Positions 1 to 64,000 of a stretch of 64,000 bases of DNA are shown one piece after another (positions within the stretch are counted from its first letter, which is position 1; the number at the start of each line of letters is the position of its first letter). The DNA is taken from assembly GCF_027460265.1 (NCBI RefSeq), contig NZ_JAPZBC010000001.1, positions 2,755,501 to 2,819,500 of the forward strand. Reading direction: 5' to 3'. Made by a program: the position numbers and the translations under genes. The notes under the pieces were generated by a model. The model did not search any database, was not told the origin of the DNA, and saw only the letters and a list, made by a program, of their open reading frames with translations. Source of the stretch: Streptomyces sp. WMMC940 (lineage in GTDB: Bacteria; Actinomycetota; Actinomycetes; Streptomycetales; Streptomycetaceae).

Positions 1-1041
1 GACCAGTTCGATGTGTGGGTGGTCCGGGGATGCCGGACAGGCGTGGAGTTGGAGGTCGTAGCCACTGGCGACGTCGATCATGGTGAAGTTCGCAGGAGGG
101 TAGCCGGGAGGGAGCGGCGTGGGGTTGGTCTGCTCCTCTTCGGGGTCCCAGCTTTCGGTGCCGGCGTTCGATTCGACGGTGGCGATGGTCAGGAGCGGGA
201 CCGCCTCGGTGCCGCATGCGGAGCAGATCCGGGGCAGGGGATCGGTGAGGCCCCAACGGGTCCAGCCACCGGTCTTCCAGCCGGGGGAGATGGACAGCAT
301 GTCCACGTAGAGCTCCTGCGGGGCGAGCTCGTAGGAGCTGTCCAGGGCTGATCCGGCCGCCTGCCACCTTCTCCAGTCGCCCAGTTCCTCCTGTAGCTCC
401 TTACTCAGCTCCAGATAGCTGGGGTACTCGGTGACCTGCTCTGGTGTGAGCAGACACGGCGCCGGCAGATAGGTGGGGAACTGGATCGCGGGCGGCTCGG
501 GAGGTGCGTCGAGTACGTCCGATACGGTCGCGGCGGTCCGCCAGAACAGTGCGGTCCTGGGATGTGCCGGGTGGTCGAAGGGGCACCACAGGACCTGGAG
601 CACATCGGCCTCGGACTGCCCGGGCGGGCGCAGCAACGGGACGTCACGTACGTACAACTGGGCCACGGGCAGCATGGCGATCGGGCCCTCGGGCCACGGG
701 CGGCCGGCCTTGATCCGCTCCTCGATCGCCAGCTCCTCGGGCGTGTACCGGGTCACCGGGGGATCGCCGCCCGGCCGGTTCGCCACCGCTGCGCGGATAC
801 GCCGCAGCTGCCGCACGTCCTCCGGCGAGAGGATTTCGTTCACCCCGTCCCACTCGTGCGGTCCCTCGCAGCGCGGCCACGGCTCGTCGGCGGGCCAGAG
901 CATGGGCCCGCCGACGGAGCTGTCGTGCGGCGTGGGCGACCCGGGGCGGGGATGCAGCCGGGTTGCCGTGCGTGCCAGCGGGGCCAGTTGAGGGAAGAGC
1001 GCGGTGACGTCGAGCGGCCGCGGCGGGGTAGTACGACTCAT
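1..1041 (-). CDS. DUF1963-like hypothetical protein, C-terminus outside window
   Basis: The reading frame is open from an ATG at 1041 to the left edge of the window (347 codons seen, no stop). The start MSRTTPPRPLDV is preceded by GGGAG. The protein is acidic and proline-rich, with a GGPMLWPADEPWP stretch near residue 45, then a segment around residues 115-150 (AMLPVAQLYVRDVP... LQVLWCPFDHP), and a CSACG pair near residue 270. This order (GG-P-WP, then an A-Q-hydrophobic strand, then LQ) resembles the DUF1963/YwqG family, but the match is from memory and only moderate. It lies 31 bp downstream of a nuclease-toxin fragment on the same strand, where an immunity gene would sit in a polymorphic toxin cassette. 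That role is inferred. Confidence 0.7.
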   Translation of the reverse strand, partial: MSRTTPPRPLDVTALFPQLAPLARTATRLHPRPGSPTPHDSSVGGPMLWPADEPWPRCEGPHEWDGVNEILSPEDVRQLRRIRAAVANRPGGDPPVTRYTPEELAIEERIKAGRPWPEGPIAMLPVAQLYVRDVPLLRPPGQSEADVLQVLWCPFDHPAHPRTALFWRTAATVSDVLDAPPEPPAIQFPTYLPAPCLLTPEQVTEYPSYLELSKELQEELGDWRRWQAAGSALDSSYELAPQELYVDMLSISPGWKTGGWTRWGLTDPLPRICSACGTEAVPLLTIATVESNAGTESWDPEEEQTNPTPLPPGYPPANFTMIDVASGYDLQLHACPASPDHPHIELV

Positions 1042-1072
1042 GCTGGCTCCCGCAGGCACTAACCGGCTGTGA

Positions 1073-1435
1073 TCAGTTTCCGAGGTTCAGCAGCCCGGTG
1101 TTCGCCTTGGTGTTGGGGACGTAGACGTTGGGGAACAGCTCCTCGGTCGACCCGTTCGCCCGTTCGATGCTAGCGGTCATCGTGACTCCCACCGGAATCG
1201 TGCTGGTGGCATCCCGGAAGACGGGGGTCACCTGGTAAAGGATCGCGTCGTTCGCCCCGAAGTCGGCTTCGCCGAGCTTCTTTTGAGCCATGAACTCGTA
1301 GGTCCGCATGCTGGGCGTTCCGGTGTTCATTCCCACCTGCCAGCAGGGGACGAGGTTGTTCTGCCCGCCGTCCAGGATCCCGCCTGGTCCACCGAGTCTG
1401 TTCGCGATCAGGTGACACCGGGCCTGACTGGTCAC
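1073..1435 (-). pseudogene. C-terminal fragment of a polymorphic-toxin DNA/RNA non-specific endonuclease
   Basis: A 120-residue frame begins at a GTG (1435) and reads ARCHLIANRLGG, then NLVPCWQ, a YEFM helix and YQVTPVF. These features recall the Endonuclea_NS_2-type nuclease domains that close type VII and other polymorphic toxins; the histidine of the R-x-H motif is kept. Homology-like sequence (FNQDNPP) continues upstream of the GTG in the same frame, but an in-frame TAA lies about 35 codons above it, and no N-terminal trafficking region is present. No Shine-Dalgarno precedes the GTG. I read this as a displaced toxin C-terminus. It could also be a non-expressed donor cassette rather than a dead gene. 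Confidence 0.6.
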
Positions 1436-1536
1436 TGGAGGGTTGTCCTGGTTGAACTCGCCGGGACAGGGGGCCTCTCCTTTTGAGAGGTAAGGGCGCC
1501 GCTTTCCGCAGGAGTGGGGGCACGCCCGGCAGGACG

Positions 1537-1550
1537 ATGCGATATCGCAT
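1537..1550. promoter_or_regulatory. 14-bp perfect palindrome ATGCGATATCGCAT
   Basis: This perfect inverted repeat lies 66 bp upstream of the secreted-protein gene at 1617 and upstream of the toxin fragment on the other strand. Its position between two divergent units fits an operator. No regulator for it is recognisable in the window. Confidence 0.4.
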
Positions 1551-1616
1551 TACTGTGCACCCAATTTCGAGCCCGATGATGAACATTCGGCCGTCAGCGA
1601 CGAACTGGGGGATGCA

Positions 1617-2162
1617 ATGAAGGAATACAGCAGAATGCCCGTGAAGCCGCAGCGCAAGCGGCTTGCGCGGCGCGCATTGGGCGCGGCCGCGGTCGGCGCC
1701 CTGGCTTGGATCACGGCTACCACGGGCATCCTCGGCGGGGCGTCGCAGCAGACGGGCCCCACCGCACTGGTCGCGGGGGACGCCCCCGGATACACGGTGG
1801 AGGACTTCAACTACCCGTACGCGGACAAGATCCTGGCCGAGAAGAACATCGTCCTCAAGCGCGGCGACGGGCACATCACCCCGGCCGACTGTGCGGGTGG
1901 CACCGACCTCCTGGGGATCCTGGCCCGTGACAGGAAGGACAAGATCTGCTTCAAGGTGGTGGGCGACTCCGGCTGGCTGACCCTGGAGATCCCCGCGGTC
2001 TACGCGATCAAGGGCAACGACTACACGACCGCGGTCGACATGACCGTAGGTACCGAGGAGAAGTCGTTCGACATTAAAAAGAACGCCTGGACCTCGGTGG
2101 GCGAGACCGCGGACGCAGAGGGCCGCGATCACATGCTCGTCGAAATCAGGTCCTCCAAGTAG
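1617..2162 (+). CDS. Secreted protein of unknown function
   Basis: The 181-residue product starts at an ATG with GGGGGATGCA just upstream. Residues 1-45 form a long actinobacterial signal peptide: an Arg/Lys-rich n-region (KRLARR), then a hydrophobic Ala/Gly core ending near GGASQ. The mature part (GYTVEDFNYPYADKIL... ILKRGDGHI... ICFKV... YLTLEIP... GNDYTT) is predicted to be beta-rich and has two cysteines (DCAGG and KICFKV) that could form a disulfide. I remember similar secreted proteins in streptomycetes without assigned function, often beside trypsin-like/FG-GAP genes as here. It appears intact, unlike its neighbours. Confidence 0.85.
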   Translation: MKEYSRMPVKPQRKRLARRALGAAAVGALAWITATTGILGGASQQTGPTALVAGDAPGYTVEDFNYPYADKILAEKNIVLKRGDGHITPADCAGGTDLLGILARDRKDKICFKVVGDSGWLTLEIPAVYAIKGNDYTTAVDMTVGTEEKSFDIKKNAWTSVGETADAEGRDHMLVEIRSSK

Positions 2163-2245
2163 CCGCAGTCAGCATCGACATGCTCACCGCTCCGCGGTCC
2201 TGTGCCCACGGGACGCGCGGCCCTTGTGCCTAGGAAGCCACATTC

Positions 2246-3300
2246 ATGTACCTCTCCAGACGCCCCCGTCTCTCCGCGTTGGCCGCTGCCCTGCTCGCGG
2301 CCCCCGTCGTGCTGAGCGCTGCCCCCGCCACCGCACTCACCGGAGCCGACGCCCCGGCACAGCTGAACTACGTCGCGAAAATCAACGTCGGTGAACAGAC
2401 CGCCTGCACCGGCACCCTCATCGACCCGCAGTGGGTCCTGACCGCGGCCACCTGCTTCGCCGCGGACGGACAACCCCCCGCAGGCAAACCCGCCATCACC
2501 ACCACCGTCACTGTCGGCCGCACCGACCTGACCCAGGCCGGCGGCAGTGTCCTGTCGGCCATCCGGCTCGTCCCACATGCCGACCGGGACCTGGTGCTCG
2601 TCAAACTCGCCGCCAGGATCACCGATCCGGGCATCACGCCCGTCCGGTTGGCGACCACGCCCGCCACTGCGGGTGCGGAGCTGGTGAAGGCCGGATTCGG
2701 ACGCACCAAGACCGAATAGGTGCCCGACAAGCTCCACACCGGCACGTTCACCGTCGCCTCGACCACGGCCACGACAGTGGACCTCAACGGCTCCGAAACA
2801 CGGCGACCGTCTGCAAGGGCGACGCCGGCGGACCCGCCCTGCGCACCGTGAACGGCGCCACGGAACTCGTCGCCATCAACTCCCGTTCCTGGCAAGGCGG
2901 ATGTTTCGGCAACGACCCCGCCGAGACCCGTACCGGTGCCATCGACACCCGTGTCGATGACATCAACGACTGGGTCGATCACGCCACCTCGCGCAATCCG
3001 GACGACCTCACCGGTGACGGCAAGGCCGACCTCGCGGCCATCAAGAGCGACGGCATTCTGTGGATCTACCCCGGCACCGGAAAGCCCGGCATGGACGCCT
3101 TCCCCAGCCGCTACCAGGTCGGCAGAAGCTGGGGACCCTACCGCATCATCTGAGCGGCGGGGATGACCTCCGATTCTCCCCCGCACTCCTCTCGAGGGTG
3201 CGGGGGAGATCCCGAACCATCGGCAGTACCGGCACCGGTCAGTACCCCGGCCGCGATATCACCGGCGACAACAAACCCGACTTTTCGGCGTCACGACAGC
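2246..3300 (+). pseudogene. Decayed secreted trypsin-like protein with FG-GAP tail
   Basis: The gene starts at an ATG with a signal peptide ending near ATALTGA and runs 157 codons to a TAG at 2717-2719 where relatives have Trp (GRTKTE-W-VPDKLHTG). The frame resumes after the stop (VPDKLHTGTFTV), then shifts near 2795-2805 into the frame reading TATVCKGDAGGPALR, WQGGCFG and an FG-GAP repeat (LTGDGKADLAAIKSDG), which stops at 3153. A further scrambled repeat (GRDITGDNKPDF) is visible to about 3290. Even ignoring the mutations, the trypsin-like core lacks the catalytic histidine (TAATCF where AAHC is expected) and serine (GDAGGP, not GDSGGP). It is therefore a broken copy of what was probably a non-catalytic family. 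Confidence 0.8.
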
Positions 3301-3339
3301 GCCCCGGCCATCGACCCGGGGGCGTTTCTGTGAACCTTG

Positions 3340-3489
3340 TCAGGCGGCTTCGTTGAGCGGCGCCTCGGAGGTCTCCAGGTACGTCCGTACTGTCGTGTAG
3401 CGCTCGGCGCTCCACTCGGGTGAGGCGGCAAGCTGGTCTGCGACCCAGGCGGCGATCTCAGCGTCGATGCGGTCCTGCTTCGTGCTCAC
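3340..3489 (-). CDS. 49-residue hypothetical protein
   Basis: A short frame begins at GTG (3489) with an AGGAG Shine-Dalgarno 7 nt upstream and ends at TGA. The product (VSTKQDRIDAEIAAWV... ADQLAASPEW) is acidic and likely helical, with no membrane segment. Codon usage is typical of the genome. I do not recognise it. Short proteins of this look sit in mobile and accessory regions of streptomycetes, and it lies between two pseudogenes. Moderate confidence that it is translated. Confidence 0.5.
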   Translation of the reverse strand: MSTKQDRIDAEIAAWVADQLAASPEWSAERYTTVRTYLETSEAPLNEAA

Positions 3490-3540
3490 GCGGTATCTCC
3501 TAGCGAAAGATCCCGGTAGGGGCTACCGGGTTGTCTTCAT

Positions 3541-3672
3541 CTACTGGCACCAGTGGCATGCGGAGTAGCCGATTGACAGCAGAACGGGTACGTCGCGTCG
3601 TCGCGCTTCCTCGAAGGCCTCCGGCGTCCAGGGCCAGCAGTCGACCGGCGAGATGTTCACCGGCGCGATCAA
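3541..3672 (-). pseudogene. Remnant of a DUF255 (YyaL-type) thioredoxin-domain protein
   Basis: The C-terminal 40 residues of a frame ending at 3541 read [19 protein letters not shown], then [17 protein letters not shown] and a stop. This matches the start of DUF255 proteins ([20 protein letters not shown]... GYSSCHWCHVM) from about residue 12 to the CxxC motif. The preceding residues are degenerate, and the remaining 600 or so residues of the family are absent. The stop falls directly after the second cysteine of the motif. This is a clear gene relic. Confidence 0.75.
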
Positions 3673-4240
3673 GGCTTCCGCACCCTTCTCCGTCACCGTC
3701 GGCCCGGGTACCGCCTGGCAGCGTCCGCAGTTCCTCATGGCCGAGCACAGAGAAGAAGGCGGACGTCCCACCCCCACGGCGGAGCGGGGAGAGACCCGCA
3801 TCTCTCCCCGCTCCCGCCGGGCCGGGTGCCGGCCCGGCGCGCCGGAGGACGGCTGCCGTCCGACGGCCGGCGGCGGCTCCCGGGTGGCGGTCGGCAGGAA
3901 GCGGCGCAGCGAGACTTCGTGATGACCACCCGGTGCCGCCACTCATCTGGCGGTCCTTCTCCTCGTGGTGTCCTCCTTCTCGCAGTCGGAACGGGGGACT
4001 TGGGTGTCTGCCAGGGGCACCTCCCTTGGTCGCCGTTGGGTCCGATACCGTCCGGCTGCCCTGGCCAATAATGGACAAACGTCCGCCAATCGGGTGGATC
4101 CTCCCTCGGTGGGCGTCCCGGAGGCGTGCGGTGGAACGCCCGAGGAGAGGGCTTGATCGCCGGACTCCCTCGCGTCGGCGTGCGTCTCGCAGGACACTTG
4201 GCACCGGAACGGAAGCGGAGGCTCTCGGAGGGGGACCGAC
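3673..4240. other. Non-coding stretch upstream of the NB-ARC gene
   Basis: About 570 bp between the DUF255 relic and the ATG at 4241. Frames crossing it are Arg/Pro/Ala-rich shadows without ribosome-binding sites or family resemblance. The only clear element is GGAGGGGGACC just before the ATG at 4241. The sequence is probably degraded accessory DNA plus the promoter of the next gene. Confidence 0.5.
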
Positions 4241-7200
4241 ATGCGGGACAGCCATCGGGCGGAAGCCGAGCGGCTGTTGGTACGGGCCGTGGAGGAGGAG
4301 GTGCGCCGCTCCGGCGGCCGGGCGGACTCCGCGGCGCTGCTCTCACGCGGCCGCGAGGCACTGGAGACCATGGCGGCGAGCGCGGACGAGGAGTACGCCG
4401 CGTACCGCCGCGCCGTGGAGGAGGCCGAGGCGGGGCACTCGTCCCTGGCCGAGCGGTTCAGCCGGCAGGACATGTCGACTCCCGTACTGGTCACGGCCGT
4501 CGCCGCCGCCGCCGCGATCGGGGCGGACATGGCACTCGGCACGGCGACGGGCACGGCGCTGGGCGCCGGCGCCGTCGTCATGGTCGCCGGGGCGGCGGCG
4601 ACCGTCGCCAAGGTGACCGCCTCCCACTGGCCGGCGGCGCACCGCAGAGCCGGTGCGCTCGGACAGCCGGGCGGGCCCGAGCAGTTGCGGCTGCAGTGGC
4701 TGACCGCGCTGGAGGTCCGGGGCATCCGCCCGTTCCTGGACCAGCAGCGGATGCTGACGGCCGCCGCCGCCCGCCCGGTGAAGAAGACGGCGGCGGGCCC
4801 GCCGCTGCGCGGGGCGGACCGCAGCCAGGCGGCCCGCCGGCGCAATGTGCTGGAGCAGTCCTTCGCCCATCTCCCGGAGCCCGGCGGGCCGTTCGCCGGA
4901 CGCCGGGAGGCGATGGCGCAGATCGCGCAGTGGGTGCACGCGGCGCGCGCGTCGACGGAGACGAAGCCGACGGTCGTGGTGCTGTACGGAGAGCCGGGGT
5001 CGGGCCGGACCACGCTCGCGGTGCGGGCCGCCCGTCAGCTGAAGGACCAGTTCCGGGGCGCGTGCCTGGTGGACCTGCGCGGCGGCTCCGCGGACGGGCG
5101 GCCGCTGTCGACCCGGGACGCGCTGCTGCACCTGCTGAACCGGCTCGGTGCCCCGCGCGAGCAGCTGCTGTTCCGGGAGCGGTCTTCAGCGGAGCAGCAG
5201 GTGCGCCGCCTCGGCGAGCTCTACCACCAGTACCTGACCGGCCTGCCCGTCACCGTCGTCCTGGACGACGCGAGCGACCCCGATCAGGTGCGGACCCTCG
5301 TCCCGGAGCGCTCGGACAGCCTGGTGCTGGTGACCGCCCGGGAGCCGCTGGAACTCCCGGAGGACGTCCCGGCGTGGGTGCACCGGCTGCCGGTGGAGGC
5401 GCTGGACGCGGCGGGTGCCGAGGAACTGCTCACGGCCTCCGCCGGGGAGCCGCTGGAAGACCCTTACGACTCGCGCTCGATGGACACGATCCGGGACCTG
5501 TCCGGCGGACTGCCCCTGGCGCTGCGGATCGCGGGCTCGTCCCTCGGCGCCCGCACCCCGCAGGCACTGGCCGCCGACCTCGGCGCCTACGGGCCGGTGG
5601 GGCCGGTCGAGCGAGCCCTGTGGCTGCGCTACACGGACCTCCCGGACCAGGGCCGCAGGCTGCTGCGCAGGCTGGCTCTCGCGGGCCGGGCGTCCCTGGG
5701 GGCGGCCGCGGCGTCGGCGCTGCTGGGCACCGACGAGAGCGAGGCACAGCGGCTGCTGTCGGAGCTGGCGCGCGCGGGACTGCTGGACCGTGTGCGCGGG
5801 GGTCCCTCCACACCGCCGGGAGTACCGCCACGTCCGCAGGGCGTCGGGGGAGCGGGGGGAGAGCGCTACCGGCTGCACGACGCCGTGCGGGCCTTCGCCC
5901 GGGAGCGGCTGCTGGACGAGGAGGAGCAGGCGGAGCGCACGGCCGCGCAGGAGCGGTTGGTCATCGGGTACGCGGAACTCGCCGACACGGTGATCCGGCT
6001 CGTCGACGGGAAGACCTCGACCCGTGCCGACATGTTCGCCCGGACGTCGGCCGGTCACGGCTTCTCCTCGCTGGAGGCGGCGCTGCGCTGGCTGGACGAC
6101 GAGTCGAGCTTCATCACCGCGGCGCTCCGGCACGCCGAGGGCGTGGACCAGCGGGCCGTCCTGAACCTCCTGGGCGCCCTGTGCGACTACTGCCTGCTGC
6201 GGGGCGACCTCTACCGGCTCGGGGAGATCAACGAGCTGACGCAGGCCGTCGACCAGGGCCTGCTGGTCCGCTCGGTGCAGTGGCGCACGGGTATCGCCGC
6301 CCGGCAGCTCGGTGAGCTGGACAAGGCGCGCACCACCCTGTCGTCGGTGGTGGACCTGTACCGCGAGGCGCAGCACGAGGCGGGCGCGGCCCGGGCGCTG
6401 TGCTCGCTCGGCATCACGCTCCACCACCAGGGCAATCTGACCGAGGCGTCGGCGAAGCTGCGCGAGGCGGTCGAACTGCAGTCGTCCGAGGAGCTGGCCG
6501 CGGACCGGGCGTGGACCCTGCACGCGCTGGCGGCGGTGGAGCGGGACCGGGCCAACCTCGCCGAGGCCCGGGCGCTGCTCACGACGGCCGTCCGGCTGCA
6601 CCGCGAGAGCGAGTCGCTGCACGGCGAGGCCTGGTCCCACTTCCAGTTCGGCCAGGTGCATCTGCGCATGGGCGCGGTGCCGGACGCGGAGTCGTCGCTG
6701 AGGCTGGCGCTGGACCTCTACGGACGGACCCAGGACGAGCGGGGCGAGGCGTGGGCGCTGACCCAGCTGGGCCGTGCCCGGCTGGTGGACGGCGATCCGT
6801 CACCGGCGGTCGAGCAGCTGAAGCAGGCCCTCGCCCGGCACCGCGAGAACGAGGACGCGCGCGGTGAGGCGTGGACCCTCTACTACCTGGGCCAGGCGCT
6901 GGAGGAGCGGGGCGAACGCGACCAGGCGGTACGCGAACTGGAGCGCGCCCGGACGATGTTCTCCCGGATGCGGGACGTGTACGGGCTGGCCTGCGCCCGC
7001 CACCACTCCGGCCGCGCCACCCGCGACCAGCGCGCGGCGCAGACGGGCAATCTGCGCAACTCCGGGTTCGCCCGCCAGCTCCTGGTCGACGCCCGCGCGG
7101 ACTTCCAGCGCATCCGGGTGGCCCACGGGGAGGCGTGGACCTGTCTGGAACTGGCCGTGATCGACGCGGGCAACAGCCGCGCGGCCCAGGCGCTGGCGTT

Positions 7201-7519
7201 GTGCGACGAGGCGGCCGGGCTGTTCGCCTCGTACGGCGACCGCCGGGGCGCGGACTGGGCGGGCTTCCTGCGCTGCACGCTGCTGCCGTACGCCTCGGCG
7301 GGCGGGGTGGAGGTGGGCACGGTCGTCGCCCGGGAGGAGCTGGCCGCGCTCCGCGAGGCGTCCCACCCGGCCCGCGACGGCCGGCTGGAGGACTGCACGG
7401 AGGCGTTCGCCCTGGTCCTGGAGCGCGGGGTGCGGTTGGAGGACGACTGGCAGGCGTGGCAGCTCGGCATGGTGCCGGGCCGGCACGCCCGGGAGGTGAT
7501 GGGAGTGCCCGTGGACTGA
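4241..7519 (+). CDS. NB-ARC (STAND) ATPase with N-terminal hydrophobic segment and C-terminal TPRs
   Basis: The product has 1092 residues and starts at ATG behind GGAGGGGG. Residues 1-75 are charged and helical; 80-125 are Ala/Val/Gly-rich and could form one or two membrane helices. The NB-ARC module starts near 215 (FAGRREAMAQI), with a P-loop GEPGSGRTTL at 250-259, a Walker B TVVLDDASD around 338-346, a sensor-like LVLVTARE and the GLPLAL motif. A winged-helix part follows, then from about 560 a long array of tetratricopeptide-like repeats (A-W-L/G-R-L... LDKARTTL, GEAWSHFQFGQ). The P-loop lysine is replaced by arginine. STAND proteins are ligand-triggered switches used in regulation, apoptosis-like responses and phage defence; which applies here is unknown. 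It is convergent with the small gene downstream of mca. Confidence 0.85.
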   Translation: MRDSHRAEAERLLVRAVEEEVRRSGGRADSAALLSRGREALETMAASADEEYAAYRRAVEEAEAGHSSLAERFSRQDMSTPVLVTAVAAAAAIGADMALGTATGTALGAGAVVMVAGAAATVAKVTASHWPAAHRRAGALGQPGGPEQLRLQWLTALEVRGIRPFLDQQRMLTAAAARPVKKTAAGPPLRGADRSQAARRRNVLEQSFAHLPEPGGPFAGRREAMAQIAQWVHAARASTETKPTVVVLYGEPGSGRTTLAVRAARQLKDQFRGACLVDLRGGSADGRPLSTRDALLHLLNRLGAPREQLLFRERSSAEQQVRRLGELYHQYLTGLPVTVVLDDASDPDQVRTLVPERSDSLVLVTAREPLELPEDVPAWVHRLPVEALDAAGAEELLTASAGEPLEDPYDSRSMDTIRDLSGGLPLALRIAGSSLGARTPQALAADLGAYGPVGPVERALWLRYTDLPDQGRRLLRRLALAGRASLGAAAASALLGTDESEAQRLLSELARAGLLDRVRGGPSTPPGVPPRPQGVGGAGGERYRLHDAVRAFARERLLDEEEQAERTAAQERLVIGYAELADTVIRLVDGKTSTRADMFARTSAGHGFSSLEAALRWLDDESSFITAALRHAEGVDQRAVLNLLGALCDYCLLRGDLYRLGEINELTQAVDQGLLVRSVQWRTGIAARQLGELDKARTTLSSVVDLYREAQHEAGAARALCSLGITLHHQGNLTEASAKLREAVELQSSEELAADRAWTLHALAAVERDRANLAEARALLTTAVRLHRESESLHGEAWSHFQFGQVHLRMGAVPDAESSLRLALDLYGRTQDERGEAWALTQLGRARLVDGDPSPAVEQLKQALARHRENEDARGEAWTLYYLGQALEERGERDQAVRELERARTMFSRMRDVYGLACARHHSGRATRDQRAAQTGNLRNSGFARQLLVDARADFQRIRVAHGEAWTCLELAVIDAGNSRAAQALALCDEAAGLFASYGDRRGADWAGFLRCTLLPYASAGGVEVGTVVAREELAALREASHPARDGRLEDCTEAFALVLERGVRLEDDWQAWQLGMVPGRHAREVMGVPVD

Positions 7520-7881
7520 GCCGGTGTACTCACGCCGGCCGGTCCGGTACGGCCGGAAGGCCGCGGGCGCAGTCGTGAGCCGCCTCAGCGAGGACACCTC
7601 CCCGGTCCGGCACGACCGGAAGGCGGGTGACGGCCCGTCGACGCCGATGGCGGCGGCGCCGACGGCGCCGGTACCGCGTGGTGCACGCGGCGGTACGTCG
7701 TAGTGCGGCAGGGCCGCCGGTACCGCGTGGTGCACGCGGCGGTACGTCGTGGTGCGCGGGGGCCGGCGGTACGTCGTAGTGCGGCGGGGCCGCGGTGGAC
7801 GCGGCACCGCCGGGGGCACGTACGCCCGGCCGATGTCCACGGCCGGGCCGCACGGTGCGGGACGGGCCCGGACGAGAGGCC
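7520..7881. repeat. Intergenic region with near-identical direct repeats
   Basis: The 362 bp between the two convergent genes contain no credible gene. A unit beginning GCCGGTACCGCGTGGTGCAC occurs at 7667-7708 and again at 7716-7756 (49-bp spacing), each followed by GCGGCGGTACGTCGT. A third, internally shortened copy starts at 7762 and keeps only GCCGGCGGTACGTCGTAGTG. A separate imperfect pair (CCGGTCCGGTACGGCCGG near 7540 and CCGGTCCGGCACGACCGG near 7602) lies further left. The palindromic GGTACC and GTAC cores could form hairpins in transcripts from either side. Function unknown. Confidence 0.6.
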
Positions 7882-8124
7882 CTACTCGCCCTTAGCCGGT
7901 TCGGCGGCGGCCCGGGACGCGGCGCCCGCCGTCGCGGCCGGCGCCGGGGCCTCCTCGAAGTCCACCCGGTTCATATGGCGGTTCATCGACTTCATCAGCA
8001 GCCAGACACCGGCCGCCATCACCGCGAAGACGATGAATCCGAGGACGCCGGGCGTCACCTTGTTCTCGTCGAGCTCCTTGGCGAGGGGGACGAGGTGCGT
8101 CATCGCCAGGCCTGTGCTGCTCAT
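7882..8124 (-). CDS. Small single-pass membrane protein
   Basis: The 80-residue product begins MSSTGLAMTHLVPLAKELDE and has one strong membrane helix at about residues 26-44 (GVLGFIVFAVMAAGVWLL), then a basic patch (KSMNRHMNRV) and an Ala/Glu-rich cytosolic tail. It follows mca on the same strand with a gap of about 110 bp and is a recurrent partner of mca in streptomycetes, as I remember them. No enzymatic motif is present. AGGAGCGACCG lies upstream of the ATG. Function unknown. Confidence 0.85.
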   Translation of the reverse strand: MSSTGLAMTHLVPLAKELDENKVTPGVLGFIVFAVMAAGVWLLMKSMNRHMNRVDFEEAPAPAATAGAASRAAAEPAKGE

Positions 8125-8235
8125 CGGTCGCTCCTTGTGTGGATGTACCGACCATACCCGGGCGTCCGCGACGCCCTCTCCCGGCCCACCCGCGGCCGGG
8201 AGAAGGAGTGGTGGAGGGTCGGGGGAACGGCCGGG

Positions 8236-9117
8236 TCAGGCCCGCTCGCGGACTCCGGCGAACAGGTCGTCCTCGGGCAGGGAGGTGTCGACGAGGGACT
8301 TGGCGAGCTCGTACTCCTCGGTCGGCCACACCTCCTTCTGGATCTCCATCGGGACGTGGAACCAGCCGCCGTCGGGGTCGATCTGGGTGGCGTGTGCGAT
8401 CAGCGCCCGGTCGCGGGTCTCGAAGAAGTCGGCGCACGGCACGAACGTGGTGAGGGTCCGCTCGGCGCGCTGGAACTGCTTCCAGCGTTCCAGCCACTCG
8501 CCGTACGGGGACTCCAGGCCGCGCTCGAGCAGGGCCTCGTGGAGGGCGACGGTGCGCGGGCGGTTGAAGCCCTGGTTGTAGTACAGCTTCCGCGCCTGCC
8601 AGGCGGGGCCGTACTCGGACTCGGGGTACTTCTCGGTGTCGGCCGCGCCCTCGAAGGCCACCATCGTGATCTTGTGGGTCATGATGTGGTCCGGGTGCGG
8701 GTAACCGCCGTTCTCGTCGTACGTGGTGATGACCTGGGGACGGAAGGAGCGGATCTTCCGCACCAGCTCGCCCGCCGCCTTGTCGACGTCCTCCAGCGCG
8801 AAGCAGCCCTCGGGCAGCGGGGGCAGCGGGTCGCCCTCCGGCAGGCCGGAGTCGACGAAGCCGAGCCACTCCTGCTTCACGCCCAGGATCCCGCGCGCTT
8901 CGTCCATTTCCTTGCGCCGTACCTCGTGGATGTTCTCCTCGATGTACCGGTTGCCCTGGAGCTTGGGGTTGAGGATGGAGCCGCGCTCGCCTCCCGTGCA
9001 GGTCACGACCAGCACGTCCACCCCCTCGGACACGTACTTGGCCATCGTGGCAGCGCCCTTGCTCGACTCGTCGTCGGGGTGGGCGTGGACGGCCATCAGT
9101 CGCAGCTGCTCAGTCAA
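8236..9117 (-). CDS. mca: Mycothiol S-conjugate amidase Mca
   Basis: Mca hydrolyses mycothiol S-conjugates to a mercapturate plus GlcN-Ins, detoxifying electrophiles and the cell's own antibiotics. I place the start at TTG 9117 (M/L-TEQLRLMAVHAHPDDE) because GAGG lies 8 nt upstream and this is where the family begins. A longer frame opens at ATG 9144. The zinc-binding AHPDDES motif is at residues 12-18, and HPDH with a nearby H lies around residue 140, as in the PIG-L/LmbE deacetylase fold. The length of about 293 residues is normal. The enzyme is cytosolic. It is divergent from the DUF4307 gene; TATAG on the minus strand near 9155 may be its -10 element. Confidence 0.93.
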   Translation of the reverse strand: MTEQLRLMAVHAHPDDESSKGAATMAKYVSEGVDVLVVTCTGGERGSILNPKLQGNRYIEENIHEVRRKEMDEARGILGVKQEWLGFVDSGLPEGDPLPPLPEGCFALEDVDKAAGELVRKIRSFRPQVITTYDENGGYPHPDHIMTHKITMVAFEGAADTEKYPESEYGPAWQARKLYYNQGFNRPRTVALHEALLERGLESPYGEWLERWKQFQRAERTLTTFVPCADFFETRDRALIAHATQIDPDGGWFHVPMEIQKEVWPTEEYELAKSLVDTSLPEDDLFAGVRERA

Positions 9118-9215
9118 GACTCGATCCTCGGTGATGTGTCGCATCGGACGGCTTCTATAGTGACGGAAACCGAGGGGCGAAAATTCCGGCGTCTTTCGGG
9201 AATGAGAGGACGATC

Positions 9216-9632
9216 ATGGGCGCGGTGCGCGAAGGGCTTCCCGAGGGCCGTTACGGGCGCTCGGCGGACGAACGCGCCGATCGCAAGCTCAAGGTCATCG
9301 GCGCGGTGCTCGGCGCCGGCTTCCTCGCCATGATCGCCTGGTTCGGCTACGACTACGTGAGCGGCCAGCGGATCAGCGCCGAGGTCATCAAGTTCGACGT
9401 CACCGCGGAGGACCGGGTCCAGGTTCATCTGGAGGTCCGCAAGGACGGCGACGCCCAGGGCTACTGCACCCTGCGTTCGCGGGCCGAGGACGGCTCCGAG
9501 GTCGGCCGCCGGGACGTCCGCTTCGACATGCGCGAGACGCGGGTGGACCGGGTCGTCACCGTGCGTACGACGGCGAGGGCGACGAGTGCCGAACTCGCGG
9601 GCTGTACCGCGGACGACGGGCCGAAGGGCTGA
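9216..9632 (+). CDS. DUF4307 membrane-anchored protein
   Basis: The 138-residue product has a cytosolic N-terminus (MGAVREGLPEGRYGR), one membrane helix at about residues 28-46 and an extracytoplasmic beta-rich domain (ISAEVIKFDVTAEDRVQVHLEV) with conserved cysteines (YCTLR and AGCTA). This matches the DUF4307 family of actinobacteria, found beside mca and greA. The start has AGGACGATC upstream. Its role is unknown; the location between thiol detoxification and greA is conserved but not informative. Confidence 0.88.
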   Translation: MGAVREGLPEGRYGRSADERADRKLKVIGAVLGAGFLAMIAWFGYDYVSGQRISAEVIKFDVTAEDRVQVHLEVRKDGDAQGYCTLRSRAEDGSEVGRRDVRFDMRETRVDRVVTVRTTARATSAELAGCTADDGPKG

Positions 9633-9801
9633 CGTTTTCCCGGTCGCGTCGGCGCTGACCTGCGCGGACGTATTTTTGATGGCTTTCGGTCCTCCCCCTT
9701 TTCGCCGCCAATTGTTAGGCTCGTGGTTTCGCCCACTCGTGGAGGTACATCCTTCTGGGTAGGGCGATGCTTTGTATCCCCAGTACCTACGAGGAGCACC
9801 T

Positions 9802-10299
9802 GTGACCCAGACCAGCGAAGACGTCACCTGGCTCACCCAGGAGGCGTACAACCAGCTCAAGGCCGAGCTGGAGCACCTGTCTGGTCCCGCGCGCGTCGAG
9901 ATCGCGAAGAAGATCGAGGCGGCCCGCGAGGAGGGCGACCTGCGGGAGAACGGCGGGTACCACGCGGCCAAGGAGGAGCAGGGCAAGCAGGAGCTCCGTG
10001 TGCGCCAGCTGACCCAGCTCCTGGAGAAGGCCAAGGTCGGCGAGGCCCCGGCGGACAACGGCACGGTGGCTCCCGGCATGGTCGTGACGGTCGCCTTCGA
10101 CGGCGACGAGAGCGACACGGAGACCTTCCTGCTCGCCTCCCGCGAGTACGCGTCGGGCGACATCTCGACGTACTCGCCGCAGTCCCCGCTCGGCTCGGGC
10201 GTGAACGGCAAGAAGGTCGGCCAGGACGCGGAGTACGAGCTTCCCAACGGCAAGACGGCCATGGTGAGGATCCTCGAGGCCAAGCCGTACCAGGGCTGA
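9802..10299 (+). CDS. greA: Transcription elongation factor GreA
   Basis: GreA stimulates cleavage of the 3' end of nascent RNA in backtracked RNA polymerase. The start is GTG 9802 (VTQTSEDVTWLTQEAYNQL), with GAGGAG 6 nt upstream. An in-frame ATG at 9772 would add ten residues that the family lacks. The N-terminal coiled coil (about residues 10-80) carries the tip sequence EEGDLRENGGYH, with the acidic pair used at the active site. The C-terminal FKBP-like domain ends with NGKTAMVRILEAKPY. At 165 residues the length is typical. A strong terminator follows. Confidence 0.95.
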   Translation: MTQTSEDVTWLTQEAYNQLKAELEHLSGPARVEIAKKIEAAREEGDLRENGGYHAAKEEQGKQELRVRQLTQLLEKAKVGEAPADNGTVAPGMVVTVAFDGDESDTETFLLASREYASGDISTYSPQSPLGSGVNGKKVGQDAEYELPNGKTAMVRILEAKPYQG

Positions 10300-10330
10300 G
10301 CCGCCGCGTCGGCACGGCCCCCGCACGCCA

Positions 10331-10368
10331 GAAGGCCCCGGCAGCGATCCGACGCTGCCGGGGCCTTC
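10331..10368. terminator. Bidirectional terminator between greA and the ABC permease
   Basis: A perfect 16-bp stem (GAAGGCCCCGGCAGCG with its complement) closes a 6-nt loop, ATCCGA. It lies between convergent genes and can serve both. Confidence 0.85.
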
Positions 10369-10408
10369 CGCCGTCCGCCGGGACGGTACGGAGAGGGGGT
10401 CGTGGGGT

Positions 10409-11266
10409 TCAGACCGCCGAGCGGTACTTGCGCACCGCGAGGGTGCGGAAGACCGACAGGATCAGCACCGACCAGATCACCGAAGCCAGCACCGGGTGCT
10501 GCATGGGCCAGGCGTCGGGCGCCTCGAAGCCGGGCGGCAGATTGCCGAACAACTCGCGGCACGCCTGCACCGTCGCGCTGAACGGGTTCCACTCGGCGAT
10601 CGTCCGCAGGAAGCCCGGCATGTTGTTGGCGTCCACGAAGGCGTTCGAGATGAACGTCAGCGGGAACAGCCAGATCAGCCCGCCGGAAGTGGCGGCCTCG
10701 GGCGTGCGGACCGACAGGCCGATCAGAGCCCCGATCCACGAGAAGGCGTAACCGAGCAGGAGCAGCAGCAGGAAGCCGAGCAGCACCTTGCCGAGGTTCT
10801 CGTGGGTCCGCCAGCCGACGAGCAGCGCCACGACGGCGAGGACGACGAGCGTCAGCGCCGTCTGCACCAGGTCGGCGAGGGTGCGACCGGTGAGGACCGC
10901 GCCCCGGGCCATCGGCAGCGAGCGGAAGCGGTCGATGAGGCCCTTGTGCATGTCGTCGGCGATGCCCGCACCGGCACCCGCGGTCGCGAACGTGACGGTC
11001 TGGGCGAAGATGCCCGCCATCAGGAACTCGCGGTAGGCCTGGGTCGAGGTGGAGGCACCGACCTGGATGGAACCGCCGAACACGTACGTGAAGAGCACCA
11101 CGAACATGATCGGCTGGATCATCCCGAAGATGATCATCTCCGGGATCCGGGTCATGCGGATCAGATTGCGCTTGGCGACGACGAGCGAGTCGCTCACCGA
11201 CTGCACGATGCCGCCGCGCGGGCGGGGCGCGGCGACGCGGTCCGCCGCTTCCTGGACGGTGGTCAC
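10409..11266 (-). CDS. ABC-2 type exporter permease, DrrB family
   Basis: The 285-residue product has a basic cytosolic N-terminus, then six membrane helices typical of ABC2_membrane permeases, beginning with PIMFVVLFTYVFGG at about residues 52-65. The motif GIADDMHKGLIDRFRSLPMAR around residues 105-125 is the characteristic cytosolic coupling loop of daunorubicin-resistance-type permeases. Its ATG overlaps the ATPase stop by 4 bp, so the two are translationally coupled. The substrate is unknown; drugs, lipids and antibiotics are all exported by this family. Confidence 0.92.
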   Translation of the reverse strand: MTTVQEAADRVAAPRPRGGIVQSVSDSLVVAKRNLIRMTRIPEMIIFGMIQPIMFVVLFTYVFGGSIQVGASTSTQAYREFLMAGIFAQTVTFATAGAGAGIADDMHKGLIDRFRSLPMARGAVLTGRTLADLVQTALTLVVLAVVALLVGWRTHENLGKVLLGFLLLLLLGYAFSWIGALIGLSVRTPEAATSGGLIWLFPLTFISNAFVDANNMPGFLRTIAEWNPFSATVQACRELFGNLPPGFEAPDAWPMQHPVLASVIWSVLILSVFRTLAVRKYRSAV

Positions 11267-12297
11267 TTCACGGCCTCCTTCCCGGCCTTGCGGTCCTTGC
11301 CCTGCCGGGCGGCCGGCACCTCGCCGCCGTCCTCGGCGCCCTGCTCGGCATGGCGGCCGGTCAGGGAGATGAAGACGTCGTCGAGGGTCGGGCGGCGCAG
11401 ACCGATGTCGTCGATCTCGATGCCGGCGGCGTCCAGTTCGCGGATCACCTCGGCGAGCAGCTTGGCCCCACCGGTCACCGGGACCGTGAGCCTGCGGGTG
11501 TGCTCCTCGACCGCGATGTCGCCTGCGGCCGCTCCTTCCGCGCCGAAGCGGCGGAGGATGCCGCGGGCCGGGGCGATCTCGTCGGGCCGGTGGACGACGA
11601 CCTCGACTCGCTCACCACCGGTACGGGCCTTGAGCTGGTCCGCGCTGCCCCGGGCGATGACCTTGCCGTGGTCGACGACGCAGATGTCGTCGGCCAGGTG
11701 GTCGGCCTCCTCCAGGTACTGCGTGGTCAGCAGCAGGGTCGTACCGCCGCCGACGAGCTCCTTGATGACCTCCCACAGCGCCTGGCGGTTGCGGGGGTCG
11801 AGACCGGTCGTGGGTTCGTCCATGAACATCACGGGTGGTGAGACGACGAGCGCGGCGGCGAGGTCGAGGCGTCGACGCATGCCGCCGGAGTAGGTCTTCG
11901 CCGGGCGGTCGGCGGCGTCGGCGAGGTTGAAGCGCTCCAGCAGCTCTCCCGCCCTGGCCTTCGCGGCCCTGGCGTTCATCTGGTAGAGCCGGCCGACCAT
12001 CTGCAGGTTCTCGCGGCCGGTCAGGTACTCGTCGACCGCGGCGAACTGGCCGGAGAGCCCGATCGACCGCCGGACTTCGTTGGGGTTCTGGAGGACGTCG
12101 ACGCCCGCCACGACGGCTCTGCCGCTGTCGGGGCGGAGCAGGGTGGTCAGGACGCGCACGGCGGTGGTCTTGCCCGCGCCGTTCGGGCCGAGGAGCCCGA
12201 GGACGGTGCCCTCGGGAACATCGAGATCAACTCCGTCCAGAGCCCTTACCTCGCCGAAGGTCTTGACCAGACCCTCGGCGTAGATGGCGCCAGGCAT
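11263..12297 (-). CDS. ABC exporter ATPase, DrrA family
   Basis: The 344-residue product carries a full ABC domain: Walker A GPNGAGKTT near residue 36, Q-loop, signature YSGGMRRRLDLA near 140, Walker B VMFMDEPTTGLDPR and the H-loop region. A C-terminal DUF4162-like extension typical of DrrA proteins ends at about residue 310, and a charged tail follows. It powers the permease whose start it overlaps. The start ATG is followed by PGAIYAEGLVKTFGEV, the usual beginning. The upstream region holds two copies of AACGCGATAC. Confidence 0.93.
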   Translation of the reverse strand: MPGAIYAEGLVKTFGEVRALDGVDLDVPEGTVLGLLGPNGAGKTTAVRVLTTLLRPDSGRAVVAGVDVLQNPNEVRRSIGLSGQFAAVDEYLTGRENLQMVGRLYQMNARAAKARAGELLERFNLADAADRPAKTYSGGMRRRLDLAAALVVSPPVMFMDEPTTGLDPRNRQALWEVIKELVGGGTTLLLTTQYLEEADHLADDICVVDHGKVIARGSADQLKARTGGERVEVVVHRPDEIAPARGILRRFGAEGAAAGDIAVEEHTRRLTVPVTGGAKLLAEVIRELDAAGIEIDDIGLRRPTLDDVFISLTGRHAEQGAEDGGEVPAARQGKDRKAGKEAVK

Positions 12298-12420
12298 GTG
12301 GGTACTCCCAGTCAGGTGGTGGCGGCGGTGCTTACCGTTTGCTCACTTCGGGCGATTGCTGCGCAAGCTTAGATTTCGCCAACCGCCGGCGCAGGCGAAT
12401 TTACGACCCGGCCGCACCAT

Positions 12421-12440
12421 AACGCGATACAACGCGATAC
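12421..12440. promoter_or_regulatory. Tandem AACGCGATAC repeat upstream of the ABC exporter
   Basis: Two adjacent, identical 10-bp copies lie about 124 bp upstream of the ATPase start. Direct repeats at helical-turn spacing are compatible with a dimeric or cooperative regulator. Binding is inferred only. A separate GC-only repeat (GGGCGCGGGCCGGGC, about 2.5 copies) lies at 12507-12542 near the 3' end of the next gene. Confidence 0.35.
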
Positions 12441-12575
12441 TCAACCCTTGCGACGCACGGCCGGTCGCGGGAACTCGCGCACCGCCGCACCGGCCCACGC
12501 CTGCCGGGCGCGGGCCGGGCGGGCGCGGGCCGGGCGGGCGCGGAACGGCAAGGGGCCGCGCACCCGGCCGTCGGG

Positions 12576-13805
12576 TCACCCGACCGCGTGGTAGCCCGCC
12601 TCCCGGAGCGCCTCCGCGACCTCCGCGCAGTGCTCGGGCCCCTTCGTCTCCAGATGGAGCTCCACCTCGACCTCCGTCAGGCCGAGCCGCGGATCCGTCC
12701 GCACGTGCCCCACGTCCAGAACGTTCGCATCCGCCACTGACAACACCCCCAGCAGCGTCGCCAACGCCCCCGGCCGGTCCGGCAGACGCAGCCGCAACGA
12801 CAGGTAGCGGCCCGCGGCGGCCATTCCGTGGCGCAGGACGCGCTGCATCAGCAGCGGGTCCACATTGCCGCCCGACAGCACCGCGACGACCGGTCCCTGG
12901 TACGCCGCCGGGTCGGTCAGCAGCGCCGCGACGGGACTCGCCCCCGCCGGCTCGACCACCAGCTTCGCCCGCTCCAGGCACAGCAGGAGCGCCGAGGAGA
13001 GCGCGTCCTCGGAGACCGTGCGCACGTCGTCGACCAGGTCCTCGACCAGCGCGAACGGGACGTCCCCCGGCCGCCCCACCTTGATGCCGTCCGCCATCGT
13101 CGCCGGGGACTCGATCGACACCGGCCGCCCCGCAGCGAGCGACGGCGGGTACGCGGCCGACCCCTCCGCCTGGACCCCGACCAGCTTCACATCGGGTCGC
13201 AGCGCCTTCACCGCCACCGCGATGCCCGCGACGAGACCGCCGCCGCCGACCCCGACGACGATCGTCCGCACCTCCGGGCACTGCTCGAGGATCTCCAGCC
13301 CCACCGTGCCCTGCCCGGCGATGATGTCCGGGTGGTCGAAGGGATGGATGAAGACGGCACCGGTTTCGTGCGCGTACTCCTGCGCCGCGGCCAGGGTCTC
13401 GTCGACGACATGGCCATGCAGCCTCACATCGGCGCCGTAGTCACGGGTCGCGGCGACCTTCGGCAGCGGAGCCCCCTTCGGCATGAAGACCGTGGAGTGC
13501 ACACCGAGCAGTGAGGAGGCGAGCGCGACGCCCTGCGCGTGGTTGCCCGCCGACGCCGCGACGACGCCGGCGGCCCGCTCCTCGGGCCGCAGCCCCGAGA
13601 TCCGCACGTAGGCGCCGCGCAGCTTGAACGACCCCGTCCGCTGGAGGTTCTCGCACTTCAGGTGCACCGGGGCCCCGACCAGGCCCGACAGGTGACGGCT
13701 GCCTTCCATGGGCGTCAGCCGCGCGACCCCGGAGAGCATCTTCTGGGCGCCCCGCACGTCGTCGAGGATGACCGGGTGAAAGGGGCCAGTGGTACGGAAG
13801 CTCAT
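12576..13805 (-). CDS. ilvA: Threonine ammonia-lyase (threonine dehydratase) with ACT domain
   Basis: This PLP enzyme deaminates L-threonine to 2-oxobutanoate, a precursor of isoleucine and of propionyl-CoA. The 409-residue product has the PLP lysine in TGSFKLRGA (K61), the ASAGNHAQG loop near residue 85, the glycine-rich phosphate loop VGVGGGGLVAG near 185 and SGGNVD near 320. A C-terminal ACT domain starts around 335 (LSLRLRLPDRPGALATLL). The form with one ACT domain could be the biosynthetic (ilvA) or catabolic (tdcB) type; the sequence alone does not decide. It is divergent from the MarR gene. Confidence 0.9.
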   Translation of the reverse strand: MSFRTTGPFHPVILDDVRGAQKMLSGVARLTPMEGSRHLSGLVGAPVHLKCENLQRTGSFKLRGAYVRISGLRPEERAAGVVAASAGNHAQGVALASSLLGVHSTVFMPKGAPLPKVAATRDYGADVRLHGHVVDETLAAAQEYAHETGAVFIHPFDHPDIIAGQGTVGLEILEQCPEVRTIVVGVGGGGLVAGIAVAVKALRPDVKLVGVQAEGSAAYPPSLAAGRPVSIESPATMADGIKVGRPGDVPFALVEDLVDDVRTVSEDALSSALLLCLERAKLVVEPAGASPVAALLTDPAAYQGPVVAVLSGGNVDPLLMQRVLRHGMAAAGRYLSLRLRLPDRPGALATLLGVLSVADANVLDVGHVRTDPRLGLTEVEVELHLETKGPEHCAEVAEALREAGYHAVG

Positions 13806-13953
13806 GACAGCAAGTCTCGCAGCTCAGCGGCGGGACGGCGGCCCCGGGAAGGCGGCCGTCCGCAGGTTTCCCCAGGGCCGGTACGCACCCGCCCGGCTGC
13901 GCGTACTCTGTCCCCCACCAACCGACCACCGCACGAGAGAGCCCCCCGTAGCC

Positions 13954-14466
13954 ATGCCCACATCTCAGGACATGACGACTGATCTTGACGCCGGTCTCCT
14001 CGATGCCCTCCAGCACCAGGTGGCCGTCTTCGCACGCAGAGCCGAGCAGACGCGCCTGGGCGGCGTCGGCCAGGTCCGCAACTCGATGGACCGCGCCGCC
14101 TATCTGCTGCTCAACCGGCTCGACCAGGAAGGACCGATGGGCGTCAAGGCCCTCGCGGCGGGCATGGGCATCGACTCCTCGACCGTCACCCGCCAGGTCG
14201 CGCCGCTCGTCGACACCGGCCTGGTGAAGCGCACGTCCCACCCGGAGGACGGCCGCGCCGTCGTGCTGCAGCTGTCTCCCCGCGGCCTGGCCCGCCTGGA
14301 GGAGGTCCGCGCCTCGCGGCGCGAACTCATGGCCCAGGTGACCGGCGGCTGGACTCCGGAGGAGCGGGAATCGTTCTGCACCCTGCTCACCCGTTTCAAC
14401 TCGGCGCTCTCCGCCCGGCAGGCCGGGCTGCCCGCCGAAGTGACGGAGACGTCCCCGACCTCTTGA
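13954..14466 (+). CDS. MarR-family transcriptional regulator
   Basis: The 170-residue product starts at ATG 13954 (MPTSQDMTTDL); a second ATG at 13972 is possible. The winged helix spans about residues 50-125: helix-turn-helix MGVKALAAGMGIDSSTVTRQVAPLVDTGLV, then a wing with the typical DxRxx-like KRTSHPEDGRAVVLQLSPRG. N- and C-terminal helices would form the dimer. Being divergent from threonine ammonia-lyase, it may regulate that gene or itself; the ligand is unknown. Confidence 0.9.
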   Translation: MPTSQDMTTDLDAGLLDALQHQVAVFARRAEQTRLGGVGQVRNSMDRAAYLLLNRLDQEGPMGVKALAAGMGIDSSTVTRQVAPLVDTGLVKRTSHPEDGRAVVLQLSPRGLARLEEVRASRRELMAQVTGGWTPEERESFCTLLTRFNSALSARQAGLPAEVTETSPTS

Positions 14467-14497
14467 CCGGGACCGCCGCCTGCCCTGGTATGAGGAC

Positions 14498-15004
14498 GTG
14501 CGCGAGAGCCGGGAGTCCACGCTCACCGGCCGCCGCGCCCGCGAGTTCGAGGCATTCGTCGCGGGCGCCGGTGGCCGACTGCTGCATGTCTCGACCCTGC
14601 TGACCGCCGAGCCCTCCGGCCGGTGCCCCCGGGCCCAGCGGCTGCTGCTCGGCGCTCTGGCCCACATGTACGCGGAGTGGGACCGGCTGCGGGACGAGGA
14701 TCCGTACGACCTCACCCGCCAGGAGCTCGTCACCCGCTTCGCGCGCAGCGCCTGGCGCCTGCACCGGCGCTCCCGCGTCCGGGACACCGGGTCGGAGCGC
14801 GGGGTGCTCGCCCGGCTCGGTCCGCAGGAGCGGCTCGTCGTGGTACTGCGGCTGTACGAGGGCGTACCCGAGGAACAGACGGCCGCGCTGCTCGGACTGC
14901 CGGTGGAGCGGGTCGGCACGATCGGCACCCGCGCGGTCTCCCTGCTGCGCGGCACCCGCCCGCCGCGGCCGCGCCGGACCGGCGACCGGGCGGACGCCCG
15001 ATGA
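14498..15004 (+). CDS. Degenerate sigma-70 (ECF/SigE-like) protein
   Basis: The 168-residue product begins at GTG 14498. A TGGTAT hexamer ends 6 nt before it and there is no Shine-Dalgarno, so it may be leaderless. Residues 18-95 resemble sigma region 2 of the SigE-like group (FEAFVAGAGGRLLHVSTLLT... AQRLLLGALAHMY) but lack the usual E-D-L-x-Q acidic core. Residues 105-155 form a recognisable region 4 (LGPQERLVVVLRLYEGVPEEQTAALLGLPVERVGTIGTRAVSLLRG). It overlaps the next gene by 4 bp. It could be a real sigma factor, a non-catalytic regulator or a decayed one. Confidence 0.75.
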   Translation: MRESRESTLTGRRAREFEAFVAGAGGRLLHVSTLLTAEPSGRCPRAQRLLLGALAHMYAEWDRLRDEDPYDLTRQELVTRFARSAWRLHRRSRVRDTGSERGVLARLGPQERLVVVLRLYEGVPEEQTAALLGLPVERVGTIGTRAVSLLRGTRPPRPRRTGDRADAR

Positions 15005-15252
15005 GCCGCCCGGGACGCAAGGAGGAGGAGATACGGCGGATGCTGGACGTCCCGCACCCGCTCGTACCGGCCGATCTGCACGTCCGGGCGGCGCGCCGCG
15101 GCGCGCGGCTGCGCCGGCGGCGCCGCACGCTCAACCACGTGGGGTGCGTGCTGCTGGTGGTGGCGGCGATCGCCTTCGCGATATGGGCGGTGGCCGTCGA
15201 GCCGTGGGTCGCACCGCCCTCGGCGACGACCCCGGAGATCGACGGCTGGTGA
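15001..15252 (+). CDS. Small membrane protein coupled to the sigma-like gene
   Basis: The 83-residue product begins MSRPGRKEEEIRRMLDVPHP at an ATG overlapping the upstream stop (ATGA). The cytosolic part is rich in Arg (RRGARLRRRRRTL), one membrane helix lies at about residues 43-65 (VGCVLLVVAAIAFAIWAVAV), and a short outer tail ends with PEIDGW. A single-pass protein coupled to a sigma-like gene has the arrangement of an anti-sigma factor, but no zinc-binding HxxxCxxC motif is present. The role is therefore inference only. Confidence 0.8.
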   Translation: MSRPGRKEEEIRRMLDVPHPLVPADLHVRAARRGARLRRRRRTLNHVGCVLLVVAAIAFAIWAVAVEPWVAPPSATTPEIDGW

Positions 15253-15316
15253 GGGTCGCGCGGTCCGGACCTATCCTGGAACCAGCGGCGCAACGCCCCA
15301 GCACCAGGAGGTCGCC

Positions 15317-15508
15317 ATGACCAGGAAAGTTGCCGACTGCCGCAAGTTTCCCAGCGAGACGGACTGCACGCTCACCATCTCGGGCGAGGAGGACGAAGTC
15401 CTGCGAGCCGCCACCGACCACGCCGTCTCCGTCCACGGTCACACCGAGTCGCCCGAACTCCGCGAGCAGATACGCGGAATGCTCGAGGACGAGAAGGTCG
15501 GCGCCTGA
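15317..15508 (+). CDS. DUF1059 domain protein
   Basis: The 63-residue product starts at ATG with AGGAGG 5 nt upstream. The sequence MTRKVADCRKFPSE, then DCTLTISGEEDEVLRAA... HAVSVHGH matches the small DUF1059 family with its two conserved cysteines (C8 and C17) and a histidine pair. It is soluble and cytosolic. Function unknown; the cysteines and histidines suggest metal or redox chemistry, but nothing here shows it. Confidence 0.9.
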   Translation: MTRKVADCRKFPSETDCTLTISGEEDEVLRAATDHAVSVHGHTESPELREQIRGMLEDEKVGA

Positions 15509-15704
15509 CCCGCAGTCAGATCACTCGCCCCGCGGACCGCATCACGCACACCGCATCACGCACACGAGAAGCCGACCGGGCACACGAGTCCTGCCGGGCG
15601 CACGAGTCGGAACGTTCACCGCCGACCGTACAGCGGACCGCGCGCCCGGAGGCACGGGGGGCACCCGCCCCCCGAACTCGCCGGCCGGACACGCGGCCCG
15701 ACCG

Positions 15705-16853
15705 TCACCGGCCCAGTGCCTGCTGGAGGTCGGCCAGCAGATCGTCCGCCGACTCGATGCCCACCGACAGCCGCACCAGGTCCGCCGGGACCTCCAGCGC
15801 GGAGCCGGCGACACTGGCGTGCGTCATCCTGCCCGGGTGCTCGATCAGCGACTCGACACCGCCCAGGGACTCGCCGAGGGTGAACAGCCGGGCACGGTTG
15901 CAGACCTCGACGGCCGCCTCCTCGCCACCCCGGACCTGGAAGGAGACCATCCCTCCGAAGTTCCGCATCTGCTTCGCCGCGATCTCGTGCCCCGGATGCT
16001 CCTCCAGCCCCGGGTACAGCACCCGCGTCACCTCGGGGTGGCCGCTGAGCATCTCCGCGACCCGCGCCGCGTTCTCGCTGTGGCGGTCCATGCGCACCGC
16101 GAGCGTCTTGATGCCCCGCAGCACGATCCACGAGTCGAAGGGCCCGGCCACCGCGCCCATCGCGTTCTGGTGGTACGCCAGTTCCTCGCCGAGACCGGCG
16201 TCGGCCGTGACCAGCGCCCCGCCGACCACGTCCGAGTGACCGCCCATGTACTTGGTGAGCGAGTGCACGACCACGTCCGCACCGAGCGCGAGGGGCTGCT
16301 GCAGGTACGGACTGGCGAAGGTGTTGTCCACGACGAGCCTCGCCCCGGCCGTGCGGGCGATGTCCGCGACGGCGGCGATGTCGGTGATGCCGAGCAGCGG
16401 GTTGGAGGGCGTCTCGACCCAGATCACCTTCGTACGGTCGGTGAGGGCGGCCCGCACCGACTCGGGGTCGGAGGTGTCCGCCACCGAGTACTCCACGCCC
16501 CAGCGCCGCACCACCTTGGCGAACAGCCGGAACGTGCCGCCGTAGGCGTCGTTCGGGATCACCACGTGGTCGCCGGGCACCAGCAGCGCGCGCAGCAGGC
16601 AGTCCTCGGCGGCGAGCCCGGAGGCGAAGGCGAGGCCACGGTTGCCGCCCTCCAGCGCCGCGAGGTTCTCCTCCAGCGCCGTACGGGTCGGGTTGGCGCT
16701 GCGGCTGTACTCGTAACCGCCCCGAAGCCCGCCCACACCGTCCTGCTTGTAGGTGGACACCTGGTAGATCGGCGGGACGACCGCACCGGTCAGCGGGTCG
16801 GCGGTGTTGCCCGCGTGGATGGCGAGGGTCTCGAAACTGTGCTGGTCGCTCAT
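15705..16853 (-). CDS. metB: Cystathionine gamma-synthase
   Basis: This PLP enzyme of the Cys/Met transsulfuration family is 382 residues long. The Schiff-base lysine is K201 in HSLTKYMGGHSD, preceded by the cofactor-binding DNTFASPYLQQP. The phosphate-binding YSRSANPTR lies near residue 49 and the C-terminal substrate loop (GLEEHPGHEIA... GGMVSF) is present. Family members catalyse cystathionine synthesis (MetB) or cleavage (MetC/CTH); in actinobacteria some do both, so the direction is not certain. The gene is monocistronic and divergent from the gene at 16937. Confidence 0.88.
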   Translation of the reverse strand: MSDQHSFETLAIHAGNTADPLTGAVVPPIYQVSTYKQDGVGGLRGGYEYSRSANPTRTALEENLAALEGGNRGLAFASGLAAEDCLLRALLVPGDHVVIPNDAYGGTFRLFAKVVRRWGVEYSVADTSDPESVRAALTDRTKVIWVETPSNPLLGITDIAAVADIARTAGARLVVDNTFASPYLQQPLALGADVVVHSLTKYMGGHSDVVGGALVTADAGLGEELAYHQNAMGAVAGPFDSWIVLRGIKTLAVRMDRHSENAARVAEMLSGHPEVTRVLYPGLEEHPGHEIAAKQMRNFGGMVSFQVRGGEEAAVEVCNRARLFTLGESLGGVESLIEHPGRMTHASVAGSALEVPADLVRLSVGIESADDLLADLQQALGR

Positions 16854-16936
16854 GCGACCCGAGCGTAGTCCCCCGTCGGGCCTCCGGGCGCTCCCCGGCC
16901 GGTTCCCATCGCTCGGCCGTCCGGGACAATGGCCCC

Positions 16937-18043
16937 ATGGAGATTCTCTGGTTCCTGATCGCGCTGGGCCTGCTGGCCGCGGCGATCGGCCCGTTCGTGA
17001 TGCGCCGCCGCCACGCCGTACGACAGGTCGCCCCCGGTTCGCCGGACGCCGCCGACCCCGCCGCCTACGGATTCGTGCGCCAGGAGGAACTCGACCTGCG
17101 GCTGCCCGGGCCCGACCAGGACCTCCTCGACGTGCTCGACCTGGTGCAGCGCACCCAGGACTGGCGGGCCGCGTCCCAGCTGCTCGCGGGCACCGAGAAG
17201 GAGGGCGAGCGGCGCTGGCAGCGGGTGCAGGCGTTCGCGGGCGCCGCGTCGCTGGAGCTCCAGCACCAGCCCGGGACCGGGGGATCGTGGCTGCGCGCCT
17301 GGCGCGCGGAGTCGCCGAAGGACGCCGGCGGCGCCGCCGTCCACGCGGAGTTCCTGGTACAGCAGGCCTGGCGTTCCTCCGGCGGGGCCGGCAGCGACGA
17401 CTTCCGGATCATCCTGGAGGAGGCCCGCTCGGTGTGCGGGGAGGCCGCACTGCTCGCGCCGGGCGACCCCGTCCCGTACATCACCGAGCTGGCCGTGGCC
17501 CGGGGGCTCGGCTATTCCCACGAGCAGTTCGACCAGGTGTGGGCCAAGGTGATCGACCGTGCCCCGGCGCACATGGGCGCCCACCTCGCGGCCCTCCACT
17601 ACTGGTGCGAGAAGTGGCACGGCTCGCGGGAGGAGGCCGACCACTTCGCGACCACCTCGGCCGCCCGCGCGCCCCAGGGCTCGCTGCTGTCCGCCCTGCC
17701 GCTGTTCGCCGTGTTCGAGCACCTGCCCGAGGTCAACCTGGTCTCCGGCTTCTACCAGAGCGCGGTCGTCACCAAGGCCGTGGAGGGCGCTCTGCACGCC
17801 GCGCACCACGCGTCGGCGAACGACCCGGTCCTCCCCCACGTCCGCCATCTGCTGATCTTCTTCCTGGTCAGGTCCGAGCGCTGGGCCGAGGCCATGCACC
17901 AGCTGGTCCACGTCGACGGCCACGTCGGCGCCCTGCCCTGGACCCACGGCAGCGACCCGGCCGGTGAGTACACGGTCTACCGGGCGCTCGCGGTCGCGGG
18001 CTACGAGGCGAACGGCGGCAGCCCGGCGACGCTGCCGCACTGA
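16937..18043 (+). CDS. Membrane-anchored hypothetical protein
   Basis: The 368-residue product has an N-terminal membrane helix (MEILWFLIALGLLAAAIGPFVM), then a basic stop-transfer and a large soluble domain, probably cytosolic, of helical TPR-like character (residues 60-350), with no catalytic motif I can name. The pattern RTQDWRAASQLLAG... EKEGERRWQRVQAFAG is common in streptomycete proteins annotated only as hypothetical. GACAAT ends 6 nt before the ATG and there is no ribosome-binding site, so the mRNA may be leaderless. A hairpin terminator follows. Confidence 0.85.
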   Translation: MEILWFLIALGLLAAAIGPFVMRRRHAVRQVAPGSPDAADPAAYGFVRQEELDLRLPGPDQDLLDVLDLVQRTQDWRAASQLLAGTEKEGERRWQRVQAFAGAASLELQHQPGTGGSWLRAWRAESPKDAGGAAVHAEFLVQQAWRSSGGAGSDDFRIILEEARSVCGEAALLAPGDPVPYITELAVARGLGYSHEQFDQVWAKVIDRAPAHMGAHLAALHYWCEKWHGSREEADHFATTSAARAPQGSLLSALPLFAVFEHLPEVNLVSGFYQSAVVTKAVEGALHAAHHASANDPVLPHVRHLLIFFLVRSERWAEAMHQLVHVDGHVGALPWTHGSDPAGEYTVYRALAVAGYEANGGSPATLPH

Positions 18044-18071
18044 AGGCACGGAACGGCTCGGCGGCCGGCCG

Positions 18072-18105
18072 CTCCGGGCCACGGGGGAATCCCCCGGGCC
18101 CGGAG
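18072..18105. terminator. Hairpin terminator after the membrane-anchored gene
   Basis: CTCCGGGCC pairs with GGCCCGGAG and, after a bulged A, CGGGGG pairs with CCCCCG around a small AAT loop. It ends 40 bp before msrA, which therefore has its own transcription start. Confidence 0.65.
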
Positions 18106-18145
18106 TGCGTTCTGAGGGGTGCAACCACTCCCGGAGGAGATTCGC

Positions 18146-18814
18146 ATGTTCCTGAACCGCCGCGTCCCTGAGCTGCCCAACCCCGCCCAGGCCCTGCGCG
18201 GTCGCGAAACCCCCGAGTTCGACGTCCCCGCCCGCCACACCGTCCTCGGCAACCCGCTCCTGGGCCCCTACCCCGAGGGCCTGGCGGTCGCCGACTTCGG
18301 GCTGGGCTGCTTCTGGGGCGCCGAGCGCACGTTCTGGCGGATCGACGGTGTGTGGACCACACTCGTCGGCTACCAGGGCGGCTACACCCCGAACCCGACG
18401 TACGAAGAGGTCTGCTCGGGCCTCACCGGCCACACCGAGGCCGTCCGCGTCGTGTACGACCCGTCGGTCGTCTCCTACGAGCAGCTGCTGAAGGTCTTCT
18501 GGGAGGCCCACGACCCGACCCAGGGCTTCCGCCAGGGCAACGACGTGGGCACCCAGTACCGCTCGGCGATCCACACCCACACACCGGCCCAGGCCGAGGC
18601 CGCGGAGGCCTCCCGCGTCGCGTACCAGAAGGTGCTGACGGGCGCGGGACACGGCACGATCACGACGGAGATCCTGGCCGCGGAGGGCAGGACGTTCTAC
18701 CCGGCCGAGGGATATCACCAGCAGTACCTCGACAAGAACCCGGCGGGCTACTGCGGTATCGGAGGGACGGGTGTCTCCTGTCCGGTCGGTGTGGCCGGGG
18801 CCCCCGGGAAGTGA
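18146..18814 (+). CDS. msrA: Peptide-methionine (S)-S-oxide reductase MsrA
   Basis: MsrA repairs oxidised methionine in proteins. The start is ATG 18146 ([10 protein letters not shown]), with GGAGGAG 6 nt upstream; an in-frame upstream ATG at 18119 is less likely. The catalytic Cys55 lies in [32 protein letters not shown] and the [10 protein letters not shown] block follow. The C-terminus has [11 protein letters not shown], with the resolving cysteines. The 222-residue length is normal for the long streptomycete form with an N-terminal extension of about 45 residues. Confidence 0.95.
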
Positions 18815-18838
18815 CCTTCCCACTCCCCGATCCCGTAC

Positions 18839-19282
18839 ATGCATGAGCGGCTGACCCGCCTCTGGCACGACCGGTGGCGGGTCGGCCCGCAAGAGACCGT
18901 GCTTGCCGTCGAGATCACCCGCGAGGGCTTCGAGTGGGCGCTGAGCAACGCGTGCCTGTCGAGTTACGTCCGTGGGCTGCACTCCGACCGCAGCGCCTGG
19001 CAAAGCCGGCTGAAGCGGGCACCGGCCCGCGTCCAGTGGGACCCCGAGCGGGATCTGCGCCTGCAGCCGCTGCCGTACCGCTCGCTGCAACTCGGGCTCT
19101 CCGGCGAAGCCGTACGACGCTACGCGGACGAGTGGACGGTCTCCGTCAACGACGTGACTCCGCTCGCCCGTGAGATCCACGCGCTCGTCAGCAGCGGCGA
19201 CCTGGACTCCGCGACCCGACTGCTGCCCCACGAGCGACCGTACCCCGCCGGGGACGAACTGATGGCCGATCCGAGTTCGTGA
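18839..19282 (+). CDS. DUF4291 protein lacking its N-terminal part
   Basis: The 147-residue frame reads QETVLAVEITREGFEWALSN, then ARVQWDPERDLRLQPLP and LQLGLSGEAVRRYADEWTVSVNDVTPLAREI, which is the C-terminal two thirds of DUF4291. Complete members have about 60 more residues upstream, including a conserved MTWIKPSFLWMMYR segment; here only MHERLTRLWHDRWRVG precedes. The gene begins 24 bp after msrA, so the missing part is not present in another frame. It is probably a truncated copy. No function is known for the family. Confidence 0.6.
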   Translation: MHERLTRLWHDRWRVGPQETVLAVEITREGFEWALSNACLSSYVRGLHSDRSAWQSRLKRAPARVQWDPERDLRLQPLPYRSLQLGLSGEAVRRYADEWTVSVNDVTPLAREIHALVSSGDLDSATRLLPHERPYPAGDELMADPSS

Positions 19283-19552
19283 CGGGACGCGTTCGTCCGG
19301 GGTACGGCTGCCACCCGTGCCACATGGCACCACCGGCTCGCCGGGGCGGGGGTTTCCTGCCCGGTGAGTACGGGCGGCATCCCTGATCACGTGGTGGCGG
19401 AAGTGGAACGTGGCCCCGCGTGATCCGCTGATCATCGTGGTCCGTATCGTGCCGCCGTTCGTCGCACTGCGGCGGACGCACGGCCGGGCACACCACTCGC
19501 CGGCAGATCGCGCTCGCCCTGCTCGTCCAGGATGCCGTATGCGTCGCGACCG

Positions 19553-20740
19553 TCAGACGTGGCCCTGCGCCGGTAGTTCCAGGCGGAGTTCGTAGCCGCC
19601 GTCAGCCGTCGGGCCCGAATCGACCGTGCCGCCCAGGAGCTCGGCGCGCTGGCGCAGGCTGACGAGGCCGTAGTGGGCGCTGGGGAGGGGCAGGGCGGGC
19701 CGGGTAGGGGCCGTGTTGGTGACCGTCACGCGGACCGCGCCGCCGTCGTGCCGCACACGGACCGTGGCCGTGGCGCCGGGCGCGTGCTTGCGGACGTTGG
19801 TCAGGGCCTCCTGGACGGTGCGGTAGACGGCGCGCTGGACGGTCACCGGCAGCCCGTCCGGTCCCGGCGTCCCACCGGCCGGCGGCGGAGCGGCGGCGGC
19901 TCCGCCGAGTGCCGGTCCGGCCGGCGGCCGGTGGCCCGAAGGCGGCAGGTCCGTGTGCAGCTCGGCCTGGATGCCGCTGCCGTCCACCAGCCGCTGGAGG
20001 TCCGCCATGGACGGCTGGGGGGTGAGTTCGGCAGGACGTCCGCCGGAGGCCCGCAGGACGCTGACCATGTGGCGCAGCTCGTCCAGGGTCTGCACGCTCA
20101 GCCGCCGGATCGTGGCCGCCGCGTCCCTGACCTCGGGGTCGCCGGTGCCGACCTGGAGCGCTCCGGCGCGTACGGCGATCAGGCTGACCTGGTGGGAGAC
20201 CACGTCGTGCATCTCGCGGGCGAGCTGGGCGCGCTCCTTGGCCAGCACTGTCTGGGTGGTCAGCAGCCGCTCGTGGTCCCGCGCCTCGGAGATCTCCGCC
20301 AGCCGCAGCGAGAGGTCGCGCCGGGTCTGGACGAGCTGGCCGAGGAAGACGGGCGCGGCAGCCGTGGCCGCGGTGTAGCCGAGGGTGATGAGGGTGGAGG
20401 TCTTCGTCAGGTCCAGCTCGGGCGACGGCAGCGAGATCATGTCGCTGACCGTGAAGGCCAGCGCGCAGACGGCGAGCAGGATCCGGCGGCGGGACAGCGA
20501 GGCGAGAGTGTAGAGCGCGGCCAGCCCGGCGAAGATCGCGTCGTTCAGGGCGACGGCGGGCAGCGTGACCAGGAAGACCAGTAGCGGCACCCGGCGGCGC
20601 AGCGCGAGGGCGAACGCGGCGACCAGGGCGAAGCCCAGGCGCAGCGGCTCGGCGGTGGTGACGTTGACCCAGACGTCGAGCAGTGCCACCCCGACCAGCG
20701 CGGCGTCCATCACGGGGGGCGGTACGCGGCGGGAGGTCAT
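19553..20740 (-). CDS. Sensor histidine kinase (NarL/DesK-type, HisKA_3)
   Basis: The 395-residue product starts at ATG 20740 (MTSRRVPPPVMDAALVG), overlapping the regulator stop by 4 bp. Residues 10-135 hold about five membrane helices with short loops, so sensing is probably within the membrane. A coiled-coil linker leads to the phosphoacceptor H178 in LAREMHDVVSHQVSLIA. The ATPase domain has the N-box in VQEALTNVRKHAPGA and ends with GYELRLELPAQGHV, but lies behind a Pro/Gly-rich insertion at about 285-305. No target gene is adjacent; the stimulus is unknown. Confidence 0.92.
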   Translation of the reverse strand: MTSRRVPPPVMDAALVGVALLDVWVNVTTAEPLRLGFALVAAFALALRRRVPLLVFLVTLPAVALNDAIFAGLAALYTLASLSRRRILLAVCALAFTVSDMISLPSPELDLTKTSTLITLGYTAATAAAPVFLGQLVQTRRDLSLRLAEISEARDHERLLTTQTVLAKERAQLAREMHDVVSHQVSLIAVRAGALQVGTGDPEVRDAAATIRRLSVQTLDELRHMVSVLRASGGRPAELTPQPSMADLQRLVDGSGIQAELHTDLPPSGHRPPAGPALGGAAAAPPPAGGTPGPDGLPVTVQRAVYRTVQEALTNVRKHAPGATATVRVRHDGGAVRVTVTNTAPTRPALPLPSAHYGLVSLRQRAELLGGTVDSGPTADGGYELRLELPAQGHV

Positions 20741-21402
20741 GGCGCCTCCTGGTCCCGGGGCGGTCTGAGCAGGCCGGCCCGCTCGGCGAGCAGGGCGGCC
20801 TGAACCCGGCCGGCCACTTCGAGTTTGGTGAGGATGGCGCTGACGTGGTCCTTCACCGTGCCGGTGCCCAGGTGCATCCGGGCGGCGATGTCGGCGTTGG
20901 AGAGTCCCTCGGCGATCAGCACGAGTACGGCGCGTTCCCGGTCGCTGAGCCGGGCGATGCCGCGTGCGGCGGCCTCCTCGGGGCCCGCGTCGAGATAGCC
21001 GTCCACGACGGTCCTGGTGACCTTGGACGACAGGACGGTTCCACCGTCGGCGAGGGTCCGCACCAGGAACGGCAGTCCCTCGGGGTCGGTGTCCTTGAGC
21101 AGGAAGCCGGCGGCACCCGCGCGCAGTGCCGTCGCCACGTACTCGTCCATGTCGAAAGTCGTGAGCATGGCGACTACTGGAGGGTGCTGCAGGCGGCGCA
21201 GGCCGCCGAGGACGGTGAGGCCGTCCACGTCCGGCATCCGGATGTCCAGCAGTACGACGTCGGGGCGGGACTCCTCGGCGGTCCGGACCGCCTCGGCGCC
21301 GGGGACCGCGGCCACGACCTCGATGTCGTCGGCCGCGTCGAGGATGTGCTGGAAGCCCGTGCGGATCAGGGCCTCGTCGTCGACCACCATTACCCGGATC
21401 AC
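20737..21402 (-). CDS. NarL/FixJ-family response regulator
   Basis: I start this at GTG 21402 (VIRVMVVDDEALIRTGF) because GCGGAG lies 5 nt upstream and family members begin here; an ATG at 21420 is the alternative. The receiver domain has the acidic pair D8-D9, the phosphoacceptor D53 in LLDIRMPDVDG and the lysine in GFLLKDTDPE. The C-terminal LuxR-type HTH reads LSDRERAVLVLIAEGLSNADIAARM... GTVKDHVSAILTKL. It is the first gene of the pair with the kinase. Confidence 0.93.
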   Translation of the reverse strand: MIRVMVVDDEALIRTGFQHILDAADDIEVVAAVPGAEAVRTAEESRPDVVLLDIRMPDVDGLTVLGGLRRLQHPPVVAMLTTFDMDEYVATALRAGAAGFLLKDTDPEGLPFLVRTLADGGTVLSSKVTRTVVDGYLDAGPEEAAARGIARLSDRERAVLVLIAEGLSNADIAARMHLGTGTVKDHVSAILTKLEVAGRVQAALLAERAGLLRPPRDQEAP

Positions 21403-21615
21403 GCGTGCTCCGCTCGCCATGCCCCGTGGGACCACTGTCCGATTCGTACCATGGCGAGCGGTGAGCCGCGCGGGTGAGCGGGGTGGCGGGCCGTCCGGGC
21501 GCCGGTGGCGGACCGCCGTCTCCGGTCCCCGGCCCGGCGACGAGGGCGGCTACGCGTACGACGTGGTGACGTGTACGACCGACCGGCACGCCCGACACGT
21601 GCGCGCACGAGCACG

Positions 21616-21659
21616 ACGAAGGCGGTGGCCCCGGTGCGTTCGGGTGCCACCGCCTTCGT
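21616..21659. terminator. Terminator after the L,D-transpeptidase gene
   Basis: A 14-bp perfect stem, ACGAAGGCGGTGGC with its complement, encloses a 16-nt loop. It lies downstream of the minus-strand transpeptidase (stop at 21722) and upstream of the response regulator. Confidence 0.8.
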
Positions 21660-21721
21660 GCGGCGGGTTCGGTGGACGAGTGGCTGGTCCCCCGGGGCGG
21701 GCCGACGGGCCCGGTGCGGGA

Positions 21722-22966
21722 TCAGACCGCCGAGCCGGCCTTCCAGTCCGCCCAGCTCATGTTCCAGCCGTTGAGGCCGTTGTCGGGCTGGATCGTCTTG
21801 TCCTTGGAGTTCTTGACGACCACGACGTCACCGATGATCGAGTTGTCGTAGAACCAGGCCGCGGGCTGCTTCGGGTCGCCGGCGCCCTTGACGTCGTTCA
21901 GGCCCACGCAGCCGTGGCTGGTGTTGGCACTGCCGAAGATCGAGTCGGCGCCCCAGTAGTTGCCGTGGATGAACGTGCCGGAGGTGGACAGCCGCATGGC
22001 GTGCGGGACGTCCTTGATGTCGTACTCGCCCTTGCCGTCGTCGTCCGTGAAGCCGACGGTGGCCCCGTTCATCCGGGTCTCCTTGAACTTCTCCGAGATG
22101 ACCATGCGGCCGTTGTAGGTCGGGTTCTCGGGCGAGCCGGCGGAGATCGGGATGGTCTTGACGGTCTTGCCGTCCTGGGTGACCGTCATGGTCTTGGCGG
22201 CGGCGTCCACGGTGGAGACCTGGTTGCGGCCGATGGTGAAGGTCACCGTCTTCTGCTGGACGCCGAAGACGCCGTCGGCACCCTCCACACCGTCCAGGTT
22301 CAGCTTCAGCGTGACGGTGGAACCCTCCTGCCAGTAGTCGTCCGGGCGGAAGTCCAGCCGCTGGGAGTTGAACCAGTGGCCGACGACCTCCTGGCCGCTG
22401 CTGGAGGAGACGGTGATGCCGGACTGAACGGCCTTGCGGTCCGTGATCGCCTTGTTGAAGTTGATCGAGACCGGCATGCCGACGCCCACGGTGGAGCCGT
22501 CCTCGGGCGTGAAGTTGCCGATGAAGCTGTTGTCGGGCGAGACCGTGGTGAACGAGGAGTTCTCGTGCGCCTCGCGGCCCTTCCCGTCCTTGGCGGAGGC
22601 CGAGATCTTGTAGACGGTGGCGCGCTCCAGCTGCCCGTCGGGCTTCCAGCTCTTGCCGTCGCCGCTGAGCGTGCCCTCGACGGCCTTGCCGTCGCCCGTG
22701 GTCATGGTGACCTCGGTGAGCGTGCCCTCGCTGACGGTGACCTTGGCGTCGTTGTTGATGCCGGCGTTGGTCGCGCCGTTCTTGGGCGAGATGACTATTC
22801 GGGCGTCCGAGGCGTCCTTGGCGGCCGCCTCGTCCACCTGCTCCTGCGACTTCTTCGCCTCGGCACCGGGGCCGTCGGCATCGGCGCTGCTGCAGCCCGT
22901 GAGTACCAGTACGCCGCCGAGCAGGGCGGACACGGTCAGACGTCCGCGCCGCTTGCTGTCCGTCAT
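21722..22966 (-). CDS. L,D-transpeptidase lipoprotein (Ig-like domains plus YkuD)
   Basis: This enzyme makes 3-3 crosslinks in peptidoglycan outside the membrane. I choose ATG 22966 (MTDSKRRGRLTVSALL) with GGAG 9 nt upstream; the frame extends to 23011. The lipobox LTGC near residue 23 (from this start) gives a lipid-anchored protein. Two beta-sandwich Ig-like domains (Big_10-type; ISPKNGATNAGIN..., FTPEDGSTVGVGMPVSINF) precede the YkuD domain, whose motif is HGNYW... SANTSHGCVGLND with the catalytic cysteine. The architecture is that of mycobacterial LdtB-like enzymes. Confidence 0.93.
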   Translation of the reverse strand: MTDSKRRGRLTVSALLGGVLVLTGCSSADADGPGAEAKKSQEQVDEAAAKDASDARIVISPKNGATNAGINNDAKVTVSEGTLTEVTMTTGDGKAVEGTLSGDGKSWKPDGQLERATVYKISASAKDGKGREAHENSSFTTVSPDNSFIGNFTPEDGSTVGVGMPVSINFNKAITDRKAVQSGITVSSSSGQEVVGHWFNSQRLDFRPDDYWQEGSTVTLKLNLDGVEGADGVFGVQQKTVTFTIGRNQVSTVDAAAKTMTVTQDGKTVKTIPISAGSPENPTYNGRMVISEKFKETRMNGATVGFTDDDGKGEYDIKDVPHAMRLSTSGTFIHGNYWGADSIFGSANTSHGCVGLNDVKGAGDPKQPAAWFYDNSIIGDVVVVKNSKDKTIQPDNGLNGWNMSWADWKAGSAV

Positions 22967-23232
22967 CACACGCTTCTCCATCGTCACCGATTTACCTGCG
23001 ATCTCTATCAAGAAGACCCAAAACGTCCCGCCCGGTTCCAGTCCTGGCGGATTTTGTGGGCAACACCACTCATCGACGCGTCCGAGGGCGCGCCGGTTGC
23101 GGTCGCGCGCCCTCCCGTTTCGGGTTCCGGCGATCCTTCACGACTTTCCTGTGAACCCGCACGGCGGGGACGGGCCCCGGTTCGCCGCCCGCGGCGACCG
23201 GGGCCCGGTCGGTCCGCCCGGCTCCCGTCGCG

Positions 23233-23598
23233 TCACGGGCGCCCCGCGCGGTCCGCCCCGTCGTCCTGCCCGTCCTCGTCCGTCTCCCCGTCTTCCTCGT
23301 CGATATCCCAGTCGTCGGCGTCGGGGTCGTAATCGATCTGCTCACAGCTCCACGACGCCTGGGCGAGTTCCACGCCGGGAACGTCGCCGATCAGGTCGAA
23401 CGGGTCGACGAGGTACGCCAGGGCCTCCGCGGAGTCTTCGCTCACGGACGAGGAGGAGTGCGCGCGCTCCTCGTCCGGCATGAGTTCGTCCGTCTCGATA
23501 CGGTCGAGGGCCGCCCCGGCGAGCTCTTCCGGTTCGGCAACCTCCAGCACCAATTCGACGTGTAGCCGCACATAGCGTGATGTCTCAGAAGTGGTCAT
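23233..23598 (-). CDS. Acidic hypothetical protein
   Basis: The 121-residue product starts at ATG 23598 (MTTSETSRYVRLHVELVLEV); the open frame runs to 23679 but lacks resemblance there. The N-terminal half looks like an alpha/beta domain (VRLHVELVLEVAEPEELAGAALDRI). The C-terminus is extremely acidic (DYDPDADDWDIDEEDGETDEDGQ...), which may mimic nucleic acid or bind cations. No function is recognised. It is divergent from the LAXTG gene. Confidence 0.75.
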   Translation of the reverse strand: MTTSETSRYVRLHVELVLEVAEPEELAGAALDRIETDELMPDEERAHSSSSVSEDSAEALAYLVDPFDLIGDVPGVELAQASWSCEQIDYDPDADDWDIDEEDGETDEDGQDDGADRAGRP

Positions 23599-23718
23599 AC
23601 GACGGAGACTAGAGCGCGGGGCCTCCCGACTTTCCTGCGACCCGCTGCTTTCATTAGCATCGCCGGAGCATCGCCTCACGCGGTCAATTGGCCGCTGTCA
23701 CAAGGGGGATCGTTTCCC

Positions 23719-24126
23719 GTGCCCGTCGCTCGTCGTCCGCTGCTGACCGCCACCGCGGCCGGTTCCCTGCTCTGTGCGCTGTGGTTCGTACCCTCGGCGA
23801 ACGCCACGGCGGACGGTGAGCAGCGGCAGCCCGACCGGTCCCGGTCCGGCCATTCCGCTTCCGCCGTCGTCGACGGCACCCGGGACTCGGACCCGGCGGG
23901 CGGCGCGCCGGCCGTGCCCGACGCCGGGGACGCCGGGGACACCCCCGCCCCGGGCGGCGTCCCGGCGGGCGCCGAGGGCCCGCAGGGGGGCGCGCAGGGC
24001 CTGTCGCTGGCGGACACCGGAAGCGTGGACACGACGCCGTATCTCGTGGGGGGCACGCTCTTCCTCGGGGTCGGTGCCGGGTTCGTGAGCCATGCCGCAC
24101 GCAGGAGCGCCGGCCGGCTGGACTGA
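23719..24126 (+). CDS. Secreted surface protein with LAXTG sortase signal
   Basis: The 135-residue product starts at GTG 23719. It has a signal peptide (RRPLLTATAAGSLLCALWF, cleavage near ANA at 27-29), a low-complexity Pro/Gly/Asp-rich linker at 30-90 suited to crossing the cell wall, and then LADTG at 97-101, a hydrophobic stretch (YLVGGTLFLGVGAGFV) and an Arg-containing tail. LAXTG is the signal used by class E sortases in streptomycetes, so it is probably covalently attached to peptidoglycan. There is no folded domain between signal and anchor. Its role is unknown; development and aerial growth depend on some such substrates. Confidence 0.8.
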   Translation: MPVARRPLLTATAAGSLLCALWFVPSANATADGEQRQPDRSRSGHSASAVVDGTRDSDPAGGAPAVPDAGDAGDTPAPGGVPAGAEGPQGGAQGLSLADTGSVDTTPYLVGGTLFLGVGAGFVSHAARRSAGRLD

Positions 24127-24180
24127 CCTGCCGCGGGCGGCCCGGAGCGGGGCGGTCCACGCCCGCCTCGGCCCCTCGGA

Positions 24181-24224
24181 CCTGCCGGAAGGGCCTCCCC
24201 GCACGGGGAGGCCCTTCCGGCAGG
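24181..24224. terminator. Bidirectional terminator between the LAXTG gene and hutH
   Basis: A perfect 20-bp stem with a GCAC loop lies between two convergent genes. Confidence 0.9.
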
Positions 24225-24378
24225 GACGGGCGGGGACTGCGGTGGCAACGGGCGCCGCCCGCTGACGGCGGGCCGTCGAGGGAGACGACGGGCGGCTGCG
24301 GAAGCCCTACGAGCGCCGAGGCAGGCCCACGGCGCGGCCACGCACGGCCACGGGAGCCGATGCGGCACCCGCCCTTCG

Positions 24379-25941
24379 CTAGGCCAGTGGACCGGTCACC
24401 GACTCCACGGCCCCGATCAGCCGCCCGTCCCGGACGAACGCCTCTGCGGCTGCCAGGTCCGGGGCGAGGAAACGATCCGGCCCGGGGCCGTCCACGCCCG
24501 CCGCACGCAGGGCCGCGATGGCCGCCTGGGTCGCGGGGGCGGGAGTGAGCCCGCGACGCAGTTCGATCGCCCGGGTCGCCGCGTACAGCTCGACGGCGAT
24601 GATCCGGGCCAGGTTGTCGACGGCCGTGCGCAGCTTGCGCGCGGCCGACCAGCCCATGGAGACGTGGTCCTCCTGCATCGCGGAGGAGGGGATCGAGTCG
24701 GCGGAGGCCGGGACGGCGAGCCGCTTCATCTCGCTGACGAGGGCCGCCTGTGTGTACTGGGCGATCATCAGGCCCGAGTCCACGCCCGCGTCGTCGGCGA
24801 GGAAGGGCGGCAGGCCGTGCGAACGGTTCTTGTCGAGCAGCCGGTCGGTGCGGCGCTCGGCGATGGAGCCGAGATCTGCGGCGGCGACGGCGAGGAAGTC
24901 GAGCACGTACGCGACGGGCGCGCCGTGGAAGTTGCCGTTGGACTCGACCCTGCCTGCCCCGGAGCCTCCGCCGGGCAGCACCACCGGATTGTCGATGGCG
25001 GCGGCGAGTTCGCGGTCGGCGACCAGGGCTGCGTGGGCGATGGTGTCCCGCCCGGCACCGGCGACCTGCGGTGCGCAGCGCACCGAGTAGGCGTCCTGGA
25101 CCCGAGGGGCCTCTTCCTCCTGGAAGTGGCCGGTCAGTTCGGAGCCCTTGAGCACGGCGCTCATGTTGGCGGCCGCGGCGGCCTGGCCCGGGTGGGGGCG
25201 GATGGCGTGCAGCTCGGGCGCGAGGACCTTGTCCGTGCCGAGCAGGCCCTCCAGCGTGAGGGCGGCGGTGATGTCGGCTGAGGTGTAGAGCCTGCGCAGG
25301 TCGGCGAGAGCCATGATCAGCATGCCGAGCATGCCGTCGGTGCCGTTGAGGAGGGCGAGGCCCTCCTTCTCGTGCAGTTCGACGGGCTCGATGCCGTGGG
25401 CGCTGAGGAGTTCACCGGCGGGGCCGACGGTGCCGTCGGGGCCTTCCGCGTCGCCCTCGCCCATCAGCGTCAGCGCACAGTGCGACAGCGGCGCGAGGTC
25501 TCCGGAGCAGCCGAGGGAGCCGTACTCGTGCACGACCGGCGTGATCCCTGCGTTCAGGACGTCCACCATGGTCTGTGCGACCTCGGGGCGTACGCCGGTG
25601 TGCCCGGAGGCCACGGTCTTCAGCCGCAGGAACATCAGGGCGCGGACGACCTCGCGCTCGACGTGCGGGCCCATGCCGGCGGCGTGCGAGCGGACGATGT
25701 TGCGCTGCAGCTGGGTGCGCAGGTCGTGACCGATGTGCCGGGTCGCCAGGGCGCCGAACCCGGTCGAGACCCCGTACACCGGCTCGGGCTTCGCGGCCAG
25801 GGCGTCCACGATCGCGCGCGCGGCGGCGAGCGCGGAGAGCGCGTCGTAGGAGAGCTCGATCCTGGCGTTGCCGCGGGCCACGGCGATGACGTCTTCGGCG
25901 GTGGTCCCGGACGTCCCCACCACGACAGTGTGCATATCCAT
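24379..25941 (-). CDS. hutH: Histidine ammonia-lyase
   Basis: HutH deaminates L-histidine to urocanate, the first step of histidine catabolism. The start is ATG 25941 (MDMHTVVVGTSGTT), with AGGG 8 nt upstream; 520 residues is normal. The electrophilic MIO cofactor arises from a tripeptide in GSLGCSGDLAPLSH, here Cys145-Ser146-Gly147 rather than the textbook Ala-Ser-Gly. Other active-site elements are present: YGVSTGFG near residue 56, NGTDG near 215 and QEDHVSMG near 430. No other hut gene is adjacent; hut genes are scattered in streptomycetes. Confidence 0.95.
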   Translation of the reverse strand: MDMHTVVVGTSGTTAEDVIAVARGNARIELSYDALSALAAARAIVDALAAKPEPVYGVSTGFGALATRHIGHDLRTQLQRNIVRSHAAGMGPHVEREVVRALMFLRLKTVASGHTGVRPEVAQTMVDVLNAGITPVVHEYGSLGCSGDLAPLSHCALTLMGEGDAEGPDGTVGPAGELLSAHGIEPVELHEKEGLALLNGTDGMLGMLIMALADLRRLYTSADITAALTLEGLLGTDKVLAPELHAIRPHPGQAAAAANMSAVLKGSELTGHFQEEEAPRVQDAYSVRCAPQVAGAGRDTIAHAALVADRELAAAIDNPVVLPGGGSGAGRVESNGNFHGAPVAYVLDFLAVAAADLGSIAERRTDRLLDKNRSHGLPPFLADDAGVDSGLMIAQYTQAALVSEMKRLAVPASADSIPSSAMQEDHVSMGWSAARKLRTAVDNLARIIAVELYAATRAIELRRGLTPAPATQAAIAALRAAGVDGPGPDRFLAPDLAAAEAFVRDGRLIGAVESVTGPLA

Positions 25942-26069
25942 ATTCAGCACCCTACGGATTGAATCTCTCTCTGTCACGGGGTGGGCGGCCCCACCGGCCC
26001 CGGCGGGAACGACCGCCCGGCACGCGCAGCACGGAAGCACCCAGCGACGGCGCGCGCCACGGCCGCGAC

Positions 26070-27203
26070 TCAGTGGGGGGCGTCCCGGAAGCGGCGGCGG
26101 TCCTGCGGCGACGACGGCGGGGTGTCCGCCAGCGGGAGCACCGCGTCGTCCCGGCCCGCGACCACCGGCCCCGTCGCCCGGGCGGCCTTCGCACGGTACT
26201 GCGCGGCGTCCGCGAGCCGGAACAACCGGCGGGCGGAGCGGACCGCGCCGATCGGGTCGCCGGTGGACGCGACGCCGCACGCGACCCCCTCCCCCAGTTT
26301 CAACTCACCGGCCCGCTCGCAGAGTTCCTCGGCGACCTTCACGACGTCGTCGGCGGACGGGCCCGCCGCGAGCAGACAGAACTCGTCGCCGCCGAGCCGG
26401 GCGGCCAACGCCCCCGGCAGCATCGCACCGCACAGCGAGAGCACCGAGCCGAAGCGCTCCAGCAGCCGGTCGCCCGCCGCGTGGCCGTGGGTGTCGTTGA
26501 CCCGCTTGAGGCCGTTGAGGTCGCACACCACCAGCGAGACCACCGAGCCGTCCACCCGGTGCCGCTCCAGCAGCTCGTCCAACCGGACGTCGACGGCCCG
26601 CCGGTTCGCGAGCCCGGTCAGCGGATCGGTGAACGCCAGCCTGCGGACCTCCTCCAGCCGTTCCTGCTGAGCGATCCCGGCCGCCACGACCTGGGCGAGC
26701 ACGGTCGCGAAGTCCGCGTCGTCCCGGTCGAACACGGCCTCTCCCGCGGGACGGGCGACGTACAGCTCGCCCCAGGCCCGGCCGTGCAGCACGATCGGCG
26801 CGACGACACAGCAGCCGCGCCCGCGCTGCCTCAGCGCGTCGACCCGCTGGTGGCTGTAGCCGTGCTCGCCCTCCGCCGCGCCGTCCGCCGTCTCCACCCA
26901 GGCGCGCGGGGCACCGCCCCCGGCCCACTGCTCGTGCAGGAACTCGGTGATCTCCGGGAAGCGGTGGACCGGATAGGTCTCGCCGTCCGGGAACTCCTCC
27001 TCGTCCGGGGCGCGGGCTCCCGCGTTCACGAGAACCTTCAGCCGCCCCCGGTCCCGCTCCCAGACGGAGAGCGCGGCGAAGCTCCCCCTCAGCGCGTCGC
27101 ACGCGGCCGCCGCCGCGCCACGCCACAGCTCCCGCGGTGTGCGTGCGGCCGCCATCGCCTGCGCCAGCGCCACGACGGCTCGCAGCCGGACATCCTCACC
27201 CAT
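26070..27203 (-). CDS. cdgE: GAF-GGDEF diguanylate cyclase
   Basis: The enzyme makes cyclic di-GMP from two GTP. The 377-residue product has a GAF domain at about 15-180 with no membrane helix, a short linker (QQERLEEVRRLAF) and a GGDEF domain beginning TDPLTGLANRRAVDVRL. The active-site motif is intact (ARLGGDEFCLLAA). No RxxD inhibitory site precedes it at the usual spacing, so product feedback is unlikely at that site. Domain order and position next to hutH correspond to the gene I know as cdgE in Streptomyces. Confidence 0.85.
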   Translation of the reverse strand: MGEDVRLRAVVALAQAMAAARTPRELWRGAAAAACDALRGSFAALSVWERDRGRLKVLVNAGARAPDEEEFPDGETYPVHRFPEITEFLHEQWAGGGAPRAWVETADGAAEGEHGYSHQRVDALRQRGRGCCVVAPIVLHGRAWGELYVARPAGEAVFDRDDADFATVLAQVVAAGIAQQERLEEVRRLAFTDPLTGLANRRAVDVRLDELLERHRVDGSVVSLVVCDLNGLKRVNDTHGHAAGDRLLERFGSVLSLCGAMLPGALAARLGGDEFCLLAAGPSADDVVKVAEELCERAGELKLGEGVACGVASTGDPIGAVRSARRLFRLADAAQYRAKAARATGPVVAGRDDAVLPLADTPPSSPQDRRRFRDAPH

Positions 27204-27233
27204 TACCCCAGCTTAGGGATTTTCGTATGGGTT

Positions 27234-28064
27234 TCACTCGCCGGGCCACTCCGGCTTCCGCTTCTCGTTGAAGGCCGCGACACCCTCGGCCCGGTCGCCG
27301 GAGAACGCCACCGAACGCCATGCCGCGTCCTCGACGTCGAGCCCCGCCCGCAGGTCGAGCCCGTGGCCGAGACGCAGCGCCCGCTTCGCGGCCCGCAGGC
27401 CGACCGGGGAGTTGGCGGCCATCCGCGCCGCCAGGGCGAGGGCGGCGGGACGGGCGTCGTCGGAGAGCTCGTCGACCAGGCCCAACTCCCGGGCCTCGGA
27501 CGCCTCCACGCGCCGCGCGGTGAACACCAGCTCGGCCGCCCGCGCCGCCCCGACGCGCCGCGGCAGCAACTGCGTACCGCCGCCGCCGGGGATCACACCG
27601 ACGGACACCTCGGGCAGGCCGACGACGGCCGTCGCGTCGGCCACGATCACATCGCAGGAGAGTGCCAGTTCGAACCCGCCGCCCAGCGCGAACCCGTGCA
27701 CCGCGGCGATCGTGGGCATCGGCAGTTCCAGCACTCCGGTGTACGCGGCACGGGCGGTCGGGCGCTGCCGGACCAACTCGGCGTCCGTGAAGGAGTTGCG
27801 CTCCTTGAGGTCGGCACCGACGCAGAAGGCCCGGTCGTTCGACGAGGTCACGACGGTCACCCGGACCGACCGGTCCGCCGCGAGCGCGTCACAGGCCGCG
27901 GCGATGGAGCCGGCCATCTCCGTGGAGACCGCGTTCATGGCCTTGGGCCGGTCGAGCACCAGCTCGGCGACGTGCCCGCCCTCGTGGCGGCGCACGGCGA
28001 CGAACTCCCCGAAGCGCTGCTCGGACACGCTTTCGGACCCGACCTCGGAGCTGACCTCGGACAT
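27234..28064 (-). CDS. Enoyl-CoA hydratase/isomerase family protein
   Basis: The 276-residue product starts at ATG 28064 (MSEVSSEVGSESVSEQRF), with GGGAGG 9 nt upstream. It shows the crotonase oxyanion-hole segment FCVGADLKER and the active-site region HGFALGGGFELALSCDVIVAD, with EVSVGVIPGGGGTQLLPR carrying the typical glutamate. This fits a hydratase such as those acting on short-chain or branched-chain acyl-CoA. The neighbouring propionyl-CoA carboxylase genes suggest propionyl-CoA-yielding degradation (Val/Ile or odd-chain acids), but the substrate is not shown. Confidence 0.88.
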   Translation of the reverse strand: MSEVSSEVGSESVSEQRFGEFVAVRRHEGGHVAELVLDRPKAMNAVSTEMAGSIAAACDALAADRSVRVTVVTSSNDRAFCVGADLKERNSFTDAELVRQRPTARAAYTGVLELPMPTIAAVHGFALGGGFELALSCDVIVADATAVVGLPEVSVGVIPGGGGTQLLPRRVGAARAAELVFTARRVEASEARELGLVDELSDDARPAALALAARMAANSPVGLRAAKRALRLGHGLDLRAGLDVEDAAWRSVAFSGDRAEGVAAFNEKRKPEWPGE

Positions 28065-28108
28065 GATCGACGACCTCCCGGTTAACGATGGTTCACCGGC
28101 AGGAGATC

Positions 28109-29338
28109 CTAGGCCGGGCGCCGCGTCAACAGCCAGGGCTCCACCACGCCGAGCCCGCGCACCGGCCGCTGCCACATGGGCTGCAGCGCGAAGCGGTACG
28201 ACGGGGGCTCCTCGCCCTCCTTCTCGGCGGCGGCCGCCGCCTCCGCGGCCTCCGCCTCCGACACGGGCGCGTCGCCGGTGCGCGCCAGCTCCTCCGCGAA
28301 CGCCCCGTCCACCAGGACGGCGTCCTTCGGCGCTATCGAGGTCAGCCGGCTCGCCAGGTTCACCGTCGTACCGAACACGTCGCCCATCCGGGTCGTGACC
28401 GTCCCGAAGGAGATGCCGACCCTCAGCGCCGGCATGGTCTCGTCGTGCGACAGCGTCTCGATCAGCCGCATCGCGATCTCCGCGGCCGTCCCCGCGTCGT
28501 CCCCGGCGAAGAGCACCTCGTCCCCGAGAGTCTTGATCAGTCGGCCGCCGTGCGCGGCGACCAGGTCGGCACAGGTCGTCTCGAAGGCCTCGACCAGCTC
28601 GCCCAGCTCCTCCTCCTCCAGGCGGCGGGTGAGCCGGGTGAAGCCGACGAGGTCCGCGAAGCCGACCGCGAGCCGCCGGTCGACCATCTCCTCGTCGTCC
28701 GCGGCCTGCACGACCCGGCCGGTGGCGGCGGCCAGCTGGCGGCGCCACACATAGACGAGGAACTCCTCCAGCTCCGGCAGCAGCAGCTCGACCAGGGGAT
28801 AGGTGACCTCGGTGCGGGTCATCCCAGGCTCGGGCGGTTCGGTGAGGCCCTCGAGGAAGGAGTCGATCTGCCACTCCGCGAGCCGGGCCGTGGTCTGGCC
28901 GGTGGACCGTGCCACCTGGACCGCCATCGGCTCGCTCAGCAGCCCGGCCTCGACCAAACCGGCCAGTCGGCGCAGCGCGAGCACATCGGCCTCGGTCAGG
29001 GCCTTGGCCTGGCCGATGTCCGCGAATCCCATGGCCCGCCAGAAGCGGGACGCCAGGTCCATGGAGACCCCGGCGGTCCTGGCGGCCTGAAAGGGGGTGT
29101 AGCGGCGGTCCGCGCCCAGGATCAGCTGTTCCAGCCGGATGGCCAGCGGATCCTTGGTCGGCTCGGCCGTGTGGTCCACCTCGTGGTGCGGCGTCGGGTG
29201 GACGTCCGACGTCTGCCTCCGGCCGGAGCCGCCCCCGGAGGAGTCCGCCCCGGCGGACACGCCCCCGCCGGAGGGCTCCGTCCCCGGCGCGCTCCCGCCC
29301 GGGGACTCCGCGCCGGAGGCGCTGTCGTCGACGGTCAC
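28109..29338 (-). CDS. cya: Class III adenylate cyclase
   Basis: The enzyme forms cAMP from ATP, which in streptomycetes acts with Crp in germination and antibiotic control. The 409-residue product starts with a Gly/Ser-rich disordered tail (1-60), followed by a helical regulatory domain (65-170) resembling the autoinhibitory domain of mycobacterial Rv1264. The catalytic domain spans 220-390. The residues needed are present: metal aspartates D229 (GFADLVGFT) and D273 (KTLGDEVLF), adenine-specifying K269 and D320, and transition-state N327 and R331 (VNLASRL). It is soluble. It is convergent with no gene and lies in a minus-strand run. Confidence 0.9.
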   Translation of the reverse strand: MTVDDSASGAESPGGSAPGTEPSGGGVSAGADSSGGGSGRRQTSDVHPTPHHEVDHTAEPTKDPLAIRLEQLILGADRRYTPFQAARTAGVSMDLASRFWRAMGFADIGQAKALTEADVLALRRLAGLVEAGLLSEPMAVQVARSTGQTTARLAEWQIDSFLEGLTEPPEPGMTRTEVTYPLVELLLPELEEFLVYVWRRQLAAATGRVVQAADDEEMVDRRLAVGFADLVGFTRLTRRLEEEELGELVEAFETTCADLVAAHGGRLIKTLGDEVLFAGDDAGTAAEIAMRLIETLSHDETMPALRVGISFGTVTTRMGDVFGTTVNLASRLTSIAPKDAVLVDGAFAEELARTGDAPVSEAEAAEAAAAAEKEGEEPPSYRFALQPMWQRPVRGLGVVEPWLLTRRPA

Positions 29339-29521
29339 CGGCCGCCTCCTGCCCGTTCCCTGCGCACTGCCCTGCCGATCTGTCGTGCGTGCCGGTCCGC
29401 GTACGGCCGCGGGAAGCCCGGCGCGGCCTCAACGATACGGCAGGTGTGCCCTGGCTCACGTCCCGGTGGCGCGGCCCGTCCGGGGTGTCCGGCCCGTCAC
29501 TCCGGACGGCCGCACCCCCGG

Positions 29522-30412
29522 TCACCGGCCGTTCGGCCGCAGGTGGACGATGTCGCCGGCCCCGATGGGGTGGTCCTTGCCGTCGGGAGTGGTCACCACG
29601 AGCCGCCCGTCTCCGTCGATCGCGACCGCCTCGCCGATCAGGCTGCGGTCGCCGGGGAGCTCGGCGCGGACCGTGAGCCCCAGCGTCGAGCAGCCGGCCG
29701 CGTACGTCTCCTGCAGCCGCGAGACGTGGGCGTCGCCGTTGGCCGCCCGCCAGGTGCCGTACCAGTCCTCCAGCGAGCGCAGCAGCGCCCGAAGCAGGGG
29801 GTCGCGGTCGGTGGAGACCGCGTTCGCGAGGGCCAGGGAGCCCGCCTGCGGGACGGGGAGCTCGTCCTCACGCAGGGTGACGTTGATCCCGATGCCGATG
29901 ACGACGCCGTCGCCGCCCACGCGCTCGGCGAGGATGCCACCGGCCTTCCGCTCCTCCCCGCCGACCTTCACCATCAGGTCGTTCGGCCACTTCAGCGCGA
30001 AGTCGGCCCCGGCCGCCCTGGCAAGGCCCGTCGCCGCGGCGACACCGGTCAGCAGCGGCAGCCACCCCCAGCGGTCCACGGGCACGTCGGGCTTCAGCAG
30101 TACGGAGAGGAAGAGCCCGGAGCGAGGGGGTGCGGTCCAGCTGCGGTCGAGACGGCCGCGGCCGGACGTCTGCTCCTCGGCGACGAGCACGGCCCCCTCG
30201 CCGAGCTCCGCGGCCCGGGCCGCGAGGTCGGAGTTGGTGGAGCCGGTCGCCTCGACGACGTCGAGCGAGGTCCACAGCCCGCCGGGGCGGATCAGTGCGC
30301 GGCGCAGGGCGGCGGCGTTGAGCGGCGGGCGGTCCAGGTCGGACCAGCGGCCGCCGGTGGGGCCGCCGGTGGACTCGTCGGACGGGCTGCCGGAGGTGTC
30401 GTGAGGCGTCAT
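29522..30412 (-). CDS. birA: Biotin--[acetyl-CoA-carboxylase] ligase
   Basis: The ligase attaches biotin to the lysine of BCCP domains, here presumably of AccA2 in this window. The 296-residue product starts at ATG 30412 and lacks the N-terminal DNA-binding HTH of E. coli BirA, so it is a monofunctional class I enzyme. The biotin-binding SGRGRLDRSW motif and KWPNDLMV (with the catalytic lysine) are present, as is a C-terminal SH3-like domain (GDGRLVVTT... IVHLRP). It is divergent from pccB, whose product joins the enzyme it activates. Confidence 0.93.
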   Translation of the reverse strand: MTPHDTSGSPSDESTGGPTGGRWSDLDRPPLNAAALRRALIRPGGLWTSLDVVEATGSTNSDLAARAAELGEGAVLVAEEQTSGRGRLDRSWTAPPRSGLFLSVLLKPDVPVDRWGWLPLLTGVAAATGLARAAGADFALKWPNDLMVKVGGEERKAGGILAERVGGDGVVIGIGINVTLREDELPVPQAGSLALANAVSTDRDPLLRALLRSLEDWYGTWRAANGDAHVSRLQETYAAGCSTLGLTVRAELPGDRSLIGEAVAIDGDGRLVVTTPDGKDHPIGAGDIVHLRPNGR

Positions 30413-30610
30413 GCCGCACAGCTTGGCCCCATCCGTCCCCGGGACGCGAACCGCGGGGACGGACCGTGTCGGGCCCTGTGCGCAAGCACTACGGGGTGTG
30501 GCCAACGCCGCACTGCCGAACGGTATCCGCGCCGATACGCTACGAGTCAGTAGCCAGACCTCTCCTTACGTAGCCAACACCCCCGTGACCAGGCAGGGAG
30601 CCGCATCCCG

Positions 30611-32212
<1,602 letters not shown>

Positions 32213-32238
32213 ATCCCCGAGGACCGCGAGGAGCAGTG

Positions 32239-32445
32239 ATGATCAGGGTCGTACGGGGAAACCCGACCCCGGAGGAACTGGCCGCCGCCCTGGCGGTGGT
32301 CCAGGCACGCGCCGCCGCGACGGCCTCCGCCGTGTCCGGCGCGCCGCTGCCGCCCGAGGAGTGGTCGGACCCCGCCCGAATCGCCCGGGCCCGGGCACTG
32401 CGGGTGGGACCGCGGGCGTGGACGCGGACGTACTGGCCGGGCTGA
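32239..32445 (+). CDS. pccE: Acyl-CoA carboxylase epsilon subunit
   Basis: The 68-residue product MIRVVRGNPTPEELAAALAVVQ... is the small epsilon subunit that stimulates streptomycete acyl-CoA carboxylases. The first helix (RGNPTPEELAAALAVV) and the C-terminal Trp-rich tail (WSDPARIARARALRVGPRAWTRTYWPG) are the family hallmarks. I prefer ATG 32239 (GAGGAG 5 nt upstream) over GTG 32236. It is in an operon with pccB. Confidence 0.9.
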   Translation: MIRVVRGNPTPEELAAALAVVQARAAATASAVSGAPLPPEEWSDPARIARARALRVGPRAWTRTYWPG

Positions 32446-32503
32446 GCCCGCGAGCGGGGGTTCACGAGGGCTCCGCCGCTCCGTGATTGGTCCCCTGCCA
32501 CCG

Positions 32504-32533
32504 GGGCGCCTGAGTATCCGTACTCAGGCGCCC
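32504..32533. terminator. Terminator after the pccB operon
   Basis: GGGCGCCTGAGTA pairs perfectly with TACTCAGGCGCCC around a TCCG tetraloop, followed by TTCG. Confidence 0.88.
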
Positions 32534-32561
32534 TTCGCGTCCCGCCGCCACGATCGGAACC

Positions 32562-32690
32562 ATGCTGTGGTCCGACCCGGAGAACGAACCCCCGCAGGAA
32601 ATGCGCGACATGCAGGCGATGATGCGCCGCGCGGGCGTCCTGCTGGCGCTTGCCATGATCGTCGCGATGTTCGTCGTCGGACTGCGCTGA
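32562..32690 (+). CDS. 42-residue membrane protein
   Basis: A short frame from ATG 32562 to TGA encodes MLWSDPENEPPQEMRDM, then QAMMRRAGVLLALAMIVAMFVVGLR. One clear membrane helix occupies the C-terminal 20 residues, after a basic pair (RR) that sets the N-terminus inside. Codon usage is typical. Its place between the carboxylase operon and maf, just after the terminator, suggests an own promoter. It was probably missed by length cut-offs. Confidence 0.65.
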   Translation: MLWSDPENEPPQEMRDMQAMMRRAGVLLALAMIVAMFVVGLR

Positions 32691-32742
32691 CGGGCGGGAG
32701 GGGACGGGACGGGCACGAGGACCGGCTCCAGCGACGAGACCG

Positions 32743-32836
32743 CTCTCCTGCCGCGGGTACGAGGACGTGCACCCCGGACACCGGCACGGAAGGGGCCCGG
32801 TACGGGAACGGCTCTCCGGCCGCAGGTACGAGGACG
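32743..32836. repeat. Two imperfect 25-bp repeats upstream of maf
   Basis: CTCTCCTGCCGCGGGTACGA (32743 on) and CTCTCCGGCCGCAGGTACGA (32812 on) are each followed by GGACG. The surrounding 280 bp are rich in GGGACGGG and hold no gene. Function unknown. Confidence 0.5.
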
Positions 32837-32972
32837 GGGACGGGGACGGGCTGCGCCGGCCGGGACGGCGGTTGCCGTGCGCACCGCCGTGCCCCGGGCC
32901 CGGCGCCCTCACCCGGGGTGGGTTGCCGCATCGCCCTCCGGGCCGTCACCCGGGCCGCCTACGATGGCCCGC

Positions 32973-33578
32973 ATGACCGACCAGCGCCGCCGTCTCGTCC
33001 TCGCCTCCGCCTCCCCCGCCCGCCTCGCGCTGCTCCGGGACGCCGGGCTCGCCCCGGAGGTCATCGTCAGCGGCGTCGACGAGGACGCGCTGACCGCGCC
33101 CGGCCCGGGCGCGCTCGCGCTCGTCCTCGCCGAGGCCAAGGCGAACGTGGTCGCCGCCCGCCCCGAGGCCGCCGGCGCCCTCGTCATCGGCTGCGACTCC
33201 GTGCTCGAACTCGACGGTGAGGCCCTCGGCAAGCCGGCCGACGAGGAAGAGGCCACCGCCCGGTGGAAGTCCATGCGCGGCCGTGCGGGCGTCCTGCGGA
33301 CCGGTCACTGCGTCGTCGACACCGCTACCGGCCGCCGCGTCTCCGCGACCGCCTCCACCACGGTCCGCTTCGGCGACCCGACCGACGCCGAGATCGCCGC
33401 GTACGTCGCGAGCGGGGAACCGCTTCACGTGGCGGGCGCGTTCACGCTGGACGGCCGGTCCGCCCCGTTCGTCGACTCGATCGAGGGCAGCCACGGCAAC
33501 GTGATCGGACTGTCGCTGCCGCTGCTGCGCCGTCTGCTGGCGGACCTGGGGATCGGCATCACGGACCTCTGGACCTGA
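32973..33578 (+). CDS. maf: Maf-family nucleotide pyrophosphatase
   Basis: Maf proteins hydrolyse non-canonical and methylated nucleoside triphosphates, or dTTP/UTP/CTP, and affect septum formation. The 201-residue product from ATG 32973 begins [21 protein letters not shown], the family's typical start, and TACGAT ends 7 nt before it, suggesting a leaderless mRNA. An upstream in-frame ATG at 32964 exists. Motifs are S-ASPAR near residue 14, [15 protein letters not shown] near 75 and [15 protein letters not shown] near 175. Confidence 0.92.
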
Positions 33579-33720
33579 CGCGCGGGGGCGGGGCGGGCAG
33601 GTCCGGGGGCGCGGTGCGGTCCACGCCCGCCGGGGCGCACCCGGACGCGGCCGGGCGGACGCCGACCGCACCGGGCCGGCGGTCGCCCGCGGCGCGGCGC
33701 CGGGCCCGCTCCCGAAGGAC

Positions 33721-34221
33721 TCAGGCCGTGGCCGGACCCTCGCCGACGACGGGCCCCTTGTCCATGGAGACCGACGTGCCCGTACCGCCGGGCCCGGCCT
33801 CTCCCCCACTCGCCTCGGGTTCCGTGCCGCCGTACTGCAGCAGGGCGAGCACGATCAGGCCCAGTACCACCATCAGGAACGCGAACGCGTGCCAGCCGAC
33901 CAGCCCCACGGTCAGCGCGCCGAGCACGCCGTGCACCACCGCGCAGCTGACCAGGAGCACCCGGCCCCAGCGGCCGGGACCGCGGTCGCGGACGGCGGCG
34001 ATGAGGAAGAGCGTGCCGCACAAGGCGAGGAAGAAGCCGAAGGCGCCGCCCATCACCCAGGTGCCGGCGGCCATGACATCGGGGTCGAGGCCGTCCACGG
34101 ACATGCTCTGGCCGTTCACGAAGGTGGCCATGATGCCGTTGATCACGACGATGCCGACGGCTTCCAGATAGAGCACGATGGCGGCCACCACGGCCACCGT
34201 TCTGCGTACCACGGCGCCCAC
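33721..34221 (-). CDS. Four-helix membrane protein of unknown function
   Basis: The 166-residue product has membrane helices at about 8-30, 55-77, 87-105 and 107-128, then a Gly/Glu-rich cytosolic tail with no fold. A short loop between helices 1 and 2 carries NGQSMSVDGLDPDVM. No family name is recognised. It ends 142 bp from maf in convergent orientation and is divergent from accA2. Confidence 0.82.
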   Translation of the reverse strand: MGAVVRRTVAVVAAIVLYLEAVGIVVINGIMATFVNGQSMSVDGLDPDVMAAGTWVMGGAFGFFLALCGTLFLIAAVRDRGPGRWGRVLLVSCAVVHGVLGALTVGLVGWHAFAFLMVVLGLIVLALLQYGGTEPEASGGEAGPGGTGTSVSMDKGPVVGEGPATA

Positions 34222-34679
34222 CCCTTAGCTTCCCGGCCTCTGTTACCAGCAGTACGAACGACACGGCGAACGCTACTAACGGGTAAACCCGTGGACAAGG
34301 GTTCGGGCAGGGGCAAAGAATCATTCGGCCATTCGTAGGGACTCCACAAAGAAACGCGCGTCGCCGCTGACCGCTGAGGCAGAGACCTTGACCACACCTG
34401 ACGGCTACTCTGCACAGGAGAAAACAGACGTACCGTGGTGCGACAAGGGCATTCACAGCACGGCCACGCCCCGGATCACCCTCCGTGTGGGGAAGCTCAC
34501 GACTGGGAACGGGTCGAAAGGCCGTGGAGGTAGTCCCTAAACTCAGCGTGTTTCAGCGAAGTCTTCGGCGCGGTGACCCGCCGAGTGCTCCGGCCGGCAC
34601 GCCCGGACGGGGGACCGGCCCGCGGCGTAGCCGCGAACCGGGGCGTCACCCCCGGGACAACAGCAAGGAGGGAGCCATC
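34222..34679. other. Intergenic leader region of accA2
   Basis: The 458 bp between two divergent genes contain no credible frame. Near 34538 TAAACT could be a -10 element for accA2, giving a leader of more than 120 nt. A small inverted pair (ACGGGTAAACCCGT near 34278) could be an operator for the minus-strand gene. GGAGGGAG precedes the accA2 start. Confidence 0.5.
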
Positions 34680-36443
34680 GTGCGCAAGGTGCTCATCGCC
34701 AACCGAGGCGAGATCGCTGTCCGCGTTGCCCGTGCATGCCGGGACGCCGGGATCGCGAGCGTAGCCGTCTACGCCGACCCGGACCGTGACGCTCTGCACG
34801 TCCGCGTGGCCGACGAAGCGTTCGCCCTGGGCGGTGACACCCCGGCCGCCAGCTACCTGGACATGGCGAAGGTCCTCCAGGCCGCCGCCGACTCCGGCGC
34901 GGACGCCATCCACCCCGGGTACGGCTTCCTCTCGGAGAACGCCGACTTCGCCCAGGCCGTCATCGACGCCGGGCTCATCTGGATCGGCCCCCCGCCCGCC
35001 GCCATCCGCGACCTCGGCGACAAGGTGGCGGCCCGTCACATCGCCCAGCGCGCCGGAGCCCCGCTGGTGGCCGGCACCCCCGACCCGGTCTCCGGCGCGG
35101 ACGAGGTCGTCGCCTTCGCCGAGGAGAACGGCCTCCCCATCGCGATCAAGGCCGCCTTCGGCGGCGGCGGGCGCGGCCTGAAGGTCGCCCGCACGCTGGA
35201 GGAGGTCCCCGAGCTCTACGACTCGGCGGTGCGTGAGGCCGTCGCGGCGTTCGGCCGCGGGGAGTGCTTCGTCGAGCGGTACCTGGACAGGCCTCGCCAC
35301 GTCGAGACCCAGTGCCTGGCCGACCAGCACGGCAACGTGGTGGTCGTGTCCACCCGTGACTGCTCGCTGCAGCGCCGGCACCAGAAGCTGGTGGAGGAGG
35401 CCCCGGCGCCGTTCCTCACCCAGGAGCAGAACGCCGAGCTGTACCGTGCCTCCAAGGCCATCCTCAAGGAGGCCGGCTACGTCGGCGCGGGCACCGTGGA
35501 GTTCCTCGTCGGCAACGACGGCACCATCTCCTTCCTCGAGGTCAACACCCGCCTGCAGGTGGAGCACCCGGTCACCGAGGAGGTCACCGGCATCGACCTG
35601 GTGCGGGAGATGTTCCGCATCGCCGACGGCGAGAAGCTGGGCTACGACGACCCGCCGCTGCGGGGCCACTCCTTCGAGTTCCGCATCAACGGCGAGGACC
35701 CCGGCCGGGGCTTCCTCCCGGCGCCCGGCACCGTCACCTCCTTCGTCGCGCCCTCCGGCCCGGGTGTCCGCCTGGACGCGGGCGTGGAGTCCGGCAGCGT
35801 CATCGGCCCCGCGTGGGACTCGCTGCTGGCGAAGCTGATCGTCACCGGCGCCACCCGTGAGCAGGCGCTGCAGCGTGCGGCGCGTGCCCTGGCCGAGTTC
35901 CAGGTCGAGGGCATGGCCACGGCCATCCCCTTCCACCGCGCGGTCGTCTCGGACCCGGCCTTCGCCCCGGCGGGCGGCACCCCGTTCAAGGTCCACACCC
36001 GCTGGATCGAGACCGAGTTCGTCAACGAGATCAAGCCCTTCGCCGCCCCGGCCGACGCCGAGGCGGAGGAGGAGCCGGGCCGCGAGACGGTCGTCGTCGA
36101 GGTCGGCGGCAAGCGCCTGGAGGTGTCGCTGCCGTCGTCGCTGGGCATGACCCTGGCGCGCACCGCCGCGGCCGGCGGAGCGCGCCCCAAGCGCCGCGCG
36201 GCCAAGAAGTCCGGCCCCGCCGCCTCCGGTGACACGCTGGCCTCCCCGATGCAGGGCACCATCGTCAAGATCGCCGTGGAGGAGGGCCAGGAGGTCAAGG
36301 AGGGCGACCTCGTGGTCGTCCTGGAGGCCATGAAGATGGAGCAGCCGCTGAACGCGCACCGCTCCGGCACCGTGAAGGGCCTCACCGCCGAGGTCGGCGC
36401 GTCGGTCACGTCCGGCGCGGTGATCTGCGAGATCAAGGACTGA
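34680..36443 (+). CDS. accA2: Acyl-CoA carboxylase alpha subunit (biotin carboxylase plus BCCP)
   Basis: The 587-residue product starts at GTG 34680 ([18 protein letters not shown]), with GGAGGG 8 nt upstream. The biotin carboxylase ATP-grasp domain spans about 1-450 (glycine loop [12 protein letters not shown] near 160, [18 protein letters not shown] near 285). The C-terminal carrier domain has the biotinylation motif EAMKMEQ, with 35 residues following. This is the shared alpha subunit of acetyl- and propionyl-CoA carboxylases in streptomycetes, partner of PccB/epsilon and substrate of BirA, all in this window. Confidence 0.95.
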
Positions 36444-36465
36444 CACCACCGCCACCCGCCCCTGT

Positions 36466-36507
36466 GCGGACGGGGCCCGCCGAAAGCATCCGGCGGGCCC
36501 CGTCCGC
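36466..36507. terminator. Terminator after accA2
   Basis: A perfect 17-bp stem (GCGGACGGGGCCCGCCG with its complement) encloses an 8-nt loop AAAGCATC. Confidence 0.88.
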
Positions 36508-36565
36508 GTTCCGGCCGAGTACCGAGCGGGCTCGCACCCCCCGCACCGATGGCATGCTGGGTGCC

Positions 36566-37159
36566 ATGACGACGAGTACGGCGGCCGGCGCCACAGCGGG
36601 CGCGGTACGGCCGATGCGGGCCGACGCGCGCCGCAACTACGAGCGGCTGCTCGTCGAGGCGCGCAAGGCGTTCGCCGAGCACGGCACGGACGCCTCCCTC
36701 GAGGACATCGCCAGGCGGGCGGGCGTGGGCATCGGCACGCTGTACCGCCATTTCCCGAACCGGCACGCACTGATGAACGCGGTCTTCCAGGACGCGCTGG
36801 CGTCACTGCTCAACCGGTCCGGGGAACTGGCCTCGGCGGACCAGCCGTGCGCCGCCCTGGTGGAATGGCTGCGTGCCATCATCACTCATGCGGGTGAATA
36901 CCGCGGGGTGGCCCGGGCACTCATGTCGGCCTCGCACGACGCCAGTTCCGCCCTCTCCCAGTGCAGCGTCCCCCTGCGCGACGCGGGCGCCCGGCTCCTG
37001 TCCCGCGCCCAGGAGGCCGGCGCGGTCCGGTCCGACGTCTCCATCACCGACCTTCTCCAGCTCACCAACGCGATCGCCCTGGCGGCCGAGCAGGCCCCGT
37101 CCGACCCCGAACTCGCGGACCGACTGCTGATGCTGACGTTGCGCGGTCTGAAGGCATAG
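36566..37159 (+). CDS. TetR-family transcriptional regulator
   Basis: The 197-residue product starts at ATG 36566 (MTTSTAAGATAGAVRPMRAD); CATGCT ends 7 nt before it and no ribosome-binding site is seen, so the mRNA may be leaderless. The HTH spans residues 30-70 (AFAEHGTDASLEDIARRAGVGIGTLYRHFPNRHAL), and the remainder is the ligand-binding helical domain (ALVEWLRAIITHAGEYRGVARALMSA). Its target is not evident: no divergent efflux gene is adjacent. Confidence 0.92.
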   Translation: MTTSTAAGATAGAVRPMRADARRNYERLLVEARKAFAEHGTDASLEDIARRAGVGIGTLYRHFPNRHALMNAVFQDALASLLNRSGELASADQPCAALVEWLRAIITHAGEYRGVARALMSASHDASSALSQCSVPLRDAGARLLSRAQEAGAVRSDVSITDLLQLTNAIALAAEQAPSDPELADRLLMLTLRGLKA

Positions 37160-37479
37160 CCCCTGGCTCCCCTCGTCGATGAGGGGGCTCCTCGGTGTGC
37201 CGGTGGGGCTCTGCGGCGGACCGGCCGGGCCGGGGGCGGCGCGCCCCGCGAGGCCCGCCCCGGGGCCAGGGGACTCGGCTCCCCCGTGCGGCCCCGGCAC
37301 GGCGCCGCCCGCCGACGCGGCCCGGGGCCCGGCCGTGCGGTCGCCCCCGAAGGGCCGCGGCACCGACAGTGGCCCCGCGCCCTCGGCGCGCCCTGCGCCG
37401 GCACGGTCGCAGCGCCCACCCCGGCCCCTGGTCCCAGGCATCTCGCCCCCGGTCCCGACAGCGCGGTGGTCCGGCGCCC
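37160..37479. other. Gene-free GC-rich stretch
   Basis: The 320 bp between the convergent TetR and DeoR genes hold only Pro/Ala/Gly-rich shadow frames. A weak hairpin (CCCCTC... GAGGGG near 37175-37190) may terminate the TetR transcript. Nothing else is seen. Confidence 0.5.
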
Positions 37480-38403
37480 TCAGCGGCGGCGCAGGTCCGC
37501 CACGCGCCGCTCCGGGGGATCGGCCGCGAGGGCAGCGGCCGGACGGAGCGGGGTGGTCGGGTGGGTCGTGCGGCGCTGGCCCGGGAGGGGGACCTCACGG
37601 CGCGGCTGGGTCGCGTCGGTCGCCGTGCCCGCCACGGCGACCTGCACCCCCTGGTCCGCGAGCGCCTGCAGCTCCGTCGCCGCCCGGTCGTCGTGCTGCG
37701 GCGGCTCGTCCGTCACCAGGCGGGTGATCACGTCGGTCGGCACGGTCTGGAACATCGTGTCCGTGCCCAGCTTGGTGTGGTCGGCCAGCACGACGACCTC
37801 GGAGGCGGCCTGCACCAGCGCCCGGTCCACGCTCGCCGACAGCATGTTGGACGTGGACAGCCCGCGCTCGGCCGTCAGACCGCTGCCGGACAGGAAGGCC
37901 CGGGAGACCCGCAGCCCCTGGAGGGACTGCTCCGCCCCACTGCCGACCAGCGCGTAGTTCGAGCCGCGCAGCGTGCCGCCGGTCATGACGACCTCGACGC
38001 GGTTGGCGTGCGCCAGCGCCTGCGCGACCAGCAGCGAGTTGGTGACCACGGTGAGCCCTGGGATCCGCGCGAGCCGGCGGGCCAGCTCCTGCGTGGTCGT
38101 GCCGGCGCCGACCACGACGGCCTCGCCCTCTTCGACCAGACCCGCGGCGAGATCGGCGATGGCCGTCTTCTCCGCGGTCGCGAGATGGGATTTCTGCGGG
38201 AAGCCGGATTCTCGCGTGAATCCGCCCGGCAACACCGCACCGCCGTGCCGGCGGTCGAGCAGTCCTTCTGCCTCCAGGGCCCGCACGTCCCGCCGTACGG
38301 TCACTTCGGAGGTCTGGACGACGCGGGCGAGCTCACGGAGCGAAACCGCCCCGTTGGCGCGCACCATTTCGAGGATCAATTGACGACGTTCTGCAGCGAA
38401 CAC
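37480..38403 (-). CDS. DeoR/GlpR-family transcriptional regulator
   Basis: The 307-residue product starts MFAAERRQLILEMVRANGAVSL, with the DeoR-type HTH at about 5-57 (LRELARVVQTSEVTVRRDVRALEAEGLLDRRHGGA). The sugar-phosphate-sensing domain (75-240) shows the typical VVVGAGTTTQELAR loop and the conserved AD-H-K pair (VVLADHTKLG). The last 50 residues are an unusual basic, Pro/Arg-rich tail. It lies 3 kb from PNP and 7 kb from deoC, so it is the nearest candidate for control of the nucleoside genes. This is inference. Confidence 0.88.
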   Translation of the reverse strand: MFAAERRQLILEMVRANGAVSLRELARVVQTSEVTVRRDVRALEAEGLLDRRHGGAVLPGGFTRESGFPQKSHLATAEKTAIADLAAGLVEEGEAVVVGAGTTTQELARRLARIPGLTVVTNSLLVAQALAHANRVEVVMTGGTLRGSNYALVGSGAEQSLQGLRVSRAFLSGSGLTAERGLSTSNMLSASVDRALVQAASEVVVLADHTKLGTDTMFQTVPTDVITRLVTDEPPQHDDRAATELQALADQGVQVAVAGTATDATQPRREVPLPGQRRTTHPTTPLRPAAALAADPPERRVADLRRR

Positions 38404-38549
38404 GAAACTGACAGTAACCCCAGCGGTCGATGCTTTTCAGCACTTTGCGCCGAATACGGGAAGTTGCCCACACAGGTGTACCGGAAGTGGTATAGCGACG
38501 CTGCCCTATCGTCCCGGCTTGCCGGGGTTGATCCCCCGCGACTCCCGCG

Positions 38550-39989
38550 CTACGCCCCGCCGGTCGCCTTCCGGGTGTGCAACTGGCGCGCGACCTCCGC
38601 GATCGAGCCGGACAACGACGGGTACACGGTGAAGGCGTTTGCGATCTGTTCCACCGTCAGGTTGTTGTCGACCGCGATCGAGATGGGGTGGATCAGTTCC
38701 GAAGCGCGCGGCGCCACGACCACTCCGCCGACCACGATGCCGGTGCCGGGCCGGCAGAAGATCTTCACGAAGCCGTCCCTGATGCCCTGCATCTTGGCGC
38801 GCGGGTTGCGCAGCAGGGGCAGCTTGACGACCCGGGCCTCGATGACGCCGCCGTCCACGTCCGCCTGGGTGTAGCCGACGGTCGCGATCTCCGGGTCGGT
38901 GAAGACGTTCGAGGAGACCGTCTTCAGGTTGAGCGGGGTCACCGCGTCGCCCAGGAAGTGGTACATGGCGATACGTCCCTGCATCGCCGCCACCGAGGCC
39001 AGTGCGAAGACGCCGGTGACGTCGCCGGCCGCGTACACGCCCGGCGCCGTGGTGCGCGAGACCTTGTCGGTCCAGATGTGCCCGGACTCGGTGACCTTGA
39101 TCCCGGCCTCCTCCAGGCCCATGCCCGCGGAGTTGGGGATGGCGCCGACGGCCATCAGGCAGTGGGTGCCGGTGATGACCCGGCCGTCGGCCAGCGTCAC
39201 CTCGACCCGGTCGCCGACCCGCTTGGCGGACTGGGCGCGGGAGCGGGCCATGACGTTCATGCCGCGGCGCCGGAAGACGTCCTCGAGGACCGCGGCGGCG
39301 TCCGGGTCCTCCCCCGGCAGCACCCGGTCGCGGGAGGAGACGAGCGTGACCCGGGAGCCGAGCGCCTGGTAGGCGCCGGCGAACTCGGCACCGGTCACGC
39401 CCGAGCCGACCACGATCAGCTCTTGGGGCAGCTCGTCCAGGTCGTACACCTGGGTCCAGTTGAGGATCCGCTCGCCGTCGGGCTGGGCGTCGGGGATCTC
39501 GCGCGGGTGACCGCCGGTGGCGATCAGCACGGCGTCGGCGGTGAGCGTCTCCTCGCTGCCGTCCGCCGCGGTGACGACGACCTTGCGGGAGCCGTCCAGG
39601 GCCTGACCGTCCTCCAGCCGCCCCCGGCCGCGCATGACGCGCGCGCCCGCGCGGGTCACGGAGGCGGTGATGTCGTGGGACTGGGCGAGCGCGAGCCGCT
39701 TGACCCGGCGGTTGACCTTGCCGAGGTCGACGCCGACGATCCGGGCGGCCTGCTCGATGTGCGGGGTGTCGTCCGCGACGATGATGCCGAGCTCCTCGTG
39801 CGAGGAGTCGAAGTTGGTCATCACCTCGGCGGTGGCGATCAGGGTCTTCGAGGGTACGCAGTCGGTGAGTACGGAGGCTCCGCCGAGGCCGTCGCAGTCG
39901 ACGACGGTCACCTCCGCGCCGAGCTGGGCGGCCACCAGAGCCGCCTCGTATCCGCCGGGTCCGCCACCGATGATCACGATCCGGGTCAC
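38550..39989 (-). CDS. lpdA: NAD(P)H-quinone dehydrogenase (LpdA-like flavoprotein)
   Basis: The 479-residue product is of the pyridine nucleotide-disulfide family: FAD motif IVIIGGGPGGYEAALVAA at the N-terminus, NAD motif ELIVVGSGVTGAEFAGAY near 190, PGVYAAGDVTG near 310, and a dimerisation domain. The redox-active CxxxxC is incomplete: GGASVLTDCVPSKTL keeps only one cysteine. Such proteins (Rv3303c LpdA) are quinone reductases, not lipoamide dehydrogenases, which is why I prefer this name. Confidence 0.85.
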   Translation of the reverse strand: MTRIVIIGGGPGGYEAALVAAQLGAEVTVVDCDGLGGASVLTDCVPSKTLIATAEVMTNFDSSHEELGIIVADDTPHIEQAARIVGVDLGKVNRRVKRLALAQSHDITASVTRAGARVMRGRGRLEDGQALDGSRKVVVTAADGSEETLTADAVLIATGGHPREIPDAQPDGERILNWTQVYDLDELPQELIVVGSGVTGAEFAGAYQALGSRVTLVSSRDRVLPGEDPDAAAVLEDVFRRRGMNVMARSRAQSAKRVGDRVEVTLADGRVITGTHCLMAVGAIPNSAGMGLEEAGIKVTESGHIWTDKVSRTTAPGVYAAGDVTGVFALASVAAMQGRIAMYHFLGDAVTPLNLKTVSSNVFTDPEIATVGYTQADVDGGVIEARVVKLPLLRNPRAKMQGIRDGFVKIFCRPGTGIVVGGVVVAPRASELIHPISIAVDNNLTVEQIANAFTVYPSLSGSIAEVARQLHTRKATGGA

Positions 39990-40250
39990 TGGGGTTACGC
40001 CTCGCGCTCTCGCTCTGCCGGGTGTCCGTCACCTCCATTCTCCCGCACGCGGGAACCTGCTTCGCGCGGGGGGCTCTCCCGGGCCGGGAGCGGACCGGGA
40101 GGGAACGGGGGGAGAGGAAGGGGAGACCCGGCGCGGACGCGGGACCTGCGGGTACGGGCCCCGGCCCGTACGGCGGCACCCCTCCCCGCGGGTCCGTCCC
40201 GGGGGATCGGGGCGGGCGGCCACCGCTTCCCCTCCCGTACCCTCGATCCC

Positions 40251-40688
40251 ATGTCGCTCTACGCCGCGTACGCCGGCAACCTCGACGCGCGGCTGATGAC
40301 CCGCCGCGCACCGCACTCCCCGTTGCGCGGCACGGGCTGGCTCAACGGCTGGCGGCTGACGTTCGGCGGCGAGCAGATGGGCTGGGAGGGGGCGCTGGCC
40401 ACGATCGTGGAGGCCCCCCGCTCGCAGGTCTTCGTCGCGCTCTACGACATCGCCCCGCTCGACGAGGACTCGATGGACCGCTGGGAGGGCGTCGGGCTCG
40501 ACATCTACCGCCGCATGAGGGTCCGGGTGCACACGCTGGACGGCGAGGAGCCGGCCTGGGTGTACGTCCTGAACGGGTACGAGGGCGGGCTGCCCTCCGC
40601 GCGCTACCTGGGCGAGATCGCCGACGCGGCCGAGTCCGCGGGCGCCCCCCACGACTACGTGATGGAGTTGCGCAAGCGCCCCTGCTGA
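40251..40688 (+). CDS. Gamma-glutamylcyclotransferase-like protein
   Basis: The 145-residue product starts at ATG 40251 (MSLYAAYAGNLDARLMTRRAPHSP). YAAYAGNLD is the substrate-binding loop of the GGCT fold (usually YGSN), followed by EAPRSQVFVALYDIAPLDEDSMDRWEG with the catalytic glutamate region. TACCCT ends 7 nt before the ATG and no Shine-Dalgarno is present, so it may be leaderless. It could cleave a gamma-glutamyl compound; streptomycetes have little glutathione, so the substrate is uncertain. Confidence 0.85.
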   Translation: MSLYAAYAGNLDARLMTRRAPHSPLRGTGWLNGWRLTFGGEQMGWEGALATIVEAPRSQVFVALYDIAPLDEDSMDRWEGVGLDIYRRMRVRVHTLDGEEPAWVYVLNGYEGGLPSARYLGEIADAAESAGAPHDYVMELRKRPC

Positions 40689-40820
40689 CCGGGGCGCCGG
40701 GAGGTCCTCCCCGAGGCGCGCACCCGTTCCCCGCCCCGTCGGGCCGTGCGCCCGGCGCGCTTCCGTACGCCTTTGTGCGTTTCCACGAGGAAACGGTTGC
40801 AGAGTCGTGAGCATCGTCAT

Positions 40821-40832
40821 CTACGCGCGTAG
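40821..40832. promoter_or_regulatory. Palindrome CTACGCGCGTAG upstream of PNP (candidate operator)
   Basis: This 12-bp perfect palindrome is followed after 12 nt by TAGGCT (40845-40850), then 6 nt and the GTG start. It therefore covers the -35 region. Identical copies occur at 45658 and 56926 in front of deoC and add. Confidence 0.7.
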
Positions 40833-40856
40833 GGTTTCTCAGGCTAGGCTTTTCTC

Positions 40857-41666
40857 GTGAACGTTTCCCTTACCCCGGACCCCCACGCCGCCGCCGACGC
40901 CGCGGCCGCGCGCCTGCGAGAGCTGACCGGCGCCGAGACCCACGACGTCGCCCTGGTGATGGGCTCGGGCTGGGCGCCCGCAGTCGACGCCCTCGGTGCC
41001 CCCGACGCCGAGTTCCCGGTCACCGAGCTGCCCGGCTTCCCGCCCCCGGCGGTCGAGGGCCACGGCGGCAAGATCCGCTCGTACCGGATCGGTGAGAAGC
41101 GCGCGCTCGTCTTCCTCGGCCGTACGCACTACTACGAGGGCCGCGGCGTCGCCGCCGTGGCGCACGGTGTGCGCACCGCGGTCGCCTCCGGCTGCAAGAC
41201 CGTCGTCCTGACCAACGGCTGCGGCGGTCTGCGCGAGGGCATGCGGCCCGGCCAGCCGGTCCTCATCAGCGACCACATCAACCTCACCGCGGCCTCGCCG
41301 ATCGTCGGCGCCAACTTCGTGGACCTGACCGATCTGTACTCGCCGCGGCTGCGGGCGCTGTGCAAGGAGGTGGACCCGACGCTGGAGGAGGGCGTCTACG
41401 TCCAGTTCCCCGGCCCGCACTACGAGACCCCGGCCGAGATCAACATGGTCCGCGTCATGGGCGGCGACCTGGTCGGCATGTCCACGGTGCTCGAGGCCAT
41501 CGCGGCCCGCGAGGCCGGCGCCGAGGTGCTCGGCATCTCCCTCGTCACCAACCTCGCGGCGGGGCTGTCGGGCGAGCCGCTGAACCACGAAGAGGTCCTG
41601 CAGGCGGGCCGCGACTCCGCGGCGCGGATGGGCGAGCTGCTGACCCGGGTGCTGGCCCGGATCTGA
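40857..41666 (+). CDS. Purine-nucleoside phosphorylase (PNP family 2)
   Basis: The enzyme splits (deoxy)inosine and (deoxy)guanosine into base plus (deoxy)ribose-1-phosphate. The 269-residue product starts at GTG 40857 without a ribosome-binding site; TAGGCT sits 6 nt upstream, so the mRNA is probably leaderless. Family motifs are MGSGWAPA near 35 (phosphate), [12 protein letters not shown] near 85, LTNGCGGL near 118 and [14 protein letters not shown] around 185-200, ending with [20 protein letters not shown]. This is the trimeric PNP type. Confidence 0.93.
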
Positions 41667-41845
41667 CGGGTCTCGCCGCCCCGGCGCCGGCCCGGCTCCG
41701 GGCCACGGCCCCGCCTGCCGGGCACACCGCCCGGAGCGCAGCGGGACGACACGCCGCCCGGAACGGGCAGGCGCAGGCGTCGGCGCTGCCGGGCACACAG
41801 CCGGCGGCGCTCACGCTCACGACGACACCAGAGAGGCACATCACC

Positions 41846-43507
41846 GTGGCGCAGGACCTGATCGCGCAGGCCCGGGCTTGGCTGGCCGAGGACCCCGACG
41901 CGGAGACCCGCGACGAACTGGGCCGGCTCATCGAGGCCGGGGACACGGCGGAGTTGGGCGCCCGGTTCGCCGGGACCCTGCAGTTCGGCACCGCCGGTCT
42001 GCGCGGGGAGCTCGGGGCCGGGCCGATGCGGATGAACCGCGTCGTCGTCATCCGCGCCGCGGCCGGGCTGGCCGCGTACCTCAAGGCGCAGGGTCACACC
42101 GGCGGCCTGGTCGTGATCGGCTACGACGCCCGCCACAAGTCCGCGGACTTCGCCCGCGACACCGCCGCCGTCATGGCCGGCGCCGGACTGCGGGCCGCGC
42201 TGCTGCCGCGCCCGCTGCCCACACCCGTGCTCGCCTTCGCGATCCGGCACCTGGGGGCCGTCGCCGGCGTCGAGGTCACCGCCAGCCACAACCCGCCGCG
42301 CGACAACGGCTACAAGGTCTACCTCGGGGACGGCGCCCAGATCGTGCCCCCGGCCGACGCCGGGATCGCCGCGGCGATCGAGGCGGTCGGCAGCATCCAC
42401 GACCTGCCGCTCCCCGAGAGCGGCTGGGAGACGCTCGGGGACGAGGTCCTGGATGCGTATCTGGAGCGCACCGACGCGGTCCTGAGCCCGCGCTCGCCGC
42501 GTACGGCCCGTGTGGTCCACACGGCCCTCCACGGCGTCGGCGGCGACGTGGTTCTGGCGGCCTGGGAGCGGGCCGGCTTCCCCACCCCCGTGCTCGTCGG
42601 CGAGCAGGCCGAGCCGGACCCCGACTTCCCCACGGTCGCCTTCCCCAACCCGGAGGAACCGGGCGCGATGGACCTCGCGTTCGCGAAGGCGCGCGAGGTC
42701 GGGCCGGACCTCGTCATCGCCAACGACCCCGACGCCGACCGCTGCGCCGTGGCGGTCCCCGACGGCAGCGCGGACGGCGGCTGGCGCATGCTCCACGGCG
42801 ACGAGGTCGGCGCGCTGCTCGGCGCCCATCTCGTCCGCAAGGGCGTGTCGGCGAAGGACGCGAGCAGCACCTTCGCCACGTCGATCGTGTCGTCGTCGCT
42901 GCTCGGCCGGATCGCCGCCGCGGCCGGGCTCGGCTACGAGGAGACCCTGACCGGCTTCAAGTGGATCTCCCGGGCGGAGGGCCTGCGGTACGGCTACGAG
43001 GAGGCGCTCGGCTACTGCGTCGACCCGGACGGCGTGCGCGACAAGGACGGCATCACCGCCGCGCTGCTGGTCGCCGAACTGGCCTCGGAGCTGAAGGCCG
43101 AGGGCCGTACGCTCACGGACCTGCTGGACGACCTCGCCGTCGCCCACGGTCTGCACGCGACCGACCAGCTGTCGGTGCGCGTGGAGGACCTGGACGTCAT
43201 CGCGGAGGCCATGCGCAGGCTGCGCGGGAAGCCTCCCGTGGCGCTGGCCGGACTGCGGGTGGTGTCGGCGGAGGACCTGTCGAAGGGCACCGAGGCGCTG
43301 CCGCCCACGGACGGTCTGCGGTACTACCTGGAGGGCGAGTACGCCGCCCGCGTCATCGTCCGCCCGAGCGGCACCGAGCCCAAGCTCAAGTGCTACCTGG
43401 AGGTCGTGGTCCCGGTCGGTCCGGGCGAGCCGGCCTCCGCGCGGGCCCGTGCCTCCGAGGTCCTCTCGGCCGTCAAGCGGGACCTGGCCGAGGCCGCCGG
43501 GATCTGA
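41846..43507 (+). CDS. Phosphohexomutase/phosphopentomutase-family enzyme
   Basis: The 553-residue product starts at GTG 41846 (VAQDLIAQARAWLAED), with AGAGG about 9 nt upstream. It belongs to the alpha-D-phosphohexomutase superfamily: FGTAGLRGELGAGPMRMN near 50, phosphoserine loop VTASHNPPRDNGYKVYL near 145, metal loop ANDPDADRCAV near 292, sugar loop and phosphate-binding RPSGTEPKLKCYLEV near the end. The N-terminus is of the PGM2/phosphopentomutase-like subgroup. Being next to PNP and near deoC, it may interconvert (deoxy)ribose-1- and -5-phosphate. It would also be called phosphomannomutase from sequence alone. Confidence 0.85.
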   Translation: MAQDLIAQARAWLAEDPDAETRDELGRLIEAGDTAELGARFAGTLQFGTAGLRGELGAGPMRMNRVVVIRAAAGLAAYLKAQGHTGGLVVIGYDARHKSADFARDTAAVMAGAGLRAALLPRPLPTPVLAFAIRHLGAVAGVEVTASHNPPRDNGYKVYLGDGAQIVPPADAGIAAAIEAVGSIHDLPLPESGWETLGDEVLDAYLERTDAVLSPRSPRTARVVHTALHGVGGDVVLAAWERAGFPTPVLVGEQAEPDPDFPTVAFPNPEEPGAMDLAFAKAREVGPDLVIANDPDADRCAVAVPDGSADGGWRMLHGDEVGALLGAHLVRKGVSAKDASSTFATSIVSSSLLGRIAAAAGLGYEETLTGFKWISRAEGLRYGYEEALGYCVDPDGVRDKDGITAALLVAELASELKAEGRTLTDLLDDLAVAHGLHATDQLSVRVEDLDVIAEAMRRLRGKPPVALAGLRVVSAEDLSKGTEALPPTDGLRYYLEGEYAARVIVRPSGTEPKLKCYLEVVVPVGPGEPASARARASEVLSAVKRDLAEAAGI

Positions 43508-43675
43508 CGGCCCGCCGGGCCGGAGCTCCCCGCCCGCGCCCGGCCAAGGCCGGGCGCGGGCGCCGTCTTCTTGCGGGTGATTTCCGTACGGCAACCGACC
43601 TACCTGCCCGTGCCCCTGGCGTGCCCCGCGGGCGAGGGTGGCCCCGGTAGCGCCCGCCGAATCACCGGAGCACCC

Positions 43676-44872
43676 GTGCCCCCGACCGCAACCCCCCACG
43701 CCACCGTCCCCGCCTCCCGCCGGGCACCCGGCTCGGGAGGCGGCGCCGTACCCGGCGGGGAGAGCCGGCTGCTCCACGCACTGAACCGGGCCGCCCCGGC
43801 GCTGCTCGGCTATCTGGCCGTACGGCTGACGGGGCTCCTGGTGCTCGCGCGGTGGGCCCACCTCAAGGGCGAGAGCCTCTGGCCGACGCTGGCCGCCTCC
43901 TGGGACTCCCACTGGTACCTGGGGATCGCCGACCACGGTTACCACCGCGAGCTCGGACCCGCCCCGAACACCAACAACCTGGCGTTCTTCCCGCTCTACC
44001 CGGTGCTGGTGAAAGCCGTCGCGGCGGTGGCCCCGGGCAGCCGCGCCTCGGTGGCCCTGGCCATCGCGGTGGTGGCGTCCGTCGCCGCGGCGTGGGGCGT
44101 CTTCGCGGTCGGCGAGCGGCTGCACGGCCGGCGTACCGGGACCGTGCTGGCGGTGCTCTGGGGCGCCATGCCCGTCGCGGTCGTCCAGTGGATGGGCTAC
44201 ACCGAATCGCTGTTCACGGCGCTCGTGGCCTGGTCGCTGTACGCGGCGCTCACCGGCCGCTGGCTGTGGGCCGGATGGCTGGCGGCCCTGGCCGGGCTCA
44301 CCCGGCCGACGGGCGTCGCTATCGCCACGGCGGTGACGGTGGCCGGGCTGGCGGCGTTCGTCCGCGGCCGCGGCCGGCGCGCCCTCGTGGGAGCGTTGCT
44401 CGCCCCGCTGGGATGGTGCGGCTACGTGGCCTGGGTGGCGCTCCGCCTCGGGCGCTGGGACGGCTACTTCGCCGTGCAGCGGCACTGGGCCAATGTGTGG
44501 GACGGCGGGAAGGTGACGCTGGAGGAGCTCACGCAGCAACTCGCGTACGACGCGGACCCGCAGTTGCTGATGCTGCTCGTCTCCGTCGTCCTGGTGCTGG
44601 CCACCGGGCTGTTCCTGCTCTGTCTCGCCGACCGGCAACCGCTGGTGCTGGTGGTGTTCACGGGTGTGCTGCTGCTCATCGTCCTCGGCAGCGGCGGCGT
44701 CTACTTCCCGCGCGCCCGGTTCCTGCTGCCCGCGTTCCCGCTGCTGCTGCCCGTCGCGGTGGCGGTGGCGCGGGCGCGGAGGGCGGCGGCGCTGCTCGTC
44801 CTGGGCGGTGCGGTGCTCTCCTCGGCCTGGCTGGGCGGGCATCTGCTGCTGGTGTGGCAGGGCCCGCCGTGA
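43676..44872 (+). CDS. Polytopic membrane glycosyltransferase-like protein (PIG-V type)
   Basis: The 398-residue product starts at GTG 43676 with GGAG 6 nt upstream. About 8-10 membrane helices follow a disordered N-terminus. The loop WDSHWYLGIADHGY near residue 75 and FFPLYPVLVKAV near 100 resemble the conserved W-D-x-x-W-Y and FPLYP motifs of PIG-V/GT-C mannosyltransferases, which use polyprenyl-phosphate sugars. YTESLF and GLTRPTG motifs support this. The acceptor is unknown. Confidence 0.82.
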   Translation: MPPTATPHATVPASRRAPGSGGGAVPGGESRLLHALNRAAPALLGYLAVRLTGLLVLARWAHLKGESLWPTLAASWDSHWYLGIADHGYHRELGPAPNTNNLAFFPLYPVLVKAVAAVAPGSRASVALAIAVVASVAAAWGVFAVGERLHGRRTGTVLAVLWGAMPVAVVQWMGYTESLFTALVAWSLYAALTGRWLWAGWLAALAGLTRPTGVAIATAVTVAGLAAFVRGRGRRALVGALLAPLGWCGYVAWVALRLGRWDGYFAVQRHWANVWDGGKVTLEELTQQLAYDADPQLLMLLVSVVLVLATGLFLLCLADRQPLVLVVFTGVLLLIVLGSGGVYFPRARFLLPAFPLLLPVAVAVARARRAAALLVLGGAVLSSAWLGGHLLLVWQGPP

Positions 44873-44946
44873 CGGGCACGCGGCCGGCTCCGTGCCGGGC
44901 CGTGGTGCGCGCACGCGCGCACCGGGCCGGGGAGGCGTGCGCCGGC

Positions 44947-45594
44947 TCAGCCGACCGCGAGCAGGACGAGCAGGGCGACCGCTCCCACGACGACCGGGCC
45001 GGCGATCTCGTACGCCCAGCGCACCTGCGGTTCTCCCGTCGCGGTCGGCCGGTGCGCGGCCCGCTCGGACAGCTCCCTCAGTTCGGCGATCGTCCGGTCG
45101 CCGGGCGCCATGTGCGACGCGCCGCCTGCGGTGGGTGCGCCGCCCGGTGCGGTGGTGCCCCCGGCATCGCCCGCGGCGGCCCTCGACCGCCTGCGGGCGG
45201 CCGTCTTGCGCTGCCGCAGCGACACCGGCACGGCCCACAGCTGGTACTTCGCGCCGTCCTCGGTGAAGACCTCGCTGGAGTACGCGGCGCGCACCTGCGC
45301 GACCGTCCGCCAGGGCAGCACGATGGTACGGAAGGGGTTCCTGATGCGGAGCCGGTCGTCATTGGCGAAGACCGCGGGCCGCAGCGTGAAGGCGACGATC
45401 AGCGGCACCAGCACCAGGAGCCCGGCGAGCGCGACCCAGGGCGTGAGCCCCTCGCCGCGGACGAGCGCGTCGCCGCCGATCCAGCCGGTGAGCGCGAGCA
45501 GCAGCACACCGGCCGCGATGCCGGAAAGCGAACGGTAGGCGCGGTCGGCGTGGACCGGCTCGGCGGTCGGCTGCTGGGGGCTCTTCATGCTCAC
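44947..45594 (-). CDS. Membrane protein with bacterial PH domain
   Basis: The 215-residue product has two helices at about 22-42 and 52-70, then a bacterial PH-like beta domain (VFANDDRLRIRNPFRTIVLPWRTVAQVRAAYSSEVFT), a low-complexity Gly/Ala linker, and a C-terminal helix (VVVGAVALLVLLAVG). It lies convergent with the PIG-V gene and divergent from deoC, sharing the intergenic region that holds CTACGCGCGTAG. Function unknown. Confidence 0.85.
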   Translation of the reverse strand: MSMKSPQQPTAEPVHADRAYRSLSGIAAGVLLLALTGWIGGDALVRGEGLTPWVALAGLLVLVPLIVAFTLRPAVFANDDRLRIRNPFRTIVLPWRTVAQVRAAYSSEVFTEDGAKYQLWAVPVSLRQRKTAARRRSRAAAGDAGGTTAPGGAPTAGGASHMAPGDRTIAELRELSERAAHRPTATGEPQVRWAYEIAGPVVVGAVALLVLLAVG

Positions 45595-45657
45595 GATTCT
45601 GCCGCATGGTCCCGTGGCGCCCGATGAACGAGTCCCCGGCGCCCCCTGTACAGGTTG

Positions 45658-45669
45658 CTACGCGCGTAG
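45658..45669. promoter_or_regulatory. Palindrome CTACGCGCGTAG upstream of deoC (candidate operator)
   Basis: The palindrome ends one nt before TATGCT (45671-45676), which is 6 nt before the GTG start of deoC. It thus occupies the spacer between the -35 and -10 regions, a repressing position. It also lies 64 bp upstream of the PH-domain gene. Confidence 0.7.
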
Positions 45670-45682
45670 ATATGCTGGTCTG

Positions 45683-46636
45683 GTGACCATGCCCACCATT
45701 GCACCTGCATTCGCTGACGTGACCTCGTCCGACAGCGCACTGCGCCGCTTCCTGCACGGGCTGCCCGGTGTCGACGCCGTCGGCCTGGAAGCGCGCGCCG
45801 CGTCTCTCGGCACCCGCTCCATCAAGACGACGGCCAAGGCGTACGCCATCGACCTGGCCATCTCGATGATCGACCTGACGACGCTGGAAGGCGCGGACAC
45901 CCCGGGCAAGGTCCGGGCGCTCGCCGCCAAGGCCGTCAACCCCGACCCGACCGACCGCTCCGCACCGAGGACCGCCGCCGTCTGCGTCTACCCCGACATG
46001 GTGGCCACCGCCAAGGCCGCCCTGGGCGGTGCGGACGTGAAGGTCGCCTCCGTCGCCACCGCCTTCCCCGCCGGCCGCGCCGCCCTGGACGTCAAGCTCG
46101 CGGACACCCGCGACGCCGTCGAGGCCGGGGCCGACGAGATCGACATGGTGATCGACCGCGGCGCCTTCCTCGCGGGCGACTACCTGAAGGTCTTCGAGGA
46201 GATCCGCGCCGTGAAGGAGGCCTCCGGCCCCGCCCGACTGAAGGTCATCTTCGAGACCGGCGAGCTCTCCACCTACGACAACATCCGTCGCGCCTCCTGG
46301 CTCGGCATGCTGGCCGGAGCCGACTTCATCAAGACGTCGACCGGGAAGGTCGCCGTCAACGCGACCCCGGCCAACACCCTGCTCATGCTGGAAGCCGTCC
46401 GCGACTTCCGCGCGCAGACCGGCGTACAGGTCGGCGTGAAGCCCGCCGGCGGCATTCGCACCAGCAAGGACGCCATCAAGTTCCTGGTGCTCGTCAACGA
46501 GACCGCGGGCGAGGACTGGCTGGACAACCACTGGTTCCGATTCGGCGCGTCCAGCCTGCTGAACGACCTGCTGATGCAGCGCCAGAAGCTGGCGACCGGC
46601 CGCTACTCCGGCCCCGACTACGTGACGGTGGACTGA
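45683..46636 (+). CDS. deoC: Deoxyribose-phosphate aldolase
   Basis: DeoC cleaves 2-deoxyribose-5-phosphate to acetaldehyde and glyceraldehyde-3-phosphate. The 317-residue product starts at GTG 45683 (VTMPTIAPAF); TATGCT 6 nt upstream and no ribosome-binding site argue for a leaderless mRNA. An ATG two codons later is the alternative. The Schiff-base lysine lies in ADFIKTSTGKVAVNATP, and the proton-relay lysine in GVKPAGGIRTSKDA. It is followed 6 bp later by an aldehyde dehydrogenase gene, in one operon. Confidence 0.95.
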   Translation: MTMPTIAPAFADVTSSDSALRRFLHGLPGVDAVGLEARAASLGTRSIKTTAKAYAIDLAISMIDLTTLEGADTPGKVRALAAKAVNPDPTDRSAPRTAAVCVYPDMVATAKAALGGADVKVASVATAFPAGRAALDVKLADTRDAVEAGADEIDMVIDRGAFLAGDYLKVFEEIRAVKEASGPARLKVIFETGELSTYDNIRRASWLGMLAGADFIKTSTGKVAVNATPANTLLMLEAVRDFRAQTGVQVGVKPAGGIRTSKDAIKFLVLVNETAGEDWLDNHWFRFGASSLLNDLLMQRQKLATGRYSGPDYVTVD

Positions 46637-46642
46637 GACCCC

Positions 46643-48091
46643 ATGACCATGGACAAGCATTCTGTCTTCGAGTACGCGCCCGCACCCGAGTCGCGGTCGG
46701 TCGTCGACATCGCCCCGTCGTACGGCCTCTTCATCGACGGCGAGTTCACCGACGCCGCCGACGGCAAGGTCTTCAAGACCGTCTCCCCCTCCACCGAGGA
46801 GGTCCTGTCCGAGGTCGCCCGGGCGGGCTCCGAGGACATCGACCGTGCGGTGAGGGCCGCGCGCAAGGCGTTCGAGAAGTGGTCCGCGCTGCCGGGCTCC
46901 GAGCGCGCCAAGTACCTCTTCCGCATCGCCCGGATCATTCAGGAGCGCTCGCGCGAGCTCGCCGTCCTGGAGACCCTGGACAACGGAAAGCCGATCAAGG
47001 AGACCCGCGACTCCGACCTCCCGCTGGTCGCGGCGCACTTCTTCTACTACGCGGGCTGGGCCGACAAGCTCGGCCACGCGGGGTACGGACCCGACCCGCG
47101 GCCCCTCGGCGTCGCCGGCCAGGTCATCCCCTGGAACTTCCCGCTGCTGATGCTGGCGTGGAAGATCGCCCCGGCGCTCGCCACCGGCAACACCGTGGTG
47201 CTGAAGCCCGCGGAGACCACCCCGCTGTCCGCGCTGTTCTTCGCCGACATCTGCCGCCAGGCCGGGCTGCCCAGGGGCGTCGTCAACATCGTCCCCGGCT
47301 ACGGCGACGCGGGCGCCGCGCTCGTGGCCCACCCGGACGTGAACAAGGTGGCCTTCACCGGTTCGACCGCGGTCGGCAAGGCCATCGCCCGCGAGGTCGC
47401 GGGCACCGACAAGAAGCTCACGCTGGAGCTGGGCGGCAAGGGCGCCAACATCGTCTTCGACGACGCCCCGATCGACCAGGCCGTCGAGGGCATCGTCGGC
47501 GGCATCTTCTTCAACCAGGGCCAGGTCTGCTGCGCGGGCTCCCGGCTCCTCGTCCAGGAGTCGATCCAGGACGAGCTGCTCGACTCCCTCAAGCGGCGGC
47601 TGTCGACGCTGCGCCTCGGCGACCCGCTGGACAAGAACACCGACATCGGCGCCATCAACTCGGCCGAACAGCTGGCCCGGATCACGGCCCTCGCCGAGAC
47701 CGGCGAGGCCGAGGGCGCCGAGCGCTGGACGGCACCGTGCGAACTGCCTTCGTCCGGCTACTGGTTCGCCCCGACGCTGTTCACCAACGTCACCCAGGCC
47801 CACACCGTCGCCCGTGACGAGATCTTCGGCCCGGTGCTGTCGGTGCTGACGTTCCGCACCCCGGACGAGGCCGTGGCCAAGGCCAACAACAGCCAGTACG
47901 GCCTGTCGGCGGGCATCTGGACGGAGAAGGGCTCCCGCATCCTCGCGGTGGCGAACAAGCTCCGCGCGGGTGTGGTGTGGGCGAACACCTTCAACAAGTT
48001 CGACCCGACCTCGCCCTTCGGCGGATACAAGGAGTCGGGCTTCGGCCGCGAGGGCGGCCGCCACGGTCTGGAGGCCTACCTCGATGTCTGA
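46643..48091 (+). CDS. Aldehyde dehydrogenase, catalytic partner
   Basis: The 482-residue product is a complete ALDH with NAD fold: catalytic N165 in VIPWNFP, general base E262 in LTLELGGKG, and nucleophile C296 in NQGQVCCAG. FTGSTAVGK near 238 and the C-terminal EIFGPVLSVL are present. It is placed 6 bp after deoC, so acetaldehyde from deoxyribose breakdown is the likely substrate. Its stop overlaps the next gene by 8 bp. The pair matches the two-part ALDH16 type (see findings). Confidence 0.93.
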   Translation: MTMDKHSVFEYAPAPESRSVVDIAPSYGLFIDGEFTDAADGKVFKTVSPSTEEVLSEVARAGSEDIDRAVRAARKAFEKWSALPGSERAKYLFRIARIIQERSRELAVLETLDNGKPIKETRDSDLPLVAAHFFYYAGWADKLGHAGYGPDPRPLGVAGQVIPWNFPLLMLAWKIAPALATGNTVVLKPAETTPLSALFFADICRQAGLPRGVVNIVPGYGDAGAALVAHPDVNKVAFTGSTAVGKAIAREVAGTDKKLTLELGGKGANIVFDDAPIDQAVEGIVGGIFFNQGQVCCAGSRLLVQESIQDELLDSLKRRLSTLRLGDPLDKNTDIGAINSAEQLARITALAETGEAEGAERWTAPCELPSSGYWFAPTLFTNVTQAHTVARDEIFGPVLSVLTFRTPDEAVAKANNSQYGLSAGIWTEKGSRILAVANKLRAGVVWANTFNKFDPTSPFGGYKESGFGREGGRHGLEAYLDV

Positions 48092-48998
48092 GTCGACGCG
48101 TCTGTCCGTCTTCAAGACCTACAAGCTGTACGTCGGGGGCAAGTTCCCCCGCAGCGAGAGCGGCCGGGTGTACGAGGTGACCACAGCGACATCAGCCGGC
48201 GGCGCGGCGGGCAAAGGCAGGTGGCTCGCCAACGCGCCGCTGTCCTCACGCAAGGACGCCCGTGACGCGGTCGTCGCCGCACGCAAGGCGTTCGGCGGCT
48301 GGTCGGGCGCCACGGCCTACAACCGCGGCCAGATCCTCTACCGCGTCGCCGAGATGCTGGAGGGCCGCAGGGAGCAGTTCGTCCGCGAGGTGGCCGACGC
48401 CGAGGGCCTGTCGAAGTCCAAGGCGGGCGCGGTCGTGGACGCCGCGATCGACCGCTGGGTGTGGTATGCGGGCTGGACGGACAAGATCGGCCAGGTCGTC
48501 GGCGGGGCGAACCCGGTCGCGGGCCCGTTCTTCAACCTGTCGACGCCCGAGCCGACGGGTGTCGTCACCGTCCTGGCCCCGCAGGAGTCGTCCTTCCTCG
48601 GGCTGGTCTCGGTGATCGCCCCCGCGATCGCGACGGGCAACACGGTCGTGGTCGTCGCCTCGGAGCGGGCCCCGCTGCCGGCGCTCTCGCTCGGCGAGGT
48701 GCTGGCCACGTCCGATCTCCCCGGCGGCGTGGTCAACGTCCTCTCCGGCCGCACGGCCGAGATCGCCGCCCCGCTGGCCGCGCACCAGGACGTCAACGCG
48801 ATCGACCTCACCGGGGCCGAGGCGCAGCTCGCCAAGGAGCTGGAGGTGGCCGCCGCGGACAACCTGAAGCGGGTGCTGCGGCCCCGCGCGGAGGACTGGA
48901 CGGCCGACCCCGGTACGGACCGGATGACGGCCTTCCTGGAGACCAAGACGGTCTGGCACCCCACGGGTTCGCTGGGGGCCTCCGGCTCGGCGTACTGA
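48084..48998 (+). CDS. Aldehyde dehydrogenase-like protein without catalytic residues
   Basis: The 304-residue product starts at ATG 48084 inside the upstream gene (MSESTRLSVFKTYKLYVGGKF). It aligns with the N-terminal NAD-binding part of ALDHs (YKLYVGGKFPRSESGRVYE... GWSGATAYNRGQILYRVAEML). At the catalytic Asn motif it has VLAPQESSFLGL instead of PWNFP, and the segment with the base and the nucleophilic Cys is missing. ALDHs normally have about 480 residues. A non-catalytic C-terminal half is known from ALDH16 proteins, so this may be a structural partner of the preceding enzyme. Confidence 0.88.
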   Translation: MSESTRLSVFKTYKLYVGGKFPRSESGRVYEVTTATSAGGAAGKGRWLANAPLSSRKDARDAVVAARKAFGGWSGATAYNRGQILYRVAEMLEGRREQFVREVADAEGLSKSKAGAVVDAAIDRWVWYAGWTDKIGQVVGGANPVAGPFFNLSTPEPTGVVTVLAPQESSFLGLVSVIAPAIATGNTVVVVASERAPLPALSLGEVLATSDLPGGVVNVLSGRTAEIAAPLAAHQDVNAIDLTGAEAQLAKELEVAAADNLKRVLRPRAEDWTADPGTDRMTAFLETKTVWHPTGSLGASGSAY

Positions 48999-49025
48999 GC
49001 CGCCCCGCGGTGCGCGCACCGCGCC

Positions 49026-49077
49026 GCACGCTCGGCGGGCCCGCGGGGAGCGATCCCCGCGGGCCCGCCGAGCGTGC
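49026..49077. terminator. Bidirectional terminator after the deoC operon
   Basis: A 24-bp perfect stem with a GCGA loop lies between the ALDH-like gene and the convergent secreted-protein gene. Confidence 0.9.
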
Positions 49078-49086
49078 ACCCTCCGG

Positions 49087-49428
49087 TCAGCCCGGGATCA
49101 GCCCGCCGAGCAGCGGGCCGGCGACCGGCACCTCCCGCGGGCTGCCCAGGGACCCGGTGACATGCCGGGTGTCGAGCGCCCTGAAGTCGGCGACCTGCGT
49201 GCCGACCCCGTTGTCGAGCGGGTCCGCACCGGTGTGCGCCAGCGGGTTCAGCGGAACGCTCTCGACGGGCGCCCCGACGTACCCGACGCTGTCCGCGAGG
49301 GCGTTCACGGTCGCCGAGCCGTGGCCGTCCGCGTGCGCCGCCTGGGCCGGTGCGGCCCCGGCTCCGAGCGCCGCGCCCAGCGCGGTGACGGTCAGCCCGG
49401 CCGCCCTGAGGAATTTCGTGCCTGCCAT
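49087..49428 (-). CDS. Small secreted protein
   Basis: The 113-residue product starts at ATG 49428 (MAGTKFLRAAGLTVTALGAAL), giving a signal peptide with cleavage near AQAAHA (about residue 30). The mature part of about 80 residues has no cysteine or known domain and ends GPLLGGLIPG. It resembles the secreted product at 55279 in its C-terminal GLLGGL pattern. No function is recognised. Confidence 0.75.
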   Translation of the reverse strand: MAGTKFLRAAGLTVTALGAALGAGAAPAQAAHADGHGSATVNALADSVGYVGAPVESVPLNPLAHTGADPLDNGVGTQVADFRALDTRHVTGSLGSPREVPVAGPLLGGLIPG

Positions 49429-49547
49429 GGAATCCTGCCTCCAGAAGTAACCGGTCGACGACGCAGCGTAGTTGTGATGTGACGCTCGATACCAACCGGA
49501 CCTCCGGGGGATCCCACGCACGGGTCAATGCCTCACACTGGTGTCCC

Positions 49548-50186
49548 GTGAGTTCCCAACCCCCGCCGACGCGCGTCGTCCTGCTGTCCGGGCCCTCGGG
49601 TTCCGGAAAATCGTCCCTCGCCGCCCGCTCCGGCCTCCCGGTGCTGCGCCTCGACGACTTCTACAAGGAGGGGGACGACCCCAGCCTTCCGCTGATGGCG
49701 GGCACCACGGCCGTCGACTGGGACTCCCCCGCCTCCTGGGACGCCGACGCCGCGGTCCTCGCGGTCGCGGAACTGTGCCGTACGGGACGGACGACGGTCC
49801 CCGTGTACGACATCGCCACCAGTTCCAGGACCGGCGCCGAGTCCGTCGACATCTCCCGTACGCCGCTCTTCGTCGCGGAGGGCGTCTTCGCCGCGGACCT
49901 CGTGGACCGTTGCCGGGATCTCGGCATCCTCGCGGACGCCCTGTGCCTGCGCGGACGGCCCTCGACGACCTTCCGCCGCCGACTCCTGCGGGATCTGCGC
50001 GAAGGCCGCAAGTCGGTGCCCTTCCTGCTCCGGCGCGGCTGGCGGCTGATGCGCGCCGAACGCGGCATCGTCGCCCGCCAGACGGCGCTGGGCGCCCACC
50101 CCTGCGGCGCGGACGAGGCGCTGGGCCGTCTCGCCACGGCCGCCGCGAGCCACTGCCGCCGCGCGCCGGCGAAGGAAGCGGTGTAG
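49548..50186 (+). CDS. Uridine kinase-like P-loop kinase
   Basis: The 212-residue product starts at GTG 49548 (VSSQPPPTRVVLLSGPSGSGKSSLA); the frame is open further upstream. Walker A is GPSGSGKSS near residue 14, and LRLDDFYKEGDDP near 32 is the substrate lid typical of uridine kinases. VAEGVFAADLV near 113 is the usual Walker B-like EG-V/I-F segment. The C-terminus is basic. Expected reaction: uridine or cytidine to UMP or CMP. It fits the surrounding nucleoside genes. Confidence 0.85.
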   Translation: MSSQPPPTRVVLLSGPSGSGKSSLAARSGLPVLRLDDFYKEGDDPSLPLMAGTTAVDWDSPASWDADAAVLAVAELCRTGRTTVPVYDIATSSRTGAESVDISRTPLFVAEGVFAADLVDRCRDLGILADALCLRGRPSTTFRRRLLRDLREGRKSVPFLLRRGWRLMRAERGIVARQTALGAHPCGADEALGRLATAAASHCRRAPAKEAV

Positions 50187-50268
50187 GGAGCCCCCGCCCC
50201 CGGGGAGCCGTCCGCCGACGTGGCGGCGCGCGGGCGACGCCCGCTGCTCGGGCCCCGCCGCGGACGCG

Positions 50269-50315
50269 CGAAGCGGGGTCGTACAGAACCCCCGGTTCTG
50301 TACGACCCCGCTTCG
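50269..50315. terminator. Bidirectional terminator between the uridine kinase gene and sigQ
   Basis: A 22-bp perfect stem (CGAAGCGGGGTCGTACAGAA... and its complement) closes on a CCC loop and is followed by TTCCC. Confidence 0.92.
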
Positions 50316-50352
50316 TTCCCCCGTGGATCCCCCGTGATCCCCCGTTCCGCCT

Positions 50353-51132
50353 TCAGGCCACCAGCTCGCCGAAGGACTCTTCCTCGTCACGACCGAAGCT
50401 GAGGGCGTCGTCCTCGCGCATCCGGCGCAGGGAGCGCCAGATGCTCGACTTCACCGTGCCGACACTGATGTCGAGGATCTCCGCGATCTCCGGGTCCGTG
50501 CGTCCCTCGTAGTAGCGCAGCACCAGCATCGTGCGCTGCAGCTCGGGGAGCCGGGCCAGGGCCTGCCACAGGACCGCGCGCAGCTCCGTGCCGCGCATCG
50601 CGTCCGTGTCGCCCGCCGTCTCGGGAAGCTCCTCGGTCGGGTACTCGTCGATCTTGCGCCGGCGCCAGGCGCTGATGTGCAGGTTCGTCATCGTCCGGCG
50701 CAGGTATCCGCCGACCGCCGCCTTGTCGCTGATCCGGTCCCACGCCCGGTAGGTGGAGAACAGCGCGCTCTGCAGCAGGTCCTCCGCCTCGTAGCGGTCA
50801 CCGGTCAGGTGGTAGGCGGTCGCGTACAGGGAGGCGCGGCGCTCCCGGACGTAGGCGGTGAACGCCGCTTCGGCGTCCGCCCGCTCCCCGGGAACGCTCC
50901 GCTCCCCCGCTGCCTCCCCGTACGCGCTTCCCCCGTGGCCCCCCTCGGCCCTGGCGTCGACGACCGTCATGCAGGACGTGCGTCCCTGCTCGGCGGTCGA
51001 CGGCCGGTACTGGCGCCCGGCGCCGCGAACGCACCCCCGCCCGTTCACGGCGCCGGACTTCTCGGTGTTCCGCACGACGTCGTGGAGACGTGTGACAACC
51101 GCGCTCGAAGACGTGCTGTGCAGTGCGTTCAT
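50353..51132 (-). CDS. sigQ: SigE-family RNA polymerase sigma factor SigQ
   Basis: The 259-residue product has an N-terminal disordered extension (1-90), then region 2 (ASLYATAYHLTGDRYEAEDLLQSALFSTYRAWDRI) and region 4 (LPELQRTMLVLRYYEGRTDPEIAEILDISVGTVKSSIWRSLRRM). Its divergence from afsQ1-afsQ2 identifies it as sigQ, a target of AfsQ1 that affects antibiotic production and development. A later start at the internal ATG (MTVVDAR, residue 55) is possible. Confidence 0.92.
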   Translation of the reverse strand: MNALHSTSSSAVVTRLHDVVRNTEKSGAVNGRGCVRGAGRQYRPSTAEQGRTSCMTVVDARAEGGHGGSAYGEAAGERSVPGERADAEAAFTAYVRERRASLYATAYHLTGDRYEAEDLLQSALFSTYRAWDRISDKAAVGGYLRRTMTNLHISAWRRRKIDEYPTEELPETAGDTDAMRGTELRAVLWQALARLPELQRTMLVLRYYEGRTDPEIAEILDISVGTVKSSIWRSLRRMREDDALSFGRDEEESFGELVA

Positions 51133-51216
51133 CCCGCGCCCCCCGTCGGTAGGAGTCCGTTCGTGCCTTGTGGAGAAGACTCTGCCCGGGGGACTTCACA
51201 CCGCTGTCCGCCGACT

Positions 51217-51232
51217 GTCACAGGCCTGTCAC
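51217..51232. promoter_or_regulatory. Candidate AfsQ1 site GTCAC-N6-GTCAC
   Basis: Direct repeats GTCAC (51217) and GTCAC (51228), separated by AGGCCT, match the GTnAC-N6-GTnAC consensus reported for AfsQ1. They lie 85 bp from the sigQ start and 82 bp from afsQ1, so both genes may respond. Confidence 0.75.
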
Positions 51233-51313
51233 AGGGCCCCGTGTCCCTGGCGGGACGGGCCGGAGCGGTCCGGCGGTCGAACTGTCGGGGCCGCATGGGC
51301 CAGAATGACCTCC

Positions 51314-51991
51314 GTGCCATTCCTGTTGCTGATCGAGGACGACGACGCCATCCGCACGGCCCTCGAACTCTCCCTGTCACGCCAGGGCCACCGTGTGGCC
51401 ACCGCGGCGACGGGCGAGGACGGCCTGAAACTGCTGCGCGAGCAGCGGCCGGATCTGATCGTGCTGGACGTGATGCTGCCAGGCATCGACGGTTTCGAGG
51501 TGTGCCGGCGGATCAGGCGCACGGACCAGTTGCCGATCATCCTGCTGACCGCGCGGAGCGACGACATCGACGTCGTCGTCGGGCTGGAGTCGGGCGCCGA
51601 CGACTACGTGGTCAAACCGGTGCAGGGGCGGGTGCTCGACGCCCGGATCCGCGCCGTGCTGCGGCGGGGTGAGCGCGAGTCGACGGACTCGGCGACCTTC
51701 GGCTCGCTGGTCATCGACCGCTCCGCGATGACGGTCACCAAGAACGGCGAGGACCTGCAGCTCACGCCGACCGAGCTGCGCCTCCTGCTGGAGCTGAGCC
51801 GCCGGCCCGGTCAGGCCCTGTCCCGCCAGCAGCTGCTGCGCCTCGTGTGGGAGCACGACTACCTGGGCGACTCCCGGCTGGTGGACGCCTGCGTCCAGCG
51901 GCTGCGGGCGAAGGTGGAGGACGTGCCGTCCTCGCCGACGCTGATCCGCACGGTCAGAGGTGTGGGCTACCGGCTGGACACGCCTCAGTGA
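51314..51991 (+). CDS. afsQ1: Response regulator AfsQ1
   Basis: The 225-residue OmpR-type regulator starts at GTG 51314 (VPFLLLIEDDDAIRTALEL); CAGAAT ends 7 nt before it and there is no Shine-Dalgarno, suggesting a leaderless mRNA. An in-frame ATG three codons earlier exists. Receiver: acidic residues at 9-11 and phosphoacceptor D52 in IVLDVMLPG. The winged helix begins near 130 (FGSLVIDRSAMTV) and ends with VRGVGYRLDTPQ. AfsQ1 controls antibiotic clusters and sigQ, especially with glutamate as nitrogen source. Confidence 0.95.
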   Translation: MPFLLLIEDDDAIRTALELSLSRQGHRVATAATGEDGLKLLREQRPDLIVLDVMLPGIDGFEVCRRIRRTDQLPIILLTARSDDIDVVVGLESGADDYVVKPVQGRVLDARIRAVLRRGERESTDSATFGSLVIDRSAMTVTKNGEDLQLTPTELRLLLELSRRPGQALSRQQLLRLVWEHDYLGDSRLVDACVQRLRAKVEDVPSSPTLIRTVRGVGYRLDTPQ

Positions 51992-53514
51992 GCGGTGCCG
52001 CAAAGAGGGCCATACTCGCGGGACTTGGCTGGACCAGTCTCAGACTGCGCCTCGTCGTCGTGTTCGGCATGGTCGCGCTGACCGCCGCCGTGTCCGCGTC
52101 CGGGATCGCGTACTGGCTGAACCGGGAGGCCGTGCTGACCCGTACGCAGGACGCGGCGCTGGGCGACTTCCGGCAGCAGATGCAGAACCGTGCCGCCTCG
52201 CTGCCCGCCCGCCCCACGGAGAGCGAACTGCAGACGACGGCGGAGCAGATGGCGGGCGGCACCGCCGGCTACAGCGTGCTGCTGCTCGGGGAGCGGGCCG
52301 CCGGCAAACCGATCGTCGGCGCCTCCGACCCCGACGTCTTCACCCTCGACGACGTGCCCGCGGAGCTGCGGAAGGCGGTGAACGACCAGCCGCATCTGTT
52401 CTGGGTGCGCACCCAGCGCGGCAACACGCCCTATCTGGTGGCCGGCACGCGCGTCGTCGGCGGCGGGCCCACGGGCTATCTGTTCAAGTCCCTCGACCAG
52501 GAGCGCCAGGACCTGAACTCGCTGGCCTGGTCGCTGGGCATCGCCACGGCCCTGGCCCTGGCCGGCTCGGCGCTGCTGGCCCAGGCCGCCGCGACCACCG
52601 TCCTCAAGCCGGTCCAGCGGCTCGGGCAGGCGGCCCGTCAGCTCGGCGAGGGCAAGCTGGACACCCGGCTGCAGGTGTCCGGCACGGACGAACTGGCCGA
52701 GCTGTCCCGGACCTTCAACAAGGCGGCGGAGTCGCTGGAGAAGAAGATGGCGGACATGAGCGCGCGGGAGGAGTCCAGCCGCCGCTTCGTCGCCGACATG
52801 TCGCACGAGCTGCGTACGCCGCTGACCGCGCTGACCGCCGTGACGGAGATCCTGGAGGGCGAACAGGACGCCCTCGACCCGATGATCGCCCCGGCCGTGG
52901 AACTGGTGGTGAGTGAGACGCGGCGGCTGAACGACCTGGTGGAGAATCTGATGGAGGTGACCCGCTTCGACGCGGGCACCGCGCGACTGGTCCTCGACGA
53001 CGTCGACGTCGCCGACCAGGTCACGGCCTGCATCGACGCGCGGGCCTGGCTGGACGCCGTCGAACTGGACGCGGAGCGCGGCATCATGGCCCGCCTCGAC
53101 CCCCGCCGCCTCGACGTCATACTCGCCAATCTGATCGGCAACGCGCTGAAGCACGGCGGTTCGCCGGTGCGGGTGGCGGTGCGTACGGAGGGCGAGGAAC
53201 TGCTCATCGAGGTACGGGACCACGGTCCGGGCATTCCGGAGGAGGTCCTGCCGCACGTCTTCGACCGGTTCTACAAGGCGAGCGCCTCGCGTCCGCGGTC
53301 CGAGGGCAGCGGACTGGGGCTGTCCATCGCGATGGAGAACGCCCTGATCCACGGGGGCGGCATCACCGCGGCCAACTGCACGGACGGCGACGGCGGTGCG
53401 GTGTTCGTGCTGCGGCTGCCCCGTGACGCCTCCGACATCACCCCGGAGGGCCACGGGCGGGCGGCGTCCCGGGAGCGCGAGGGCGAGCAGGAAGAGGAGG
53501 GCGGCGCACGGTGA
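51988..53514 (+). CDS. afsQ2: Sensor histidine kinase AfsQ2
   Basis: The 508-residue product starts at GTG 51988, overlapping the afsQ1 stop (GTGA). It has one helix at about 18-45, an outer sensor domain of about 120 residues, a second helix at about 178-200, a HAMP domain (VLKPVQRLGQAARQLGEGKLDTRL), the phosphoacceptor H273 in ADMSHELRTPLTAL, and ATP boxes NLIGNALKHGG, DHGPGIPEE and GSGLGLSI. The tail after the ATPase is acidic. It is the AfsQ1 partner. Confidence 0.95.
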   Translation: MSGAAKRAILAGLGWTSLRLRLVVVFGMVALTAAVSASGIAYWLNREAVLTRTQDAALGDFRQQMQNRAASLPARPTESELQTTAEQMAGGTAGYSVLLLGERAAGKPIVGASDPDVFTLDDVPAELRKAVNDQPHLFWVRTQRGNTPYLVAGTRVVGGGPTGYLFKSLDQERQDLNSLAWSLGIATALALAGSALLAQAAATTVLKPVQRLGQAARQLGEGKLDTRLQVSGTDELAELSRTFNKAAESLEKKMADMSAREESSRRFVADMSHELRTPLTALTAVTEILEGEQDALDPMIAPAVELVVSETRRLNDLVENLMEVTRFDAGTARLVLDDVDVADQVTACIDARAWLDAVELDAERGIMARLDPRRLDVILANLIGNALKHGGSPVRVAVRTEGEELLIEVRDHGPGIPEEVLPHVFDRFYKASASRPRSEGSGLGLSIAMENALIHGGGITAANCTDGDGGAVFVLRLPRDASDITPEGHGRAASREREGEQEEEGGAR

Positions 53515-54221
53515 GCCGAGTACATGGGTCACGCAGGGTCCCCGCGCCGGAAGCGGCGGCCGGCACCGCGGACGCGACCGGGCCGGGCCGGAGCCCCGCA
53601 CGGCCCGCGCTGCGCCGGACCGCGGTGGCCGTGGCCGGTGCCGTCGCCCTCGCTGTCGCCGTGGGCGGCTGCGGGATCAGGACCACCACGGTCCCGGTCG
53701 AAGCCGGCGCGGCGCCCTCCCGGGTGCCGTGCACCCTCTCCGGCAAGGAGACCGCCACCGGGACCCAGCCGCAGATGCCGGTACGGGTGTACCTGGTGTG
53801 CGCGTCGGCGCTGGAGGCGGTGGACCGTACCGTCCCGATCGCCGAGGGACGGACCGGCGACCGGGTGCGGATCGCCCAGGCACTCCTCCAGGAGCTGCGG
53901 GAGGACCCGTCGGAGACCGAGCGGGAGGCCGGGTTCGCGAGCCTCGTACGGGGGCCGCTGACGGTCTCCCCGCCGCGTGACGGCGATCCTGCGGGCACGC
54001 TGCGGCTGAGCCGGCAGCCCGAGGACCTGCCGCCGGCGGCGCTGGCGCAGCTCGTGTGCACGCTGGCGGAGAGCGAGGCGGCGAGCGCGGGCGGCACGGT
54101 GGTGCTCGCGGGACCGGGCGAGTACGTGCCGCGCGGCTACCGCTGCACGGACTCGGTGAAGCAGCGTCCCGACACGGCCCTGCCGACCGCGGGCCCGTTG
54201 CCGTCGCCGGCCGCCTCCTGA
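53511..54221 (+). CDS. Lipoprotein linked to AfsQ1-AfsQ2
   Basis: The 236-residue product starts at GTG 53511, overlapping the afsQ2 stop by 4 bp. The Arg-rich n-region is long; the hydrophobic core ends in a lipobox VGGC (cysteine about residue 54), so the mature protein is anchored outside the membrane. The mature part has a GerMN-like fold (LVCASALEAVDRTVPI... AQALLQELREDPSETEREAGF). Co-translation with afsQ2 suggests it modulates sensing or responds to the same stress. Confidence 0.88.
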   Translation: MSRVHGSRRVPAPEAAAGTADATGPGRSPARPALRRTAVAVAGAVALAVAVGGCGIRTTTVPVEAGAAPSRVPCTLSGKETATGTQPQMPVRVYLVCASALEAVDRTVPIAEGRTGDRVRIAQALLQELREDPSETEREAGFASLVRGPLTVSPPRDGDPAGTLRLSRQPEDLPPAALAQLVCTLAESEAASAGGTVVLAGPGEYVPRGYRCTDSVKQRPDTALPTAGPLPSPAAS

Positions 54222-54297
54222 CGAGGACCCCGGCGGGCGATGACTCCGGCGCGACCGGCACGGAACCGATCCCGCCGGTCGCCGCGTCTTGGGGGGC

Positions 54298-54867
54298 GTG
54301 CAGCGTCAAGGTTCGGGCGGCAGTGCCGCCATCCGCTTCCGCGTGGCAGGAGGCGTCCTCCTGCTCGCACATCTCGCTCTCGTGGCGTGGCTGACGCTCC
54401 GCCCGCTGGATGTGCCGTGGGTGACGGCGGCGAACCTGGAACCGCTGGCGGGCATCAAGGCCGACCTCGCGGCGGGCCCCCTCCACGCGCTCCGTCGGAT
54501 CGGCGAGGGACTGCTGCTCCTGGCGCCCCTCGGGATACTGCTCCCGATGGCGGGCGGCAGGCTCGCCGTCTCCCCCTGGGCCTCACTGGCGCGCACGGTC
54601 GCGGCGGGGGCGCTGCTGTCCCTGGGCATCGAACTGCTCCAGACCGCGGTGCCGGGCAGGGTCGTCGACGTGGACTCGCTGCTGCTCAACACCGCCGGGG
54701 TGGCGCTGGCCCATCTCCTCGTCGTTCCCGCCGGTCGGGCCCGGCTGCGGCGCGGGGGCTCGGGACGGCGGCCGGCGGGCCGTGGGAAGGACCGGGGACC
54801 CCTGCTCCGGGAGGACGCTCCTCAGGGGCCCACCCCGACGATTCCCAGGGTCGGGATCGCCCCCTAG
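54298..54867 (+). CDS. VanZ-family membrane protein
   Basis: The 189-residue product starts at GTG 54298 with GGGGGG upstream; TTG 54289 is an alternative. Helices at about 15-32, 70-90, 100-120 and 128-145 and the motif ELLQTAVPGRVVDVDSLLLNTAG belong to VanZ proteins, with the conserved R-x-x-D-x-x-D-x-x-x-N pattern. VanZ is linked to teicoplanin resistance in enterococci, but most actinobacterial members have no known function. The charged tail is disordered. Confidence 0.85.
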   Translation: MQRQGSGGSAAIRFRVAGGVLLLAHLALVAWLTLRPLDVPWVTAANLEPLAGIKADLAAGPLHALRRIGEGLLLLAPLGILLPMAGGRLAVSPWASLARTVAAGALLSLGIELLQTAVPGRVVDVDSLLLNTAGVALAHLLVVPAGRARLRRGGSGRRPAGRGKDRGPLLREDAPQGPTPTIPRVGIAP

Positions 54868-54959
54868 AGCGACGCTTGTTCCGATCGTTCCGGGTGAACA
54901 TGGAGTCATCGGGAGCCCGACGGAGCGGCTTCCACGTAGGACTCGTGAAGGAGCACACC

Positions 54960-55160
54960 ATGGCCGCACTTGCCCGCCCCCGCGACGGACGGATGATCGG
55001 CGGAGTGTGCGCAGCGCTGGCACGGCGCTTCGGCACCTCCGCGACCACGATGCGCGTGATCTTCCTGGTGTCCTGTCTGCTGCCCGGCCCGCAGTTCCTG
55101 CTGTACCTGGCGCTGTGGCTGCTGCTGCCGACGGAGAAGAGCGCCCCCACCGCCTGGTGA
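54960..55160 (+). CDS. PspC-domain protein
   Basis: The 66-residue product starts at ATG 54960 with AAGGAG 7 nt upstream. LARPRDGRMIGGVCAALARRFG, then TMRVIFLVSCLLPGPQFLLYLALWLLLP is the PspC pattern: an amphipathic turn and one membrane helix with a break. Stand-alone PspC proteins are envelope stress modulators in other bacteria; here no other psp gene is adjacent. Confidence 0.9.
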   Translation: MAALARPRDGRMIGGVCAALARRFGTSATTMRVIFLVSCLLPGPQFLLYLALWLLLPTEKSAPTAW

Positions 55161-55182
55161 CGACCGCCGCGACCACGCGCAG

Positions 55183-55217
55183 GAGGCGCGCACCCGGGCG
55201 TCCCGGGTGCGCGCCTC
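55183..55217. terminator. Terminator after the PspC gene
   Basis: A 16-bp perfect stem (GAGGCGCGCACCCGGG and complement) has a CGT loop, followed by TCGTC. Confidence 0.85.
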
Positions 55218-55278
55218 TCGTCGTCGGCGGTCGCGCCGTGGGGCGCCCTCGCCGGTGACCGGACGCCGCGCGCGCCGG

Positions 55279-55587
55279 TCACACGGGCAGCGGAAGACCG
55301 TTCAGCGGGAGGCCGTTCAGCGGCAGACCGCTTGCCGGCAGGCCGCTGACCGGCAGACCGCCCAGGAGGCCGCCGGCCGGGGCGGGCGTGGGCAGGATCC
55401 TGGGGCCGGACTGCTGGGCCAGCTCCTCGACGGCGGGCAGCGCGGTCGGCTGGACGGCGGAGAGGGCGTCCACGGGCGTACCGACGTCGGGGAGGGACGT
55501 CGTGGCCGACGCGGAACCGGCGGCGGCAGCGGCGAAGGCGGCGCCGAGAGCGGCGACACCGAGGGTCTTGGCAGCAGCTTGCTTCAT
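55279..55587 (-). CDS. Secreted protein with C-terminal GLP repeats
   Basis: The 102-residue product starts at ATG 55587 (MKQAAAKTLGVAALGAAFAAA), with GGAAACACACCTG upstream. Signal peptide cleavage is near SASA-TTS (about 28). The C-terminus is a repeat: GLLGGLPVSGLPASGLPLNG, then GLPLNGLPLPV, encoded by 15-bp DNA repeats at 55279-55365. The mature protein is small and hydrophobic. It is not a chaplin or rodlin by sequence. Function unknown. Confidence 0.78.
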   Translation of the reverse strand: MKQAAAKTLGVAALGAAFAAAAAGSASATTSLPDVGTPVDALSAVQPTALPAVEELAQQSGPRILPTPAPAGGLLGGLPVSGLPASGLPLNGLPLNGLPLPV

Positions 55588-55721
55588 CAGGTGTGTTTCC
55601 TTGGGGAGGGGAATTGCACGGCTTTGCAAGCTAGCCAGCGCCGCCACGGCCCCGCAAACACCCGGGGAAAGGAAAAACGACCGGGGGTTGACACTCCCGG
55701 CCGTTTCCACATCACTTCGGT

Positions 55722-56909
55722 TCAGCCCTTTTTCGCGGCGGAACCGCTGGTCGTGGCGGTCTGTTGGAAAAGCCACTCCGACCTGAGCTCGGCGTATCCC
55801 GGCTTGATGACATCATTGATCATCGCGAGCCGCTCATCAAAAGGAATGAACGCCGACTTCATCGCATTGACCGTGAACCACTGCATGTCGTCGAGCGTGT
55901 AGCCGAACGTCTCGGTCAGCAGCTCGAATTCGCGGCTCATACTCGTGTTGCTCATCAGCCGGTTGTCCGTGTTCACGGTGGCCCGGAAGTGCAGCCGTCG
56001 CAGCATCCCGATGGGGTGCTCCTCGTACGAGGACGCGGCGCCCGTCTGCAGATTGGACGTCGGGCACAGTTCGAGCGGGACCCGCTTGTCCCGGACGTAC
56101 GCGGCGAGCCGCCCCAGCTTCACGCTGCCGTCGGCGGCGACCTCGATGTCGTCGATGATGCGGACGCCGTGGCCGAGACGGTCCGCGCCGCACCACTGGA
56201 GGGCCTGCCAGATGGACGGCAGCCCGAATCCCTCGCCGGCGTGGATCGTGAAGTGGTTGTTCTCGCGCTTGAGGTACTCGAACGCGTCGAGGTGGCGGGT
56301 GGGCGGGTAGCCGGCCTCGGCGCCCGCGATGTCGAAGCCGACGACACCCGCGTCGCGGTAGCGGTTGGCGAGTTCGGCGATCTCCAGGGCCCGGGCCGCG
56401 TGCCGCATCGCGGTCAGCAGGGCACCGACCCGGATGCGGTGGCCGTTGGCGCGGGCCCGGCGTTCACCCTCCCGGAAACCGTCGTTGACCGCCTCGACGA
56501 CCTCCTCGAGGGTCAGCCCCGCTTCGAGGTGCTGCTCCGGCGCGTATCGCACCTCGGCGTACACGACACCGTCCTCGGCGAGGTCCTCGGCGCACTCGAT
56601 CGCGACGCGCTTGAGGGCCTCCCGGGTCTGCATGACGGCACAGGTGTGCGCGAACGTCTCCAGGTAGCGCTCCAGCGAGCCGGAGTCGGCCGCCTCGTGG
56701 AACCAGATGCCGAGCTTGTCCGGCTCGGTCTCGGGCAGGGCGTCGTAGCCGACGGCGCGGGCGAGGTCGATGACGGTGCCGGGGCGCAGCCCGCCGTCGA
56801 GGTGGTCGTGCAGAAGAACCTTCGGGGCGCGGCGGATCTGGTCCGTGGTGGGCCCCTGGTGCCCGGGGGCGCTTCCCCGGGAGGATGCGTGGGGTGTCTG
56901 GCTCGTCAT
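55722..56909 (-). CDS. add: Adenosine deaminase
   Basis: The enzyme converts (deoxy)adenosine to (deoxy)inosine, which PNP then splits. The 395-residue product starts at ATG 56909; TAGAGT lies 6 nt upstream with no spaced ribosome-binding site, so the mRNA is probably leaderless. Zinc ligands in HDHLDGG near residue 34, catalytic HAGEGFG near 220, RLGHGVRI near 245 and CPTSN near 282, and [10 protein letters not shown] near 310 are present. The N-terminal 25 residues are low complexity. Confidence 0.95.
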
Positions 56910-56925
56910 CTCCGCACTCTAATCC

Positions 56926-56937
56926 CTACGCGCGTAG
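56926..56937. promoter_or_regulatory. Palindrome CTACGCGCGTAG upstream of add (candidate operator)
   Basis: On the minus strand the palindrome is followed by GGAT, TAGAGT, 6 nt and the ATG. It occupies the spacer 5' of the -10 hexamer. Confidence 0.7.
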
Positions 56938-57019
56938 AAGGCAGATGCACGAATCACCTGTCGATACGTAACAGTGACCGTGCGGACGGGTGGAGTACAC
57001 CCGCCCTTCTGAGAATGTT

Positions 57020-57290
57020 CTGCCGTGACTCCACCCACGCGTGAACGCGCGGGCTTCCCGTGGCGGTGGCCGGGCCCTGTTGAGGACGTTCGACGCGCCG
57101 ACGTGGTCCGCGTCCACGGTGAACCCGCGCGCCGTGCAGGTGAACTGCGCTCGGGGACGCGGTCCTCCTCCGCGACGTGCCCGCAGGACGGGCAGGTGCG
57201 GGAGGTGCCGCGGGGGTGGTCCACGGCGATGACGTTCCGACCGGTGCTCCCCCATCGGCTGAAGTCGGTGGTCCCCTTGCTCAGGAGGAT
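57020..57290 (-). pseudogene. IS200/IS605-type TnpB (OrfB) C-terminal relic
   Basis: The minus-strand frame reads FSRWGSTGRNVIAVDHPRGT, then SRTCPSCGHVAEEDRVPE; after a frameshift near 57160 it reads FTCTARGFTVDADHVGASNV, then LNRA. This is the zinc-ribbon end of TnpB proteins (CPxCG... C-x-x-C... D-A-D... A-x-N). One of the four zinc cysteines is lost (TARG), and the first 300 or so residues are missing. A hairpin-like CCCACGCGTGAACGCGCGGG at 57033 may be the old transposon end. Confidence 0.72.
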
Positions 57291-57292
57291 TG

Positions 57293-58150
57293 ATGGCACA
57301 CCACGCACTGCCCCGGTGGTGGGGGCGCACGGGCGCGACGGGAACGCCCCGTGCCCGGTTCGAGGGGAACGCGGCACGAGGGGAACGGCGGGACGGCACG
57401 GCCGCGCAGGCCCGGCTGGGCCGGGCGGTCCGGCCCCTCGGAGAGGCGGCGGACGGCGTCGTCACCGGAGTGGTGCTGGTACTGCCGGACGGTGAGCCCG
57501 AGTCGGCACGCGGCCCGTCCGCGGTCTCCCGCGCCTCCGCCCTGCCGCTGGCGCGCTCCCTGGCCCGGGCGGGCCGCGCGGACGGCCTCGTCGCCCACGT
57601 CGTGCGCTACGGCGGACGCGGCTGGAACGGCACGGACGCCCGGCTCGCGACGGACGCGTCCTGGGCGGCGGACGAGGCGGTGCGGCGCTACGGCGACGTC
57701 CCCGTCTGCCTGGCCGGACAGGGCATGGGAGGGCGGGCGGCCCTGCACGCGGCGGGGCACGGCGCCGTCAACTCCGTGCTGGCTCTCGCCCCCTGGCTGC
57801 CGGAGGACGACGTCGCGGCGCAACCCGAACCGGTGAAGCAGCTCGCGGGCCGCCGGGTGCTGATCGTGCACGGCACGAACGACGCGAGGAGCGATCCGGA
57901 GCTGTCGTACCGGCTGGCGGAGCGGGCGAAGAAGACGAACCGGGACACATGCCGGTTCGAGGTCCATTCGGACGGGCACGCGCTGCGGCAGTACCAGGCC
58001 GAAGTCCGGGCACTGGCAGCGGACTTCGTCATCGGCTCCCTCCTGTCGCGCGCCTACGCCCGCCCCGTCGCGGACGCGCTCGCCGCGCCGCCGCCACTGG
58101 GACTCCGGATGCCGCTCGCCGCGGGCTTCGGGAGGGCGCTGCGCCACTGA
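57293..58150 (+). CDS. Alpha/beta-hydrolase-fold protein without nucleophile serine
   Basis: The 285-residue product starts at ATG 57293 with AGGAGG 4 nt upstream. The fold is that of dienelactone-hydrolase-like enzymes: GVVLVLPDGEPESARGPS, then the elbow CLAGQGMGGRAALH, LIVHGTNDARSDPEL with the acid, and SDGHALRQYQ with the histidine. The elbow has G-x-G-x-G where G-x-S-x-G is expected, so the nucleophile is Gly. It is either catalytically inactive or uses other residues. Its start overlaps the TnpB relic. Confidence 0.85.
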   Translation: MAHHALPRWWGRTGATGTPRARFEGNAARGERRDGTAAQARLGRAVRPLGEAADGVVTGVVLVLPDGEPESARGPSAVSRASALPLARSLARAGRADGLVAHVVRYGGRGWNGTDARLATDASWAADEAVRRYGDVPVCLAGQGMGGRAALHAAGHGAVNSVLALAPWLPEDDVAAQPEPVKQLAGRRVLIVHGTNDARSDPELSYRLAERAKKTNRDTCRFEVHSDGHALRQYQAEVRALAADFVIGSLLSRAYARPVADALAAPPPLGLRMPLAAGFGRALRH

Positions 58151-58200
58151 CGGCAGGGGCGCCGCCGTGCGGTACGCGCGTACGCGGCAGCCGGCGGTAC

Positions 58201-58223
58201 GGGGACGCCGCTCCGGCGTCCCC
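58201..58223. terminator. Terminator between the hydrolase and LysR genes
   Basis: GGGGACGCCG pairs with CGGCGTCCCC around a CTC loop between convergent genes. Confidence 0.8.
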
Positions 58224-58288
58224 CGCGGGGCGTCGCACTCGGGTGCGCGGGCGCGTTCGCCGGTGCGGCCGGGCCCCCGTAGCGCGGC

Positions 58289-59242
58289 TCAGTCCGGAAG
58301 CAGGTTGCCCCGGCGCGACAGCAGGAACTTCTTGAACGCCGCCACCGGCGGAGTGTCCGCGAGCCCGTCCAGCCATGCCACCCCCACCTCCCGGATCGCC
58401 CGCGGCGCCGTCACCGTCAGCTCGACCACCCCCGGCCGGGGCACCGCCGGCGGGGGCAGCAGGGCCACGCCGAGACCCGCGGCGACCAGGCCGCGCAACG
58501 TCTCGGCCTCCTCCCCCTCGAACGCGACGCGCGGCGAGAAGCCCGCCTCTGCGCACAGCGCGTCGGTGATGCGGCGCAGCCCGTAGCCCGGTTCGAGGGT
58601 CACGAAGGTCTCGTCCGCCGCCTCGGCCAGCCGGACCCGTTTCCGGGTGGCGAGCCGGTGGTCGTCGGGCACGACGAGCCGCAGCCGCTGCTCGTCCAGG
58701 CGCCGGGCGACCAGGTCGGGTGCGTCCGGGACCGGCGAGGTGAGGCAGAGGTCGAGCTCGCCGGCGCGGAGCCGCTCGATCATCGCCTCGCCGTAGTTCT
58801 GCACGAGCGTGAAACGGATCCGGGGGTGGTCGACGCGGAACGCCCGGATCAGTTCGGGCACGGTCTCGGAACCCATGGTGTGCAGGAAGCCGAAGGCGAC
58901 CTTGCCCCCGGACGGGTCGGCGTCGGCGCGTACCGACTCCGCCGCACGCTCGACCTCGCCGAGTGCCCGCTCCACCGAGACGAGGAAGTCGCGACCCGCG
59001 GGCGTCAGCGACACGGTGCGGCCCTTGCGGGTGAACAGCGTCACGCCCAGGTCCTGTTCGAGGCGGACCATGGCGCGCGACAGGGTCGACTGGGGCACGC
59101 CGAGTTCCTGCGCGGCCCTGGTCACATGCTCCTGCCGGGCGACCCCGGCGAAGTACGCCAGCCGCGGCGCGAGCAGCAGCCGCATGTCTTCTTCGTAACT
59201 ACTCGGTGACAGGCGAGCCTGTGAGCTGTATTCATGCGCCAT
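58289..59242 (-). CDS. LysR-family transcriptional regulator
   Basis: The 317-residue product starts at ATG 59242 (MAHEYSSQARLSPSSYEEDM); ATG 59185 (MRLLLAPRLAYFAGVAR) is a good alternative and is where many relatives begin. The HTH is HVTRAAQELGVPQSTLSRAMVRLEQDLG, followed by the periplasmic-binding-like effector domain (GKVAFGFLHTMGSETVPELIRAFR...). It is divergent from an MFS gene across 62 bp that contain a T-N11-A box, so it very likely controls that gene. Confidence 0.92.
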   Translation of the reverse strand: MAHEYSSQARLSPSSYEEDMRLLLAPRLAYFAGVARQEHVTRAAQELGVPQSTLSRAMVRLEQDLGVTLFTRKGRTVSLTPAGRDFLVSVERALGEVERAAESVRADADPSGGKVAFGFLHTMGSETVPELIRAFRVDHPRIRFTLVQNYGEAMIERLRAGELDLCLTSPVPDAPDLVARRLDEQRLRLVVPDDHRLATRKRVRLAEAADETFVTLEPGYGLRRITDALCAEAGFSPRVAFEGEEAETLRGLVAAGLGVALLPPPAVPRPGVVELTVTAPRAIREVGVAWLDGLADTPPVAAFKKFLLSRRGNLLPD

Positions 59243-59260
59243 GGGAACGATTAAAGCCGT

Positions 59261-59273
59261 TCCATGCATTGGA
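59261..59273. promoter_or_regulatory. LysR-type T-N11-A box TCCATGCATTGGA
   Basis: TCCA and TGGA form an inverted repeat with ATGCAT between, exactly 13 nt. It lies between the divergent LysR and MFS genes, 19 bp upstream of the LysR ATG and 31 bp upstream of the MFS ATG. Confidence 0.6.
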
Positions 59274-59304
59274 CGCATCAAAACGGTGCGCCTACCTTCG
59301 AGGT

Positions 59305-60600
59305 ATGCCTTCCGCAAGTACCGGGGCACCCGCCACCGTGGGTGCCCTCCCCTCGCCGTCCCCCGAACCCACCTCGTCACGGCTCGCTCCCGGAGTCCCC
59401 GGCTACCGGCGGATGAGCTTCGCGCTCTTCTCCGCGGGCGTCGCCACCTTCGCCCTCCTCTACTCCACCCAGGCCCTGCTGCCCGCCCTGTCCGACGACT
59501 TCGGCGTGACGGCGAGCGAGGCCAGCTGGACGGTCTCCGCGGCCACCGGGGCACTCGCCCTGTGCGTGCTGCCGCTGAGTGCGCTCTCCGAGCGGTTCGG
59601 CCGGGTGCGGCTGATGACGGTGTCCCTGGTGGCGGCGACGGCCCTGGGGCTGCTGGTGCCGTTCGCGCCCGGCCCGGAGTGGCTGGTGGCGCTGCGCGCG
59701 GTCCAGGGCGCGGCACTGGCGGGCATCCCCGCCTCGGCGATGGCCTACCTGGCGGAGGAGGTGCGCCCGAAGGCGCTGGTCGCCGCGATCGGTCTCTTCG
59801 TCGCGGGCAACAGCATCGGCGGGATGAGCGGCCGGATCGTGACCGGCTGGGTCTCGCAGGCGTGGGGCTGGCGGGCGGCGCTCGCCGCGGTCGGACTGAT
59901 GGCGGTCGTCTGCACCGTGGCGTTCCGGCTGCTGCTGCCGAAGGCGCGGAACTTCACACCCGGTTCGCTGAACCCCGGGGCGTTGGCGCGCACCGTCCGC
60001 GGTCATCTCTCCGACCCGCTGCTGATGCGGCTCTACGGGATCGGCGCCCTGTTCATGACGGTCTTCGGCGCGGTCTACACCGTGATCGGCTACCGCCTCG
60101 TCGGAGCCCCGTTCGGTCTCCCCCAGGGTGTCGTCGGCTCCGTCTTCCTGGTCTATCTGGTCGGCACCCTCTCGTCGGCCGCCGCGGGGCGTCTGGTGGG
60201 CAGGCTGGGTCGGCGCGGTGCGCTCTACCTCGCGGTCGGCACGACGGCGGCGGGTCTGCTGCTGTCGCTCGCCGACTCGCTGACCGCGGTGCTCCTGGGC
60301 CTGGTACTGATCACGGCCGGCTTCTTCGCGGGGCACGCGGTGGCCTCCTCCTCGGTCAGCCGCACCGCGACGACGGGCCGCGCCCAGGCCTCGGCCCTGT
60401 ACCAGTCCGCGTACTACCTGGGCAGCAGCCTGGGCGGCACCCTCGGTGCGGTCGCCTTCCACTCGGGCGGCTGGGCAGGCACGGTCCTGCTGGGGCTGCT
60501 CGCTGTGCTCGGCGTCGTGTCGATCACGCTGTACGGGACGTACGCGGCCCGGGCCCGGGAGAGCCGGCCGATGCTCTCTGCGGCGGCAGTTCGCCACTGA
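59305..60600 (+). CDS. MFS transporter
   Basis: The 431-residue product starts at ATG 59305. TACCTT ends 6 nt before it, so the mRNA may be leaderless. After a disordered N-terminus, twelve membrane helices follow from FALFSAGVATFALLYSTQALLPAL. The MFS A motif between helices 2 and 3 reads SALSERFGRVRLM. The order resembles YnfM/arabinose-type exporters. The divergent LysR gene is the likely regulator. Substrate unknown. Confidence 0.9.
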   Translation: MPSASTGAPATVGALPSPSPEPTSSRLAPGVPGYRRMSFALFSAGVATFALLYSTQALLPALSDDFGVTASEASWTVSAATGALALCVLPLSALSERFGRVRLMTVSLVAATALGLLVPFAPGPEWLVALRAVQGAALAGIPASAMAYLAEEVRPKALVAAIGLFVAGNSIGGMSGRIVTGWVSQAWGWRAALAAVGLMAVVCTVAFRLLLPKARNFTPGSLNPGALARTVRGHLSDPLLMRLYGIGALFMTVFGAVYTVIGYRLVGAPFGLPQGVVGSVFLVYLVGTLSSAAAGRLVGRLGRRGALYLAVGTTAAGLLLSLADSLTAVLLGLVLITAGFFAGHAVASSSVSRTATTGRAQASALYQSAYYLGSSLGGTLGAVAFHSGGWAGTVLLGLLAVLGVVSITLYGTYAARARESRPMLSAAAVRH

Positions 60601-60724
60601 GGCTCGTGTGACGGCGGCCCCGGAAATCCGCCGAATCCGTCTCCTCCTCCCTACAACCGCGGCTCCCCCCTACGCGTCCAAAGGTCAAGGCAACCGCACC
60701 GGGCGTACAGGGGAGTTGGTGACC

Positions 60725-61438
60725 GTGGGCCGCACAGCACACTGGGGGACCGTACGGAGACGGGGTGGTGTCGCCCTCGGCGTCACCGGGCTGGTGGTAC
60801 CGCTGGGTCTCGCGCTCGGCGCGGCGCCGGCCCTGGCGGCGTCGTGCACGACGTCGACCGGGCCGTACCAGAAGCAGGTCGAGAAGTTCATGGGCCTGAA
60901 GGTCGACGGGCGGCAGTCGCCGTCCGACTGCAAGGCGATCCAGACCTTCCAGCGCTGGCACGGGATCACCCCGACCATCGGCTACGCGGGTCCGGTCACC
61001 TGGCGCACGATGAACACCATCCTCGCCCAGCGGGCCGCGGGCACCACCCCGAACAGGGCCGGCACGTGCCCGACGAACAAGGGGCGCATCGCATGTGTCG
61101 ACCTGACCAGGCAGCTGAGCTGGATCCAGGACGGTTCGAAGCTGAAGTACGGGCCGGTGCCGGTGCGGACCGGGCGGGACGGCGCGGAGACCCGGACCGG
61201 CGCCAAGCGGGTCTACTACCGCAGCGCCAACCACTGGTCGACGATCTACAAGGTGTGGATGCCGTACTCGCAGTTCTTCGACGGCGGGCAGGCGTTCCAC
61301 TCGGTCACCAAGAGCATGTACAACCCGCCGGGCTCCGGCGGCTGCGTCAATATGCGACCGGCGGACGCCAAGGCGTACTGGAACCTGCTCAAGAACGGGG
61401 ACGACGTGTACGTCTACGGCCGCAAGCCCGGAACCTGA
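60725..61438 (+). CDS. L,D-transpeptidase with peptidoglycan-binding domain
   Basis: The 237-residue product starts at GTG 60725 (VGRTAHWGTVRRRG), with GGGGAG 9 nt upstream; GTG 60719 is also in frame. It has a signal peptide (LVVPLGLALGAAPALAAS). The peptidoglycan-binding domain spans about 40-100 (KVDGRQSPSDCKAIQTFQRWHGI). The YkuD domain follows with FHSVTKSMYNPPGSGGCVNMRP, including the catalytic Cys. It acts outside the membrane in 3-3 crosslinking. It is the second such enzyme in the window and is not lipidated. Confidence 0.92.
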   Translation: MGRTAHWGTVRRRGGVALGVTGLVVPLGLALGAAPALAASCTTSTGPYQKQVEKFMGLKVDGRQSPSDCKAIQTFQRWHGITPTIGYAGPVTWRTMNTILAQRAAGTTPNRAGTCPTNKGRIACVDLTRQLSWIQDGSKLKYGPVPVRTGRDGAETRTGAKRVYYRSANHWSTIYKVWMPYSQFFDGGQAFHSVTKSMYNPPGSGGCVNMRPADAKAYWNLLKNGDDVYVYGRKPGT

Positions 61439-61504
61439 CCCTCGTTGTCAGTCCCCTCCGGTAGCGTCCGAAGGGCTGGTGCGGACGGCGACAGGGGCGG
61501 AACC

Positions 61505-62491
61505 ATGGGTGATCCGGCAACGACACGGGACCTCGAGTCCCGGCTGGAGGGCTTCCGGACGGAGCTCACCGGTTACTGCTACCGCATGCTCGGCTCGGCC
61601 TTCGAGGCGGAGGACGCGGTCCAGGACACGATGGTGCGGGCCTGGAAGAGCCTCGAGAAGTTCGAGGGGAGGTCCTCGCTGCGTTCCTGGCTGTACCGCA
61701 TCGCCACGAACGTGTGCCTGGACATGCTGAACGCGGGCAACCGCCGCGCCCGCCCGATGGACCTGACCGCCGCCACCCCGGTGACCCAGGCGCAGCTCAC
61801 CGCCCGTCCGGAGATCACCTGGCTGGAACCTGTGCCGGACGGGCGGGTGCTGCCGTCGGTGGCCGACCCGGCCGACACGACGGTGGAGCGCGAGTCGATC
61901 AGGCTGGCGTTCGTCGCCGCGCTGCAGCACCTGCCGCCGAAGCAGCGCGCGGTGCTGATCCTGCGGGAGGTGCTGGCGTGGAAGGCCGCCGAGGTCGCCG
62001 AGCTGCTGGGCACGTCCGTCGCCTCGGTCAACAGCGCGCTCCAGCGGGCCCGTGCCACCCTCGGCGAGTACGACCCCTCGGACTCCGATCCGGCGGACCC
62101 GCTCGACCAGGAGCAGCAGAAGCTGCTGGAGCGCTATGTCGCCGCCTTCGAGGGGTACGACATGCAGGCGCTCACGGCACTGCTGCGCGAGGACGCGACG
62201 ATGTCCATGCCTCCGTACGACCTGTGGCTGCGCGGCCACGACGACATCGTGGGCTGGATGCTCGGCGTCGGCGAGGTGTGCCGCGGCTCGAAGCTGCTCC
62301 CCACGGTGGCCAACGGCTCGCCGGCCTTCGCCCAGTACCACCCGAGCCAGGACGGCGAGGGGTACGAGCCCTGGGCGCTGATCGTGCTGGAGGTCGCTGG
62401 CGGCCGGATCGGCGCGATGGACTTCTACCTGGACACCAAGCGCTGGTTCCCGCTGTTCGAACTGCCGGAGCGGCTCAGCGCCGGGGGCTGA
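61505..62491 (+). CDS. ECF sigma factor with SnoaL-like C-terminal domain (TIGR02960 type)
   Basis: The 328-residue product starts at ATG 61505 ([17 protein letters not shown]). Region 2 reads [28 protein letters not shown] and region 4 reads [44 protein letters not shown]. The last 130 residues form a SnoaL/NTF2-like domain ([38 protein letters not shown]), as in SigG/SigX5-type sigmas whose tail regulates activity instead of a separate anti-sigma. It overlaps the STAS gene by 17 bp. Confidence 0.9.
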
Positions 62492-62795
62492 CCGGCGCGG
62501 GCAGGTCCGGGTCGTCGTCGCCCAGCCCTACGAGGGCGAGCAGGGTGAGCAGCTCGTGACCGGCGTTCGCCAGTCGCAGCTCCCGGCCGAGTCGGCGGGC
62601 GGTGAGCCTCAGCCGGGCGACGGCCTCGACGGCGGTCAGATCGGCGACGGTCAGCCGGGCCGCGTCGCACACGACCTCCCGGCCGGCGCGGCCCCCGGCG
62701 GCTCGTCTCCGCAGCAGGGCGCACAGCAGCGGCACATCGGCCGGGGTGATCCGGCCGACGAGTTCCAGAACGATCGGCTGCCGAGTGCTCTCCAC
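62475..62795 (-). CDS. STAS-domain protein
   Basis: The 106-residue product starts at GTG 62795 ([24 protein letters not shown]). STAS folds are found in anti-sigma factor antagonists: [15 protein letters not shown]... [47 protein letters not shown]. The position normally holding the phosphorylatable Ser is D/A in VADLTAV. Its 3' end overlaps that of the sigma gene by 17 bp, tail to tail. Confidence 0.78.
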
Positions 62796-62888
62796 ACGAG
62801 AGGAGACCGCGCCCGCGACGACAACTCATCGGATCGGCGCGGTCACTTCCCGCGTGGGGCCCGCGCGCACGGCAGGCCGGGCGGGAAG

Positions 62889-62987
62889 TCAGCCGACGGG
62901 AAATGCGCCCGTGTCGATCGTGAGGTCGTAGGGGGCGGGGATGTGGAGTCCTTCCCCGTACTTCACCGTGTCGAGCACGCGGTGCAT
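62889..62987 (-). CDS. 32-residue ORF resembling a Uma2-type C-terminal tail
   Basis: ATG 62987 has GAGGAG 6 nt upstream. The product MHRVLDTVKYGEGLHIPAPY, then DLTIDTGAFPVG, resembles the tail of Uma2 family proteins (FGEGLRIPEPFDFTLDTSEFP). The rest of that fold is absent, so this is either a relic or a coincidence. The stretch 62796-63103 holds nothing else of note. Confidence 0.4.
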   Translation of the reverse strand: MHRVLDTVKYGEGLHIPAPYDLTIDTGAFPVG

Positions 62988-63103
62988 GGCGGTCTCCTCT
63001 GTCGGTGCGTCACCGAGTCCAGCATGCCGAACGGGACCGGCGGCCCATCACCGATCCCGTTCGCCCGAAAACAAGCACCGGGCTCCTGCCCGCGCCCGTC
63101 CCA

Positions 63104-64000
63104 TTAGGCGATGCGCTCCAGCACCACCGGGGTCGCCTCGTGCGAGGTGCCCGGTGCGGCGATGTCGAAGGAGCCCTCCAGGGACTGCAGGGCGTAGTCG
63201 AACTTCTCGGGGGTGTCCGTGTGCAGGGTCATCAGCGGGGCGCCCGCGGTGACCTCGTCGCCGGGCTTGGCGTGGAGCTCGACGCCCGCGCCCGCCTGCA
63301 CCGGGTCCTCCTTGCGGGCCCGGCCCGCGCCCAGGCGCCAGGCCGCGACACCGACCCCGTAGGCGTCGAGCCGGGTCAGCACGCCCGAGGCCGGAGCCGT
63401 GATCACATGCTGCTCGCGGGCGACCGGCAGCGCGGCGTCCGGGTCGCCGCCCTGTGCGGCGATCATGCGGCGCCAGACGTCCATCGCCGAACCGTCGGCC
63501 AGGGCCTTCGCCGGGTCGGCATCCTTGATGCCGGCCGCGTCGAGCATCTCGCGGGCCAGTGCGAGGGTCAGCTCCACGACGTCCGCCGGGCCGCCGCCCG
63601 CCAGCACCTCGACGGACTCGCGGACCTCCAGGGCGTTGCCCGCCGTGAGGCCGAGCGGCGTCGACATGTCGGTCAGCAGCGCGACGGTCCTCACCCCGTG
63701 GTCGGTGCCGAGGCCGACCATGGTGGAGGCGAGCTCGCGGGCGTCCTCGATGTTCTTCATGAAGGCGCCGGAGCCGACCTTCACGTCCAGGACGAGCGAG
63801 CCCGTGCCCTCGGCGATCTTCTTGGACATGATCGAGGAGGCGATCAGCGGGATGGCCTCGACCGTGCCGGTGACGTCGCGCAGGGCGTACAGCTTCTTGT
63901 CGGCGGGGGCGAGCCCGTCGCCCGCGGCGCAGATGACCGCACCGGTGGTGTCGAGTACCCGGAGCATCTCCTCGTTGGACAGCAGCGCCCGCCAGCCGGG
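63104..64000 (-). CDS. deoA: Thymidine phosphorylase, N-terminus outside window
   Basis: The frame is open from the right edge to TAA at 63104 (298 codons seen). Thymidine phosphorylase releases thymine and deoxyribose-1-phosphate. Motifs include DTTGAVICAAGDGLAPADKKLYALRDVTGTVEAIPLIASSIMSKK and VLDVKVGSGAFMKNIEDARELA, with the C-terminal domain ending QSLEGSFDIAAPG. About one third of the protein at the N-terminus lies outside. Its product feeds deoC via the phosphomutase. Confidence 0.93.
   Translation of the reverse strand, partial: PGWRALLSNEEMLRVLDTTGAVICAAGDGLAPADKKLYALRDVTGTVEAIPLIASSIMSKKIAEGTGSLVLDVKVGSGAFMKNIEDARELASTMVGLGTDHGVRTVALLTDMSTPLGLTAGNALEVRESVEVLAGGGPADVVELTLALAREMLDAAGIKDADPAKALADGSAMDVWRRMIAAQGGDPDAALPVAREQHVITAPASGVLTRLDAYGVGVAAWRLGAGRARKEDPVQAGAGVELHAKPGDEVTAGAPLMTLHTDTPEKFDYALQSLEGSFDIAAPGTSHEATPVVLERIA

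Follow-up and report, generated by a model that had tools for sequence, protein, structure and literature searches.

Why should the same perfect 12-bp palindrome stand before three nucleoside genes in one stretch of Streptomyces DNA, and what kind of protein might read it? In the window, by which we mean the whole 64-kb stretch analysed, CTACGCGCGTAG occurs exactly three times, at the places given in the initial annotation and nowhere else in the window, among the following features:

37480..38403, minus strand: DeoR/AgaR-type regulator gene, without an operator copy in its own promoter
40821..40832, no strand: putative operator palindrome before pnp, overlapping the -35 region; exact in 78/78 named loci
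40845..40850, plus strand: candidate -10 TAGGCT of pnp, 6 nt before GTG, apparently leaderless; GcTAc.CT in the 78-locus consensus
40857..41666, plus strand: pnp, purine nucleoside phosphorylase (Pfam PF01048; NCBIfam TIGR01698 PUNP, above cut-off)
45658..45669, no strand: putative operator palindrome before deoC, in the -35/-10 spacer; exact in 46/46 loci
45671..45676, plus strand: candidate -10 TATGCT of deoC, 6 nt before GTG; each base at least 95% conserved in 46 loci
45683..46636, plus strand: deoC, deoxyribose-phosphate aldolase (Pfam PF01791)
55722..56909, minus strand: add, adenosine deaminase (Pfam PF00962; NCBIfam NF006847, above cut-off)
56916..56921, minus strand: candidate -10 TAGAGT of add, 6 nt before ATG; TAgagT in the 29-locus consensus
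56926..56937, no strand: putative operator palindrome before add (gene on the minus strand), in the -35/-10 spacer; exact in 29/29 loci
63104..64000, minus strand: deoA, thymidine phosphorylase, continuing past the window end; last gene of the ABC-cdd-deoA operon

A LysR gene (58289-59716) and an ECF sigma gene (50353-51132), both on the minus strand, also lie nearby.

The window contains 42 different palindromic 12-mers, and CTACGCGCGTAG alone has three copies. Markov models of orders 1-5, trained on the window, predict 0.002-0.003 copies per 64 kb and 0.24-0.34 per 7.665 Mb, which bears out the initial estimate of well under one chance occurrence per 64 kb. At two or fewer mismatches the window count (6, against 4.68 expected) is at chance level, so that, for the window taken by itself, significance is confined to the exact copies; GTACGCGCGTAC at 58172, with two mismatches to the palindrome, was not counted. 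Counted from the start codon as +1, the copies occupy -36 to -25 before pnp (GTG at 40857), -25 to -14 before deoC (GTG at 45683) and -28 to -17 before add (ATG at 56909, minus strand), and their distance to the candidate -10 is 1, 4 or 12 nt. This placement between -36 and -14 fits the repressing position proposed initially; repression itself we infer.

The 7.67-Mb genome holds four exact copies, against ~0.3 expected. The fourth lies 4,956 bp beyond the window (window-equivalent position 68956, contig position 2824456) and precedes a nucleoside-type ABC transporter-cdd-deoA operon; the initial annotation had proposed looking for the palindrome upstream of cdd and deoA. All four copies thus precede nucleoside genes, and the scatter inside genes or before unrelated genes that would have spoken against a regulon was not found for exact copies in this genome. 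Of the 11 one-mismatch places in the same genome, seven are at or near the starts of six genes with a known or plausible role in nucleic-acid metabolism, but the totals at one mismatch or fewer do not exceed those of the reversed-sequence control (15 versus 35 in this genome, and below the control in 9/13 genomes). Chance repetition of a GC-rich 12-mer would agree with the two-mismatch count in the window and with the one-mismatch totals, which are not above control overall in 13 genomes; it is nevertheless a vanishingly improbable explanation and was rejected, since exact copies are more than 10-fold over expectation in the genome and their place is conserved at all gene-side-tested loci.

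Conservation was assessed from both the palindrome and the gene side. The exact palindrome was present in 121/121 sampled Streptomyces genomes, in 100/101 sampled Streptomycetaceae genomes and in 16 of the 17 sampled genera of the family, and in 10/268 sampled Actinomycetes of other genera (12 copies); none of the nine copies compared outside Streptomyces (seven genomes, with the copies of G224, G274 and G354 left out) lies beside nucleoside genes. Starting from the genes, an exact copy was found upstream of pnp, deoC and add in every locus tested (78/78, 46/46 and 29/29, respectively), in line with the expectation that the site would be conserved in related promoters. The 80 named loci (1.39 Mb) contain 127 exact copies, of which 126 stand upstream of pnp or deoC, compared with two for the reversed-sequence control. 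The only family genome without an exact copy carries CTACGCGCGTTA, with two mismatches, before pnp, and in 11 non-family genomes the best match upstream of this gene has 3-5 mismatches. Among eight genomes with three copies, six retain a site with one mismatch upstream of the transporter ATPase gene, and no near-site was found within 420 bp before this gene in the other two. For the core sites, conservation through close relatedness alone was rejected, because the flanks vary in the locus consensus while the 12 palindrome bases do not, and because 16 genera keep the palindrome. Such a near-invariant palindrome at nucleoside promoters is likely to be the binding site of a control protein. The proposal of a nucleoside-regulon operator is thus strongly supported by the four genomic copies and all gene-side tests, and we consider it probable, judging from the DNA sequence, that CTACGCGCGTAG is the operator of one Streptomycetaceae-wide putative repressor of nucleoside and nucleic-acid scavenging.

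Imperfect forms of the palindrome suggest further targets. Among purine biosynthetic genes, where the site test covered purSQL only, a site was found at a fixed place in 30/30 loci, with one mismatch in 29 and two in one; the reversed sequence had 3-4 mismatches there, and ~1.3% of shuffles reached two or fewer. In only 7/18 genomes does a second adenosine deaminase gene, add2, carry a site that differs from the palindrome at one position or none; both at add2 and at a secreted nuclease gene the palindrome can overlap the initial codons. Imperfect forms also recur before genes for secreted nucleotidases, nucleases and a purine permease; the frequency of all extended targets except purS and add2 is biased, because it was the search for the site that turned these up. 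In addition, control of nucleoside genes alone does not account for some near or exact sites, which precede rpoB and genes for oligopeptide transporters and phosphatases. Coincidences of the site with coding sequence, as in dnaA, recur too. The identifications of rpoB, dnaA, the POT transporter, mshD and a CN hydrolase as beta-ureidopropionase were made by eye from sequence.

Published expression data are consistent with joint control. In Table 3 of an S. lividans RNA-seq study, comprising one strain comparison, pnp rises from 5 to 64, deoC from 7 to 69 and add from 11 to 49 TPM (PMC6302529). The transporter, cdd, deoA and purS genes are absent from this table, which is restricted to genes of known function, and the strain concerned also shows DNA-damage and secretion stress (PMC6302529). 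No paper combining the literal motif with Streptomyces was found in the open PMC literature, the only literature searched, so absence is unproven; a search there with parts of the motif gave nothing relevant by title among the matches listed, and no described regulator of Streptomyces nucleoside genes was found in the same literature.

The nearest candidate named in the initial annotation was the DeoR-type gene at 37480-38403, whose product, probably corresponding to SCO4920 of S. coelicolor, would read the palindrome, repress the regulon and, like E. coli DeoR, sense a pentose phosphate. This assignment appears doubtful. The protein has a strong match in 101/101 family genomes (split in two pieces in one), its gene lies within the 20-kb surroundings of pnp in 41/41 full-length named loci (median distance 2.4 kb), the 30 copies that score best within the family share an identical stretch of 65 residues at the N-terminus (the G417 copy differs slightly), and the C-terminal sensor domain of DeoR is present. 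However, two observations make it a weak candidate and leave the earlier suggestion unsupported. The promoter of the gene carries the exact palindrome in 0/77 named loci (the nearest form, with two mismatches, occurs in one), and a separate comparison of 30 family loci gave 0/30, with 4-5 mismatches at best; an autoregulatory site is a common, not an obligatory, property of DeoR-type regulators. Moreover, the co-occurrence of regulator and palindrome within the family (101/101 and 100/101) breaks down outside it, where 22 of the 23 sampled genomes with a 54-71% identical relative lack the exact palindrome and G224 has one copy; in the six non-family relatives inspected the recognition helix hardly differs. 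Operators of the DeoR family are usually of another form, which also counts against this protein, and it scores 74.7 with the NCBIfam DeoR model (cut-off 244), the AgaR model fitting better at 187.1 but still below its cut-off of 260. The TetR-type gene at 36464 is a poor candidate, because it was found in only 21/41 full-length named loci.

It is likewise unlikely, in our estimate, that the site serves a broader regulator of nutrients (peptides, phosphate esters and purines) for which nucleoside genes are merely the strongest targets. Near or exact copies near oligopeptide-type ABC genes (five loci), a POT-like peptide transporter (one locus, by eye), PhoX and phytase-like proteins (two loci) and rpoB (three loci, by eye) speak for such a regulator, as does the rise of bldKB and bldKC alongside pnp, deoC and add in the S. 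lividans table (PMC6302529). Yet exact copies are overwhelmingly at nucleoside genes (72/78 family loci), the peptide and phosphatase sites occur in few genomes and mostly with one mismatch, and coincidences of the dnaA type recur too. Still less probable is that the palindrome, always close to a promoter, serves as an activator site or a special promoter element instead of a repressor operator. Activators can sit near -35, but a site over the first codons of add2 and the secreted nuclease gene would be unusual for one, and a sigma-factor element is disfavoured because the spacing to the -10 varies.

Under the preferred reading, a repressor of nucleoside scavenging would bind the palindrome as a dimer, at -36 to -14 of mostly leaderless promoters or, in the case of add2 and a secreted nuclease gene, over the initial codons, and would thereby block RNA polymerase until released by a nucleoside-derived signal, possibly deoxyribose-5-phosphate, ribose-1-phosphate or a purine compound. 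Its core targets would be the nucleoside-type ABC transporter-cdd-deoA operon, add, pnp and deoC, and the regulon may extend, through weaker imperfect sites, to purSQL, to genes for secreted nucleases and 5'-nucleotidases and for a permease of the guanine/hypoxanthine type, and in certain species to the second add. The broader proposition, that a single Streptomycetaceae-specific putative regulator coordinates the whole scavenging chain, from secreted nucleases and 5'-nucleotidases through the uptake of purines and nucleosides to deaminases, phosphorylases and DeoC, and tunes de novo purine synthesis by way of graded imperfect sites at purSQL, has in our view about an even chance of being correct. 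If true, it would connect the supply of nucleotides with the reuse of DNA from dying mycelium; nucleic-acid recycling from dying mycelium has been suggested for S. coelicolor (PMC7244524). The near-invariant operator offers a ready bait for its regulator; it also defines a list of targets and opens a way to strains whose nucleoside metabolism is altered.

In E. coli, DeoR and CytR act through one operator family before genes for deoxyribose aldolase, nucleoside phosphorylases, deaminases and nucleoside uptake. The Streptomyces set resembles these regulons in its target genes, the same putative operator preceding pnp, deoC, the deoA/cdd/uptake genes and add, but the DeoR and CytR operators are not known to resemble the palindrome, the Streptomyces sites are on short, apparently leaderless promoters, and purSQL and secreted nucleases and nucleotidases appear to be included. 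In form alone, CTACGCGCGTAG resembles LacI-family operators such as that of Streptomyces CebR, TGGGAGCGCTCCCA, likewise an even-length perfect palindrome with a central CpG and a GCGC core placed over promoters, although the half-site here is CTACGC. Bacterial PurR regulons would also include purSQL and purine transport, whereas the strongest Streptomyces sites are at catabolic and uptake genes, with purSQL at one to two mismatches. Finally, the Streptomyces DasR/GlcNAc regulon likewise joins the digestion of an extracellular polymer, uptake and catabolism through a widespread operator, but with another operator and for another nutrient.

An exact search of the whole 64-kb window bore out the three copies of the palindrome CTACGCGCGTAG reported in the initial annotation, before pnp, deoC and add, with no further exact copy; no other palindromic 12-mer occurs three times in the window. 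Markov models give an expectation of 0.002-0.003 copies per 64 kb, in line with the earlier estimate of well under one.

Exact copies in the window and their promoters (positions relative to the start codon)
40821, before pnp (40857..41666, plus strand): -36..-25; -10-like TAGGCT-6-GTG
45658, before deoC (45683..46636, plus strand): -25..-14; -10-like TATGCT-6-GTG
56926, before add (55722..56909, minus strand): -28..-17; -10-like TAGAGT-6-ATG

The -10-like hexamer located 6 nt 5' of each start codon suggests that the three transcripts are probably leaderless and that the palindrome, within -36..-14, probably covers the -35 element or the spacer, as initially proposed; these promoter calls are based on sequence and its conservation.

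In tests that fetch loci by protein, and are thus free of ascertainment by the site, the exact palindrome was present before pnp in 78/78 named loci with enough upstream DNA, before deoC in all 46 named loci reaching this gene, and before add in 29/29 loci fetched with the Add protein (31 genomes were searched; in one nothing matched at the threshold, and in G001 only add2, the second adenosine deaminase gene, did). The named loci are the best-scoring 80 of 573 from a PNP protein search, hence close relatives (79 titled Streptomyces and one Microtetraspora glauca); across their 1.39 Mb, 126 of the 127 exact copies precede pnp or deoC, and the palindrome written backwards (the reversed control) occurs twice. 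In the consensus over the pnp, deoC and add loci, the flanks differ and the 12 palindrome bases are constant. The palindrome is thereby a genuine operator-like site of extreme conservation, likely to act in repression, and these counts, with a further copy before a cdd-deoA operon, strongly support the initial proposal that it marks a regulon of nucleoside genes.

The complete WMMC940 genome (7,665,203 bases) contains four exact copies versus 0.24-0.34 expected, and two of the reversed sequence. The fourth copy, 4,956 bp beyond the window (window-equivalent 68956), is flanked on one side by a BMP-type lipoprotein gene and on the other by an operon that encodes an ABC ATPase, two permeases, cytidine deaminase and thymidine phosphorylase, thereby adding cdd and deoA, which the initial annotation had named as possible targets. 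Since a strong hairpin, recognized by eye, follows the lipoprotein gene, the operon is probably transcribed from a separate promoter located at the palindrome. Its transporter, which matches family models of sugar and B6 transporters below the cut-off, would be a nucleoside transporter, judging by linkage to cdd-deoA. The ATPase gene appears to use AUC as its start codon (locus L022, about 8850-8679, minus strand; window-equivalent about 68850). In 31/32 family loci the block GAGTGCG(C/T)CATC contains an ATC that is in frame and directly 3' of a GGAG-type ribosome site, and 15 of these 31 have no in-frame ATG, GTG or TTG ahead of the conserved domain. Alternatively, translation might begin in an overlapping GTG frame and involve a frameshift.

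Conservation extended to all 121 Streptomyces genomes sampled (2-6 copies each). Exact copies were present in 100/101 Streptomycetaceae genomes and 16/17 genera, the sole exception (G417) carrying CTACGCGCGTTA, with two mismatches, before pnp; among 268 genomes of other genera of the same class, 10 contained 12 copies in total. For 78 same-family loci drawn from palindrome searches, one per genome, the site adjoins pnp (30), the transporter ATPase (19), add (17), add2 (3) or deoC (3) in 72, the remaining six being a HAD hydrolase, a contig edge, a 5'-nucleotidase, purS, one coding match and one unclassified secreted protein. The 14 genomes with five or six copies comprise 74 places, 32 of which were read: 15 are core (pnp 5, deoC 5, transporter 4, add 1), nine adjoin add2 (6, one assigned by eye), a HAD hydrolase, purS or a 5'-nucleotidase (one each), and eight lie elsewhere, including an oligopeptide transporter, a phosphate-binding-protein region, secreted proteins and a chromosome-end repeat. 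Among eight genomes with only three exact copies, a one-mismatch site precedes the transporter ATPase in six (five CTACGCGTGTAG, one CTGCGCGCGTAG), and the other two show no such site within 420 bp before this gene. In G063 and G012, deoC has a pair of exact operators, spaced 323 or 70 bp (L424:1213 and 1536; L429:1265 and 1335). The 12-Mb genome G068 carries the exact palindrome in what appear to be both chromosome-end repeats, away from nucleoside genes (L411:1501, L427:1296), and exact or near operators adjoin oligopeptide-type ABC transporter genes in several genomes (L420, L345, L172, L153, L171).

Imperfect sites may widen the target set. Fetching loci with PurQ revealed a site before purSQL in 30/30 loci (31 genomes, the last without a locus), with one mismatch in 29 and two in one, 14 nt upstream of a -10-like element; the reversed sequence reaches three to four mismatches there, and simple shuffles two or fewer in about 1.3%. 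At add2, 7/18 genomes have a site with no more than one mismatch over or near the start, and WMMC940 has none there. The latter genome has 11 one-mismatch places, seven of them located at or close to the starts of six genes for which a nucleic-acid role is known or plausible.

Candidate one-mismatch targets in WMMC940
purS
5'-nucleotidase
metallophosphoesterase (named from likeness to locus L138), with two sites 14 bp apart
Xan_ur_permease-type permease (by eye, from likeness to locus L143)
secreted GmrSD_C-type nuclease
carbon-nitrogen hydrolase

The other four comprise one upstream of rpoB and three in coding regions. Because these candidates were found via the site itself, and totals at one mismatch or fewer do not exceed the reversed control (15 versus 35 in WMMC940; below the control in 9/13 genomes), it is recurrence and placement alone that argue for them. 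Several indeed recur in G003, G007 and G009; recurrence can also be a coding coincidence, as in dnaA, where a conserved coding stretch with a near-site recurs among genomes. CTACGCGCGTAC is kept upstream of rpoB, a gene identified by eye, in three genomes (L007, L150, L174, near position 1200-1512). CTACG-NN-CGTAG, with a varied centre, precedes a carbon-nitrogen hydrolase gene in three genomes (L006:1501-1512, L155, L168), perhaps marking a distinct though related regulator.

In an S. lividans strain that produces a heterologous cellulase and also shows other stress responses, the pnp, deoC and add orthologues are up together (log2 3.70, 3.24 and 2.16), in a table that covers only genes of known function, includes bldKB and bldKC, and has no entry for the transporter, cdd, deoA or purS (PMC6302529). 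The SCO4914 (deoC) promoter is reported as enriched in WblC ChIP-qPCR and listed among WblC-repressed promoters (PMC7157823), and adenosine deaminase is given among nucleic-acid-degrading proteins whose abundance in S. coelicolor is described as up to ten-fold that in S. lividans (PMC7244524).

The DeoR-type gene at 37480..38403 (minus strand), initially favoured as the nearest candidate regulator, appears unlikely to encode the protein that reads the palindrome. Its strong match in 101/101 family genomes, its proximity to pnp in 41/41 full-length named loci (median distance 2.4 kb) and the identity of the first 65 residues in the 30 best-scoring family copies would suit such a role, but its own promoter, where a copy had also been envisaged, is free of the exact palindrome in all 77 named loci (the nearest, in one locus, has two mismatches) and offers a best match of four to five mismatches in 30/30 family loci. 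Moreover, a 54-71% identical relative occurs in 23 genomes outside the family, of which 22 lack the exact palindrome and G224 has one copy, and by NCBIfam the protein is closer to AgaR than to DeoR, both below cut-off. The promoter of the DeoR-type gene (window 38404-38490) also shows high conservation (TTACTGTCAGTTTCGTGTTCGC) and appears to be leaderless. The TetR-type gene at 36464, found in 21/41 full-length named loci, is not regularly conserved and is a poor candidate for the regulator. The form of the palindrome would suit a LacI-type protein.
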